From: Antedon mediterranea
Taxonomy: Eukaryota > Echinodermata > Crinoidea > Comatulida > Antedonidae
DNA length: 64,000 bases
NCBI RefSeq assembly: GCF_964355755.1
Contig: NC_092680.1
Coordinates: 20,871,001-20,935,000 of the forward strand
Direction: 5' to 3'
The translations under genes and the position numbers were made by a program. Positions 1 through 64,000 of the stretch are shown in pieces. Below the pieces are notes generated by a model. The model searched no databases and was not told the origin of the DNA. It saw only the letters and a list, made by a program, of their open reading frames with translations. Each line of letters starts with the position of its first letter. Position 1 is the stretch's first letter.

Positions 1-734
1 AAACAATAGCGTTGCGATGGTTACGACGACCAGTATATTTGAATTATGCTTTTATCCTTATGCTCATTGGAGCAATCAACAAGTGTATCTATTATTATAA
101 AATACTAAAATAATAAAAATATTGCTATTAAAAATTCAAAACCGATAATATTTATAATATTGCTGATTTTGACACAACTTAACACGAGCATATTGATTCC
201 AATAAAAAAAAAATTGCCATGCAAATTAGGTTCCTTAATCAATGTCATTATTTTACGGCGTAAGTAGGTTTCTATGATTACCATGACAATAATAATACTG
301 TAATAACAAAATGTCTCTTCTATCTGCTAAAGATTGGTTTTGTTTTTAAAATGACGTATGTTGATTTTTTATCAGAGTACACAACAGTCAGAAAATACAA
401 TTTAACAACCATATTGGTTCCAGTATAATTGAGAATTGTTGTATTCCTCCACTACGTTATTTTTTGTACAGTGTATAATTATAGTACATGCAAATTTGAA
501 ATGATTTCATAAAAAATATCGACAGAATGCAAATTGCGCAGCTTACTTGAAATATGGCAGTGTTGCTAAGATACATACCTATATAGCTATACTACTATAA
601 CTAATTAAAATGCGTCCCAGTGCATTGTTATATTCACATTGTTCTGTATTTGACAGTTAATTACCTGTAGGGCTAGTACATCATTATTCTCATGATTCAT
701 TAGCAAAATGTCAAATTATTAAACATTGTCATTA

Positions 735-1413
735 GTACTGTATGTATTGTATACTGTCAATGGTGGAATGGAGGAATGCATATCGGTGGCCAGGGGTGCA
801 TTATGTAGGCCTATAGAAAAACGGAACTATCCACTTTGTCTAGTATTCACACTATGAAGTCTTTGTTGTAACTGCGTGTTACTGTATGTATTCTGTCAAT
901 GGTGGATCAAGGAATGTCATATCGGTGGCCAGGGGTGCATTATGTAGGCCTATAGAAAAACGGAACTATCCACTTTGTCTAGTATTCACACTATGAAGTC
1001 TTTGTTGTAACTGCGTGTTACTGTATGTATTCTGTCAATGGTGGATCAAGGAATGTCATATCGGTGGCCAGGGGTGCATTATGTAGGCCTATAGAAAAAC
1101 GGAACTATCCACTTTGTCTAGTATTCACACTATGAAGTCTTTGTTGTAACTGCGTGTTACTGTATGTATTCTGTCAATGGTGGATCAAGGAATGCATATC
1201 GGTGGCCAGGGGTGCATTATGTAGGCCTATAGAAAAACGGAACTATCCACTTTGTCTAGTATTCACACTATGAAGTCTTTGTTGTAACTGTGTGTTACTG
1301 TATGTATACTGTCAATGGTGGATCAAGAAATGTCATATCGGTGGCCAGGGGTGCATTATGTAGGCCTATAGAAAAACGGAACTATCCACTTTGTCTAGTA
1401 TTCACACTATGGA
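735..1413. repeat. 139-bp tandem repeat, about 4.8 copies
   Basis: The marker gtcaatggtgga-type start recurs at about 756, 895, 1034, 1173 and 1311, spacing 139, 139, 139 and 138. Copies are almost identical and each carries gtaggcctatag. The last copy is truncated. No gene seen. Confidence 0.95.
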
Positions 1414-2294
1414 TTCTTTGTACTGCGTGACAAAAGCACTTCAATATACAAGTAACCCTGATCCTTTATTAATATACAATTTTACAGACTTTTGTAATGA
1501 TCCCAGACTAAACGTATTCGTATTTTATCAGTTAGAGGTACTGTCTAAAAAAAATGAAATATGTCTATGTAAAAACGGATATGAGGGGTTAAACCAGATC
1601 AGATTCAAATTATGAGGCGGAGCATATTGTTTTCCTCTGATATCACTGTGTGTAGTCTTACGTAAATTCGGCATTTGAATTAGTATAGATTATTTTGATT
1701 TATATCAACACATGTAAAAATAGTATTAAATCAGAGAAATATCCGGAATCCACGTAAACAATAGAAAATGTAAATCCTTCTTAAGAATTCGATAACATAT
1801 CAAGTCTTTCTAAAAAATACATTAAAATCTCCAATTCAAATTGACACTCAAGCACGTTTTGATGATATACTTGTTATTAATGATGACGTTAAAATAGTAA
1901 TCTTCCGGAAATAATATAATATATACTGTAAAAAATAAACCATAACATCAACAATTACTTTAAAATAATTAAGATAATGAATGATGTTTACACTATGTTT
2001 ATTTATTAGTAGTCTGTGAAAAGCATTTTTTTAAATATTAAATGCTCAATTCAGAAATCTACCATTACGTCATACATAATTTCAAATAGAAACACATAAC
2101 AAAAATATAATTATATACTATTGTATTTTTATCCCCTTAATAACATTAATAAAACATTACATATTAAAACATGTACTTACGGTACAGCATATAGATGAAT
2201 ATTGATAAGGGAAATCCTCATAAATTATATTTGCAGTATATAGACAGATAGAGCCATCGTGAACTGGTACTATTGTAAACAAATTGTTATAAAT

Positions 2295-2578
2295 TATTGT
2301 TTTCCGTTTCAGTGTGATATGTCGAGAATAGTAATTCATATTTTACTGTTTATTAAACATGGGATTTTTTTTTATATTAAAAAAAACATATCGTAATATT
2401 TGAGGCCAAGGATTCGTTATCACCTTCCAATACTTCTCAACTATTGTTTTCCGTTTCATTGTGAAGTGTCGAGAATGTAAACCCTTATTTTTTTAACTGT
2501 TTATTTAAACATATGATTTTTTTTCATAATCGCAATAAAGTTTGAGGCCAAGGCCTTGTCTATTACCATCTTCAATAT
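2295..2578. repeat. Two-copy tandem duplication, about 147-bp unit
   Basis: tattgttttccgtttca starts at 2295 and again at 2442. Each is followed by gtcgagaat, a run of T and then gaggccaagg. Copies differ by many substitutions and small indels. Confidence 0.75.
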
Positions 2579-2696
2579 ATATCATCCTATTGTGATTAAA
2601 TTGAATGTGATAATCATCATCAATTACAAAATATATAAATAAGTATTTTTGGCATCAAATTCATTTTATCCTAATGACATTCACTTTGCTATCTTT

Positions 2697-2850
2697 AAAG
2701 CTCTGTCAACACTACTAATTTGTTGATGATTGATTTACCCAAATATGGTAGTGATATGCTCAAATATGGTAGTGATATGACATCATCATGTCCATATATG
2801 AGCACATCACATTTTTTGTCACATAAAGTTTGATAGTTAGACAGAGCTTT
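2697..2850. mobile_element. MITE family A, copy 1
   Basis: Inverted ends (aaagctctgtc ... gacagagcttt) enclose tandem caaatatggtagtgatatg units and catcatgtccatatatg. The same element recurs at 11683-11863 and 55677-55824. Non-coding. Confidence 0.8.
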
Positions 2851-4109
2851 AATGAAATTTGAAGTTGAATTATATTGTCCTTGTCTTTAGATAGTTAAAC
2901 ATGTGTATTTTGCTAATATATGAATCTACTGTATTGTAGTATTAGGACGTTGATGGCCGCTAAATTCAGTACTACGGAAAGGTTTAATTGTGACATACCA
3001 GTCGCAACTTCAGCACATCCGGGTGAATTACCAGATAATGAATACATAACATTTTTTATTCTAGAGTCTAAATCTTAAGTGAATTTGCTTACGTCACATC
3101 CTACTATAAGGCCTCGTGGAATACGGTACTTTACATTAATTCACTCGCCGTTTCCATATCAACGACTCTTCCAAATGTTTAACTGGATGACGTAACTAAT
3201 GTTCTATTAATTAAATAATTAGATGACGGTGATGTTGATAGCATTATTACTTGATTTTTAAATTAATTTAGATTTTTTAAATAATTTAATCGTGGTATTC
3301 ACATTAACGATAGTAATGAGGAAGAAGATGCCGATAAAGACAAATAATTGAATAAAACTGCATTTATGATAAATAAGGATATTGCTACTGATTTCATGTA
3401 ATTTATACATTAATCATCCAAATGTGGTGTTATTTTTGTGTACGAAATATATACGTGGTGTCTTAACGAATACCTTACAACATGTACGTGTAGTCATCAA
3501 CACAAATTCAAAATACGATATTGTGTTTATCTATACATATTTATCTACAATAACTACTGTACAGTAACAATCATGATTACTTTCAAAATGACTGGCATCT
3601 TAAAATGAATTCTAAACAAACATTGTAAACTGTAAATATTGTTTCTAAGTATGCCTAACGTATTTTTAATGAAATGTAGGAAACGGTTAATTATACTTTG
3701 ACGCAACAATGTCGTTTCTTGTTTACGAATGTGTACCCAAGGAAATTACGTAATTGTTTTTATTGAAAATATAGCGTAAGGTCTAACAACTTATGTTTGT
3801 TTTCAATGTCATCGTTTAATAGCAATTTGTATTAATTAGCAATTGGTTTGACCTCAGGAACTACCCACCCTTATTGTTAATAGCTATCCTTTAATTTTAA
3901 AGGTCGTCGTTTGAGTACACATAATGATTTGACAAATCAAGTTATTAGTTGAAATTAAGTAATGTTTGTGGTTAACTATGTAAATGACGTGTTTGATTTG
4001 AAGGTGATAAAATGAGAATAAACATACAAATAGGCCTATAAAGGCAACAACAATTCATGTACATGAAGTTCGACTTAGAAACTGCGCGTTGCATGAACTT
4101 TACAACTAA

Positions 4110-4452
4110 TTAAAGATGTATTTTCCCCCTGAAAAAATAATTCAAAACATTTTTTGTTGAATATGCCATTTTAATGTAGCCTAATAGTTATCCACTTTGA
4201 CCAAAAAATTAGATCGAAAACAAAATGTATTTACCTAAAAAACTGTAATTTAAAGCAAATAAATATTAAAATTGGCTGCCAGCCAGTGGGTTTTTGGTTG
4301 AAGTTAAACATTTATTTTGAAGTTATAAGTTTCCGTTTTTTTTTCTACGGATGTGTTTAACTTGATTAAAACTACAAAATAATCTATTCAAAGTCTGATT
4401 GTACTGTATTAATCTTTATTTTTCATGTTTTTGGGGGACAATACATATTTAA
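4110..4452. mobile_element. TTAA-flanked MITE family B, copy 1
   Basis: Starts ttaaagatgtattttccccc and ends gggggacaatacatatttaa, an imperfect terminal inverted repeat bounded by TTAA. Internal AT-rich sequence includes ttgaatatgccattttaatg, also seen at about 48980. No coding potential. Confidence 0.75.
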
Positions 4453-4737
4453 CGTATTGAATAATCGAATTAAAAATATTTATAAATAGTAAACATATTA
4501 TTTCATAACCAGGTACAGCAGAAAATCTCTTTTAAGAAATCTGATTTTGTCGTCTCGCAAGTATAGTCCTATGACATGCCTAATTATTCATATGCTTCAT
4601 TTTCATTCATCATTACCTAGCATCTAATCTCCTAGGATGTACTTTTAAAATGTAAGATTTCTAACTAGAGATTAGTTTACTATACTACTACTTTAATAAT
4701 ATTATAATGTAATATTAATTTTATCTTGTGTATACAG

Positions 4738-5058
4738 GTAACTATAAATTATTGGGATGTTTTTGGGACGATCAAATACGAGCTTTGCCTGATCTGACAT
4801 CATGCGCACCACCTTGTTTCACCGTCTGTTCAGCAGGCACGCCTTATTGCCAGACTGGTAGCATGACTGTTGACTTTTGCACAGATCTGTGTAGATCTAA
4901 ACAGCACCAATATGCTGGTTTGCAGGCTGGAAACCAGTGTTTCTGTGGCACGTCAGGAGCAAGTTTTAGCCAATACGGTGAACATACATGCTCGATTTCT
5001 TGTGTAGGTAACAGCTCACAGATATGCGGAGATGTCTACAGAAATTCGGTGTATGACA
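4738..5058 (+). CDS. Gene 1 exon: WSC domain
   Basis: About 107 residues between acceptor tatacag and donor gtaagt. The spacing follows WSC domains: GCFWDD near the start, an MTVDFCTDLC helix, then GLQAGNQCFCG, and CVGNSSQICG near the end. The same exon with the same phases (1-1) and the same Cys pattern occurs in the minus-strand gene at 40285-39935, which supports both splice sites. Confidence 0.9.
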
Positions 5059-8000
5059 GTAAGTTTATGCATTTGCTTTTTGGGGGGAAACTGTTTTTGT
5101 TTTGTTTATTATTCCCTATTCTATTGTATGTATTTTGATTTTCAATTGTATGTAGTTAAGTTCTTCTAGGGCCCCATACAATTCCTGTTGTGGCCCGGGT
5201 GACTCTGTTGCTTTTGGGGTCACAGGACATGATGTTGAACAAATAAATGAAATGATATTCAAAGTCACTCGTTTCAATTTTATTTGGGCAAAAACACATG
5301 GACTTGCAATGTGCTTGTCACATTAGGCCCAACAATATAAAAACACAATAACAATATCTACCATTATTTCTCCATTGACTACATTCACCATATCCATTTC
5401 TACAATGATCTTCCTCTATCTATCCGCAATTCATTATCCTTTTCCTCAGTCAAAACTAGACGACTTATGATTTTTCTCCAAACTGTGTAATCCCTTTCCA
5501 GACTTTAAATTGTAAAATATTAGATAATTATTTATATTTATTATTTTTGTTTAATTTAACATATCAGTTATTTTCTATATTCCATTTTTTTTAATTTAGA
5601 TTTTTAATTCTAATGTAATTTATTTTATTTATAGGCTTTTATTTTGTGTATTGTATCTGTTCTGAAGGACCCAAATAATTATCAGCAATTGCTGGATGGA
5701 TCACCCTCATTAAATATGGTTCAAATAAATAAATCTATCCATCGACCTAGTATTTATTCATTTACTACGTTCACTCCTTTCTTAACTCCATCTGCCTTCA
5801 TTTGTATTACCGGGCTATGGTGGTAATTATCTGAACTTGAATGCAGATTAACAAAAGGGTTAGAATTTTCACAGCATATCAAGTGCCATATGAAATATTA
5901 TTTGAAGCCTGGTCATTCACTTACTAATTAGTAATATACAGCCTTTTATCGCCACCACGTCCTTGTTTCTATGCGACATTTAGAAGGTTATAAGGATAAC
6001 TCTATGTAATGTATAATTGTGGTTTTTTTTAAATAATGTAAATGATATTAACATTAAAAGGTACTTCCGAGTTAAATAATTATATTATTTGTTATAAAAT
6101 GTAAACCTTGGCAACAAAATTGGCAATAAACCCAATTATTTTACCCTGAACTACAGGACTTTTCTGTAATTTTATAGGATTATTCACTGTAAAATTGAAA
6201 ATTATGTACTGTAAATTTAAGGGTCTTTTTTCCAAGAAATAGTTTCAAATTTTAGGTTTTGTAAGTTTATAAGTCATGTAAAACCAGTGAATCCCAATAT
6301 TACAGCAATATACTGGACAAGTATTTATTACAATCATTTTAAAAGAATGAGTCTTGTTCATGATGCTCATTCTGTTTTTCTGCTGACATGATGTTGCAAG
6401 AAACCTGTACCCGGAGCGACTCTTTAAACATAACAGTTGGTACCGGGCATAGCTTATCGAAAGAATAAAGTCTCACTAGACACAGTACTGTAGAAACATT
6501 CCTTGTATTACCACAGTCGAAATAATTAAATGTTTAATCAACTGAATATCAAACTCGTTACAAAAAACAAACTCCGAAAGTTGTGACGTAACATATATAA
6601 ATATGCACCCTCGACCTGGGGGACAATATTTTCTTTGAAAACATGCCGCCTTTTACCCTTTTCCAATACCTGTATTTGTTCTGTATATATACTGTTATAA
6701 TAATATTTCAGAGTGCTATTCAACCTGGGAAAATCGATTTCACAGACTGAATTCCGCCTTTGAATAAAACCGCAACATTTTCCATTATCTATATTTCACG
6801 TTTTCTGCTGGCAGAAAACACCAATTTCAAAACGATTTCCAATACAAGACGTCTTGTATAATTGCATTGCTACCCTTAGGCCTATTGTATACAATTGTAA
6901 AACGACTTCCTGACAATAAAAAATAAATTTTATTGAATTAACTTTGTAAGATATAATACTAGTCAATATGACCCTGATTTGCATAACTATAACATCTAAA
7001 TTTGAATACGTTGTAATTTTAGAATTAATAAAGGATAATTATTATTACTTCCCCGCGTACGTGTGTAAAGAAATTAACAATACCAATACATTTTATTGTT
7101 GATTAAATTAGTTCTTGGTATTTGAAATCGGCCTATAGGCCTAACTATCTTATTCACATTCTTTTTACAAAAACACTTACAATTACCTGATATAATCCTC
7201 AAAATGTCTTTATTATTAAGAATAATTTGTAACATTCATTTTATAGCTTTATACCAAGCACCAACTTGTCCACAGCCAGGTACTGTTGTAAATGGAAGGA
7301 TATTAACTGTTGAAAAATTAGAATATTTTGAAGGCGATTCAATTTCATATATTTGCGATGACACGGCTTTCTTGCTTGGGGAACCAAACAGAACATGTTT
7401 GTCTTCGGGGCAATGGAACGTTCCTCCTCCAGAGTGCCGAGCGGTGTGTAACGAACCCATTGTGGGAATGGACAGTAATCGAGGAGCTCCAGCGCCAATT
7501 GAAAAGTATGTTAGTAGCGTCAATATTGCTGGTGAACGGTACGCATTATCGTGTTTGGTCGGGTACACTAGCTTGAGTGACGTCCTTCTTGCCACTTGTC
7601 AGGCTGATGGTACTTGGGGCTATAATTCATCAGACACAATATGTGAAGGTATGTAAACACAATTGACATTTAATGTTAAGTATGAAACAAAATGAATGTC
7701 TTTACTAACACAGTATATTCATAATTTATCGTGTCAACAATTCAAGGTATGTTGAATTTGTGATGTAAGCTTGTTTAAAAACACTATAATTCAATGGAGG
7801 CATATCTATCAATTTGTTTATGCATTCGCTAAAAAAATGAAAAGGAACGATTTTACAACTTTTCAATGAGGAATATATGGCAAATAGGTGCCACATTTCT
7901 AATCAGCTTTTTCTATAATACTATTTATTATTATTTTTCTTTTTCTTTTCTTTTTCTTTGCAGTCGTGGTTTGTCCCACTCCTACACCACAGGAGGGTGT

Positions 8001-10575
8001 ACAAATAAGTGTCAATTCTTACTCGTATCTTAGTATACTTACGTATACATGTTTGGAAGGGTTTACGTCGTCATCGGGTAGTGTCAGTCGACAATGTCAA
8101 GCTGATGGAAGTTGGTCAGGAATGGCTCTTAGTTGTACTGGTAAGTCTTTGAAGCTAGTGGCTCTCTATAGCTTGGTTGTTGATCTTGGGGTTTTCACAT
8201 CAACAGGACTGTTGTACGTATGTTGCCACATACAGTATAGGATGGTCAGTTTAGAAAGCATTGGGTTATTTATCATCTAATTACTGTTTAACGCGTGTCG
8301 AAATAAAAGATTCAAGATTAATTATTATTACATAATATACATACTATTTTTCCATAGCTTACACACTACACTATTATTCTTAAAAGTGGTAAACATACAT
8401 AAGTATTGTGGTTTATTAAAAAAACATCCCGTGCCATGAAAAGAGGGTCAGAAACTAAGATTATTGGTTATATTATAACTGTTTACATGTTTTACTGTTT
8501 TCCACAATGAATCTCGTTGTCTTTCCAGTTGTGTCCTGTCCTCCACCTCAAATTACTGCCGATATGACAATAACCCCTGGACCATACTATTTTGGAGATA
8601 CAGTGATGTACTTCTGTCGTGACAATGGCTTGTTGATGGGTGAACAAATTCGAACGTGCACTGCAGGTAGCTCTTGGTCTGGCCAACCTCCATATTGTGT
8701 AAGACGTAAGTTCATATAATCTATTCATTTTAATTATATACAATTCAAGTATATAGTATTTATTTGTATTACCGACCTTTATGCAACATACATGTTCATT
8801 GAATGCTTTTATTATTGCTTTTCGTTTTATATCTATGTTCATTTTTGTAAATGTTTTGCTTAACCATACCTAGATGTTATATTTATATTTGTTTTATTTA
8901 TTTTAAATAATTTATGTTAATATTTTTAGCCACCACTCGAGTCATGAACTATGCAACCACGGCACCACAATTCACTGCAATAGCAGCCACAGGACGTCCA
9001 ACGGATTCTCGAAACACACCCAGATATGTGACTACACCACGCCCAACAACAATGCCACCATATCCAACAATGAAATTGCCGACAACCAGGAAACACGTTA
9101 CAACTGAACAAGAAACTAGACCACAAACATTTCACCCTAGAAAAACGTCTATAGCAGAAACAATAACAAATCTATGGAATACGGGAGATTCTTCGATAAC
9201 CAATTTGGTAACCAATATTAAATCAGCATCTGATCAAGATGTGACGTCACAAGATAATATACCGACAACTAGTGAAGGTTTTAATGAAAAGGCCAAAAGT
9301 GACAAATCTCCTGCAGGTAAGAAACATACCATTTCCCTCTTACACCAGGTATGGTTATTGCTTGTACTGAAGCCTATGCAGTGTAGCTTTATAGTTTCCA
9401 TCAGATGCAACTCTGTGGTTGATTGCTATCAAGAATTCATAGTTGCTATCAAATACAACTTTATGGCTTCTATCTCAGCAATGTCGATAAAGACTTATTC
9501 AGAATTCATCTCCATGTCTTGTGTTGAAATTCTTACTCCTAATTGACTTTCATTTATTGTTGCTCTTTATAGATTTCATGATACTGATTGTTATTGGTGC
9601 TGGTGTGTTTTCAGTAATTTTACTATCGATTATATTTACCGTTGCGTGTGTTAATTCGTAAGTACTGTATTTGTTTTTACCAATACTCGTAATAAATATA
9701 ACGTATAGCAATTTTTTGATCAAATATTGTTTTTTTCGATAATTATGATTAATCTACTGTACATTTAACTCCTTTGCATCTCAAATTGTTTTTATTATTT
9801 TAAATCGAAATTTAAAATCTTGATTTGGGCTGTTTTCTAGTTTAGTAGATTGTATCTAATATTTTATATGATATTTTTACGCAGACCAAAAAGAGGAAAA
9901 GTACAAGTTTCCAAGCAAATCAATTTCATCAGTAGTAAAGAGACTGGATCAATGATGGGCATTCTTTGGCCCGAAGATATCACACACGATAGTCCACGAA
10001 GTCGAGCGGATTCTGGACTACCTCCGTCAGCTCGAAACTCGCCTAATTCAACTGATGACTCCCCAGATGCAAATGGCAATGGTGGCATGGTAAACCTAGC
10101 CTTTGAACATGACGAGACAGACCGACGCAATGAGGCGGACCAACGAGATGAGGATCCCTACCACCACCGAATAGATTTTGCAGTCGTTAATGAAAAAAAT
10201 AATATCAGTAGCGTTCTGATAAACAGTGGTATAATGTCACCTGCTCCTCAAACACAAGATGACCGAACGTCTATAAGTCACAGTCGAATGAACAGTTTCC
10301 AAAATTCAGAAGATGTGGATTCATTATACGCTAAAGTAGATATGTCAAAAAAGACTAAAATGCGTATGCAGAACGTTCACAAAGATGATGCTTTAAGTGT
10401 GGATAATCCAATATACGAAAAATCGCCCCCTAAGTTTCTGTTACCGGTAAATGATAACCAGACGATAAACGGCGGCGGTGTCGTTAGAAAGACATCTCGT
10501 AGAACGCCCTCAGACGTCTCAGTATCAAGCCGTACGTACTGGGCGCAGTACGAAGAACAAGTAACGAGACTATAA
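4738..10575 (+). CDS. WSC + 4x CCP/sushi type I membrane receptor, 5' end missing (gene 1)
   Basis: Exons: 4738-5058, 7247-7648, 7964-8140, 8529-8705, 8930-9316, 9573-9657, 9885-10575 (stop 10573-10575). All have GT-AG borders; internal exons are phase 1-1, and the TM exon goes from phase 1 to 2. The order is a Cys-rich WSC domain (LGCFWDD through FCTDLC, QCFCG and SQICG), two CCPs in one exon, two single-CCP exons, a Thr/Pro-rich stalk, a TM helix (DFMILIVIGAGVFSVILLSI) and a 229-residue tail. WSC domains are putative carbohydrate binders and CCPs are protein-binding modules of complement regulators and adhesion receptors. The tail has SLYAKV (ITIM-like), NPIYE (NPxY) and C-terminal TRL (class I PDZ-ligand-like). 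The first exon in the window starts in phase 1, so a signal-peptide exon must lie upstream. I found none in 1-4737; the paralogue's first intron is 11 kb, so it is probably outside. Ligand and function are unknown. Confidence 0.9.
9885..10575 (+). CDS. Gene 1 exon: cytoplasmic tail with tyrosine motifs and PDZ-type C-terminus
   Basis: Terminal coding exon of 691 nt starting in phase 2 after acceptor ttacgcag. It is Ser/Asp/Asn-rich and has no recognisable domain. Visible motifs are SLYAKV, which fits the ITIM consensus S/I/V/LxYxxV/L, NPIYE, an NPxY type bound by PTB domains when this is intracellular, and a C-terminal TRL. The length, about 229 residues, is more than double that of the tail of gene 2. 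Confidence 0.85.
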
Positions 10576-10901
10576 ATGGTACCAAATTCATTGCGATTCA
10601 CTATTATGTTTTCTGAGCATGCGCAGTCTAGTGGCGCGTCGTGAAATCGTCGTGAAATCGTCTGTATTCGACAATCTTAACCGTTTGCACTATTTAACCA
10701 GTCGATAGGTAACGAGTAACGTTACTAAATTCATTGATAACAGCGATTTACTACGCGCCACGTTAGCTCGTCATTATATTTTCTGAGCATGCGCAGTCGT
10801 CTGTATTTAACGATCTTAACAGTTTGCACTTTTTAAAAGTAATTATAATTAAATGTCTTAATCCCACCGATTAGGTTTTGATAAATGGATTGAGATTTTT
10901 C

Positions 10902-10907
10902 AATAAA
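10902..10907 (+). terminator. Candidate poly(A) signal of gene 1
   Basis: AATAAA about 330 nt after the stop. Two further AATAAA hexamers lie near 11290 and 11462, so longer 3' ends are possible. Confidence 0.45.
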
Positions 10908-11682
10908 ACGTCCCATGTCTATGCAAGTCTTCCAGTAGTGTCAAGAGTGAATTGATGTATATAACAAAAATATTAAATACAAATTGTTGTTTCGTGCATG
11001 TATGTTGTGAAAATACTAAATGTAAATACAAAAAATATAGTGAAAATATAGTGTATAATAATTGTTGAGTGTAATTTAAAACAAATCTGAAATGCATGAG
11101 GGAAAATAAGGACTGATGTGATTGGCTAATTAATGGCATTCTGTGAGCCACAATGACCTGAGGTCAAAGGTCTGTTGTTCAGTGTACCATGTCAGATTTA
11201 TATATTTTTCTACCAAATTGTATTATTCAACTTATGAATCAACGATTGGAATATAATATTTGTAAACGATATTTCTCACAATGTGTACCAAATAAACTAA
11301 TATATAATACTGCTTTTGACTATTAACCGTTATAACATGATTTAATTCTAACATGACATTATGATGACGTATCGTGATGTCGGATGTTGGTGCAATTCAG
11401 TCTACAATGATTTAAAAAACTTAATGTGAATATTGTATTATTTATTGTATACATTGTTGATAATAAAAGAAATATATTTTGCTCAACTTAAACTGTTTGT
11501 TTGCATTAACTACGAACTGCGATCTGTTGTGCGTACGTCTTTGCAGTGCGTTTTGAATTGATGGTAGGTCTGAGGCAAAGAATATTCATCATTACAAAAC
11601 TTGTTTTTAAGAAACGTAATGTATTATTATTGATTGTCTTAACCACTCGGCTACAGCAGCTAATATCCATGTAGTAAACTAT

Positions 11683-11863
11683 AAGGCTCTGTTTACACTA
11701 TTAAACTAGTTTGACAAAAATGTGTGATGTGCCCAAATATGGTAGTGATATGCCCAAATATGGTAGTGATATGCTCAAATACGGTAGTGATATGTCGTCA
11801 TCATGTCCATATATGGCCACATCACATCGTTTGTCACATAAAGTTTGATAGTGAGACAAGGCT
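11683..11863. mobile_element. MITE family A, copy 2
   Basis: Same internal sequence as copy 1, but with three rather than two tatggtagtgatatg units and decayed ends (ggctctgtttacacta ... gtgagacaaggct). Lies between genes 1 and 2. Confidence 0.8.
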
Positions 11864-12707
11864 GAAAGCAACGACGCACATGATTAGGTTCAGATAATTC
11901 AAAATAAAGCAAGGTAAACAAGCTATAATAATTCATAGATATTATTCAATTCTGTGACGTACATAGTGTTTGTTACCACCGAACAAGAAAACAAATGGTT
12001 GTCTTATCAGAGAGAAAGTCATAAAGCTTGATTAAGACCGGTTCTGATTCAATACTTATTTATGTTTCATTTTATCGACACAGTAAAAGTTGTTCCTGGA
12101 ACTTTGGAAAAACGAATGGGTTGCGAAACAATAAAAAAAACATAGTTCAATATCCCCATTCCTCATCAAAGTTTGGAGTTTCATTTTACTGTTCACAATC
12201 AGAACAACCAATTAAAAGAATTTTTCACCGGCTTATTTGTAAAATGTAACGTTGTACGTAATAACGTAGGCCTATCATACTCATGTCATGATAAATGTAA
12301 GTATAGTGTAACGTTAATCTCAGTTACATGTAATCAAGGTTAAATTGCATTTCTGTAATTGTATACTTTTCTGTTTAATTTTGTCATCATCGTGTAAAAA
12401 CGTGGATAGCTTTTTGACTTGATCTGATTAATACACTCAACAATTATTAATTTTATATAGTGAAAACATTAGGAAGATACAACATACGCGAAGTTTATAT
12501 CCGCAAAATTTACGTCCTCGAATATAACGGATAAACTGTGAACTGTTATTATGAAACCTATGTTAATCCAGCGAACAATACGCACCTTTCCCAGGAACAA
12601 AGACTCTTCCAACCCACAACTTAATTTGCATCTCTATGAATGACGCATCAAGCCAGGACTATACTGTTCAAACCCGTCGATAAAAATAATTCAGTTAGTC
12701 TATAGAA

Positions 12708-15700
12708 ATGGCGAAGGCAGGTACTTCCGGAAAATTATATTTTTTAATTCTGTTACATATATTTCTATTACAGATATCGTTACCAATTTGTGATTGTGAC
12801 AACAGTAAGTTTTTAATTATTTGTACTGTTTTACCACTGTTATAGACAAATGTATTCTGATTGTATAGATTGTTACGGTGTTTCATTATGGTGACTGTAC
12901 TCTTCTGAAGGTTATGGAAAAATGACAATGTTTTTAGTTATCTTGGGAGATCCCCGTGTTGGTTTTCATTTTCGTAATATCTAAATTTCATAAAATTCTC
13001 TCGATTGAAAAATAAACTCTAGATATTTAATAGTAATGTTTATAGTATAAATGTTAATCCTCAGAGTATAAATTATTTTATTCTGAAGTATAAATGTTAT
13101 ATTATCATTATTGTATACCATTATGTATTCTAAGAGTCTGTTTTATTCTTATTTTTTTCAATTATAGCTTGTGTATATCCTGGCGTACAATCAAATGGTA
13201 ACGCTCTACCATTCCAAGGGTCGTTCCAAATCGGAGAAATAATTACATATATATGTTATGCAAATTACGAACTTGTAGGTCAAGTGAATTTAACATGTCT
13301 GGGTTCAGACACCTGGGATGCAGACTTCCCGAAATGTGTCAAGATATGTCCAGAAATTACATTTCCAAACACGCAGATTATAGACAGTAACGTTACGTTA
13401 GATTACGCCAATGTTATCGGAGATGTCCTTGTGTGGGGATGTGAAGATGGTTACTTGTTAGATCCAGGGCAAGATGACACACAGACGGTTACCAGATGCA
13501 AATCATTAGGATGGGTTACAGAGACTGACGTCATCACGTGTTCTAGTAAGTAGGCCTACTGTATTCCCACACTTAAACTATGATCAATGTATATTTTCCA
13601 AACCATTAATAATTAAGCCTACTCTTCCGTGGTTCAACTCTAAAACAACTAGGCCTAGGCCTAGTACACTGCAGTCTTTAAGTCGTAAAATATACATAGA
13701 GAAGAACATTCAGTAGGTTCTGATACTGGTATGTATCATTATTATGATATAGCCTACATGGGCGTATATTACTCTTATTACTCATACGCTCAGCTGTTTT
13801 TTTTTTATTATAATAAATGGTAATTGCAGCCTATTATGCTGCTGTACTCAATATTATTACACTGTAGTAGTAGTAGTGTACTACTTGGTAGACAAATTTG
13901 AAGCAATGTATTGAACGTTGTACAAAAAAAACAATGTAATAAGCATGATAATCGATAAAACATCTGAAAGTAGAATGAACTTTTCATTTTAGTCTTTTCT
14001 ACGTTTACGGATCTCTTGTTTTCTTGCGGGTATTCTTTTCATTTTATTCTTAAGCCTATCTTTAAGTAGGCATATTAACTCAAATTCTGATAGGCTTATT
14101 GTTTATTCGAAATAATATTTGTCCAAGATCTTCTGAGAATTTTAAATGTGTATTACACAGTAGAATTGCTATTGGCTACGAGTTCTGTAGCAGAAAGTAT
14201 TCAAATGGGTTATTATAAAAATAAGGATTTCAAGGTTTTTACTGTTGTTAAAGATAAGCCCCTTCCATTTCTATCAATATGTATGCATTCCACCAATGGA
14301 TGTTGAGTAAGAGTCTACTTAGGGACCTACAAAAACTTATCATGAATATTACTACAGCAATACATTAATATTTTGGAAAAGGAGGGGATTTAGGAGTGTC
14401 GGACTATGGAGATTAAGGTGTGTGGTGTCCGTTAAATATAATGCTACTTGCATGTCGACTCGAGAGTGCCATACGTTTGAGACAATATTATTATTGCATG
14501 TCGAGTGGGCCACAAACTATTGACATGACATGTTGAGTGTAGATTGAGTATAAGTGTCCTATTTTAAACTCTTAATAGTGAGTGTATAGAGCCAGGCATA
14601 CAACAATGCAATGCAAGTATACCAAGACCTGTTAACTGGAGATTGAGGCATGAAATACACAACAATATTTGTTGTTGACAAAAGGCAAAAATAGTCTTTT
14701 GTGTTAAAACTAAGGCTTTTGGTTTGTGTAGAATTCTGTTGTTATGCTTCATTGACCCATACCTTTCTTACAAAATAAGGTTCATAAAATCAAAGGGTAT
14801 TTTTGAATACCACCCATTACACCTTCCTTTTATAACAGTCATTCAGTGAATTAATAAATACAATACAACAATGTATTCTAAAATTAATACAATACCATTA
14901 TATATAGTTGCATTTTAGTTTTATTCGGATTGTTTGCATGGTTCATAATCCAAATTTATTTTATTGGAATAAAATAAAAGATAAACTGGTTTATGTTGAG
15001 GATGGTAAAGATGCAAGTCTTGGCTTACGATGCTACTTTAAAGTCAAGATCCATACATTTTAGGACGTGTATAATTTATACATAAAACTTTATTAATTTG
15101 TATAATATTTCTATTGGCCTAATCTATAAAAAGCTATACACTATCTAATTTCCTTACAGAAATATCTTGTCCGGATCCAGGAATTCCTATTGGGTTAGAG
15201 AGAGAGGGGAACTCGTTCTTATTTGAGGATGTTGTTACCTTCTCTTGCTCCAATGCAGATGATGTCATCAGCAGTGGGTCAACATCAAGAGTATGTCAAT
15301 CGAATGGTACATGGTCCGGGTCAAACCCAACTTGTACAGGTATGTGTATATATTTTATTATTATTTAGATAAAGCGTAATAAAAAATAGTTATATTATAT
15401 ATAGGCCTAGATGTCATAAAAATAAACCATAATAATGTGTAGCCACGTAATAGGAGTTTTGGGTCAGGGAGTTAAACCATAATAATGTGTAGCTACGTAA
15501 TAGGAGTTTTGGATCAGGGAGTTAAACCATAATAATGTGTAGCTACGTAATAGGAGTTTTGGGTCAGGGAGTTAAACCATAATAATGTGTAGCTACGTAA
15601 TAGGAGTTTTGGGTCAGGGAGTTAAACGATAATAATATTCCCGGTAACTAATCTATGACACCCAAACTCCTGGTCCTAAGGTAAAAGTGGTAAAAGTCTT

Positions 15701-18094
15701 TTCTGATCTTAATAGAATGTAGACATTATTATACTCTCATCCAGTAAATGGACGTTACCTTTTACCTAGGCTTCATACTAAACATATTTGTTTCATTAAA
15801 TGATAGATGTCAGTTGTATGGATCCTGGTAATAATAATTATACTACAAGAACTGGTGATGATACATTTAAATATGAAGCCGTTGTGACGTATGAATGTGT
15901 GGAAGGTGCTATAAAGGTGTCTGGATCAGAGTCTATCAACTGCCAATTGGACAGTACATGGTCTGGAGAACCTCTTGTATGCCAATGTAAGTGATATTAA
16001 AAATGATTTTTATTAGCTTCATAATAATTTTATTTTTATCTTCAATTTTATCGAATAAGCTATACATATTATTGCAGTAGATTTGAATTCTATTGAAGAA
16101 TTAGCTATTTTTTTAACACCTTTAGTCATAAAATATTGTTAATGAAGGTCTTTTAATTGCCTTTAGATCCAGAAACTACGCAACTACCTACAGACCTCGT
16201 GCCAAAAACAAGTAAGTTGAGCCTAAGTACATTTTCTCCCTCAATCTTATAGCACCTCATCTCAACTCATTACTATCTGTTCGGCACTCAGACTTACATA
16301 GGATGACTTTCCTTGAATTCTCTCTTTGTAACAACTCACAACTTTTGTCAAATTCACACACATTTTATTCTTTTATAATTAATCTAATTAATGAATTTAT
16401 TATTGTATTTTGTACATCTTGTTATTTAATCACTTCAGTACCTTTTGGAACTACAATCTTATATTTGATTATTTTATTTAACTGTAGGCCTAATACAACC
16501 AACTGCTTTCTATATTATCCATACTCTTTTTGTTAACATCTTTCTTGTTAAATATTGCTTAATAATAGGAATTCTATATTCATTCTGTGGATGAATTATG
16601 TTTGATATGTAACTGTATGTGAATTTTTTGTAGGTTCAATCGATGATATATCTACTACAGCTTTATTTTCAAATATTATAATGTCAACAACAGAAAAAGA
16701 GTCTGAAGTCTCTGCACTACCAAGTAAGTTCATTCATTTTTAGATTTCTATATTTACATTATTTTGAGTGGTGTTATGGTAAGCTCCCTTTCCTCTATCC
16801 AACTAACTTTACTTTTCGATGTTGGAATATTTTTTTTTTAAATTGATAATAATTATTACATTGTTTTTTAAACGAATCCGTTTTAAATTGCATTTCCTTA
16901 ACGTTTGCATAAATCTACTTATCAGTCTGCAACAAAAACCCCTCGGCACACAGTTTTCCCAAATGGTTTTCTCTCAAAATTCGATAGATATTGCTATAAA
17001 GCTAATGGTACCTAACAAATAGAACCTAAATATAAATAAAACTATACCTATTCCCTAAATAATAACTCTCAACATCACATCAACCATACAATAGTCGATG
17101 GGTCATAATAACGTAATAAAGCAAAAGCTTCACTCATTGTTTCTTTTTACAAACATTTTTAAAATGTTTATTTTACAGAAAGTGTACTCTATGCGGCCGC
17201 ACTCGGTGGTTCTTTAGTGTTCGTGATTTTGATTGGCTCAGCAATTTGCATATTTACAAGGTGAAGTATATCCTATACTCGAATGTTGTAATACATTGTA
17301 ATACGGAACTATGACTTTCAACTTTTAACAATTCAATCCAAAGTATTACTGATTTAAGTATCCTTTTACCTTGAATTCCTTCCATTTTTTTCTATATATA
17401 GGCCTATACTGTATGTTTTTAGATAGTTACCTTTTTGTAAATGTGTGTGTACTAATGTACATTACTAGTTAGTTGTATTTGTATTATATTGTTAACGTTT
17501 CTCTACTGAACCACCTAGGAAATCAATGCTTTTTTTGTATAAAGACAGAATAAATAAACTATACGTACGATGTAGTTGAATTATGTGGTTTTCTCAATCT
17601 AAAAACAATAAAATTAATTGCGTATTTACCAAGACGGAAGGGTAATTCTATCGTTTCACACACAAGAACAATAACAATAGCTTTTAAAATTATAGGTATA
17701 AATCTATTTTAAAATTTGACTATGTTTTAAGAAGTAAAATATTAATGATAGGCCAACTATTTACTATTATCAATATTATATTTTTAGTAAACCGAAAAGG
17801 TCCAAGCCAAACACACATCAAAAAACTGATTGGGTACTTACGCCTGGCGTAGACGAAGAGGAAACAGAGGCTATCTATGACCTACCTGATCAGAAACCTC
17901 CGTATATCGAACCTCTCAAACCCGGTCAGAAACCGGGCCGGAAACCACCGTACATTGAGCCTCTCAAAACAGGACCTCAGGGCCAAGTTCTAACTAAAAA
18001 CGACAGTGTGCGAAGTGAAGGGTCGTATTTAACTCCAGAGGAGTTTGTTTCAATTGAGTATCAAAACGTGCCAGAGGTTTTGACGAGATTCTGA
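12708..18094 (+). CDS. 4x CCP/sushi type I membrane receptor (gene 2), complete
   Basis: Exons: 12708-12804, 13168-13545, 15160-15339, 15807-15986, 16167-16211, 16634-16723, 17179-17260, 17788-18094; 1359 nt, 452 aa, in frame throughout. Residues 1-30 are a signal peptide (LYFLILLHIFLLQISL core). CCP1 (about 34-89) and CCP2 (about 93-157) share one exon; CCP3 (about 162-217) and CCP4 (about 222-277) have one exon each. Each CCP has four cysteines and most have the Trp before the last Cys. Two small exons encode a Ser/Thr stalk. TM about 327-350 (ALGGSLVFVILIGSAICIF). The roughly 100-residue tail has EAIYDLP, two copies of KPPYIEPLK, GSYLTPEEF, EYQNV (YxN, Grb2-SH2 type) and C-terminal TRF. 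There is no WSC domain. The layout is that of membrane complement regulators or adhesion receptors, but orthology is not claimed. Confidence 0.9.
15423..15637. repeat. 50-bp tandem repeat, about 4.3 copies
   Basis: Unit includes ccataataatgtgtag, ctacgtaataggag and ttttgggtcagggagttaaa, with period exactly 50. Lies in the intron between the CCP3 and CCP4 exons of gene 2. Confidence 0.95.
17788..18094 (+). CDS. Gene 2 exon: tyrosine-rich cytoplasmic tail with internal duplication
   Basis: Phase 2 terminal exon after acceptor tatttttag. It encodes a short basic juxtamembrane stretch (KPKRSKP), then an acidic patch, AIYDLP, KPPYIEPLK, a QKPGR linker, KPPYIEPLK again, SYLTPEE and EYQNV before LTRF. 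The repeated nonapeptide is encoded by two similar but not identical DNA blocks, so the duplication is old enough to have diverged at silent sites while the peptide was kept. Confidence 0.88.
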
Positions 18095-18593
18095 AAAAAA
18101 CCCTTAAGTTGGGTTCCCGTTAGTACGCAACACAAGTCGTACGCGCAACACAAGACGTACACGCAACGCAAGTCATTTTATCAATCGTAAGTTCGGATGA
18201 TCCGTTGATATGATTGGTCAAATTACTTGCTGTTGGTTTGCATTACGTAATGTTAAAATTACGTAAGGTTAACTTTACTGTGAGCACTGATGCCTGAATA
18301 TTATGCTTAGGCCTGTTTTTTTATATCGTGAAATGGTTGGAATACGCAGGTTTCAACTTTGGACGACCGACGATCGTCAAAATTAGGTCAAGTCAGTCAA
18401 TGTGTCGTCGTCTGGATCTAGAAAACCATCAAACGGTGCCAAGCTGCGGAGCGAGAAAGCGCGTCCCAACTTTTACGCATGCGCACAATGCATTGAATCG
18501 AAAGCTCCGATTATTATCGACGACGTATAGTAATCGTTGGAAGAATATCTTTATATACAAAGTATACTTAAGAATTTCTAAATGCTTTCAATC

Positions 18594-18599
18594 AATAAA
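18594..18599 (+). terminator. Candidate poly(A) signal of gene 2
   Basis: AATAAA about 500 nt downstream of the stop, in a non-repetitive stretch. A second candidate lies near 18800. Confidence 0.4.
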
Positions 18600-19299
18600 C
18601 TCTTACCTACTTGTTCCCAGTTGTTGTTTGCTTTCTATCGAGATCTTGAATAGGTCTATTTGCCAAATTGTCGCATTATTTTGTTAAGTGGGACTATTAT
18701 ATAACTACTGTACTGTAGAGAGCTGCGGGCAAGCTTTTGATATTTACGTTACGTCATGTGTTCTTATTGTTATGTATACAATGTGCTTAGTTTGAAACGT
18801 AATAAAAACGTTTGTTTTAGCATTTGACAAAAAAAATCAGAAATTATATAATGGTAGATATGATTGACATACCACCAGAATTAGAAGATAGATTTTATAA
18901 TTTGTATAAATATTTCATTTTAAATATTATATTAAATATGTATAACCTACTAAATGCAATTAGGCATATCTATAGACAGATGTTTATTCATAATGATAAT
19001 ATGTATTAATTATAATAATATGCAAATTTAACAAATGGTGCTGTGCGCTGAGAATTTACCTAGCGCCCTCTGTATGTTTAAATGCTAACTACTGTTACTT
19101 CAGTAGATGTATTAGGATACATTTCAATTTAAAATAATTTTAAATGAAAACTGCTGTTCATGCATTATATTATTTTACAAACATTATCTGTTTTATTATT
19201 TTTTGTTTTTGTTTATAAAGGGTTTTATCTGAATCAACAGACCAGCTGATACACAGGGAATCTCTTATATTGACAAATATATAAATGAATTTATACAAC

Positions 19300-19380
19300 C
19301 ATGGAGAAAATATACAGAAGCAGATGCTTCAGTCTAATCGCTTGTTTAAAATATTTAATTGTTTATATATTTCCTCCATG
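19300..19380. mobile_element. Small foldback element with CATGGAG ends, copy 1
   Basis: Begins catggagaaaatata and ends tatatatttcctccatg, an inverted repeat about 15 nt long. The same ends flank a TA-rich core at 45608-45685. Confidence 0.6.
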
Positions 19381-20309
19381 ATAAAACTATACTTGCATAA
19401 AATATAAGACATTGCATTAGAAAAATGTAGACAAACACATTTTTAAATATTGATACATTCTTACATGGTTCGAATCAGGGAAGGGTAAAATGAATCATTT
19501 TATTTCTAATCATTATAATGTTATTCAAAATGTGTATATTCAGACTTTTAGTATAACATACCATACTGTATACGTGTTTGTAGCCCTACTGTTAACATTA
19601 TAACAGTAATTTATGTTATTTATATGTTATATTTTTGCATTATATTAATAAACAAAACGGATGTAACGAACGTGATATTTGAAATTATCTTGTTTAGTCA
19701 ATTTTGCACAAAATATAAAGTAAGCCAAAAACTATTTGACGATAAAATGCGTTTATGATACTTTTGCAACGGTTTTGATGTGATTTGGAGAAGCCTACAC
19801 ACAGACGGATGGAGAAGAAGAGCATAGTTTAGATAATGTTAAGAAGAATCCTACGTCTGCGTTTGCAAAATGTTCAACATTTAATAATTTAAACTATTTA
19901 ATATATTGTCTTTAATATGATGAGTTAAATGATTCTTTTAGAACCCCCAGAATGCACCAATTAATTGACGTCACTATTCTTTTCCAATGACCATCAACAA
20001 GAGCATAGGTTCACAAAGCACAATCAGAGTGCAAGTGTATTAATTGTGTATGAAAATAACATCTTACTCGCCATAAGTACACGAGGTAATGTTAGATAGC
20101 CATAAATTGTAATATAAATAACACATTAATGTATTTTTGTTTGTTTTTATGTTGCTATTTTAATAAGAGAAGAGGTGACTCGTTATATGGTAATTTCGTG
20201 GATTTGCACAGTAAAGCAAGTACAGTATAACAAAATTTATACTCGCGAACAGAAAACAATTTGTTGGAACAATCTACTGTATATTTCTCTATTTGTTTTA
20301 AGAAAAATA

Positions 20310-20401
20310 GTCCTAGGTTTCAACATAGACCTATAAATAGTCCTAGCAGGGAGTTGTACAACTCCCTGGTCCTAGGTTTCAATATAGACCTATAAATAGG
20401 T
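20310..20401. repeat. Direct repeat around a perfect 22-bp palindrome
   Basis: cctaggtttcaacatagacc at about 20312 recurs almost unchanged near 20371. Between them is a perfect palindrome at 20347-20368 (cagggagttgt and its complement). Related words (cagggagtt, aactcctggtccta) occur in the 50-bp array region of gene 2. Confidence 0.75.
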
Positions 20402-20489
20402 CCATGGTTTCAACAAGATGGCACACAAACATGACGAGACGTGTTAATAAGAATATAAATAATTACGTACAGATGAGAATTTTGTGAGA

Positions 20490-20580
20490 AAAAATATAAC
20501 GGATGGGACTCGAACCCACCATTCCAGAGAACAATACAATATACGTTGTTCAAACAGGGTGAGCATGATAAACAATAGCT
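20490..20580 (-). pseudogene. Degenerate tRNA-like / SINE head
   Basis: The minus strand has ggtgggttcgagtcccat, a T-arm with Pol III B-box, followed within 12 nt by a T-run. The 5' half gives no clean D-arm or acceptor pairing, so it is a relic rather than a gene. Confidence 0.4.
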
Positions 20581-21527
20581 GTTGTTGTATGAACACAATA
20601 CAACGTGATAACGTATTGAATAAGCCTAATCAAAGCGTCAAATTGTTAACAACGGTTTAATTAATTTTGCCTCAATTTTAATAATTAACTGAGTACTCTG
20701 CTGCTGTAACAAGTGCGGTATGTAGTGTGAATCAACCATACTTCTGTAAAATGAAAACAAACCCTGCTGCTGCCACGCCTGATGCGCATGCGTGCGTCAG
20801 ACGCGTCTGTGAATTTACAGAGCAGTTAACATGGACACAACAAAGAGCGTATCCATAATATTATAAGCTACTTATCTCAATAAAAGGATTATCTGTTTTA
20901 GAATACCAACGAGTAAGTAATATTTTTGTTAAATACGAAAATACCGACATTGTTAATGGATTTTGTAACCGAGGTTTAGTAATGCCTTACAGGAGCAAGT
21001 ATTAGCATATAGGGCCTACATTTGATACGGGTAGTTCATTAAGATATTTTGATATATCGGGGTACTGTAAAATATAGGCCCAATGTAACTTATTAAACGT
21101 ATGTATAGGCCTACTACCATCCAAAATAAAACAAAAGTTTGAAGATGAACAAAAGAATGTATTGCCTCAGTTTCAATGGAAATTGTTTACAATATAAACT
21201 GTTAGTGGCCAATTACTGGAGTAAAACATTTTTAACTCGACAGTCAAAATTAGAATGTTACATGTTTTCTCGTTGCCTTATAAATAAATATATATTAATA
21301 AAATGAATTAAATGAACGCTGAAAAATACGGGTTGGCAAAATTAATTTTATTTTGTCTTTTTTATGTTACTACGTTAGATATTAATTCGATTAAATCGTT
21401 CATGCGTCACTTGTAACTAAATTGTTTACTAAAGGCCCTTATTTGTTTTATTAGAACACTGAAGACGGAATCAAATCATTGAAGCTAGTTTGCTATCTCA
21501 CATTTCTAGAAGAGAATACACAATGTC

Positions 21528-23884
21528 ATGTTGGTTATAGCAACAAGATGTTTGTTGTTCATGGATGTCTATCTATTATTCTTGAAACATGGTGAGTGGT
21601 TTATACATGTTTTCGTACTTTTCAAAATGCATTCACACATACATTAATTAATGTTCTATAATATCAATTAAAGATTTTCAATGATTAGCTAGGCAGGAAC
21701 ACTTTACCATGATGACTATTCACTATGACACTTGATGAAACTATTAAAGTTATACGTTTATACACATGCAACCAAGAATCATTCAAACAAAATATATAAA
21801 TCTAAAAATGCGATGATATTTTAAGAGAGCATATTTTTTTACAGTGACGCCGGAGATGACAGATGTGTTGAATTTAAACGCAACGTCAATTTCACAGACA
21901 ACACCGACATCAACTAACTTTACCACACACAACATGAGGGCTATGGCGTCATCATTGATACTGGAAGAGCAAAACATCACAGACAACACGAGCGTAGTTT
22001 TAGATGTTAATGTTAGGTCGACTTTACCATCAGAGGTATCTTCAGTTCAACCAACTTCATCAAATATTGAGAACAGCAGGCCTCCTACCGGTAGGCCTAC
22101 TTCTGTGATAGCAATGACTACGTTTAGTCGAAACAGCAATGGTCATATTTTAGAAAACCACACTGACTATGCGTCAAACGATACAAGTGAAAACTCTACA
22201 GATAGCACGATGACGTCATCATCAAGTAAAAACGGCAGCAAATTTATACTTACAGAACTTTACTATAACCTGACACACGATGAGACAATTACTTATTCTG
22301 ACACTCCTGTCAGTAGGCCTACCACTAGGCCTAACATCACGTCTTCTTCACAATATCCGTCAGAATCAGACAAAACAACTACTGACTTTATTTCCACTAT
22401 TAAATTAACAGAAGAAGAAGCACGTTCTACTATCACTGGTCAGAATAAAAACAATTCTTACGATGAGAGAAAAACTGTACAGTTTAAAGAAATAACAACG
22501 ACTTTGATTGATGTCACCGTGACGAAGACGACTGGCAGCTTAAATATTATTGCAACAATAGGTAACGGAATTTCAGCAAGAATAATCAATGTTATTTAGA
22601 GTCATTTTTAAATAATTCCCTAAAAATAGAAAGGTTGTTGTTTTGATATAGGCCTAAAGTCGCAAATAATAGAATCTCGACAATGAAAGCAATCTATATT
22701 TTCATTTCATTTTTCGATTCAAGAATATTTTATTAAATTTTAATAATTTCAAATAAAACTACTGGGTAACTATACTTTACACTTCACATTATATGTAGAA
22801 TATTTAAAATTTAAAAAAATATTTTGGTTGCATTTTCAGAACAGAAAGTGGAATCTGAAGATGGCTACCACATTAGTAATTATACATTTATACATTATAT
22901 TGATTTACTATACTTCAAAATGTAGATTACATGAAACAGGTTTTGTTTATGCTATGGAACAAAATGCGGCCAACACTACCACAACTCGAGCGAAAGCTTT
23001 GCACTGCACAAACAGTATATTATAGGCAAACTACGGATATCAATTAGTTTATAAAAATATAGTTTATTTATCATATTGCTTTTATTTGTAACAGATGATG
23101 TTTATGTTCTGTTGGCTATATCACTGGTTATTATAACAATCTGGTTATTGTTGGCTTTCTTTTTGTACATTATTGTATGCAAGTAAGTAATAACAACAAT
23201 TGCACAATTATATTTAAATAAAGGTACGATTATATCAATATTAGGACACCGTTCACTTAAGATATTAGGGAGTTTTCGCAACCTTACGAATACGATAACG
23301 AAAACGCATACGTCACACATTTGTGAAACTTTTGAGCTGATCTCCATTTCATATTCGTAAAGCGTATTCGTGTTGACGAATATCACCAGTCATATTCGTG
23401 ACTACAAAACGAGTATAGTTTTTGATCTATTTTGCATTTGAACCAGGAATGATTCATGATTATAATATAATTATACTTTTATTGATAGTAATTTACTAAA
23501 GTAATTTACTAAAATGCCAGGTCAATTTTGATAAATAGCAGTTTTTAAAGTCCTCACTAGCTTTGATGTTACGCTAGGCCTAGGCAGCCAAGCACCAAGC
23601 AACACGTCATATTTTGGACGGCACCCTTAATATTTCCAAAAACGAATACGTGTGCGTGACGTATCCGTTTTCGTTATCGTATTCGTAAGATTGCGAAAAC
23701 TGCCTATAAACGTACTCATGTTACATTTATTTCTGTTTTTAGTCGAGTTTCATCAAGCTGTTCAACTCATAGTAGTAAATCAAGAGGTGTATACTCAAAT
23801 ACAGCACATGTTTCTGTAGTGGTCGCCACAGAAGAAGGCATTTTTGATGATGACGGAATTGAGATTCTTCGCACGGCGTTGTAA
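21528..23884 (+). CDS. Mucin-like type I membrane protein, CCP-less relative of genes 1/2 (gene 3)
   Basis: Exons: 21528-21591, 21845-22561, 23095-23182, 23743-23884; 1011 nt, 336 aa, in frame. Residues 1-21 form a signal peptide (CLLFMDVYLLFL core; ATG at 21528 chosen because the ATG 5 nt upstream hits a stop at once). The second exon encodes about 239 Ser/Thr-rich residues with many NxS/T sites and no cysteines, a mucin-like stalk. The TM exon gives VYVLLAISLVIITIWLLLAF and a further hydrophobic run. The 46-residue tail has VYSNT (YxN) and ends in TAL. Exon phases (signal 1, stalk 1-1, TM 1-2, tail 2) equal those of genes 1 and 2, and the TM exon is 88 nt as in gene 5. No CCP or WSC exon was found between the signal and stalk exons. 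An optional 36-nt exon may lie at 22840-22875. Confidence 0.72.
23266..23706. mobile_element. Non-autonomous DNA transposon with long terminal inverted repeats
   Basis: The left arm starts tagggagttttcgcaacc and the right arm is its complement ending ttgcgaaaactgccta. About 45 bp of each arm match with few differences (cttacgaatacgataacg shared). It is flanked by TA and sits wholly inside the last intron of gene 3. CpG-rich compared with its surroundings; no coding frame. Confidence 0.85.
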
Positions 23885-24015
23885 ACTGTTTCAAGCGCGG
23901 CACGCATCCATTGTATTTTTCTTACAAACCTGCGATGGAGAAAGAAAGAAAAAAAAAATTGAAGAAAAAAAAAAAACAAATTGTGAACACACGTGTACAT
24001 TTTTGTTTAAATCTA

Positions 24016-24021
24016 AATAAA
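24016..24021 (+). terminator. Candidate poly(A) signal of gene 3
   Basis: AATAAA about 130 nt after the stop, in an A-rich stretch; a plausible short 3' UTR. Confidence 0.4.
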
Positions 24022-24652
24022 CGGTTTGTTGTGACTCTGCCTTCTTTAAGATCTAACGGGAGAAAGAAAGAAATTAAGAGAAGAAAAAAAAAAAACACAC
24101 AAACACATAATTTAAAATAGATAGTTTTTTTTCACATAGCCAATCAATGTATTCTGATTTATGTAATATTATATACTCTATATGCAATGTTAAATCATGC
24201 TTGTGTTCCAGATTGAAGATTTTTTTTTTATGTTTTAATTTTTACAAAAAATCTGTAGAGATTCGTACTCGAAGCTATCGCTGAAAGTGGGCCTACATGA
24301 GGCAGGAAAGTTAAAAAAAACACCGAAACATTTCAGAAAAGTTTAAAATTATTGCTTGAAAATATGAACATAGAAAATTATTATTTAGTCACAAACTCGT
24401 TTTCTGCTTTCTGTTTCAAACCTAAATATCTCTCTTTCAAAAAAAAAGAAAACGTTATTTTTTTTTCCATTAAAAAAAAAATTTTTAGAGATTTGAATCC
24501 AAGGCTAGCGCTGAGATTAGGTCTACTGAAAACAGAGCATTATCCGTCACGCCATAAATTACTTGACTGAACAGCTGGAAATAGTCTATACGTGCTTCAT
24601 TATTTCATCGTTACGTCATAAATAGACATATTAACCCAGTTAAAAGCAAGAC

Positions 24653-24724
24653 AACCAGTTAGCTCAGTCGACTGAGCATTGTGTTATTAACACGAATGTC
24701 GTGGGTTCGATTCCCACGCTGGTC
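24653..24724 (+). tRNA. tRNA-like sequence (anticodon loop ttattaa), probably a SINE head
   Basis: The cloverleaf can be drawn: acceptor aaccagt/gctggtc with one mismatch, D-stem gctc/gagc, anticodon stem ttgtg/cacga with loop ttattaa, variable atgtc, T-arm gtggg ttcgatt cccac. The would-be anticodon ATT (Asn) is not the usual animal GTT, and the D-loop lacks the GG pair. Repeat body follows at once, so a tRNA-derived SINE is more likely than a working tRNA. Confidence 0.5.
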
Positions 24725-25060
24725 GGTGGAATAGAGTTAAAGCTATGTGAGCTACTGTGTTTGGGGTTCACAGAATAATCATTAGGCGCAGGAGCCCCGG
24801 ATAGCGTTACGAAGTCGTTAACTCTGTCAGCCCATGGTCAACCCAACTAATGTGTTTTTCCCAAGGACAACTTATCAATAACTAAACTTTGTCACCACCC
24901 ATAAGTGTGCTGTTCATTTCCTATTGACCAATGAACACCAATGTAACTGGACCTGAGTTTCTTGCTATTCGACCTTGGGTGCAAATTATACAATTAATTG
25001 ATGTTAAGGCCACTGACTACTCTTTTCTGTATAGAAACACTGAATTGACTGAATAATAAG
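24653..25060 (+). mobile_element. Candidate tRNA-derived SINE
   Basis: The tRNA-like head is followed by a body whose segment 24781-24811 has a perfect 31-bp reverse-complement match at 29946-29976. The word ttggggttcacagaat (about 24761) recurs at about 30383. The 3' end is set by eye near gaataataag and is uncertain. Confidence 0.55.
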
Positions 25061-25689
25061 AAAACCCTACAATAAGTTCTACTACTACTTGATATGGTGT
25101 TATACAAGAACTATATTAAAAGTTAGATGATATCTATCAGATATCATTTTCTAAAAATTGTTTCATTAGTTAGAATAGATCACGGAATACCAATACTGAT
25201 CTGGACTCGGAAATTCAAAATGTAGCAGGCAACGTTTCACCAATGAAAACTTTCAAGACAAACAAAGTATCATAATTATCATGATATCAATTTTTATTTA
25301 ATAACGATAAATGGATATAAATATTTCGTCTTTTTTGTTATTTTGTGATGGAAAATATATTGAGTGAACATTGGCACTGAGCTTAAATATTCCCCGTCCC
25401 CTTAATGTCCGCTTTATAGGAGTGTCCCCTCAGTAAGGATTTGCTGTTTTGCCCCTTAATAATAAATTATGATGTCCATCTTATCCTCTCAATTTTAATG
25501 TGCTACACCCGATAATAGAATACACATCTAACTCGTGTGTACTTTAGAGAACCTAGTACATCTTTCGAGACGAGTGGGGGGTTACCCCGGTGTATTATCA
25601 CAGCCACTGATCACCAACTGGGCCCTCTGGGAGACCAGTCTTTGACTGAAGAGGTTACCCATTATAAATATATATTTCAATTCAATAGA

Positions 25690-28600
25690 ATAACTGTACA
25701 GTAGGCTCCCATTTGATGCAATGTGTTACCCAATGTGCTCATTTGATTGTGCTACCCAAATCCATGCTATCCATTTGAAATAATTTGCTATCCATTTGAA
25801 AGAATGTGCTACCCGATAATCCGTATAGAATAATGTACAGTACAATTACATATATGCATTTGATTGTGCTACCTAATGTGCTATCCATTTGAAATAATGT
25901 GCTATCCATTTGAAAGAATGTGCTATCCATTTGAAAGAATGTGCTACCCGATAATCCGTATAGAATAATGTACAGTACAGTACTATATCTATTTGATTGT
26001 GCTACCCAATGTGCTATCCATTTGAAAGAATGTGCTATCCATTTGAAAGAATGTGCTACCCGATAATCCGTATAGAATAATGTATAGTACTATATTCATT
26101 TGATTGTGCTACCCAATGTGCTATCCATTTGAAAGAATGTGCTACCCGATAATCCGTATAGAATAATGTACAGTACTATATCCATTTGATTGTGCTACCT
26201 AATGTGCTATCCATTTGAAAGAATGTGCTACCCGATAATCCTTATAGAATAATGTACAGTACTATATCCATTTGACTGTGCTACCTAATGTGCTATCCAT
26301 TTGAAAGAATGTGCTACCCGATAATCCGTATAGAATAATGTACAGTACAGTACTATATCCATTTGATTGTGCTACCCAATGTGCTATCCATTTGAAAGAA
26401 TGTGCTATCCATTTGAAAGAATGTGCTACCCGATAATCCGTATAGAATAATGTACAGTACTATATCCATTTGACTGTGCTACCTAATGTGCTATCCATTT
26501 GAAATAATGTGCTACCCGATAATCCTTATAGAATAATGTACAGTACTATATCCATTTGACTGTGCTACCTAATGTGCTATCCATTTGAAAGAATGTGCTA
26601 CCCGATAATCTTTATAGAATAATGTACAGTACTATATCTATTTGACTGTGCTACCTAATGTGCTATCCATTTGAAAGAATGTGCTACCCGATAATCCGTA
26701 GGCTATAGAATAATGTACAGTACTATATCCGTTTGATTGTGCTACCTAAATGTGCTATCCATTTGAAATAATGTGCTACCCGATAATCCTTATAGAATAA
26801 TGTACAGTACTATATCCATTTGATTGTGCTACCCAATGTGCTATCCATTTGAAATAATGTGCTATCCATTTGAAATAATGTGCTATTTGAAAGAATGTGC
26901 TACCCGATAATCCGTATAGAATATTGTACAGTACAATTACATCCATTTGATTGTGCTACCTAATGTGCTATCCATTTGAAATAATGTGCTATCCATTTGA
27001 AATAATGTGCTATCCATTTGAAAGAATGTGCTATCCATTTGAAATCATTTGCTATCCATTTGAAAGAATGTGCTATCCATTTGAAAGAATGTGCTACCCG
27101 ATAATCCGTATAGAATAATGTACAGTACAGTACTATATCTATTTGATTGTGCTACCCAATGTGCTATCCATTTGAAAGAATGTGCTATCCATTTGAAAGA
27201 ATGTGCTACCCGATAATCCGTATAGAATAATGTACAGTACTATATCCATTTGATTGTGCTACCTAATGTGCTATCCATTTGAAAGAATGTGCTACCCGAT
27301 AATCCTTATAGAATAATGAACAGTACTATATCCATTTGACTGTGCTACCTAATGTGCTATCCATTTGAAAGAATGTGCTACCCGATAATCCGTATAGAAT
27401 AATGTACAGTACAGTACTATATCCATTTGATTGTGCTACCCAATGTGCTATCCATTTGAAAGAATGTGCTATCCATTTGAAAGAATGTGCTACCCGATAA
27501 TCCGTATAGAATAATGTACAGTACTATATCCATTTGATTGTGCTACCTAATGTGCTATCCATTTGAAAGAACGTGCTACCCGATAATCCTTATAGAATAA
27601 TGTACAGTACTATATCCATTTGACTGTGCTACCTAATGTGCTATCCATTTGAAAGAATGTGCTATCCATTTGAAAGAATGTGCTACCCGATAATCCGTAG
27701 GCTATAGAATAATGTACAGTACTATATCCGTTTGATTGTGCTACCTAAATGTGCTATCCATTTGAAAGAATGTGCTACCCGATAATCCTTATAGAATAAT
27801 GTACAGTACTATATCCATTTGACTGTGCTACCTAAATGTGCTATCCATTTGAAATAATGTGCTACCCGATAATCCTTATAGAATAATGTACAGTACTATA
27901 TCCATTTGATTGTGCTACCCAATGTGCTATCCATTTGAAATAATGTGCTACCCGATAATCTTTATAGAATAATGTACAGTACTAAATCCATTTGACTGTG
28001 CTACCTAATGTGCTATCCATTTGAAAGAATGTGCTACCCGATAATCCTTATAGAATAATGTACATTACTATATCCATTTGACTGTGCTACCTAATGTGCT
28101 ATCCATTTGAAATAATGTGCTACCCGATAATCCTTATAGAATAATGTACAGTACTATATCCATTTGATTGTGCTACCCAATGTGCTATCCATTTGAAATA
28201 ATGTGCTATCCATTTGAAATAATGTGCTATTTGAAAGAATGTGCTACCCGATAATCCGTATAGAATATTGTACAGTACAATTACATCCATTTGATTGTGC
28301 TACCTAATGTGCTTTCCATTTGAAATAATGTGCTATCCATTTGAAATAATGTGCTATCCATTTGAAAGAATGTGCTATCCATTTGAAATAATTTGCTATC
28401 CATTTGAAAGAATGTGCTACCCGATAATCCGTATAGAATAATGTACAGTACTATATCCATTTGACTGTGCTACCTAATGTGCTATCCATTTGAAATAATG
28501 TGCTACCCGATAATCCTTATAGAATAATGTACAGTACTATATCTATTTGATTGTGCTACCCAATGTGCTATCCATTTGAAATAATGTGCTATCCATTTGA

Positions 28601-28920
28601 AATAATGTGCTATCCATTTGAAAGAATGTGCTATCCATTTGAAATAGGCCTAATGTGCTATCCATTTGAAAGAATGTGCTACCCGATAATCATAGAATAA
28701 TGTACAGTACTATATCCATTTGATTTTGCTACCTAATGTGCTATCCATTTGAAATAATGTGCTATCCATTTGAAAGAATGTGCTATCCATTTGAAAGAAT
28801 GTGCTATCCATTTGAAAGAATGTGCTACCCGATAATCCGTATAGAATGCACAGTACAGTTATATCATAGTTATATCCATTTGATTGAGCTATCTATTGTG
28901 CTATCCGTTTGAACTAATGT
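25690..28920. repeat. Nested satellite: 86-bp unit with variable 21-bp subrepeats
   Basis: More than 30 copies of a unit with tacccgataatccgtatag, aataatgtacagtactata and tccatttgattgtgctacc. Its simplest form is 86 bp. Extra copies of the 21-mer aatgtgctatccatttgaaa-g are inserted in varying number (one to six per unit), so total unit length varies in 21-bp steps. Variants (ccgt/cctt, gaaag/gaaat, gattg/gactg) recur in blocks. Some sections repeat at higher order (26850-27130 resembles 28150-28440). Frames read as a 7-residue repeat but are not genes. Confidence 0.97.
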
Positions 28921-29006
28921 GCTGTCTGTTTGAAATAATTCAGGGTTTTTTTTTTAAATATGTTTTGCTATCCATTTTAAACGTGCTAAACAAGTTACAT
29001 ATTTGT

Positions 29007-29095
29007 TGATATAAATTTGCGGTACACCACGTAGGCCTATATTAGTTCTGAAAAGAACTGTTGAGTTGCTTGACGTTTCGATTTAGGCCTACTCC
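29007..29095. repeat. Interspersed repeat end, copy 1
   Basis: ttgttgatataaatttgcgg, tacaccacgta, agttctgaaa and gacgtttcgat recur in the same order at 58091-58160. Such cgacgtttcga termini are commonly seen in retroelement-derived repeats; the assignment is tentative. Confidence 0.55.
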
Positions 29096-29755
29096 AAAGT
29101 CAAAGTCTCCAAAGCTATTCCATCATGTCGTATTCGGAAAATCGCCCACAAGTGTTTTCTCAGAGAAGGGTATGTTCTGTATGGGGTTCTGTATGCTATT
29201 TTTTAATAATGTACAAAAAATGAAATGAAAAATCATATTAATTATCGGTATGTACGGAGGAAGCTCGAACCACACGAAGCGCGAAACAAATAAAAGCGCA
29301 GCGCGAAACATCTGAAATGATATACAATTTCTCAAAACATGAAAACACAGAATATATTATATTAATATAACTTTTTAATATTTCCAAAGGCTCGGACAAG
29401 GAAGAAGGGCCTTAAAAAACTGAATTGCTATATGTTAGGCCACATTTCCATAACTTTTCAAAACTCATCGAACCCTCTGCTAGTAGGCCTAATTAATATA
29501 GGAGCGTATCGCCAAATCATTAGAGAAAAAAAAACATGGCATGAAGATGTAATTAATCAAACAACGGCCAAAGAATACCAACAATTTTAATTTAGGTTTC
29601 GATTCGTAATTACTAATGTGGTGGACTAAGCCTAGTTTGAAACTATAGTGACCATTTATTTTAGAAAGAAAGATAGACAAATTTGTTTCCATCTCCATGT
29701 TATTGTTAATACCAAGGCACTTTTCAATTAAAAATTCTGGCCTAGTATTCTTGCA

Positions 29756-30640
29756 AGGTCGTCACAGCTCCAGTTACAAAGGTCGTCACAGCTCCAGTTA
29801 CAAACGGTGATACAAAGTGTCAATCATTTGACCAGTGAACAGCCCACTGGTAGGATAGTCCTTGAAACCGTCCGTAAAACACATTAATCACTCACATCAG
29901 TCATGCCGCTAATGGTTGAAAACCTCACTTTTTGGGGTTTTCAAACGTAACGCTATCCGGGGCTCCTGCGCCTAATGACGTCCCCCTTTCCGCCACAAAA
30001 ACGAGTCAATGCATCTGGTGATGCCGTGGAAACGACATTATATGTCTCTGCCACAGCATTGAGGTCGTTTCCATGACATTACCAGATGCAGGGAGAGGAC
30101 GCTATGACAGGGTAATACTGGGTCACTTAATTTTTGGTTCAGTCAGTGTTTTTTTCTGTGGATTCGATCTCATAAATGTTATGTTTAGCGCCCTCAATTT
30201 TAAGAACATAAAGACATGTCCGCAAATTAGGAACAAATGTAAAGATGATGCTGAAGTCGAGACCAACTAAAGGGGGACTTAGGCATATGAACCCGAGTTT
30301 TTTAAATAGGGAAAACACACCAAAAACTTTGAAGTCGCATCTGGATAGTTGAAATCTTAACATTAGGCCTACCATAGATGAATTGGGGTTCACAGAATTA
30401 TACATCCCCCTTTCCACCACACATCATGAGGCAATAACATCAATGCATCTGGTGATGTGGTGGGAAACGACCCCAAAAGGCTGTGGCAGGGCCTTAGTGC
30501 TGAGGCAAGAGGAGCACAACTTTTAACATCTTTTTTTTCCTTTGGCTTACGCCACCTGTATTTTTGATCTCGTAAATTTTATGTTTACCGCCCTCAATTT
30601 TAAGAATACCCGTACCAGAAAATTAGGAGCCGCGAGAATG
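29756..30640. repeat. Cluster of broken interspersed repeats
   Basis: Includes a 23-bp direct duplication (aaggtcgtcacagctccagt) at about 29756-29803; the antisense SINE match at 29946-29976; an inverted pair gcatctggtgatgccgtgga / its complement at about 30010-30091; and diverged direct copies of atgcatctggtgatg and gccctcaattttaagaa around 30005/30437 and 30190/30592. Confidence 0.7.
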
Positions 30641-31952
30641 CCTTATTTTGGCATACATGAGAAGAAAGACTGAACGAAAGAGAGAAAAGAATGAATGGAA
30701 AAAAAGATTATAACCAAGAAAGGTAACAAAAATGGAATAAACCAAAAACAAATGAGAAAGAAACAAATAGCTTAAAAAAGACATTTATTTTAAAATTGAA
30801 AATTCAATTAAAACGTATTAATTTTATTTTACAGTACAATGATACAAAAATATGTTTTTCTCATAAACTACATAGCAAATTAATGTATTCTGTTTTATGT
30901 AGTATTTATATAATAATTTATTTTACAGAATCTGTATATTCAAGGCTAAATGTTCGTGTTCCTTAATTTATAAATCCTACACTTTGCATAAGTTGCTACT
31001 AATATCAACAAGATTACGAAATCAAGTTTACATTCTTAGTATTTAAAAATACTAATATTATTCAGAACAAATCTACATGCGAATCAATTAGTTGATCACC
31101 AAGTACAGTTGTATAAGTGCTAAAGCCAATTGTATTTTGTGTTATAACTTACAAAAATGATTGTTTAAAATGAATATACAGACATAACAAATAGTGCCTC
31201 CCTATGATGTCGATCCCTATTATTATAACACTTATCAAAAGCATTGCAATTTTAAACTAAAACTGTAAAATACGCTGACTTTGGTTCTATTCCTTTCAAA
31301 ACGAACACATTAAGTTATTCTAAATAATTAAATAACATTTAAACATTTATTTAAAGATTCAGTCTTTAAATATTCTAATAAGGCACTCACATACCAACGA
31401 GATTAGATTGATACCATTAATGCTTTGAGACGGCATTATCAAGCAGTGTGTTACAATATCAATACTTTTTAAGTTTATGGCATTTATAAGATTTGATATT
31501 TCAAAACAAAGAACTGGCGGGAAAAATCATCAGTGATACGCTAACAAAATATAAGCGCGCGCGGGCGTATCCTGCGTTAGTATACTACGCGCATCATTCT
31601 CTTTCTTTTTGTCACTAATACATTTATGAGATCTAGAAAATGTTTAAAAAAAAAATTATTCCTAAAGATATTCAGTAATTGATATTATCGGAATGTAGCA
31701 ATCAAACAAGCCGCAAATAAAAGAAAAATATTTTAAAAAACTGCAACTTATTTGGTTTCGGTGGATATAACCAATCAATGGAAGAACCACAATATTGATA
31801 TATTTACAAGGTGTACTTTCAAATCATCTACAAAGTAGAACAAGATATTTTAACGAGAATAAATAAATTATTCTTCATCGTAAATGATTTCTAGTTTGTA
31901 ATTAGTCTTAAATTAAATATGTAGGCCTATTATAATATAATATAGCGTTAGA

Positions 31953-32196
31953 CTATTTGGACATAAACTTGGGTTTAAATTTTCCGCCACTTGTTTCGCT
32001 TTCCAAGTGACCTATTGGTTTCCAGCCATCTGATTCATCGATTCCATTGGTTGTTGGCTCAACTTCATTTTCTTCGGTCATGTCAAACCCGTCGTTTGTC
32101 GCTGCCATTGGTGGTTCAGCAAACCCGTCCAGGTAAGTAGGGTTAGGAATTGCTTCAATACTAGTAGTCTCTTTCAAAGGATGTTTTGTCTTTCTC
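31953..32196 (-). CDS. Gene 5 exon: cytoplasmic tail
   Basis: Phase 2 terminal exon of 81 residues. It begins with a basic stop-transfer stretch (KRKTKH), followed by NPTYLDGF, an acidic middle (MTEENEVE) and a Gly/Lys-rich end. The NPxY resembles the NPIYE in the tail of gene 1. Confidence 0.85.
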
Positions 32197-35100
32197 CTAA
32201 TTTTATACAAAATAATCAAGAATTGGAAATGTTTAACTGTTTTATTATATACTGCAATTTCTTGTTAATTCTGGAAGATTTGATTGATTTTTCTGTTAGT
32301 TTCGTTGTTGTTAAAGAATATTTCATGGGCGTGGGTGCGGGGTGCAGTTTATGAGGATCTAGCAGCTCTATTTTCAAATTGTCTTGTCTCCAAACTATTC
32401 GAACTATTGAACAGACATTTATTATAATAAAATTTATGTAGTAACAGCAATTCAATTAAATGCTGTAACGGAAAAAGAAAAAAAAATACGAAATTAAAAT
32501 TGTTATTACTTACTTTGCAGCAAGTATGTACGTTGCTCCTAAAATTAATATTATTAACAATAGAGCTGATATACCAATAACTATGTACATCATCAGCATA
32601 TCTATAAAACAAAATTAAGAATAATAAGTGGTTACAAAAAATACAATTGTACAATTATCTAATCTAAATACACCATTTACAATAATGTTATACCAGTAAT
32701 TAGATTTATGCCTTCCGTATCTATGACAAATGGTTACATAGAATTTCAAATGACAAGTATATTTTAGACGGAAAATAAAAAAACCCAACTTTGTAAGAGA
32801 ACTACAGCATGAACCCTCTATCGCAAATGCTCGACTGACTACTGCATTCCAGCAGTTATTGTAGTATTTAATGCATGCTGCATATTACGTAATCCTGGTT
32901 GTTACGCTACCCGTATGCAAATTAGGAACGTCATTCTGAGGGATAGTAATTATCTTTATTGACCGGGTAAGAAGAATGTGAATGAAGTTGGAAGTTAAAT
33001 CAACAACAATCAACGCAGAAGAACTATAGTATTTGTAAGTAAACGTTTTTAATATTCGTTATTCTATCAATTGCCAAATACCAGTAGGAAGGTTTAAACT
33101 AAACGACATACGTCGATACCACGAGTTTGTTTTCTGAGATTTTTGAAATTCGAAATAGGCCTACGATATGTGGTAATCACGATAAGTAAGCTACAACAAT
33201 GTCTAAACTTGTAACAACATAACGGCATTAAGTTATACCAGAGTCGCTTTAAAAAATGTTTAGGTTGATCTTGCGCACATAATAGACGGTCGGTATAACA
33301 GCAAATAGAACAGATAACTTATCGTTTTTTTTTTTATCTTATAGGCCTAAATACTAATCTAAATGTTTAAACAATAATTTTCAAAATAAATACCTGATTC
33401 TCCAGTAGTCTGGGCAGCATTCTCACCTTTACCAGCTGAAATTCAAATAATGATATTATTACATCTATCGTGTATTATAGCCTAGATGATGTACACACAT
33501 CATTATAGTTCAATGTTTATTTATATAGTTTATTATAGAAACAATACGTCTTTATCCTATTAAACCTTTTCAGTATGTCTCTTATGTATTTAAGCATATC
33601 TTGTATCCTTTTTGCAGATTTATTATTACCGCTGGACGATTTTCAGTCGAAAAGATATTGTTTAGGATTAGGCCTAATAAAACATCATATTTAGTACACT
33701 TAGTCCATCAAACTTACTAGTAGCGGGTACTGCGGTTGACTTTGCCTGCGTTACCTCATTTGATGATGATGGTTTCATAGCTAAAAAACACAATTAATTA
33801 AGAAAAGTAAGTAACGATTGCGCATATACCAGTGACGAATGTTAATAAAACTTTATTTTATAATCACAGATACACAGACAAGCCACAAATACTATCCAAA
33901 AACTTATTTCTTTTAAAATAAAATGAAGTACCAAATCTAAAACAATTCAATGTTTTCATTTATCTTTAAAAATGTCAGCATTTTTCTATTGTTTTCCTAA
34001 CGCAAAATTAGTTATTTGTAGACATTTACAATTATCAATTGACATGACATTTTGATTTTTACAGATTATTAAACCATAAATATACATTTAAACATGTTCC
34101 AACTCACGGATAACGACATCCTTTTACAAATTTACCGTAATTAAAAAATCGGAACCGGTGTAAATGTAATGTTTGTGGAAAAGGCAGGAAATGTGCTTAG
34201 AGAAAACAACCACCATGTTAATCATCAATCACTTACTATCACTTGTTAACTTAGTTTGTAAAAGTGTTGTTTGTTGGGTGTCAGTAGTAGGCCTAGGCGG
34301 TAATGTTGTACGTATCAGCGTTGTAAGCCTTTGTGTAAGCTTCAGCGTTGTCAAACCTTCTGTTGTTACGTGATCAGTTGTAGTTTTAGGCAGCTGGGTG
34401 GTGGGGCTTTGCGTTGTGTACAGGCGAGTGGTAGGTGGTAGAGTAACGTGCTCAGTTGTTGGATTATGTGCTATTAAAATAGATTTTGTGAATTCCCAAT
34501 AAGATACCACAACCGTGCAAAAACATTAAATGTACAGGCCTATAAAATATGCAACTAAATTCAGTCTACTACATTATTTGCAGAAAGTAAAACGCATATT
34601 CTTGTTTTACGAACACATATTGTAGAAGTTAATTTAAATTAATTTACTTAAATTGAACACAGGGATGTATGCGTTGTACTTTCTTTTTGAATTGTTATTA
34701 AACCACACATAGAAAAGGTGCAACAAATTGATATGCATGCTTTAGTTTGCCACCAATCTTAAGATAAAATAAATCATGTGAATTTCACATCTAAACTTAC
34801 TTGTGATTGCTTCAGATGTTGGTTGAGGGATTTCTAAAAAAAATTAATATATTCAATATCGTAATGCAATCTCACTAATATAATATCAAAGTCATATGGC
34901 CATGTATTTTGTGCTTCTGTGCTTATTCCCATAATTAGAAACACAAATCATATAATATGGTGTCGTCATGATATTTAAAGTATACAGTTTTCATCATTTA
35001 ATTGGTCTCCGTCCGATATTCCAATTTCATTTACTTTGTACAACTTTTAACTTCATTATATTTCGGTGAGTGAATATAATAAAAAACAAACGATGCAATA

Positions 35101-38100
35101 TATTTGTTTTAAAATGGTACAAACCTGTACAAACTATTGGTTCTCCAGACCAAGAGGTATTAGTATGGCAAGTTATCATTGCGTTTCCTCCTGTCTGCTC
35201 GTATCCCGTCATGCATTGGTAAGTAACTATTGCTCCAACAACATAACTGTCGCCAGTTCGGATTGAAAACTCAGAACTTTCTGGTTCTCCACACGTAGAA
35301 ACTGAAATTGAATCAATATTGTATTATGTTAAGCTGTATGCAAATGGGGAGACGTCTCAACGGCAATCATTTGAATTTTTTTGTAATTGTTTTATAATCC
35401 GCAACGCGGCTTTTGCTCAATTTTATGGAGAATTCAAATAATATAGCTTAAAGATGTATTGTCCCTTTGTCAAATTCCAAAAAAATAAAAATTAGAAGAT
35501 TTCGAAAAAAAGTGGGTCATTTTGAAGTATCATAATAGTTATTAACTTTCCCCAAAAATTAGTCGAAAAAAAAAATTATTTAACTGAAATACAGACGTTT
35601 TTTATTTAAAAAAAAACTGTGACTTCCAGTCAAAGTTTTCGATCAAAACATATCTCATAATGCAAAGCGCTTGTTTGGCTACTATGTATGCATAATCATA
35701 AAACTTCCTCGCGATGTGTGTGAAAACACCTTCTCAACCGTGACGAGTTGTAAACAATCGTAATTAGGATCATGCATAATGCATACTCTTGGTTTGAAAT
35801 CTTTGTTTACTTTCGCTTGTGACGATTTTCCAGACAAAATGTAATCAAACTAATTTACCTGTTAATTACGTAAAATTGTTGTTTTTGGCACGAATTTTTG
35901 ACTTAAAGTGAATAACTTTAATATTACTTTGATATGGCCAATTTAAATTTAGAATATTTTGACTTTCATTTTTTTTGTGTTTCAAGGGACAATACATCTT
36001 TAAACAATGTAGTGGCCGATCGAGGATGCCATAGACAATAGGATTCTATATTATGAATAATGATATTGGTATACTGTTCAGATCCCTCAGGGGTCGACAA
36101 GATAATAATAAATGTATGAAGAAGGCCTCTGTAAATGTGGATGATTAGATAATACGAGATATAGATAGACACGGTATTCGAATTTTAAAGAGATTGTTGG
36201 TACCATCTATCGGAACAAAACATAAGTTATTGTTATTTAAAATCTTCTAATTTGAAAAAAATACTACGTAAAAAAAACTCAAAATATATGGCTAAACGTA
36301 CTTGAACATGTTGGTTCTTCACCAGACCATGAACCGTCTATCCCACACATCCTCCAGTCATTTCCACTACTAATACCATACCCAGGTTCACATTCGTACG
36401 TTACAATTTCACCGTAGGTTGTCTGATCAACCTCTACGGTAATTCCATCAGGAGATCCCGGATGCATACAATCAACGACTGAAAGTAAAACAAAAGAAAT
36501 CGCTATTAAATTATGTTTATTCATAATGTAAGAAATGTGTGTAGAACAATAACAACCTGAATCATTAAGACAGTAATTGATTTTATTAGTCAATGTAATG
36601 TTTTCTATCAGTTAACATGACAGGGTCGTTACCCTTGAATTTCGGGTCAAACAAAATGCAAGCGGCCTAAATTATGCTCTTGTACTTTTTTGTAATAATA
36701 ATAACGTAACATAATGGGTTTATATATCTTTTTTTACAGTCTACATGTGCAATAATTCCGCTTTAAAGAATGAAAGTGTACCATCTACCTTTGCATTTTA
36801 AGCAAATGCTATTATTACAAAACAAGCGGCCTAAATTATGCAATTTTTTTTGCTAGTCAGAAGATAACGTAACTTTGGCTTCTTCTAACTCCATTGATAG
36901 ATTTATATATCGATTGTCTTACAATAATGCAATAATTCCGCTAAAAGAATGAACATGTATCGTTATATTATATTAGCAAGCCTAGTTAAATAAAAAAAAT
37001 AATAAGGTTGAAATCAAATTACTTTGGCAGTTCGGAGCGCTGTCTGACCATGTTCCATCAGCCTGACATGTGATGCTCTGGGAACCCGTGATGTCATATC
37101 CGGTGTTGCAGTTGTATTGTACACTACTTCCATATGTTCTTACACTGTCCCCACTCATTTCTCCGTTAGTCGGCGGTGAGCCTGGATCACCACAGTTTAC
37201 AACTGAAATGAAAATAATTCAGTAATAATGTAATAAAGTTGAAAAATAACTGTTTGTTTTTTTTAAAGATATTTAGTTAGATATTTAGGACTACTATACT
37301 AACTTTGGCAAGTTGGGCCGTCATCTGACCATGTTGCATTAGCTTGGCAAGTTATAGTCTCTACCCCTATGAGGTCATATCCGGTTTCGCATATATAGGA
37401 AACGACGCTGTTATAAGTTGTATTCAGACCAGATCTCCAGAGTCCATTGACTGGTGTACCAGGGTCTCCGCAGTTAACAACTAAACAGACACATTATAAT
37501 GTTATTATTTTTGTAAACATGTATGAGCATTTCCTGTTAAAAAATCAGGCTCACCACACAGTTCACAAACAAATTATGTAATATTAAATAATTAAAACAA
37601 TAATAATCATGAAATATATATATATTAATTCCAAATTAAGCTGTAATGTTTTGTTACTAGAAATTATACGTTTTGAAGTTTATAAAAATAAACACCATTT
37701 ATAGTATTAGAAAATGTAAAATGGAAACACACTCTTGAAATGTTTTTTCTTTAAATTCAATTAAATAAAAAAACGTTAATTCACGAACATTAATTTGAAA
37801 TATTATTTTAAATATATATTAAAAAAAAACTATTAGTACAATAGTACAGTAATATTTAAAAGTAGAAAACAGGCTAATATTAAGAACTAATTTAAGTTAT
37901 GTTTACTTTTACAAGTCGGAACATTGTCTGTCCATGTTCCATCAGATTGGCAAGTTATGATCTGTTCACCAATGATGTCATATCCGGTATTGCATATATA
38001 GGAAACAACGCTGTTATAAGTTGTAGTCAGACCAGATCTAAATCCATTTGCTGGTAAACCAGGGTCTCCACAGTCCACAACTAAACGAAAATGAAACACG

Positions 38101-41100
38101 AAATGTTATTTATTCAGTACAGAGGAATGGCAACATTTTTCCTACTTTCTGGAGTTTTAAATGAGTTGTTAGTGGTTCCGAAGAAAGTCTTGTTTGGCCA
38201 CCCTGTGTTTGTTCTGTCTATCTAAATACTTTTTTAGAAGTTTACTTTTTTAGAAGTAGTAGTAGTAGTAGTTTAAAATTCAGATACATTAATGTTTCCT
38301 GTATGGAATGATTACTGAGATGTACATGAATTGCAACTATACCTCCACAAGATGGAGTTGATCCGGACCAACTTCCGTCTTCCAAACACATTCTGGTCAT
38401 GTCTCCAATCAATTCATAGCCAGCAGTAGTACACGTATATGTAGCTGACATACCAAATGTTGTGCCAGATACATGTGAAACCTCCCCATTATTAATATTG
38501 CTTAACCCTCCACAATCCACAGCTGTCAATAAATTAATGTAATTTGTAATATTAACATGTTTAAAGAAAATTGCTTAGCGTTACACATAACGGAAAACTC
38601 GAGGATAATTCTGATTAAACTACCATAAAATATTAATGGAATGCCTTAGTTGTTATTAATTAAATACTGCATTACTATTTTGTTACTTTTATATTTTGAC
38701 ATAATATTCATTCTGGTGAATAGGTCTTGCTAATTGTTAAACCACTTTTCTTTTACCTTTATTTTAATTAGGCCTACTCTGGAGACACTTTCACTTAAGA
38801 ATCGTGTCACTGTTTTAAATGTGTAGCTTCCAAATATTTAAAGTAATAACTTTAGTACAGTATAGAACTCTGAAATTAGATATCTATTTCACCAATAAGA
38901 ATATATAGCCTATTTGTGTCAATTCTTCTTCTTGTCCTCTCATTGTTCAGTTATTAAGATTAGTGTTCTGCACTGTTTCTACATTCTTCATGAAGTCCGA
39001 AATGAAGAGAAATTAAATGTAATATGTTTTCTTTTTAAAACACAAGTGAAAAAAAAAAACTTACGGATACAAGATGGTAAGGATCCTGACCAATTTCTAT
39101 CTGACTGACACTGTCTTGTCGAAGAATCACTTAAAACATACCCAGGATTACACGAGTAACTTACAGATTTTGGGTAGAAAAACTGATTTTCATTAAGAAC
39201 ACCATTTGTTGGTGTACCAGGATCACCACACGAAACACCTGAAACATAACGTTTTAATCTATTTAGAGAATTAACATCAGTGGAGGGTGTAACGATTATG
39301 AAAAGTAGGCCTACTGATCTTCACTAAAATTAGTAGTAGGAAGGTTACTGTAATTACCATTGCAAGTTGGCAACGCTTCTGACCACAAACGGTCCTCTCG
39401 ACATTCTAATTCACCACTTGCAACACCGCCCTCTGGTTCATATCCTACACTGCATTCATACGTTATAGTATCGCCAACAACAAAAGCCCCAGTATATTGA
39501 ACGTTTCTGCTAACTTCTGTTAACGAATCTGTGTTCAACGCAGAACACTCTCTGATGCACGCCGGTTGTGTTTCTTTAGTTACATGACTAAATGCACCGG
39601 AAAACCAACAATATGACTCTGTAGGTCCAACTTGGTGAAATCCTGTGTTACATGTCAACGTCACAGTGGTCTGTGAGGCGTATATTTCTTGATTTGGTGT
39701 AACCGTACCGTTGCTAAACTCAAATGATGTACAATTCATAAATGCATCATCTATAAAACAAACACATATATTTAATCAAAATATTACATGAGACACCTAT
39801 GCCTACTATAACTTTTTGCACCATAAAAAAACCTCGTTGCTTCAGCGTAATACAAACTCTCCAAGGAGAGTCTATTACAGCATTAAATAGACCTACAAAA
39901 TCTACGTCTTCAAAAATAAATTAAATATACATACTTTTATACATAATAATTCTTAATTCTCCACCACACAATTGACTGTTATCTCCTGTACATGTCTCTT
40001 GCGTGCAATTATTACTTGATGGTTTACCGTTTGCTGGAGCCATTGGATCGAAATTATCTCCACAAAAGCACTGACTTCCAGCCTCCAAACCAGAGTATAG
40101 GAAACCCCGCCTGTGACATAAGTCATGGCAAAATTCTATAGTCATAGAATCCTCACTTTCACAGTAAGGCTGATCTGCTGCGCATCCATTGCACTTTTCT
40201 TCAGGTTCTGGAATATTGCAAGAGTCTAGGCCTGGAAGTGTTCGGTTTTCCGCATAATCGTAATAGCATCCTAAGTTTTCAAAGCCTAGAAATTAAACAA
40301 ACGCATACGTAATATATCTTGTATACTGAATTTAACATTATTGGCACTGTCCTCATTTTCATCTTAAGAAATAGGCCTACTAAGGATGTCTATACAATAT
40401 TATTATTAATTTTATCTCGCAAGACCACATTCATCAGTCAGGTGAACCGAATTAAATATTCAAATGAACAACACTAGAAGATGCATTTTTATGTATTTAT
40501 TTTATTTTTATTATTTATCATTTTTGTTTCGGCCCTTGTTAAAAAAATCATTTTCATTGTAAACTATACATAGTCCAAACTGGCTACCGTTGCATTTTAC
40601 GAAATGACTAACTTTTGAGGAATTTATTTCACTTTAGGCCTATATGTAACCTTAAAACGTATTTCAAAATGCTTTGTTTTACCACCGTTCATCCATAAAC
40701 TTGCTATATTAAAAGCCATTTTCATACCAAACGTTAATTGAACCGAGATTTAATTTGAGAAAACAAAACATTCTAAGCCACGTTGTAAGACCAATCTTAA
40801 TTGAACATTGTAATATTCATATTCGTAGCATACAATACAAATATTCGACAATCATTACTATTATAATTACCAGTATTAGCTCTACCATTATTTAAGTAGG
40901 AACATATTACTCTTGATAATGAAGGGGGATATATTTATTTAAAATACGCCTTTACTCGATGTAAATCCCACCTTTTATGCTCCTACCAATAGCCTAATAT
41001 TTTTCTGTGATTCGTACCATATTACCATTATTTAGGATGATACCTACAGTACTGTCTGCTCTAACAATAAGGTGATTGTTTTTTTATCACACTACGCATG

Positions 41101-44100
41101 CTCCTAATTAACCATTTGTCTGTTGTGACTCCCCCTATAGTATAGGAAATAGACACATGATGGCCGCAATGACGAGAGTCATTCAAATATTAAATAAATA
41201 ATATCATAATTACTATTATTTAAGTACAGCATGATAAATAATGTCTTTCTAAAGATAGGGGGATTTTATTTTATTAAAAATAACTTTTTTAATTCCCCTA
41301 TATGGTCCCCCAATCTTTAGTTGGTTTTGATTCACTCTGTAGAAATTTCCCTTTCTCCTCTTTTATTCTCTTTTATTATTACTTAACCATTTTTCTTTCA
41401 TTTATGATTCCCCCTATAGAGGAATTAGGCACATAATGGCACTGACGATATTTATACATCATTATCAGTTGCTAATTGGAGAAAAAAAATCCCATTTAAA
41501 CTCCAAACTGAACAATACTTAAATATGTTGATGCATGGCGTGAATGACTCATTTAATAAGTTAAAAACCGATAGGCCTACTATTTAAAAAAGACTGGTAC
41601 AGTACAGGCCCGTATCCAGGGGGGGTGCGTTGGGTGCAGACGCACCCCCCCAAGTCCCAAAAGGTCCACTATTTCCTCGGTTGGTATTTTTTCTTGTCTT
41701 GTTTAACTAAAGACAATATCATTATATATATACAAAATTTACATTATCAATGGTATACAAACAAAAATATGCTAATATAAAATGAAAAAATACCGGTAAT
41801 TAAATTACGGAATCTGAACTGACTACAAACTCGATGTAAAACATGCGCAGTCGATCATGTGACGACAAGCAATAGCTTAGCGCTTCATGTACGCGGTACG
41901 CGGTAAAGTGTTTGCTGGAGAAATACAGACAACTTAACGTCAGGGAACACGTGTACTTTTTGTCGGGGAATATAATATACAGTAAAAAGCGTTCGCGTTC
42001 ACTTCGTAGCTAGCTTCAGCGCCTAGAAAACCGCGACGTTTCATTGACCGTGAGAGTACGTCAGAGTGATATTATTATGCACTTTATATGCATTCATTAT
42101 TGCCAGCGATCTAACTTACTACTAAACAATAGCTAGGTACGCACTTGTCTGGCGGTATCCCTTTGTACGAATCGTTCAACGTTGGGTCGAGACGCGTGAT
42201 ATCAAGTTTCATCCAGGGACCAAAATGTGTAATGTGTTATTTTCCAGGCGAAGTTTACCGACGGTTACGTCGTGTACTGCGTCGACGTAAGCTACACTAC
42301 AGCAAAAACGAATTATGTTAATTGTTCGTTTGTTCACCAATTTTTTAATTTACAAGTAACCTTCTGTACCGTGGGGCACCTAAAATAAATTTTTCATCCA
42401 TTACTAAACAAAAAAACATGCCATTTTCGCTTAGCCAACATTATAGCTATAGTTATTACATTTTCAATATCCTGTATGTCATGAATTTCTCACCACTCGG
42501 AAGTCCAGATGGTACGCATGCATACACCTGGGAGGAATAAACTTTTTTCCCCGACTGAAAAAGGTCTACGCTTGCGTTTTTTAAGCCTCTAGGCCTGATG
42601 TTTCCAAAGTATAAAATGCAATTTTTTGAAGACCTGCAGCTCTAGTTTTAAACATTTTCTTAGCTCAGCCCCAACAATAAAGCTGGTCATATTTCGAAGA
42701 ACAAGAAGTACATTTTCCGGGACCTAACATCTCTATTTTTCAAACATTTCTTAGCTCAGTCACAACCCATGATAGGGACTTATATATTTTTTTTCATGTT
42801 TTGAAGTATAATAAATCCAATTTCCGGGACCTCCAACTCTATTTTTCAATATTTTCTTTGAACTTTTATTTTTTAAATTGAAAAATATGGATTGAAACCG
42901 TCATCGCACATCGTTTTTTTGCACGCAGTATTTTATTTATGCATTATAAAAAATGGAAAAAATGGCTACCCTAAATTTGATTAAAAAGACCTCAAATGAC
43001 GCTAGAGAACGCGTTGCTTCCGGGGGCTTCGCCCCCTGGACCCCCACCGGGGGCCCTTGGCGGCCCCTGGCCCTCAGCCTAGTGATGCTCGCTTCGCTCG
43101 CATAGCCCCCTCGTCGGGGAATGTAGCCCCCGCGTCGGGAAGATCCTGGCGCCACCCCTGCTGAGTTGGCCTCATCATGAAAGCGTTAAGTTCTGGTGTC
43201 CATCGTTCAACTAGCCCAAGCCACAACAGAGAGTCTTACATCAGTCTTTAGAACGTCAAATAACGCAAATTTTTCCAGGGCCTTCGGCCCCTGGACCCTG
43301 ACCGGGGGCCCTTGGCGGCCCCCTGGCCCCCAGCCATTGTTGCTCGCTTCGCTCGCACCCCCCCATTATAAATGCTGCATACGGGCCTGCAGTACATTAT
43401 TAAAACAACATATGTTACCAAACGATTATATTGATTGCAGACTCGAAAAACTATTTATTACGTGTGTGTGATTTGTACAGCGCTGTGGATATCATTTCTC
43501 GTGGCTACCACATTATACATAAATCTTGAATTATTTGGGTATTTTAAATCATGAGGCACTTCATTGCTCGTTTTACATTTATATAAAAATGTATAACAAT
43601 ATAAAAGGTAAACATTTACAAAACAAGAACAGAACGCCACAAAACAATCAGAAAAAAATGTAACAATAAACGTATTGCACTCTTCCCGCCTTGTGTATCT
43701 GTTACGATTTCAAAATACTATTTAAATCTCAAAAATCGTAATCAGGGGAGTGAATGAGTGATTCGTCAATTAGAACATTAATACTATTCAACTATGCAAC
43801 GTAATTAATCCTTCATTGGGTTCAAATAAACTCAAATTATATATGTAACATCGCAAACATTCATAATGCTACCGTACCGATACTTCATTACCAGTTTTTA
43901 AAATGTACATATTGAAGTATATTAATACTGTATCTATATATAAATTTACGTAAGGGCAAAAATCGGTAAATCGTGCGTTATTTCTAGAATGTTTACTCGA
44001 TGGTATATAAAGTTGGTTCGTACTTTCGGTACTAATTTTAACCACCTGATGTAACCCTGTTTACTAATTAAATTGAGTTCGATAATTAGTTATTGACGAT

Positions 44101-45630
44101 TAAAACGAATTTAGGTTCAACGATTTGCCCCAAATAGGGGTGTTTTTCGATCGTGGTATACACTGTCTAATGGATGTCAATTTGAAAAATACCCGCACAC
44201 AATAATACGAGGACACTTCGCATTTTCCTATCTCCTCCTACGATAATTGTTTTTAATAGCTGAAAACCGGTTGAACAGTTCGAGTACACCATCATAATGT
44301 TGAAGACAGGCCGATTTTCTTTAAAAAATGCTATTTTGATACATGTAATATACGTTTTTACAAATGTATTGATTTGTGATGAATGGAACATTCCAAATTA
44401 TTTGGTTTAACCATAGAGGTATAGATTTAGATTTATGGGCCACCTTGGAGAATAAACATAAATAGTATTGCAATGCTGTACAATACTGTTAAGGTATTAA
44501 CCACTTTTGATCGCAATTTGAATCGCGAATTTCTTACTGTGAGTGTTGGTACTGTTAGATATAATATAAACAAATATACAAATAAACTTTATTACTGTGA
44601 GTGTGGGTAGGCCTTACTGTTAGATTATAAACATATAATATACAAATAAATAAACGTTATTACTGACAGTTGTTTCTCAACGTTTGTATTAATTAATAAT
44701 TTAAAAATATATAAACGTACGTAGTGGTGTATCGTTACATGTACTTTACTATTTCAATCGACTATGACAGTGAGAGTTTTAACAAAGTATTAAATCGTAA
44801 ATGTTTTACTGTATTTAGTGGTATATTATTTATAGGCCTATAAAACATTAAAAACAATATTTCGTTACTGAGTGGATAAGAATATATTTTAAAATGTTTC
44901 CTCTTTGTACCTATCTTCTTCCCCCATCCCTCAACCATTAATGTTACATACAAAACACAAATTGGGTTTGTTTAAATAGTCCAAATAAAAAAATTTGACT
45001 CATTTTGTTTCTCTCTCGGAAGTAATTCCCAGGGTGCTAATTTTAGCTGACTACATAAATCATCGTGTATATTTATTCGTTTCTGAAACCTCCATTTTTT
45101 TCTCGCTGGAAAATACTGTGTATTCGAGAACCATCTGTGGGCACGACCTAGATGGTACGCGAGCGAAGCGAGCGTGCCATCTAGTCAGACTAATTAACAT
45201 AATCTCTCAAAACCAATACCACAACAATGCATTATCTATAGTATGTTTACATGTGCAGCGCTTGCTATATGTAATGCCGTGAATAAGTAATCCAAATCAC
45301 AACTTGTTGCTATGGTAGCGTGTCAATACAGAGGAGGAGTAATAGTATTGCTTACCACACCTTTATCGTACTGAATGACTAATTCTAAAATTGTAACGGT
45401 AAGCATTGAAAATAACAATGTTAATTTCAATGCTACTGTATTGAACTAAATATAATGCCGGGTACTGTACTTAATTATCTTTCAATGTTAATTGATTGCT
45501 TGTGTAATTAACGAGATAGAAGGCGTAATGTTGTAATAAATTAGGTGTCTATTCTCTATCTCATTAATTTACGTTTTTAACAGCAGATAATAATGCCCAA
45601 CTAAAACCATGGAGGAAATATATATCTATA

Positions 45631-45677
<47 letters not shown>

Positions 45678-48600
45678 CCTCCATGCAAAACTAACATATT
45701 AATACTGTAAGGGAGAATTAATGCGGCTCTCCATTGTGTTGATGATGGGTTTTTTTTCAACCATTGAAAATTTAGTGCCATGAGCTAAAAATACGATTCG
45801 GTAGTTTGTTATGTATTATTCAGTTAGCCTACAATAAAACAATTGTCTTTTTTGTATTTACTTTACCAGTGATCAAAGAAACGGTTTATTTGTATCCCAG
45901 GGATCGATAACGATATGCTCTGAACTGCGCATGCCTAATCAGTAATTATTCTTCATGGCTTAATCTATAGAAACACCCATAATAATTGTTTTTGTGACTA
46001 AGGCTTATGGAATGGCAACGTAAAAGTATTTGGTTTATATACGTGTAGTAGCTAAACGTAAGGATGGAAACACGAGATTAATCAAGTGGTATCTCAATCT
46101 TTGTAGAGAATTGTGATGTACTATAGTAGGCATGTTGGTACGTTACTCATTATAAGTAGCTGATGTGGTAGAATAGTTAAAATGTAACTGGTTATTAGTG
46201 TATGGTAATTTTCCTAACATTCAGGTCCACCATGTTGTTCTTCATAGAACCAAAATACATAATATGAAACTATGAAAAGCCTCTAACAAACATTGTCTCG
46301 ACAAATTTGATGAATGGTTGAATAACTTCAGCAGAAAGAATAACAAACTTTAATACCCAACTATAACAAAACTAACAACAAAGTAAAATAATGACATTCA
46401 TATGTAAATTTTCATTTTTACTATTATTTGACAATGGCGGTTAAAAGTGTTTACATTCTTTGTTGAGATACGTGCTGTCATTTTGGTGAATATAGCTAAA
46501 TAATTCCTCCATTATTTGTATCAAATACTTTTTAAATAAAGCGATACGGAAATGAACTGCAAAGATAAGACGAGCCTTGAAATTATCAGAAGCACAGTCT
46601 GCTTGCTTATGGTGGTAACATTGATAAGACCATTATCAGAAGATACACTGACTATTCCTGATAATATGATCTTTTATAGGCCTAGAGCGTTTGTGCAATT
46701 TCGAGTATTTTTCCTGTAGTTTTATTGTCTTTTATTATCTTAATTATCATTTGCCAAGCAAAATTAATTTCCATTTTAAGTGGACCTGCAATAAAATGTC
46801 TTGAATCTTTAAAATAAAGAGAGTAACTTCAAAGAAACAATACTATACTGTATAAGTATTTATATTCTGAAAAGTGATAAACAGGCCATGAATAATCTAC
46901 TGTAGCCTACATGGGTTAAAGGTTGTATTCAGTCAAATAACTGTTCTGTATGAATAGGATTTTTCCGGATTGTGGGTTATGAATTTGCATGTCAAAAGAT
47001 TCAGCTCAGTGACTTTTTTTATAAACGTCAGCTAGACGAAATATTTTACTGTCAGATAATGCCATTTAATAATCATGATTAGTTATATATGTCCGGGTGT
47101 TAATAATTTGCAAATGGGGAAAGGAGGGGTTTAATCCTACCTTAGGTCCATGATCCTATCATTCTATTTCCACTTTATAAAGAGCAGAAATGAAATTTAC
47201 AAAAGCTGCCGCTTATGGCGAGGTTCAATAATTTCCACTAATAATGTGTTAGAATTGGCTTGAAAAAATAATCTTAATGTTGATGATGATTATGTTGTAT
47301 TGTAGAGTTCTTTAAATAATGTCCAATAACTATTTTTCTAGAATGTTCCTTTGGCGATCAACATCGTGTAAGTCTGGAGTGAACCAATTAGTTTGATACC
47401 CGAGTGATTAACAAACGTCAGATTTGAACCCAACACTTTCAACTGATTCAGATGGCACGTTGTTGCACTCCATATCATTTTGAATCGTCTACAACCAGTC
47501 ACGTTTTTATACCTCACGGGGTAAGTTTCTTCTTAATTGCTATACCTGTTGTCAGAAATTTCCCTTATTAATATACATGTGGTTTAATATTACCACAATT
47601 GAACGACGTATAATTTCAACGGATACCATAACATATTTTTTAAGGAAATTTGAGGTTTACTTTTTAGCTTGCAAAAACAAGTTTGAAAATAGCACAAACT
47701 GAACCGATGTTTCAGTGAAGCATGTAATTCAATGCGAGCCGAATGTGGCTTAATTACTGATATGATATTAAGATAATTGTTCCGGAGGATGGAGACATAA
47801 TCAATCTTAACTACGCAACAGTTTCCGGATTGGAAAAATGAATTTGAAAACATCTTATTGACACCTACTCAGTCGCGAGTTATCTTTTAAATGCCTGAAT
47901 AATGTTACTGTTAGTTTATACAATGTCATTGTAGACCGAATCAATGTGAGCCCACGTAGGCTAAACACAATAACTGAAAACACTCCCTTATTATCATGAT
48001 GCTATTATTAGAACTGTTGTGGAATAATAGAAACAGACAGATACTGTACAAATACCAGACATTTGCGTTGCAACATAAAATAACTATATTGGTGATACTT
48101 AATGCAGAATAGCAACCCACTACCCCCTTATTAAGCAATATCTACAGTTTTCTCAAATCTGTTTAATATGAACTTAAGACTTTTAAAATCAGGTACATTA
48201 TTTTTTTAGAGCATGAATTTTCCATATTCAATTTTCATAGAATAATAATTATATTACTGTAAACATTTCGTTGGTCTTAACAATTTCAAACGAGATTATT
48301 GCATTTCTAGAAAACGTTAACCAATTATTACTTTGTTGTAGGATCTTGTTAATACCCTTATGAGGATATTATTGTAGGCCTACTTATACAAACACCTATA
48401 TCCACTTAATAACAGTGGCCAGCACAAATCGGCTAATGTAAAGTATTGGGCTGCACTGTAAACTGCATTTTAAATCTCTGGTCATTACGGTTCGCAAAAT
48501 TAAAAATAAAATATACCGTACGGTTTTTATTATTGTATTAAACACAAGTTTAACGTCATACCAGTTGCCATATTGACGGCAATCATTTAAAATTCATAAA

Positions 48601-51418
48601 TTGATTTAGTATTGTTATATTTCACCATAATTGTTGACTTCACAAATAGTGGCAATTTACCAATTAACTTTACGTTCTTTGAACAAAATTGTGAACGATG
48701 ATTTCATTATGTTTGTATTTATTTTTGAAATTTACAGTTGAATATTTAAATTATAATATGTGTTGTATATACGTAATAGCGTTACCGTAAATGGTACAGT
48801 AGGCAGTTATTATTGAAAATGTCACAAAACGGTGGACTAATGAGATTCCTGTAGTCGTAGGCCATTGTTTGGTATTCGACTAGTTCATTTCAGATTTCTT
48901 TATAAATCGATTATTCACAAAGGCAGAATTCGTTTATTTCTTTTATTGTTCACCTGTAAAAATAATTCTTAACACATTTTTTGTTGAATATGCCATTTTA
49001 ATGTCATCTAATTACTATCCACTTTGACCAAAATCGAATGATTATTTTTATCAAGGGGTGAACATGTGGGTCACTTAGTAAAAACGATAGGTCACCTTTG
49101 CCATCATCTGTAGCTTTTTTTTTACCGTTTTTGGTAATGAAATAACAACAAAAAATGACAATATTGTGTCCTTCTCGTGATTCACCTTGTGGTTGTACGC
49201 ATTGCTGCCTAAAAAGCAATTCTATCTTGGAAAAGATTCTAATTTATTATTACGGATATATGAGGATTAAAATGTTTGTATTAATCAAATCGTTGACTTG
49301 GGTATGAGTTCGTGGTGAATATGGAACTATAGGCCCTGGTATTCTTCTGTATTGTACCGGTATTGATTATCTGTTAACGTCAGGCTGTTTAACATCCCGA
49401 AATACTACTTTTCATGCGGATATAGGGCCTAACCTGGAATGTTTACCTCCTACAATTGTATTGTTATTGAGGTTTAAACACAATTTATTCAATTCTGAAA
49501 GTCAAATGCTCTTAATAGTGCTGTATATGTATCAATTGATTCACAACTGTATTTTTATAATACCGCCATTCTCCTTCCAGCTCACACATGCTTAATATCT
49601 GTATCTTCGTTTAGAAAATGAAGTGAGGCCCAATAAAATGTACAGTATCTTTTAGTAGTTTTGTTAATTGAATTTATATTAGGCATGTTTGAATAGTATT
49701 ATACGCCTGTTCGTTTTGTTAGTATACATGAGTACGACATAGAATTTGAAAAGAACATCATTTTACCTCAAACAAAATAGGGATGCTATGTGATCAGGGA
49801 GGTACCTCAATGCTACTGTGTTGATACGCATCTAAGCCATATATCACCTACTGTATTTTATCTACACTTCTGTGTTATGAGAATAAAAATAATATTAATA
49901 AACATATGAGCCTTAGGGGAAGGGTCACCCACATTGTTTGAAATCATCAAGTGTTTTAGGAATGCTGACCGTCAAAATAATCTACAGTATTCGTTATGGT
50001 TTCTGTTATTAATGTTTGATGGGAAAATTGTTACGGTATTTCTGTAGATGATATAAATTTGATAATAAGGGTATATCATAATAACAAGGAAACATATGAA
50101 AATCTAAAGTTTGTATAAATTCAAGATTTTTCTCTTCAAGCTTCAAAATGGTAGCTTTGGATTATTACGTCATTTTGAATTGATTATTATTCAACTATTC
50201 ATAATAACCAGCATTGACCTAAATTATAATAACAGTATCATGCAAAGACTGGTAGACGTGTCTGTCAGATACCTATTGAAGGTTGTGTTTTTGTTAGCAA
50301 TTCTCTGCTGTCATTTAAATTATATGCATAATTTTGGAGTATTGAAGGAGTTTTGCTAGGTGAATAAATACCTCTTTTAAAACATCAAAATCCTTTAGTA
50401 TATACGTCACAATAGTATTAGTGGGTTTCTTTATATGTAACTGTTTGCTATATACGCTTCGTGTGTTTTCTATAGATGAGATCTAACGTCATTGGCAACC
50501 ACTATTGTGTTGCATATTTTTCTAGGGTTGTTAATGAATAGAAGGTGCAGCGATAGAAAAAAAAACATGACGGCAGGCTTACATACTCATCAATCAGAAT
50601 CAGACGTTTTGTATAATAGAGGCCTAGGACAGCAATGTTCAAATCTCTAAATATGATTTGCTTGTCACACTTATTATTGAAAGAAATTCAATAGTTCGAA
50701 ACACCGAATGTGTAAATAAAGTCTGCACAAATAGGCATAATAGAAACGTTTTAAAATGCGAATTGGTAAAAAAGAATACGTTGTAACTTATACAAAATGA
50801 TAATTGACATTCTGGAGAGTAAAAGTTAACAATTCTCTTGTCAAACCAATAGAGTATAACACTATAGAACAGATTCAAATTTCTAAAAAATGTAGATAAT
50901 TTGTAATCATAGTATATACCGCATAATCAAATTATTATTTGTTTCTGAGTATTTGATAAACAATATTTGTGAAAATGATACTAATAAACTATGTTACCAG
51001 TACTTTAATTATAACTGTATAACTATGGAGTCCTCTATGATATAACCTACCACTGGATTTGACTCTACTTTCTGCATTCTAATAATACAATCCTGTAATG
51101 ATAATAGGCCTAAAACGAACGAATGACTTTTTAGTATTATCGGGTTTTTCTTCAATCGATAATTTTTGTACTTCAGTGATAAAATACCATTAGAGAATAT
51201 ATTCGAATACAGTCGCTTCTGGATTCGATTTGGTACTATGTAAATAGAATCAGCTATTCGCATGCAGGTGAAATGGTTCACATAGAATTAGAAAGTGATC
51301 CGAGTAAATGCCAAATGTTTGGTTAAAGCAATCCACATCATACAATAATTGAAATCTTACCTGTACAAATATGTAATAGTAAAAGTCCTAGAATTACAAA
51401 CATCAAATTCGATCCCAT
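31953..51418 (-). CDS. WSC + 9x CCP/sushi type I membrane receptor (gene 5), complete
   Basis: Exons in transcript order: 51418-51361, 40285-39935, 39750-39358, 39238-39065, 38522-38343, 38080-37907, 37480-37304, 37202-37023, 36478-36302, 35301-35125, 34833-34801, 34470-34237, 33780-33718, 33435-33394, 32601-32514, 32196-31953; 2745 nt, 914 aa, in frame. Residues 1-19 are a signal peptide (LMFVILGLLLLHIC); WSC about 22-130; two CCPs in one exon, then seven single-exon CCPs up to about residue 680; four Thr/Ser-rich stalk exons; TM about 806-830 (IVIGISALLLIILILGATYI); an 81-residue tail with NPTYLDGF (NPxY). Unlike the + strand relatives it ends in MSK, with no PDZ-type C-terminus. The first CCP has its Trp right after the third Cys, which is atypical. 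The first intron is about 11 kb. A surface recognition or adhesion role is inferred. Confidence 0.9.
35448..36003. mobile_element. TTAA-flanked MITE family B, copy 2
   Basis: A 556-bp element with ends ttaaagatgtattgtccc and gggacaatacatctttaa, a near-perfect inverted repeat. Sits in the gene 5 intron between exons 35301-35125 and 36478-36302. No ORF of note. Confidence 0.85.
37304..38080 (-). repeat. Tandemly duplicated CCP exons in gene 5 (38080-37907 and 37480-37304)
   Basis: The two neighbouring exons encode CCPs that share runs such as TTYNSVVSYIC, TGYD and GDPG, and they are similar at the DNA level too, including silent positions. They look like a recent exon duplication by unequal exchange, with about 430 nt of intron between them. 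Confidence 0.8.
39358..39750 (-). CDS. Gene 5 exon: two fused CCP domains
   Basis: One 393-nt phase 1-1 exon holds two CCPs (first from CTSFEFSNGTV, second from CSALNTDSL to EALPTC). The same two-in-one exon is at 7247-7648 in gene 1 and 13168-13545 in gene 2. Since CCPs normally have one exon each or are split differently, the fused exon is a shared derived feature of these three genes. Confidence 0.9.
39935..40285 (-). CDS. Gene 5 exon: WSC domain
   Basis: Phase 1-1 exon of 351 nt. It shows LGCYYDY, MTIEFCHDLCHRRGF, GLEAGSQCFCGDNF and CTGDNSQLCGG, the WSC Cys pattern, and matches the WSC exon of gene 1 in position and phase. It sits about 11 kb after the signal-peptide exon. Confidence 0.92.
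41605..43389. mobile_element. 1.8-kb GC-rich non-autonomous DNA transposon
   Basis: Terminal inverted repeats caggcccgtatccag / its complement at the right end (gcatacgggcctg), then G-runs ggggggtgcg / cgcacccccc inside both ends. Flanked on both sides by CAGTA (41600-41604, 43390-43394), a likely target-site duplication. The right half has two copies of a GC-rich block (about 43012-43107 and 43271-43360) with ttcgcccctgg-, accgggggcccttggcggcc- and gctcgcttcgctcgca-type words. No transposase frame. Confidence 0.8.
45149..45185. repeat. GC-rich inverted repeat
   Basis: ctagatggtacgcgagcg followed by its near-complement cgagcgtgccatctag, with one mismatched pair. The core gcgaagcgagcg resembles the gctcgcttcgctcgc words in the transposon 2 kb away. 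Confidence 0.7.
45608..45685. mobile_element. Small foldback element with CATGGAG ends, copy 2 (TA-rich core)
   Basis: catggaggaaatatata ... tatatatttcctccatg with an alternating TA core, making almost the whole 78 bp self-complementary. In intron 1 of gene 5. Confidence 0.65.
48952..49040. mobile_element. MITE family B, internal fragment
   Basis: acattttttgttgaatatgc, then cattttaatg and tatccactttgaccaaaa match the interior of the copy at 4110-4452. The terminal repeats are missing. Confidence 0.65.
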
Positions 51419-51527
51419 TTTGTTTTTAAATTAATATAAAATGTCCCCTTGGCGTGTTTAGTCCCTATCGTCGTAGTGTCATGGATCGAGTATTCGCAAA
51501 TAACGGACCAATTGTTGAACCATACTT

Positions 51528-51535
51528 GTTATATA
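51528..51535 (-). promoter_or_regulatory. Candidate TATA box of gene 5
   Basis: Minus-strand TATATAAC about 110 nt upstream of the ATG at 51418, with an ATTGG (inverted CCAAT) between it and the start codon. Spacing would put transcription start near 51500 and give a short 5' UTR. Seen by eye only. Confidence 0.4.
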
Positions 51536-52330
51536 CTCGGTACCATTAAACAGATTTTTTCATTGTATTGATGAATGACTCACTGTTACGTATCCACCCA
51601 CCTAATAAATATTCATAGGAATAATTTATGCTAATTAAAAAACACTAATTAAATTTCTAAGACATAGAATAAATCAATATAAAGTAATATCAGCAGAGTA
51701 AAACAATATTTGTAACGGTTAAGTTTTATTAAATAGAAAAAAAATACATGAGCACTTAAGAATACCTGTTGCAGAATGGTATAACCCATTCACCCTTACC
51801 TTTTAATGTAGGATTATCTATTGATCTGAATTAATCTATTGTATGTATTATGATTCATTACTATTGGGTTTGAAGTCATGAAGTAACCAATAGAAATATA
51901 GATAGAGGTGTTGCTTATCAGTTTGTATTAAAATAAGACACCGGAAGCAATTAATAAAATGCTTCTGTCTAAGGAAGGAGTATGTTTGCATCATTTGGCA
52001 TTTTACTTTGAAGGTCTAATATTGACAGTTTGTAACCTTAATAGGCTGACGTGTTTGAAATGGTGGAATTGTGGCTAATTGATCAATTCATGTAGAAAAT
52101 GTAAAACAGACGTAAAAATACATATTACACATTTTGCGAAGGCTTAAGGAAATGAATTTTTTTTAATAAAAAACACAGTCTATTCAGCTTTGTCTTTTTT
52201 CTTTTTTTTTATTCAATTTTCTGCCATATAGGACAATTTTCTGCCACTAACGACAGTGTGTACCACTGATAAAAAAGTGATGACCAATAAATAAATAAAA
52301 AAAAATACAATACAACAATGTCTACAACAG

Positions 52331-52575
52331 TTCATCCCATGCTAGTGATCCTCTAACACCGCGCGATAATCGACTGTCCTAGCCTTCATCCGTGCAAGTG
52401 AGAGTATTCGGTTCATCCCATGCTAGTGATCCTCTAACACCGCGCGATAATCGACTGTCCTAGCCTTCATCCGTGCAAGTGAGAGTATTCGGTTCATCCC
52501 ATGCTAGTGATCATCTAACACCGCGCGATAATCGACTGTCCTAGCCTTCATCCGTGCAAGTGAGAGTATTCGGTT
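52331..52575. repeat. 81-bp tandem repeat, three copies
   Basis: ttcatcccatgctagtgatc starts at 52331, 52412 and 52493. Copies are nearly identical and include ctaacaccgcgcgataatcg. Lies in the spacer between genes 5 and the channel gene. Confidence 0.95.
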
Positions 52576-54969
52576 GGAGAGAAGTTAAAATACAATGTTA
52601 AAATAAAGTAAAACAAAGAGAATTATAGTATATTAAATGCATTTATTCGTTTTTGAAATTCATCATAGATTATGATAATTGAATACTATTTAATAGTATA
52701 ACTATTAACATAGGCCTACTACAGTACATAAAAAGGAATTAAACCTGAGTAGCATACATCGAACACATCAATGTCTTGACACCGTACTTAATTGTGTTGT
52801 CATTGTAGGCCTAAATATTATTTTAATTTCGTTTTATTGCTTTTCTGTAGGCCTATACTTCTTTTATTTTTTTTTCAATTTAACCAGTGCAGCTGTTATA
52901 AATAACTGGCTCAACAAATTTAGAATCAAAATAACATCAGCCTATATGCACATAATGATATATTATTTTCTGATTATTATTTTTAATCGATTGGATATAC
53001 CCAAGCTTCCTCATAAAAGGAAGGGACGAAGGATGTTTAATTGAATCAAAGATCTTAGACCTTGTAGATGTGTATTTACCTGGAACGTAGGATGCAATGT
53101 ATGTAAAATACATGTGGCGTAGGAAGAATAGGTCGTCGGCATTGAAGTTAATTATAGTTAAAATAGTATTTATCATTTAGAATAAAAAGACATACGTAGT
53201 CATTGTCTTTGTTGTGTATTTATTCAATTCAATAGGCAATTATTATTATTCCTATTTTAGGTAATAATAATATTATACTAACGTATGATTACTTTGTTTG
53301 TATCAAACCTGTTAGTGGCGGTAATTATCGCTGTTGGTTTCGATTGAATAAAATAAAAAAATAAAAAATATTATTATAAATATAGTTTTGAACAAATAAA
53401 ATGAAAGAGGAAGAAGGGAGACAATTTAAATACAACCAAGTAGAACTGTATGCCTTTTTTAAAGCGTTGCAAAACTATTCATTTTGATAGTGTAGATAGA
53501 GCTTAAGTTTTGTCATCATATTCTTACTATAGCAGCGATATTTCTATCCACCTTTGTGACTAGATTATCTGTATTGTATTAATTTTTATTTGGCATACAT
53601 GTAGGCCTCGCTTATATTTCATTGGTTAAGTTACGCATTTATATTTGTTATATTTACTGTTGCCTCTAGTGTTTACTGTACAAACAAAATGTGCCAGGCG
53701 AAAAAACTATACCAGTATTTTAGTATTAATCTGAAACAAACAACATGTAAGCCTACTTCGAAATTTAAAAATACAGCTAGCCTAGTCAAATTATTAATAC
53801 ACAAGTTTGTTCCCTTTATACCTCATTTAAATTTGTTCAAAAGTCATGTCTGATCTGACATCATTGTATTAGAATGTGTTGAACACAAATCTAGAATATT
53901 ATGTAATTGATTTTCTTCTGGTTAACATGATATTTCAATTTAACAAAGACGGTAAAAGAAAAGGTTATTTTTAAAATTATTAGTAAATTTAAGCAAATAA
54001 TTGGAAAGGGAAAAATAGATATAAATCCAATAACGAACCTACATAGTGAAATAAATGTGTTAGTATGTTTGTGTGAAAAATAACAATACAAAAAACACAG
54101 AGATCAGCAGATAAAATATTATTTACAATGACTTTGGATGTTTTCCATTATTGAAATAATAGCCTGAATAGCATTAAAAAATGAATTTGGTTTTAAAAAA
54201 ACCCAACAACTTTCTAAACTGTCTCCCATTTATTTAATAATTTTGATATGCTGCTTTATTTTTGGCTGTTCAGAACGAGGTCAGATTTGCATCAACTGTC
54301 ACATATGCTACCGGTTGCCTGCTTTATGGCGAACAAACACTATTTTCTATAATTTGTTTCTGCAACAATACTTTCCAAAATTACATTTTACAACACAAAT
54401 AATTACGTAGAAATATCACCCACGGAATTCCGGAAGTAGATCAATTGAAAGTCGAGTTGCAAACAATTTTACCAAAAATGGCCTAAAAGCAAATAAAAGA
54501 CAATAGGACATTGTGACTCTTAAACTCGGGTCTTTTGTTGACGTCACGTGCTTATATGATGTGTCATTGCACCTCACTAAAAGACTTATTCAATTTTTTA
54601 TATGATATTGAACTATTGACTTTTGGCTATACCCTTAATCAGTGCCAAAGAATGCAGAAATTTCGACACTATCAACATTAATTACTTACACTTACACTTA
54701 CTTTTCAATTTTAAAAATACACGGTAAGGTATTAATTTATTATAAGATATATTAACATTTACATCATCCTATTTTCTGTTCAACAACAGTTTCTATCCCT
54801 AAAGGTTAAATTTTCCCCTAGTATAGATTATTATGTAAAGACAATAAATACAACAACCTATTAAAAACGGCTACGCAACATAAATTGAAACAATACTCAG
54901 TAACGTTTTTTATTACGTTACAAGTACAGCTCTACTGAGCAGCTACTATCATAACAAGGCCAACAGCCA

Positions 54970-55243
54970 TAATTCGCGTGCTAAAACGCATAGTGATACC
55001 GGACCGACAGACAGACCGACAGACCGACCGACCGACCGACATAGTGAACTATAGAGTCGCGTCCACGCGACTAAAAATATAGATAGATAGATAGATAGAT
55101 ACATACTGAAATAGTACTATTATAATAGGCTAAAATATATAATAATCTGTTTTAACCATACATGGCTGTAGTCGCGTGCTTAAGTTAGTGTTTACCGACC
55201 AACCGACCGACCAACCAACCGACCCACATAGTTGCACGCGACT
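54970..55243. repeat. Two GACC-repeat elements bounded by CGCGAC/GTCGCG
   Basis: Copy 1 (about 54970-55072) and copy 2 (about 55170-55243) each have gcgtgct, a run of gacc/gaccaacc units, then acatagt and end in acgcgact. In copy 2, gtcgcgtg and cacgcgac form an inverted pair. A (gata)n run at about 55080-55100 lies between. Confidence 0.65.
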
Positions 55244-55317
55244 TATAATGTTCTTTAACTTTTCCAATTCCAATAGCACGCCCTCAATTTTTCAACTGCG
55301 TACATAGAGATCGCCCT

Positions 55318-55445
55318 CTACTTGGACAGATCAGTCTTTTTCTTTTTGCGACAGAAGCAACCTCTGATTATCCAAAAGTCGATGGCTTCCACAAACGCCA
55401 CCAAACTTGCGCCAAAAAACAAACCGAGAGCGCCACCTAGATCAC
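55318..55445 (-). CDS. DEG/ENaC gene exon 11: pore, TM2 and C-terminus
   Basis: Starts in phase 1 (Cys split by the intron), then DLGGALGLFFGASLVAFVEAI, FWIIRG and a short basic tail ending in DLSK. The GAS triplet matches the G/S-x-S selectivity filter. A second AG 9 nt inside the exon (gatctag) would remove three residues in frame. Confidence 0.93.
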
Positions 55446-58400
55446 CTAGAAGATAAACAAAATACTATTATTAAAAATAAGCCTTAAGAAATTAAATAAA
55501 GGCATTCACTGATGGCTATAAAAATAATAGTAATAATAATAATAACCAGACAGCGCCAACAAATGAAAATTGAACCTATTTTGAGAAAATAATAAATTAA
55601 ATTATAAATAAAGACATTCCGATGAAGAGATTCGAACTCAAACTTCTGATTATTAATAGGACGCCCCCATTCCATAAAGCTATGTCTACACTCTATCAAA
55701 CTAGTGTGATGTGCCCAAATATGGTAGTGATACGCCCTAATATGGTAGTGATATGACATCATCATGTCCATATATGAGCACATCACATGTTTTGTCACAT
55801 AAGGTTTGATAGTGTAGACAGAGCCGCACACAGTTGATGATCTATTGTATTCAAAATGTGTCTACTTACATACTACTGAATAGAATTCGTACGCTTTCTG
55901 TTCCTTTATTTCTTCTACATTCAGGGTCTCAAAGTATATGTCAACTCGAGCCAAATTGTCTCTAAAAAAAAATAGGAACAATCTTAAAATGTATCAACTA
56001 TTGGTTAATAATGAATGATATTTATTATTATTATACTAAAGATCTTGTTGTAATAGCGGCATGAACAAGTTATCGTTAAACCCCGTTCGGTCGCGGAGCC
56101 ATGTCAAGACTTTAAAATATATCGCTGATTCATTCGGTATATTCGGAAAAAATAAAGAGAAAAAATAGATTGGAAAGCGTTAAATGGTCTTCTTGCTAAT
56201 ATATGAACTCGTAACAGTCATTTGATCTTTTGTCTGGCTGCGACAACACATACCAACAATAATGTACATATTCTCCGCGGCGTGGTGTCTGTTATTAAAG
56301 AGCATGGAACTGTCGCAGCCACAGATAAACCTTTAAACTCCGGAGCTCTACATCATGTTGCTAGATTGCTTTCGTCTTTACTAGTTTATCAAATGCTAAC
56401 AACCCTCCAAAACAGTTTAACTAATTCAACTAGGGTACAGGACTCATCCAGTATTTTGACAACCAAGTTGATATCATTGATAGGGATGGTAATCATTAGG
56501 TGGTATATTGATGATAAACACGAATATTACAGATACGTACTTCATGTAATCTCGTGTCAAATGTGCCAAATCATTGGTCATGTAGGTAGCAGTTGCTTCT
56601 TTTACACAAGCATCTCTCAGATCCGAATATATATATTCGTATACATTCAGCAACATTGTATACAGTAGCATACTTGCCTCTTCATAGGTGTAATTTACTT
56701 TAACTAAAGTTGTTAACATTGCACCAGTTTGGCTTCTAAGATCTTCTTTTGCCTTTTCAAGCGTTTGATTATAAAACTCTAAGTTAACTTCTGTAAAATT
56801 CGATTTATCTTTAACTTCATACAGTATTATGTCACTCAGTTCATTTGTAGTGAAGAATATCAAGTCGTAAGACAGAATCGTGAATTGATCGTAAAATTGT
56901 TTTTCGTATTTTTCGTAATTTGATTGTAATATAGGAAGGTCTAATTGGATTAGAGCATGATAAGCGAATACTTCAACTTGTGATACCACATCTTCACAAA
57001 TGTCCATTTTTGTGTGCTCCATTCTCTGTCTACAAAACAAAGTTTTAATGTCATGTAAACGGAATATAATAGGCCTAGAACTAAAAAAATAATAATTTTG
57101 ATAAATTTTCCATTTCGAAAACAAGTAAATAAATACAGTAAGTAATTAATACTGGCACTATTATTATTATTATTAGAAATATACGAACTGTAATGTTTTC
57201 AATAAATAGGAAATTTGTATTTTGTAAATTATCAATCCAACCCTGAGGAAACCCCTGGTTATTTTAAAACATTTATTTATATTAGGCCTACTATATGTTT
57301 TTGAATTGTATCAACTTTTTAAACTCTTAATGTTTATTATTTATGTTGTATTAGAGAGAAAACCTAATTGAATTTCCCAATATTTAACAATATAACATTC
57401 ATATGGACAATTTTTCTGAAATATAGTTGAATTGAATTCTTTAAAGCACTTTAAAATATATATCTATAATAACTACAGTGTGGTAGTAATATTTCAAAAA
57501 CAGATTTCTCATGATTATAGTGTTTGTTATACTTACTTGACGGAAAATCCTAGTGCGAGGGCATAGTACTTGTAATTGTTTGTAACGTGAAATGTCTGAG
57601 GAACCCCGATTGATGGAAACCCACTGTAAGAATTTGACCTCAAATAACTCTCTGCCATGCATGCTTCCTCACAAGTTGGTGTGCAATATTCTTCGCGATG
57701 TGTGATAAATTCGTCTGCAAAGTTAATAATACAATTAGCATTTATCTTTATTCAAAATTAAGTTGTCTTTGCACGGATACGTTTCAAAGTTAGCAGCACC
57801 ACGTTTAATAACAAACTTTGTAAGAATAACAAAAACAGTAATATAAAGAAATACTTACTATATTTTGGAATGTAGCATTTTGTTAGGTTTGCAGGAGAAC
57901 AAAACGGCTGATCAGAATCTGAAATGATTTTTAAAATTGTTATTTTTAATACATAGCTAATGGCATGATTTATTTATGATTTAATTAAGTAAGATTTACG
58001 ATCAAATTGAAATATAGAAATATTTTAATATATTTAAATTCACAATGTATATAAAACAATATATTTTTTAAGGTTTGTATGGCGAAATCAAATGTTGATA
58101 TAAAGTTTGCGTTACACCACGTATAGTTCTGAAACTGTTGAGTTTTTCGACGTTTCGATCAATATACTTTGATCTTCCTCAGGAGTGAAAACAAATAACA
58201 ATATAATTAAAGAAATGTAAGTTTAACCCACAATATTAATAGTGGACATGAAAAGAGAATAGGTAATAGAAGATATAAAGATTATGTAATAAGAAAGAAA
58301 GTAGCCTAATGTATCTTACTTCCAGGGGTATAAAATGTGCGACATCCGCAAGCATTCATGAAGTAGTTTGTTTGGCATTCAAGATAGCATCTTGATTGAG

Positions 58401-60457
58401 TGTAAGATGCGTTCTTGTAATACTGCAATTGCTTCGTTCCTTCTGCAACGCATTGACCGTGTGGTGCTGGTAGCATTGTCAACTAATAAAATAATCATGT
58501 TTTTAGTTAATTACTAAAGGACAGGCATTTTAGGATAAGGATAAAGGAGACTTTTCCTCTCCTTGAGCGTGGATTATTTATCATTTTTTTAAATGTCGGT
58601 AACTCACAATGTCGGTAACTCACAATTCATTCATTCTTGTTTCAATGTGGTAAAGTATGTTAATTTCCAGTAGGTTTTACACAATGTCAGTGGTTGTTGT
58701 CTTTACAATAGGCAATTTAATAAACCTTACATTGTCTGTTGTAAGAGTTAATGGTGGTTAATGAATGACTATATTGATAATTATATTAAATTTCTGAATG
58801 ATTTCCTTCAATTATAGGTTAAAAGCAAGCAATAATCGACCTGTATTTTACAACGAACACGACTTAATTGAAGTCGGTGCTAATGTTAGTAACAAATACA
58901 TTCTCGATAATTATTGCGTAATTTCACCTCGTGATTTGAAATACGAGACTGATTATGCATTCATAAAGTAGAATATAAAATACGTATGTTTCTCCTTCGA
59001 GAAGACCACGACAGAACTCCTGTACAAATGTCTTGATTCTAAATTGAATTATAATTGTGTTAATGTGTTTCTTGATCACTTTTTTCGTTGTAAGATTCCT
59101 GTATTAGTTAATTAATTTTTTACGATATTTTAAAGCTATAAATCTTTCTTAATTTGAATGTATTTTGAACGAAATTATCAACATTTAATCTTTAATCTGT
59201 GTTATCAATCTGTTATTTTTACACTTGGTTCGAAATAAACAATAGAATGATTTCATCCATCGCGCAGTTGAAAAGACTTTGCGACACAATATTTCATAAA
59301 GAAATACAATATCATTAAACAAACTTAAATCTTACGCTTTGTTTTCTTAAGCCAATCGATGCCCTCATCCCTGTGCCAACATCCACGCCTGAAGCCTCTA
59401 TATTGGGAGAATCATGGTAACAATCAATAGCAATACGAAATCCAACATTTTCTCTCGGAGCTGTTATGTACTGCACATGCTCTACGTTGAGTATCATACT
59501 TAAGCCATAACGTTGTCCTAAATACGAAAAAAAAATCAATAATGATTCTATACTTTTATAATACAGCCTTGCCACAAGTCTAGTTATTTCGAAGCCGTTC
59601 GATGCTCAAATAGTATACGTAAGAAACGCCATATGTGCCAAAATATTTATCTTTTTACTAATATTAAATCAAAACTCCGTCGGGAACCAGACTACCAATT
59701 CCTGGGTCATCAGGCCTGAAATAATTTAAAACTACAATGTTTTGATTTTTAATCACTGCAAAATCAAAATCAACCAATCCCAACCAGTTTCTTATTAAAC
59801 TAATTTTACGATAATTACAATTTTAGGCCTACCGTACCGGCATTTTTAATTGACGTCATCGAAGTAGGTTGGAATACGTAACATGCCCCGTAGTTGGTGA
59901 ACTCCATCGTAAAATTGTCTGCACCGCATTCTACCCCGTTGAAAATACACCTAAATAATAATATTTTAAAACGCCCAAATATAATGTCTTTAAAATTAAT
60001 CAATTAAATGTGATAAGATTATCATGAATAATCCTAGGTCATTCGTTTATCCTCACGTTGAATTTAAGTTGATATAGGAACATTAAGATGATTAAAAAAG
60101 TTCATTTGGTTTTAGCTATTCATAATTATTATTAGTTTATAATTCTTTTTGATGAATTAGAGTGTTTGATATTATATTGCCTTTGTCATTGTTTTTCTTA
60201 TTGATTTCTGACTTCCTAAGATATAAGAACAGGTAATATAACCCTGTAGTAATTTCCTTTGTCATTAGCAAAGGATAATATTATCATCGTCTTAGTAATT
60301 AGGACATGAAATGTGTTTTCAGGTATCGCAAGTTTCCAAAAATGATGATTAAATTTGCCAATCATTGCCATCCCCATCATGATCATTATCATTATCGTCA
60401 TTATCACCATCATCGGCATCATCATCAGCATCATCATCATCATCGGCATCATCGTCG

Positions 60458-60489
<32 letters not shown>

Positions 60490-63277
60490 GTGGTAGTCAT
60501 GATGGTGGTGGTGGTGGTCCTTGCCATTATCATCCTCATCTGCATCGTCGTCGTCGTCGTCATCATCATCATCATCCTCATTATCGGCATCATCGTCGTC
60601 ATCATCATCCTTATCATCGTGGTAGTCGTGATGGCGGTGGTGGTCATCATCATCATCATTTGCATCGTTATCATTTGCATCATCATCATCATTATCATCA
60701 TCATCGTGGTCATCATCATCATCATCATCATCATCAGTTAGTATCTTTCTTTCTACTACAACTATCGGATCTTTACATTTCTAACATATCTTTCATCTTG
60801 TGACTATTGTAGCGAATAAATTCTTGCAGATTGGAATTGTCTGGGTAGGTTTCTCCATCTAATTCACTTGAATAGCTATCGTTGATAGTTGAGGTAATCC
60901 CTACTTCTGGCATTATACTACGAAGATATTGAAGTCCAGTATCATAAAAAAGGGCGTAGCCTCCTAACAGAGGTGTTACGTCATCAAACCTGTCACGATA
61001 ACATTATATCTTATTAAATCTAATCTATACAATTAGGGTGATATACGTTACTAATGTTATTATATCACTATACAGTTTATTCTAAATTATGATCAATTTT
61101 CTATAATAAATTTAGTTAATAGCGAAAATTATGTTTATGCGTTTAAAATTTGATAGCAGAATAAAATATTCTCTCTATTCAATGAATGTAAAACATTCGT
61201 GATAAAAAAATTAACAAACGAAATTGCTAGGATATATGTTGGCTTGTTATAATATGATTTAAATTATTAATAAAACCACCTACTTGAACATATTAATATT
61301 GCACACTGTGACTTTCGGAAACATGAGTTCAGATTGTATGACGTATTTCAGGTTTGTGTTCGTTGGAAAATCAAGGAATTTGGACACCGATGAGTTCAGT
61401 TGGTAAACAAGGCCTGTCAGTGCTAGGATCAGTATAATTATCCACGCTGTCCTAAAATGTATTTTAAAAAAAATATGTCAATGTATTTTTGAAAAAAAAA
61501 AAAACAGTGTGTAGACCTACAGTAATATTTCTTTAATTTTATTTTTATCTTTTAATTGGCCTATAAAAATAATGTGATTTATAAGTTTCTATTTTTAAAT
61601 TTGTAAATATGATTTTTTGATATTTGTACAATTTTTATAGTAATTTTAAGTTTAACTGAATTATACAGTAATTTACCTCCGCAAAGGAGGTATATGTAAT
61701 CGGTAGCGTGTGTTTGTTACTTGGCCAAATTGAAAATTGGCGAAGTATGCTGATTGGTGCGGTTTGTGTGTTTGTTTGTTTGTCATCAATCTAGCGCTCA
61801 CAATCTTTATTCGAATGACTCCAAATTACTACCATACATGTCACCTGGTGCAAGGACGACACTGCCCAATTTTGGTGAAAATCCGGACCACTGTCCCAAT
61901 TTTGGACCACTTTGTAAAATTATTTTCAGACCTGCTAGTGTTTTCAAAAGCCGGTGAGCAGTCTTAAATTAACAAGTAAACTAAAATTGCATTTTCTCGA
62001 GAACTACCGTACTTGTCCAAATAGCTTCATTTTTGTACAAGAGACAAGAATTATAATTTTTAATCTTAAAACATAATTTGATTTAATGAGCACGTTTTTT
62101 TATGCGAGTAGTTTAAAAAACCTATTTCTTTTCAAATTCACTCGTTTGATTTTCGTGTTGCTGTTCTATTGTTAGTCAACTGAAGCTATTGTTAATTGAA
62201 AGGCTTGTTACATAACCATTAACCCCCAAACTCGCATACACTCGCTTGTAGTGAAATTAGCTTAAATCACAAACAGCATTAAGACAAACACAAATATATA
62301 TATATATATATATATTTTTTTTTTTTTACCGGAGAAATCTATGTAGGAGAGTGTTACAGTAGGCGGAGGTGCACTTTCGGAGTAGCTTTCTAAATATTAC
62401 TGTATCATAGGCCTTAATGTGTTTTTTCTTCGTTAATCTTTGTTTTATGTGAATTATCAATTTCCTATGTAAGCTCTTCATTTCAACTATGAGTTGTATT
62501 TTGAGTCTTTTTATACCGATTAAATAAAAAATAAATAAATAAAGATAAAACATATAAAATTCATAAAAATAATATAAACATAATTACATAATAAAATTAA
62601 AACGAAATATTTTCTTTTTAACGAAGGGTAGAGGATAAACAAATCGTTTAAATACAGAATTCTACATTAGATATATTTATTGATAATAAATGATTCTTAT
62701 ACCTTGAATGAACCAATCATTGAGAATGCAGTGGTAATGTTATCATAATTATATAATATAACTTCATTGAAATTTATTGAGCTCCTTTTTAAATTAGTTA
62801 AGAATTCATTTCAAACAGTCCAAAACCTCTCCCTCAACCCTTTCAAAATACTGAATCCGCAATTGACCGGCACATTCCAATATACATTATATAATTTGAA
62901 TTGTATAGGCCTACTTTTTGGTTTTAAACATATTAATTATCTTACCTTCTACTACAGTTGTTTTCACCAGTAACGTTTTTAAGTCCATGAAACGACGTTT
63001 CATCACTGAAAATAGCAAACTTGTTGCCACAGCATCCACGTTTAGCATTTTCTTCAGTCCCGCCGTCCACAGTGACCGGTTTCTTCATTTCCAACGTTGC
63101 GTCGTCTGCCAACCATGCACCAGGCTCAACCTTCGCTAATCCCCATGCCTCTGCTATTTTATTCTGTGTACTTCTATTCGTAATGATTGACATTTCGTTA
63201 GTTTCCAAAATATAACTTGGATTTTGATTGTCAAACATTTTCCGCCGAGCGTTCTCATCCCCAATGTGCTTTTCCAT
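55318..63277 (-). CDS. DEG/ENaC/ASIC-family cation channel, complete
   Basis: Exons in transcript order: 63277-62946, 61451-61284, 60989-60777, 59950-59838, 59517-59336, 58482-58320, 57918-57859, 57714-57537, 57029-56541, 55961-55870, 55445-55318; 2118 nt, 705 aa, in frame. The cytosolic N-terminus has the conserved His-Gly gating pair (SFHGLKNV, H97/G98). TM1 about 113-131 (AWIIILILALTGLVYQL) is followed by FPKVTVCNINMF. Family blocks follow in order: FIRYNSHKMKDML, CIFNGVECGADNF, TNYGACYVF, GLSMILNVE, LPAPHGQC, a Cys-rich thumb (CGCRTF), DNLARVDIYFETLN, then GGALGLFFGASLVAFVEAID, the pore/TM2 with GAS selectivity filter. This is established family architecture for Na+-permeable trimers gated by acid, peptides or force. 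The gating stimulus cannot be told. At 705 aa it is longer than typical ASICs (around 500-550), mainly because of exon 9. Confidence 0.96.
55677..55824. mobile_element. MITE family A, copy 3
   Basis: The best-preserved ends: tctacactctatcaaact at the left and agtttgatagtgtagaca-like at the right. It has two internal tandem units and lies in the last intron of the DEG/ENaC gene. Confidence 0.8.
56541..57029 (-). CDS. DEG/ENaC gene exon 9: large knuckle-region insertion
   Basis: A single 489-nt exon (phase 2-2, 163 residues) lies between the Cys-rich thumb end and the DNLARVDIYF block. In ASICs this interval is only a few tens of residues. Here it is acidic, Tyr/Leu/Glu-rich and likely helical, with N-glycosylation sites (NFT, NQT, NYT) and two cysteines. 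The open frame is clean and continuous with both neighbours, so it is not an unspliced intron. Confidence 0.85.
58085..58195. repeat. Interspersed repeat end, copy 2
   Basis: Matches 29007-29095 and continues into tttgatcttcctcaggagtg. Lies in the intron between exons 58482-58320 and 57918-57859 of the DEG/ENaC gene. Confidence 0.55.
60360..60738. repeat. Impure (ATC)n/(GTC)n trinucleotide repeat
   Basis: About 380 bp of catcat/cgtcgt/cattat triplets in the third intron of the DEG/ENaC gene. All six frames are open and give poly-His, poly-Ile or poly-Met; none is a gene. Confidence 0.97.
61675..61960. repeat. Interspersed repeat with acctccgcaaaggaggt hairpin end
   Basis: A hairpin of acctcc/ggaggt is followed by tgtgtttgtttgtttgtcat and near-duplicate words gcccaattttgg / tcccaattttgg. 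Resembles the ends of widely distributed invertebrate repeats. In the first intron of the DEG/ENaC gene. Confidence 0.5.
62295..62330. repeat. (TA)n(T)n microsatellite
   Basis: Alternating AT followed by a T-run within the first intron of the channel gene. Confidence 0.9.
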
Positions 63278-64000
63278 AGCGTTAGAAATGTATTATTCAG
63301 TGTATAAAAACACTTGATTTATTAAGTCCTTTAAAAGTGCATTTGTCTTATTCTCAATAAATACAAGGCGACTTTGTACACTTTCTAGCTCATCGTCAAT
63401 AATGTCTTAAACCCGTTTTCCACTATGCAAATGTATTCGAAAGCATTGGCTTATACGCATGCGTATTCATATTTTCATCTACCATTTATGACGAGAAAAA
63501 TGCGTAACCAATCAACAGGCTTTTAGGGTGTGTTAGCAATTACGGTAACGTGATCCTTCTAACCTTCTAATTGATTCGCTTAGTAACTGCGATTAAATTT
63601 AAATCAAACTTCAAACATTTATTCTTCTTCCTTAATCATATTGAACATTTATGGCAAGCCTTGTAGGTTTCTCAAATACCTCGTCAACATTGATCGATTT
63701 CTTTGTCTACGTCATGATAGATATTACCGTGTACACAGGTTTGATTGCAATTTGACTTTGAATGCAATCGATTTGATAATTTAAACGTAAATATTTGAAA
63801 ATTATAAAGTTGATATAATTCAAATATTATGCCAATAAGTGATTATTGATTTGAATTAGCATATTACTTATTAGATTGTGAAGGCAAACAGTTGTTGTCT
63901 CAGTCTGTGGTATAAGCAACTCTTTGAACTTTAACGACAGCACATTATCACTGTTGTTGCGTAAGTCTCTGTCCACGGTATTAGAAATAAGTCTAAAGAC
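63278..64000. other. Upstream region of the DEG/ENaC gene
   Basis: Sequence 5' of the ATG at 63277. There is no clear TATA box and no other gene seen; non-coding 5' exons could be present but cannot be told. Confidence 0.5.

Follow-up and report, generated by a model that had tools for sequence, protein, structure and literature searches.

The stretch of Antedon mediterranea DNA analysed here (the window) comprises 64,000 nucleotides (C11:20871001-20935000) with a GC content of 33%; negative coordinates denote positions upstream of it on C11. Three genes, A, B and C, were assembled exon by exon from splice-site scores and open reading frames. These models, as well as that of a related gene, F, located elsewhere on the chromosome, are predictions from the genome sequence, and the genome searched amounts to 354 Mb in 18 contigs. 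The exons of the three genes are the following, with the source of each call in brackets:

-3954..-3885, + strand: gene A signal-peptide exon (outside the window)
4738..5058, + strand: gene A exon 2, WSC with an extra Cys insert, phase 1-1 (Pfam WSC 1.8e-11)
7247..7648, + strand: gene A two-CCP exon, phase 1-1 (model and Pfam)
7964..8140, + strand: gene A CCP3 exon, phase 1-1 (model and Pfam)
8529..8705, + strand: gene A CCP4 exon, phase 1-1 (model and Pfam)
8930..9316, + strand: gene A stalk exon, Ser/Thr-rich, phase 1-1 (model)
9573..9657, + strand: gene A TM exon, phase 1-2 (model)
9885..10575, + strand: gene A cytoplasmic tail including the stop, with NPIY and SLYAKV (model)
12708..12804, + strand: gene B signal-peptide exon, phase 0-1 (model)
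13168..13545, + strand: gene B two-CCP exon, phase 1-1 (model and Pfam)
15160..15339, + strand: gene B CCP3 exon, phase 1-1 (model and Pfam)
15807..15986, + strand: gene B CCP4 exon, phase 1-1, pairs with C CCP9 (model, CCP tree, best-match table)
16167..16211, + strand: gene B stalk exon 1, phase 1-1 (model)
16634..16723, + strand: gene B stalk exon 2, phase 1-1 (model)
17179..17260, + strand: gene B TM exon, phase 1-2 (model)
17788..18094, + strand: gene B tail with four YxxP (YDLP, YIEP, YIEP, YLTP) and IEYQNV (model)
51361..51418, - strand: gene C signal-peptide exon, phase 0-1 (model)
39935..40285, - strand: gene C WSC exon, nearest to gene F (59%) (model and Pfam)
39358..39750, - strand: gene C two-CCP exon (CCP1-2), 46% to F, E 9e-33 (model)
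39065..39238, - strand: gene C CCP3, 54% to F CCP3 (model)
38343..38522, - strand: gene C CCP4 (model)
37907..38080, - strand: gene C CCP5 (model)
37304..37480, - strand: gene C CCP6 (model)
37023..37202, - strand: gene C CCP7 (model)
36302..36478, - strand: gene C CCP8, pairs with A CCP3 and B CCP3 (model, CCP tree, best-match table)
35125..35301, - strand: gene C CCP9, pairs with B CCP4 (model, CCP tree, best-match table)
34237..34470, - strand: gene C stalk exon 1, Thr/Pro-rich (model)
33718..33780, - strand: gene C stalk exon 2 (model)
32514..32601, - strand: gene C TM exon, phase 1-2 (model)
31953..32196, - strand: gene C tail with NPTY (model)

The reading frames are open throughout the three models and the exon phases are consistent over 8, 8 and 14 exons in A, B and C, respectively, with phase 1-1 for the module exons, 1-2 for the TM exon and 2-0 for the terminal tail exon. 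The encoded architectures are SP-WSC-4 CCP-stalk-TM-tail for A (769 aa, + strand), SP-4 CCP-stalk-TM-tail for B (452 aa, + strand) and SP-WSC-9 CCP-stalk-TM-tail for C (889 aa, - strand). Pfam matched WSC (1.8e-11) and Sushi (8.8e-31) in A, Sushi alone (1.3e-25) in B, and WSC (7.9e-10) and Sushi (3.8e-81, in 9 stretches) in C, scores that are far above chance. WSC exceeded the Pfam cut-off in A and C; the ectodomain of B is CCP-only, its WSC exon being absent and its first intron just 363 bp long. Scanning the three models with Pfam revealed neither CUB, kringle, EMI nor atypical EGF repeats. An AlphaFold prediction of the WSC exon, with a pLDDT of 43.6, was too low for use. The three are genuine genes for cell-surface receptors, look intact and draw on the same interchangeable exons. 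The rebuilt models and Pfam agree in this respect with the original prediction of a cluster of membrane receptors with a common exon set, including phase 1-1 single-CCP exons, a phase 1-2 TM exon and a leading WSC exon in two of the genes.

Other parts of that prediction require revision. Gene A had been placed as beginning at 4.7 kb; since its signal-peptide exon lies upstream of the window, position 4738 marks its second exon. The two-CCP exon described as common to the three genes is so in position and intron phase, but its sequence homology is weak (31% identity between A and B, 19% between A and C, and 24% between B and C). Likewise, three genes are present as proposed, but the cluster extends upstream of A to two further + strand relatives, D and E, with SRCR(-like), WSC, CUB, CCP and TM exons. 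Gene D spans about -21.1 to -14.2 kb and starts with an SRCR-like exon (-21065, no Pfam call) and a WSC exon (-20456), followed by two CUB-like exons (one of them called by Pfam), CCPs and a Thr-rich stalk, and ends in a domain without a Pfam match, a further CCP and a TM exon at -14355. Gene E, from about -10.3 to -5.9 kb, contains SRCR (-10256), WSC (-9451), CUB (-8537), CCP (-7828) and TM (-6538) exons.

Genome-wide, 34 WSC matches were found. By eye, in the fetched neighbourhoods, many of the other WSC exons adjoin FA58C-like, EPTP-like or polycystin-like exons, and a subset on C6 and C11 corresponds to SRCR-WSC-(CUB)-stalk-TM(1-2) genes. A Cys-containing insert, placed after the first strand and before the MT helix, is common to the WSCs of A, C, F and two further loci (L018 and L020). 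At least 150 CCP exons were scored elsewhere in the genome; the tail of A had no second match anywhere in it.

The relationships of gene C point in two directions. Over the 323 aa covering WSC, CCP1, CCP2 and CCP3 it is 50.8% identical to gene F, which is located on the same chromosome 7.9 Mb away (C11:12,986,000-13,013,000), and when its two-CCP exon was compared with the genome the F match was accompanied, beyond self, by just one weak CCP match (E 0.005). The CCP and WSC trees rest on short sequences and most of their nodes are poorly resolved, the supported pairings being C CCP1 with F CCP1 (100/99, UFB 100), B CCP4 with C CCP9 (96/75), and A CCP3 with B CCP3 and C CCP8 (84/83). The best-match scores agree with the CCP tree, linking the first three CCPs of C to the first, second and third of F, C CCP8 to the third CCP of A and B, and C CCP9 to the fourth of B. 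From the tree and the pairwise scores it follows that the outer half of C is kin to F and its membrane-proximal half to its neighbours A and B, that is, gene C is a mosaic whose 5' half is F-like and whose 3' half is A/B-like. In addition, its CCP5 and CCP6 exons are internal duplicates (81% DNA identity over 185 bp), and the comparison of the C and F WSCs (dN 0.33, dS 2.4) evidences purifying selection.

These data do not sustain the view of the three genes as simple sister copies. The two membrane-proximal CCPs of C do group with its neighbours in the tree, but its WSC and two-CCP exons are placed apart from these neighbours. Nor can the cluster be said to contain an inversion: C simply lies on the opposite strand, the kin of its 5' half is located 7.9 Mb from it, and calling its orientation the inversion of a tandem array would take an outgroup to polarise it, as would telling the donor of each half from the recipient.

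An alternative that has to be weighed here is that these genes are generic, fast-evolving CCP mosaics without a common function, produced by neutral exon traffic and local tandem duplication. WSC, SRCR, CUB and CCP are commonly shuffled animal exons, the abundance of CCP exons and the varied settings of the WSC matches fit such a scenario, and A, B and C are just 19-31% identical in the two-CCP exon. Against it, the module order and the 1-2 phase of the TM exon are constant, several relatives are under purifying selection, and the tree pairs the CCPs nearest the membrane in the three genes, which argues for common descent. On balance, this explanation is considered unlikely.

The model of gene F consists of 21 exons, encoding a signal peptide, a WSC, a two-CCP exon, one CCP, a TM, two juxtamembrane exons and 14 kinase exons. 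The latter form two sets of seven whose phases match end to end, and the two kinase domains, C-terminal to the TM, matched PF07714 at 6.7e-50 and 6.8e-51 and were aligned by phmmer to FGFR and EGFR. Where HRDLAARN is expected in the catalytic loop they carry CPMLCCRS and CPMLCCQL; VIG and VLG stand in place of DFG, and the first domain has AIAY in place of VAIK. The catalytic residues of receptor tyrosine kinases (HRD Asp, DFG Asp and VAIK Lys) are therefore absent from F in the alignments and the model, and the replacement of the catalytic motifs in both domains identifies them as tandem pseudokinases. A genome search with the second domain detected two further copies with the CPM/VLG signature on contig C1 (23.90 and 23.917 Mb), where the sequence contains a signal peptide, two CCP-like exons and a TM exon (1-0), with kinase exon phases identical to those of F. 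The second F pseudokinase and a C1 copy differ by dN 0.16 and dS 0.46, which indicates that the dead motifs are maintained under purifying selection and are not decaying.

It could be argued that the F model wrongly joins two genes, one for a WSC-CCP receptor and one for a pseudokinase, which would make the link between the cluster and the pseudokinases illusory; F is predicted from the genome, and a gap of 1.4 kb lies between its juxtamembrane exons and the first of its kinase exons. Such a join is very unlikely, since the TM (1-0), juxtamembrane (0-0) and kinase exons of F constitute one continuous phase chain on one strand, and the two C1 genes repeat the CCP-TM(1-0)-pseudokinase layout. 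Thus, the ectodomain type of C also exists joined to a TM and tandem pseudokinases in the same genome. As a separate observation, a DEG/ENaC gene adjoining the cluster was considered as a marker of segmental duplication; such channels are present at C11 12.6 Mb too, at a distance of 0.35 Mb from F, and at many further loci, which makes them an ambiguous marker.

That the architecture lacks a named family, as had been proposed, was upheld by the comparisons with Pfam, the PDB and open-access papers. No receptors of the WSC-CCP-TM, SRCR-WSC-CUB or CCP-pseudokinase types were found in the literature searched, which comprised open-access text only and is as such weak evidence of absence. The sole animal protein joining WSC to CCP that was found in these papers is the glycerotoxin of Glycera, with an EGF-WSC-WSC-CCP arrangement (PMC5336659); it resembles A and C in that junction and differs from them in its EGF, its two WSC domains and in that neither a TM nor a stalk or tail is reported. 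A further article ascribes a "WSC domain" to a Drosophila kinase-like protein, which may mean a WIF-type Ryk protein (PMC2754085).

Among known systems, Kremen and the complement receptors built of CCPs come closest. Kremen 1/2 (Kringle-WSC-CUB-TM) are, like A and C, type I membrane proteins with a WSC; unlike A, B and C, they possess a kringle and a CUB, while A, B and C carry CCP arrays and tyrosine tails, with an extra Cys-rich insert in the WSC of A and C. It could be envisaged that the cluster derives from Kremen receptors of a Wnt/Dkk-type pathway by loss of the kringle and replacement of the CUB by CCPs, given that the nearest solved structure to the WSC of C is that of Kremen 1 (4e-10), and that gene E, which keeps the Kremen WSC-CUB order, and one more locus (L012) retain WSC, then CUB and TM; CUB is called by Pfam in both D and E. 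This derivation is nevertheless highly improbable: A, B and C have neither kringle nor CUB, Kremen itself lacks CCPs, a stalk with a tyrosine tail and a pseudokinase, and the WSC identity is confined to the common core.

CR1, CR2, CD46, CD55 and factor H share with A, B and C the strings of CCPs, mostly encoded one per phase 1-1 exon, and CD46 corresponds in outline to B (CCP-stalk-TM-tail). The genes could encode complement regulators or receptors of this type, with C3-like products as their ligands on cells, and complement receptors 1 and 2, factor H, CD46 and CD55 were indeed the best PDB matches of C CCP1-5. This match is generic, because these are the CCP proteins best sampled in the PDB, and A and C differ from all of them in bearing a WSC tip; regulators of complement activation are not known to contain one. 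A role of this sort is regarded as quite unlikely. With respect to F, receptors of the CCK4/PTK7, Ryk and ErbB3 types are likewise single-pass proteins with kinase-dead tyrosine-kinase-like domain(s); F is distinguished from them by its WSC-CCP ectodomain, its two tandem pseudokinases and the change of HRD to CPM.

The designation of the tails as signalling-type is suggestive only. Motifs were tested by shuffling, with nominal P values and six motif types tried. NPxY exceeded the shuffles in C (NPTY, P 0.003) and A (NPIY, P 0.03), as did the four YxxP of B (P 0.001). ITIM-like motifs ([ILVS]xYxx[ILV]) occurred once each in A and B (P 0.17-0.19) and not in C; at such chance-level counts, a reading of the tails as those of ITIM-bearing inhibitory receptors was rejected. 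NPxY and YxxL tails are known from the engulfment receptors CED-1, Draper and MEGF10, which contain EMI and atypical EGF repeats. Any resemblance of the A and C tails to them would lie in NPxY, a short motif only, and A, B and C have neither of those extracellular modules.

Considering the domain content of these models, the likeliest role would be to recognise ligands at the cell surface and convey a tyrosine-based output, which may serve immunity or adhesion alike. Carbohydrate binding is the putative function of WSC modules, CCPs recognise proteins or glycans, Thr/Pro stalks have an extended, O-glycosylated form, NPxY is a ligand of PTB or endocytic adaptors, and YxxP of Crk/Nck SH2 domains. 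The explanation we favour, by a modest preponderance, is that A, B and C are type I recognition receptors belonging to one superfamily diversified by phase-1 exon shuffling, with tyrosine-based output. The phase-1 introns that flank the WSC, CCP, SRCR, CUB and stalk exons would allow modules to be gained, lost and swapped, and the membrane-anchor and tail end may be exchangeable between receptors in the same way. The WSC-CCP tip, kept away from the membrane by the stalk, would bind a glycan or protein ligand, and clustering by this ligand would lead an active kinase to phosphorylate the tail tyrosines. In A and C, NPxY could then recruit PTB/clathrin adaptors, resulting in uptake or an engulfment-type output, while the YxxP repeat of B could recruit Crk/Nck-type SH2 adaptors; the kinase-dead relatives may serve this pathway as scaffolds or co-receptors. 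It is also conceivable, though doubtful, that these genes represent an undescribed receptor system of one lineage, in which a WSC-CCP sensor is read via adaptors or a kinase-dead allosteric partner and the two halves are exon-shuffled.

Receptors built by phase-1 exon shuffling are of a known kind, and it is the details here that are unusual. Of special interest are the C/F chimera and the tandem pseudokinase receptors. The traces of shuffling are unusually legible, C having its outer half in common with a receptor whose kinase is dead and its membrane-proximal half in common with its neighbours. Should the models be borne out by expression, they would provide a concrete case of a signalling pseudokinase fitted to an existing recognition domain, and genes A to F together with the two C1 genes would constitute a set for testing pseudokinase- and tail-bearing partners with a common ligand-binding tip.

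Between genes B and C of the WSC/CCP receptor cluster, the plus strand carries two exons that may belong to a fourth relative. On the minus strand, gene C is adjoined by a channel-like gene:

Window 21845-22561 and 23095-23182, plus strand: long Ser/Thr-rich exon, then phase 1-2 TM exon
Window ~56.5-63.3 kb, minus strand: DEG/ENaC (PF00858) channel-like gene

The second exon of the pair resembles the phase 1-2 TM exons of the cluster, and neither CCP nor WSC was found in the pair, which is possibly a mucin-like or decayed relative. The DEG/ENaC family gave at least 90 exon matches across the genome, with clusters on contigs C5 and C8. Tandem repeats were also observed: two fall within the first intron of gene A, one a long 33-bp minisatellite that lies before the window starts, the other a 139-bp array at window 743-1421, and a large nested block with units of 21, 86 and 107 bp lies between genes B and C (window 25765-28939).

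Outside the window, CCP and TM exons are joined to pseudokinase domains in several genes:

C11:12,986,000-13,013,000 (loci L027, L017, L028): gene F, WSC-3 CCP-TM, then two tandem tyrosine pseudokinase domains
L029 1-10000 and L030 4740-9950 (C1:23.90 and 23.917 Mb): gene pair, CCP-TM-pseudokinase

The gene F domains have CPM in place of HRD and VIG/VLG in place of DFG. The C1 genes, highly alike, have a signal peptide, two CCP-like exons, a TM and one pseudokinase of the gene F type. Elsewhere, on C5, the WSC-bearing segments L014 and L015 (11.85 and 11.90 Mb, ~45 kb apart) are nearly identical; either the segment duplicated recently or the assembly contains it twice.

Locus L026, a second SRCR-WSC-CUB-like gene, lies 50-60 kb from gene F and apparently has an unassigned domain in common with gene D, an SRCR/WSC/CUB/CCP relative upstream of the window:

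L026 5264-5587, reverse strand: L026 copy
Window -15591 to -15292: gene D copy, without a Pfam match

The occurrence of two linked pairs on one chromosome, C with F and D with L026, hints at an old block duplication on C11.
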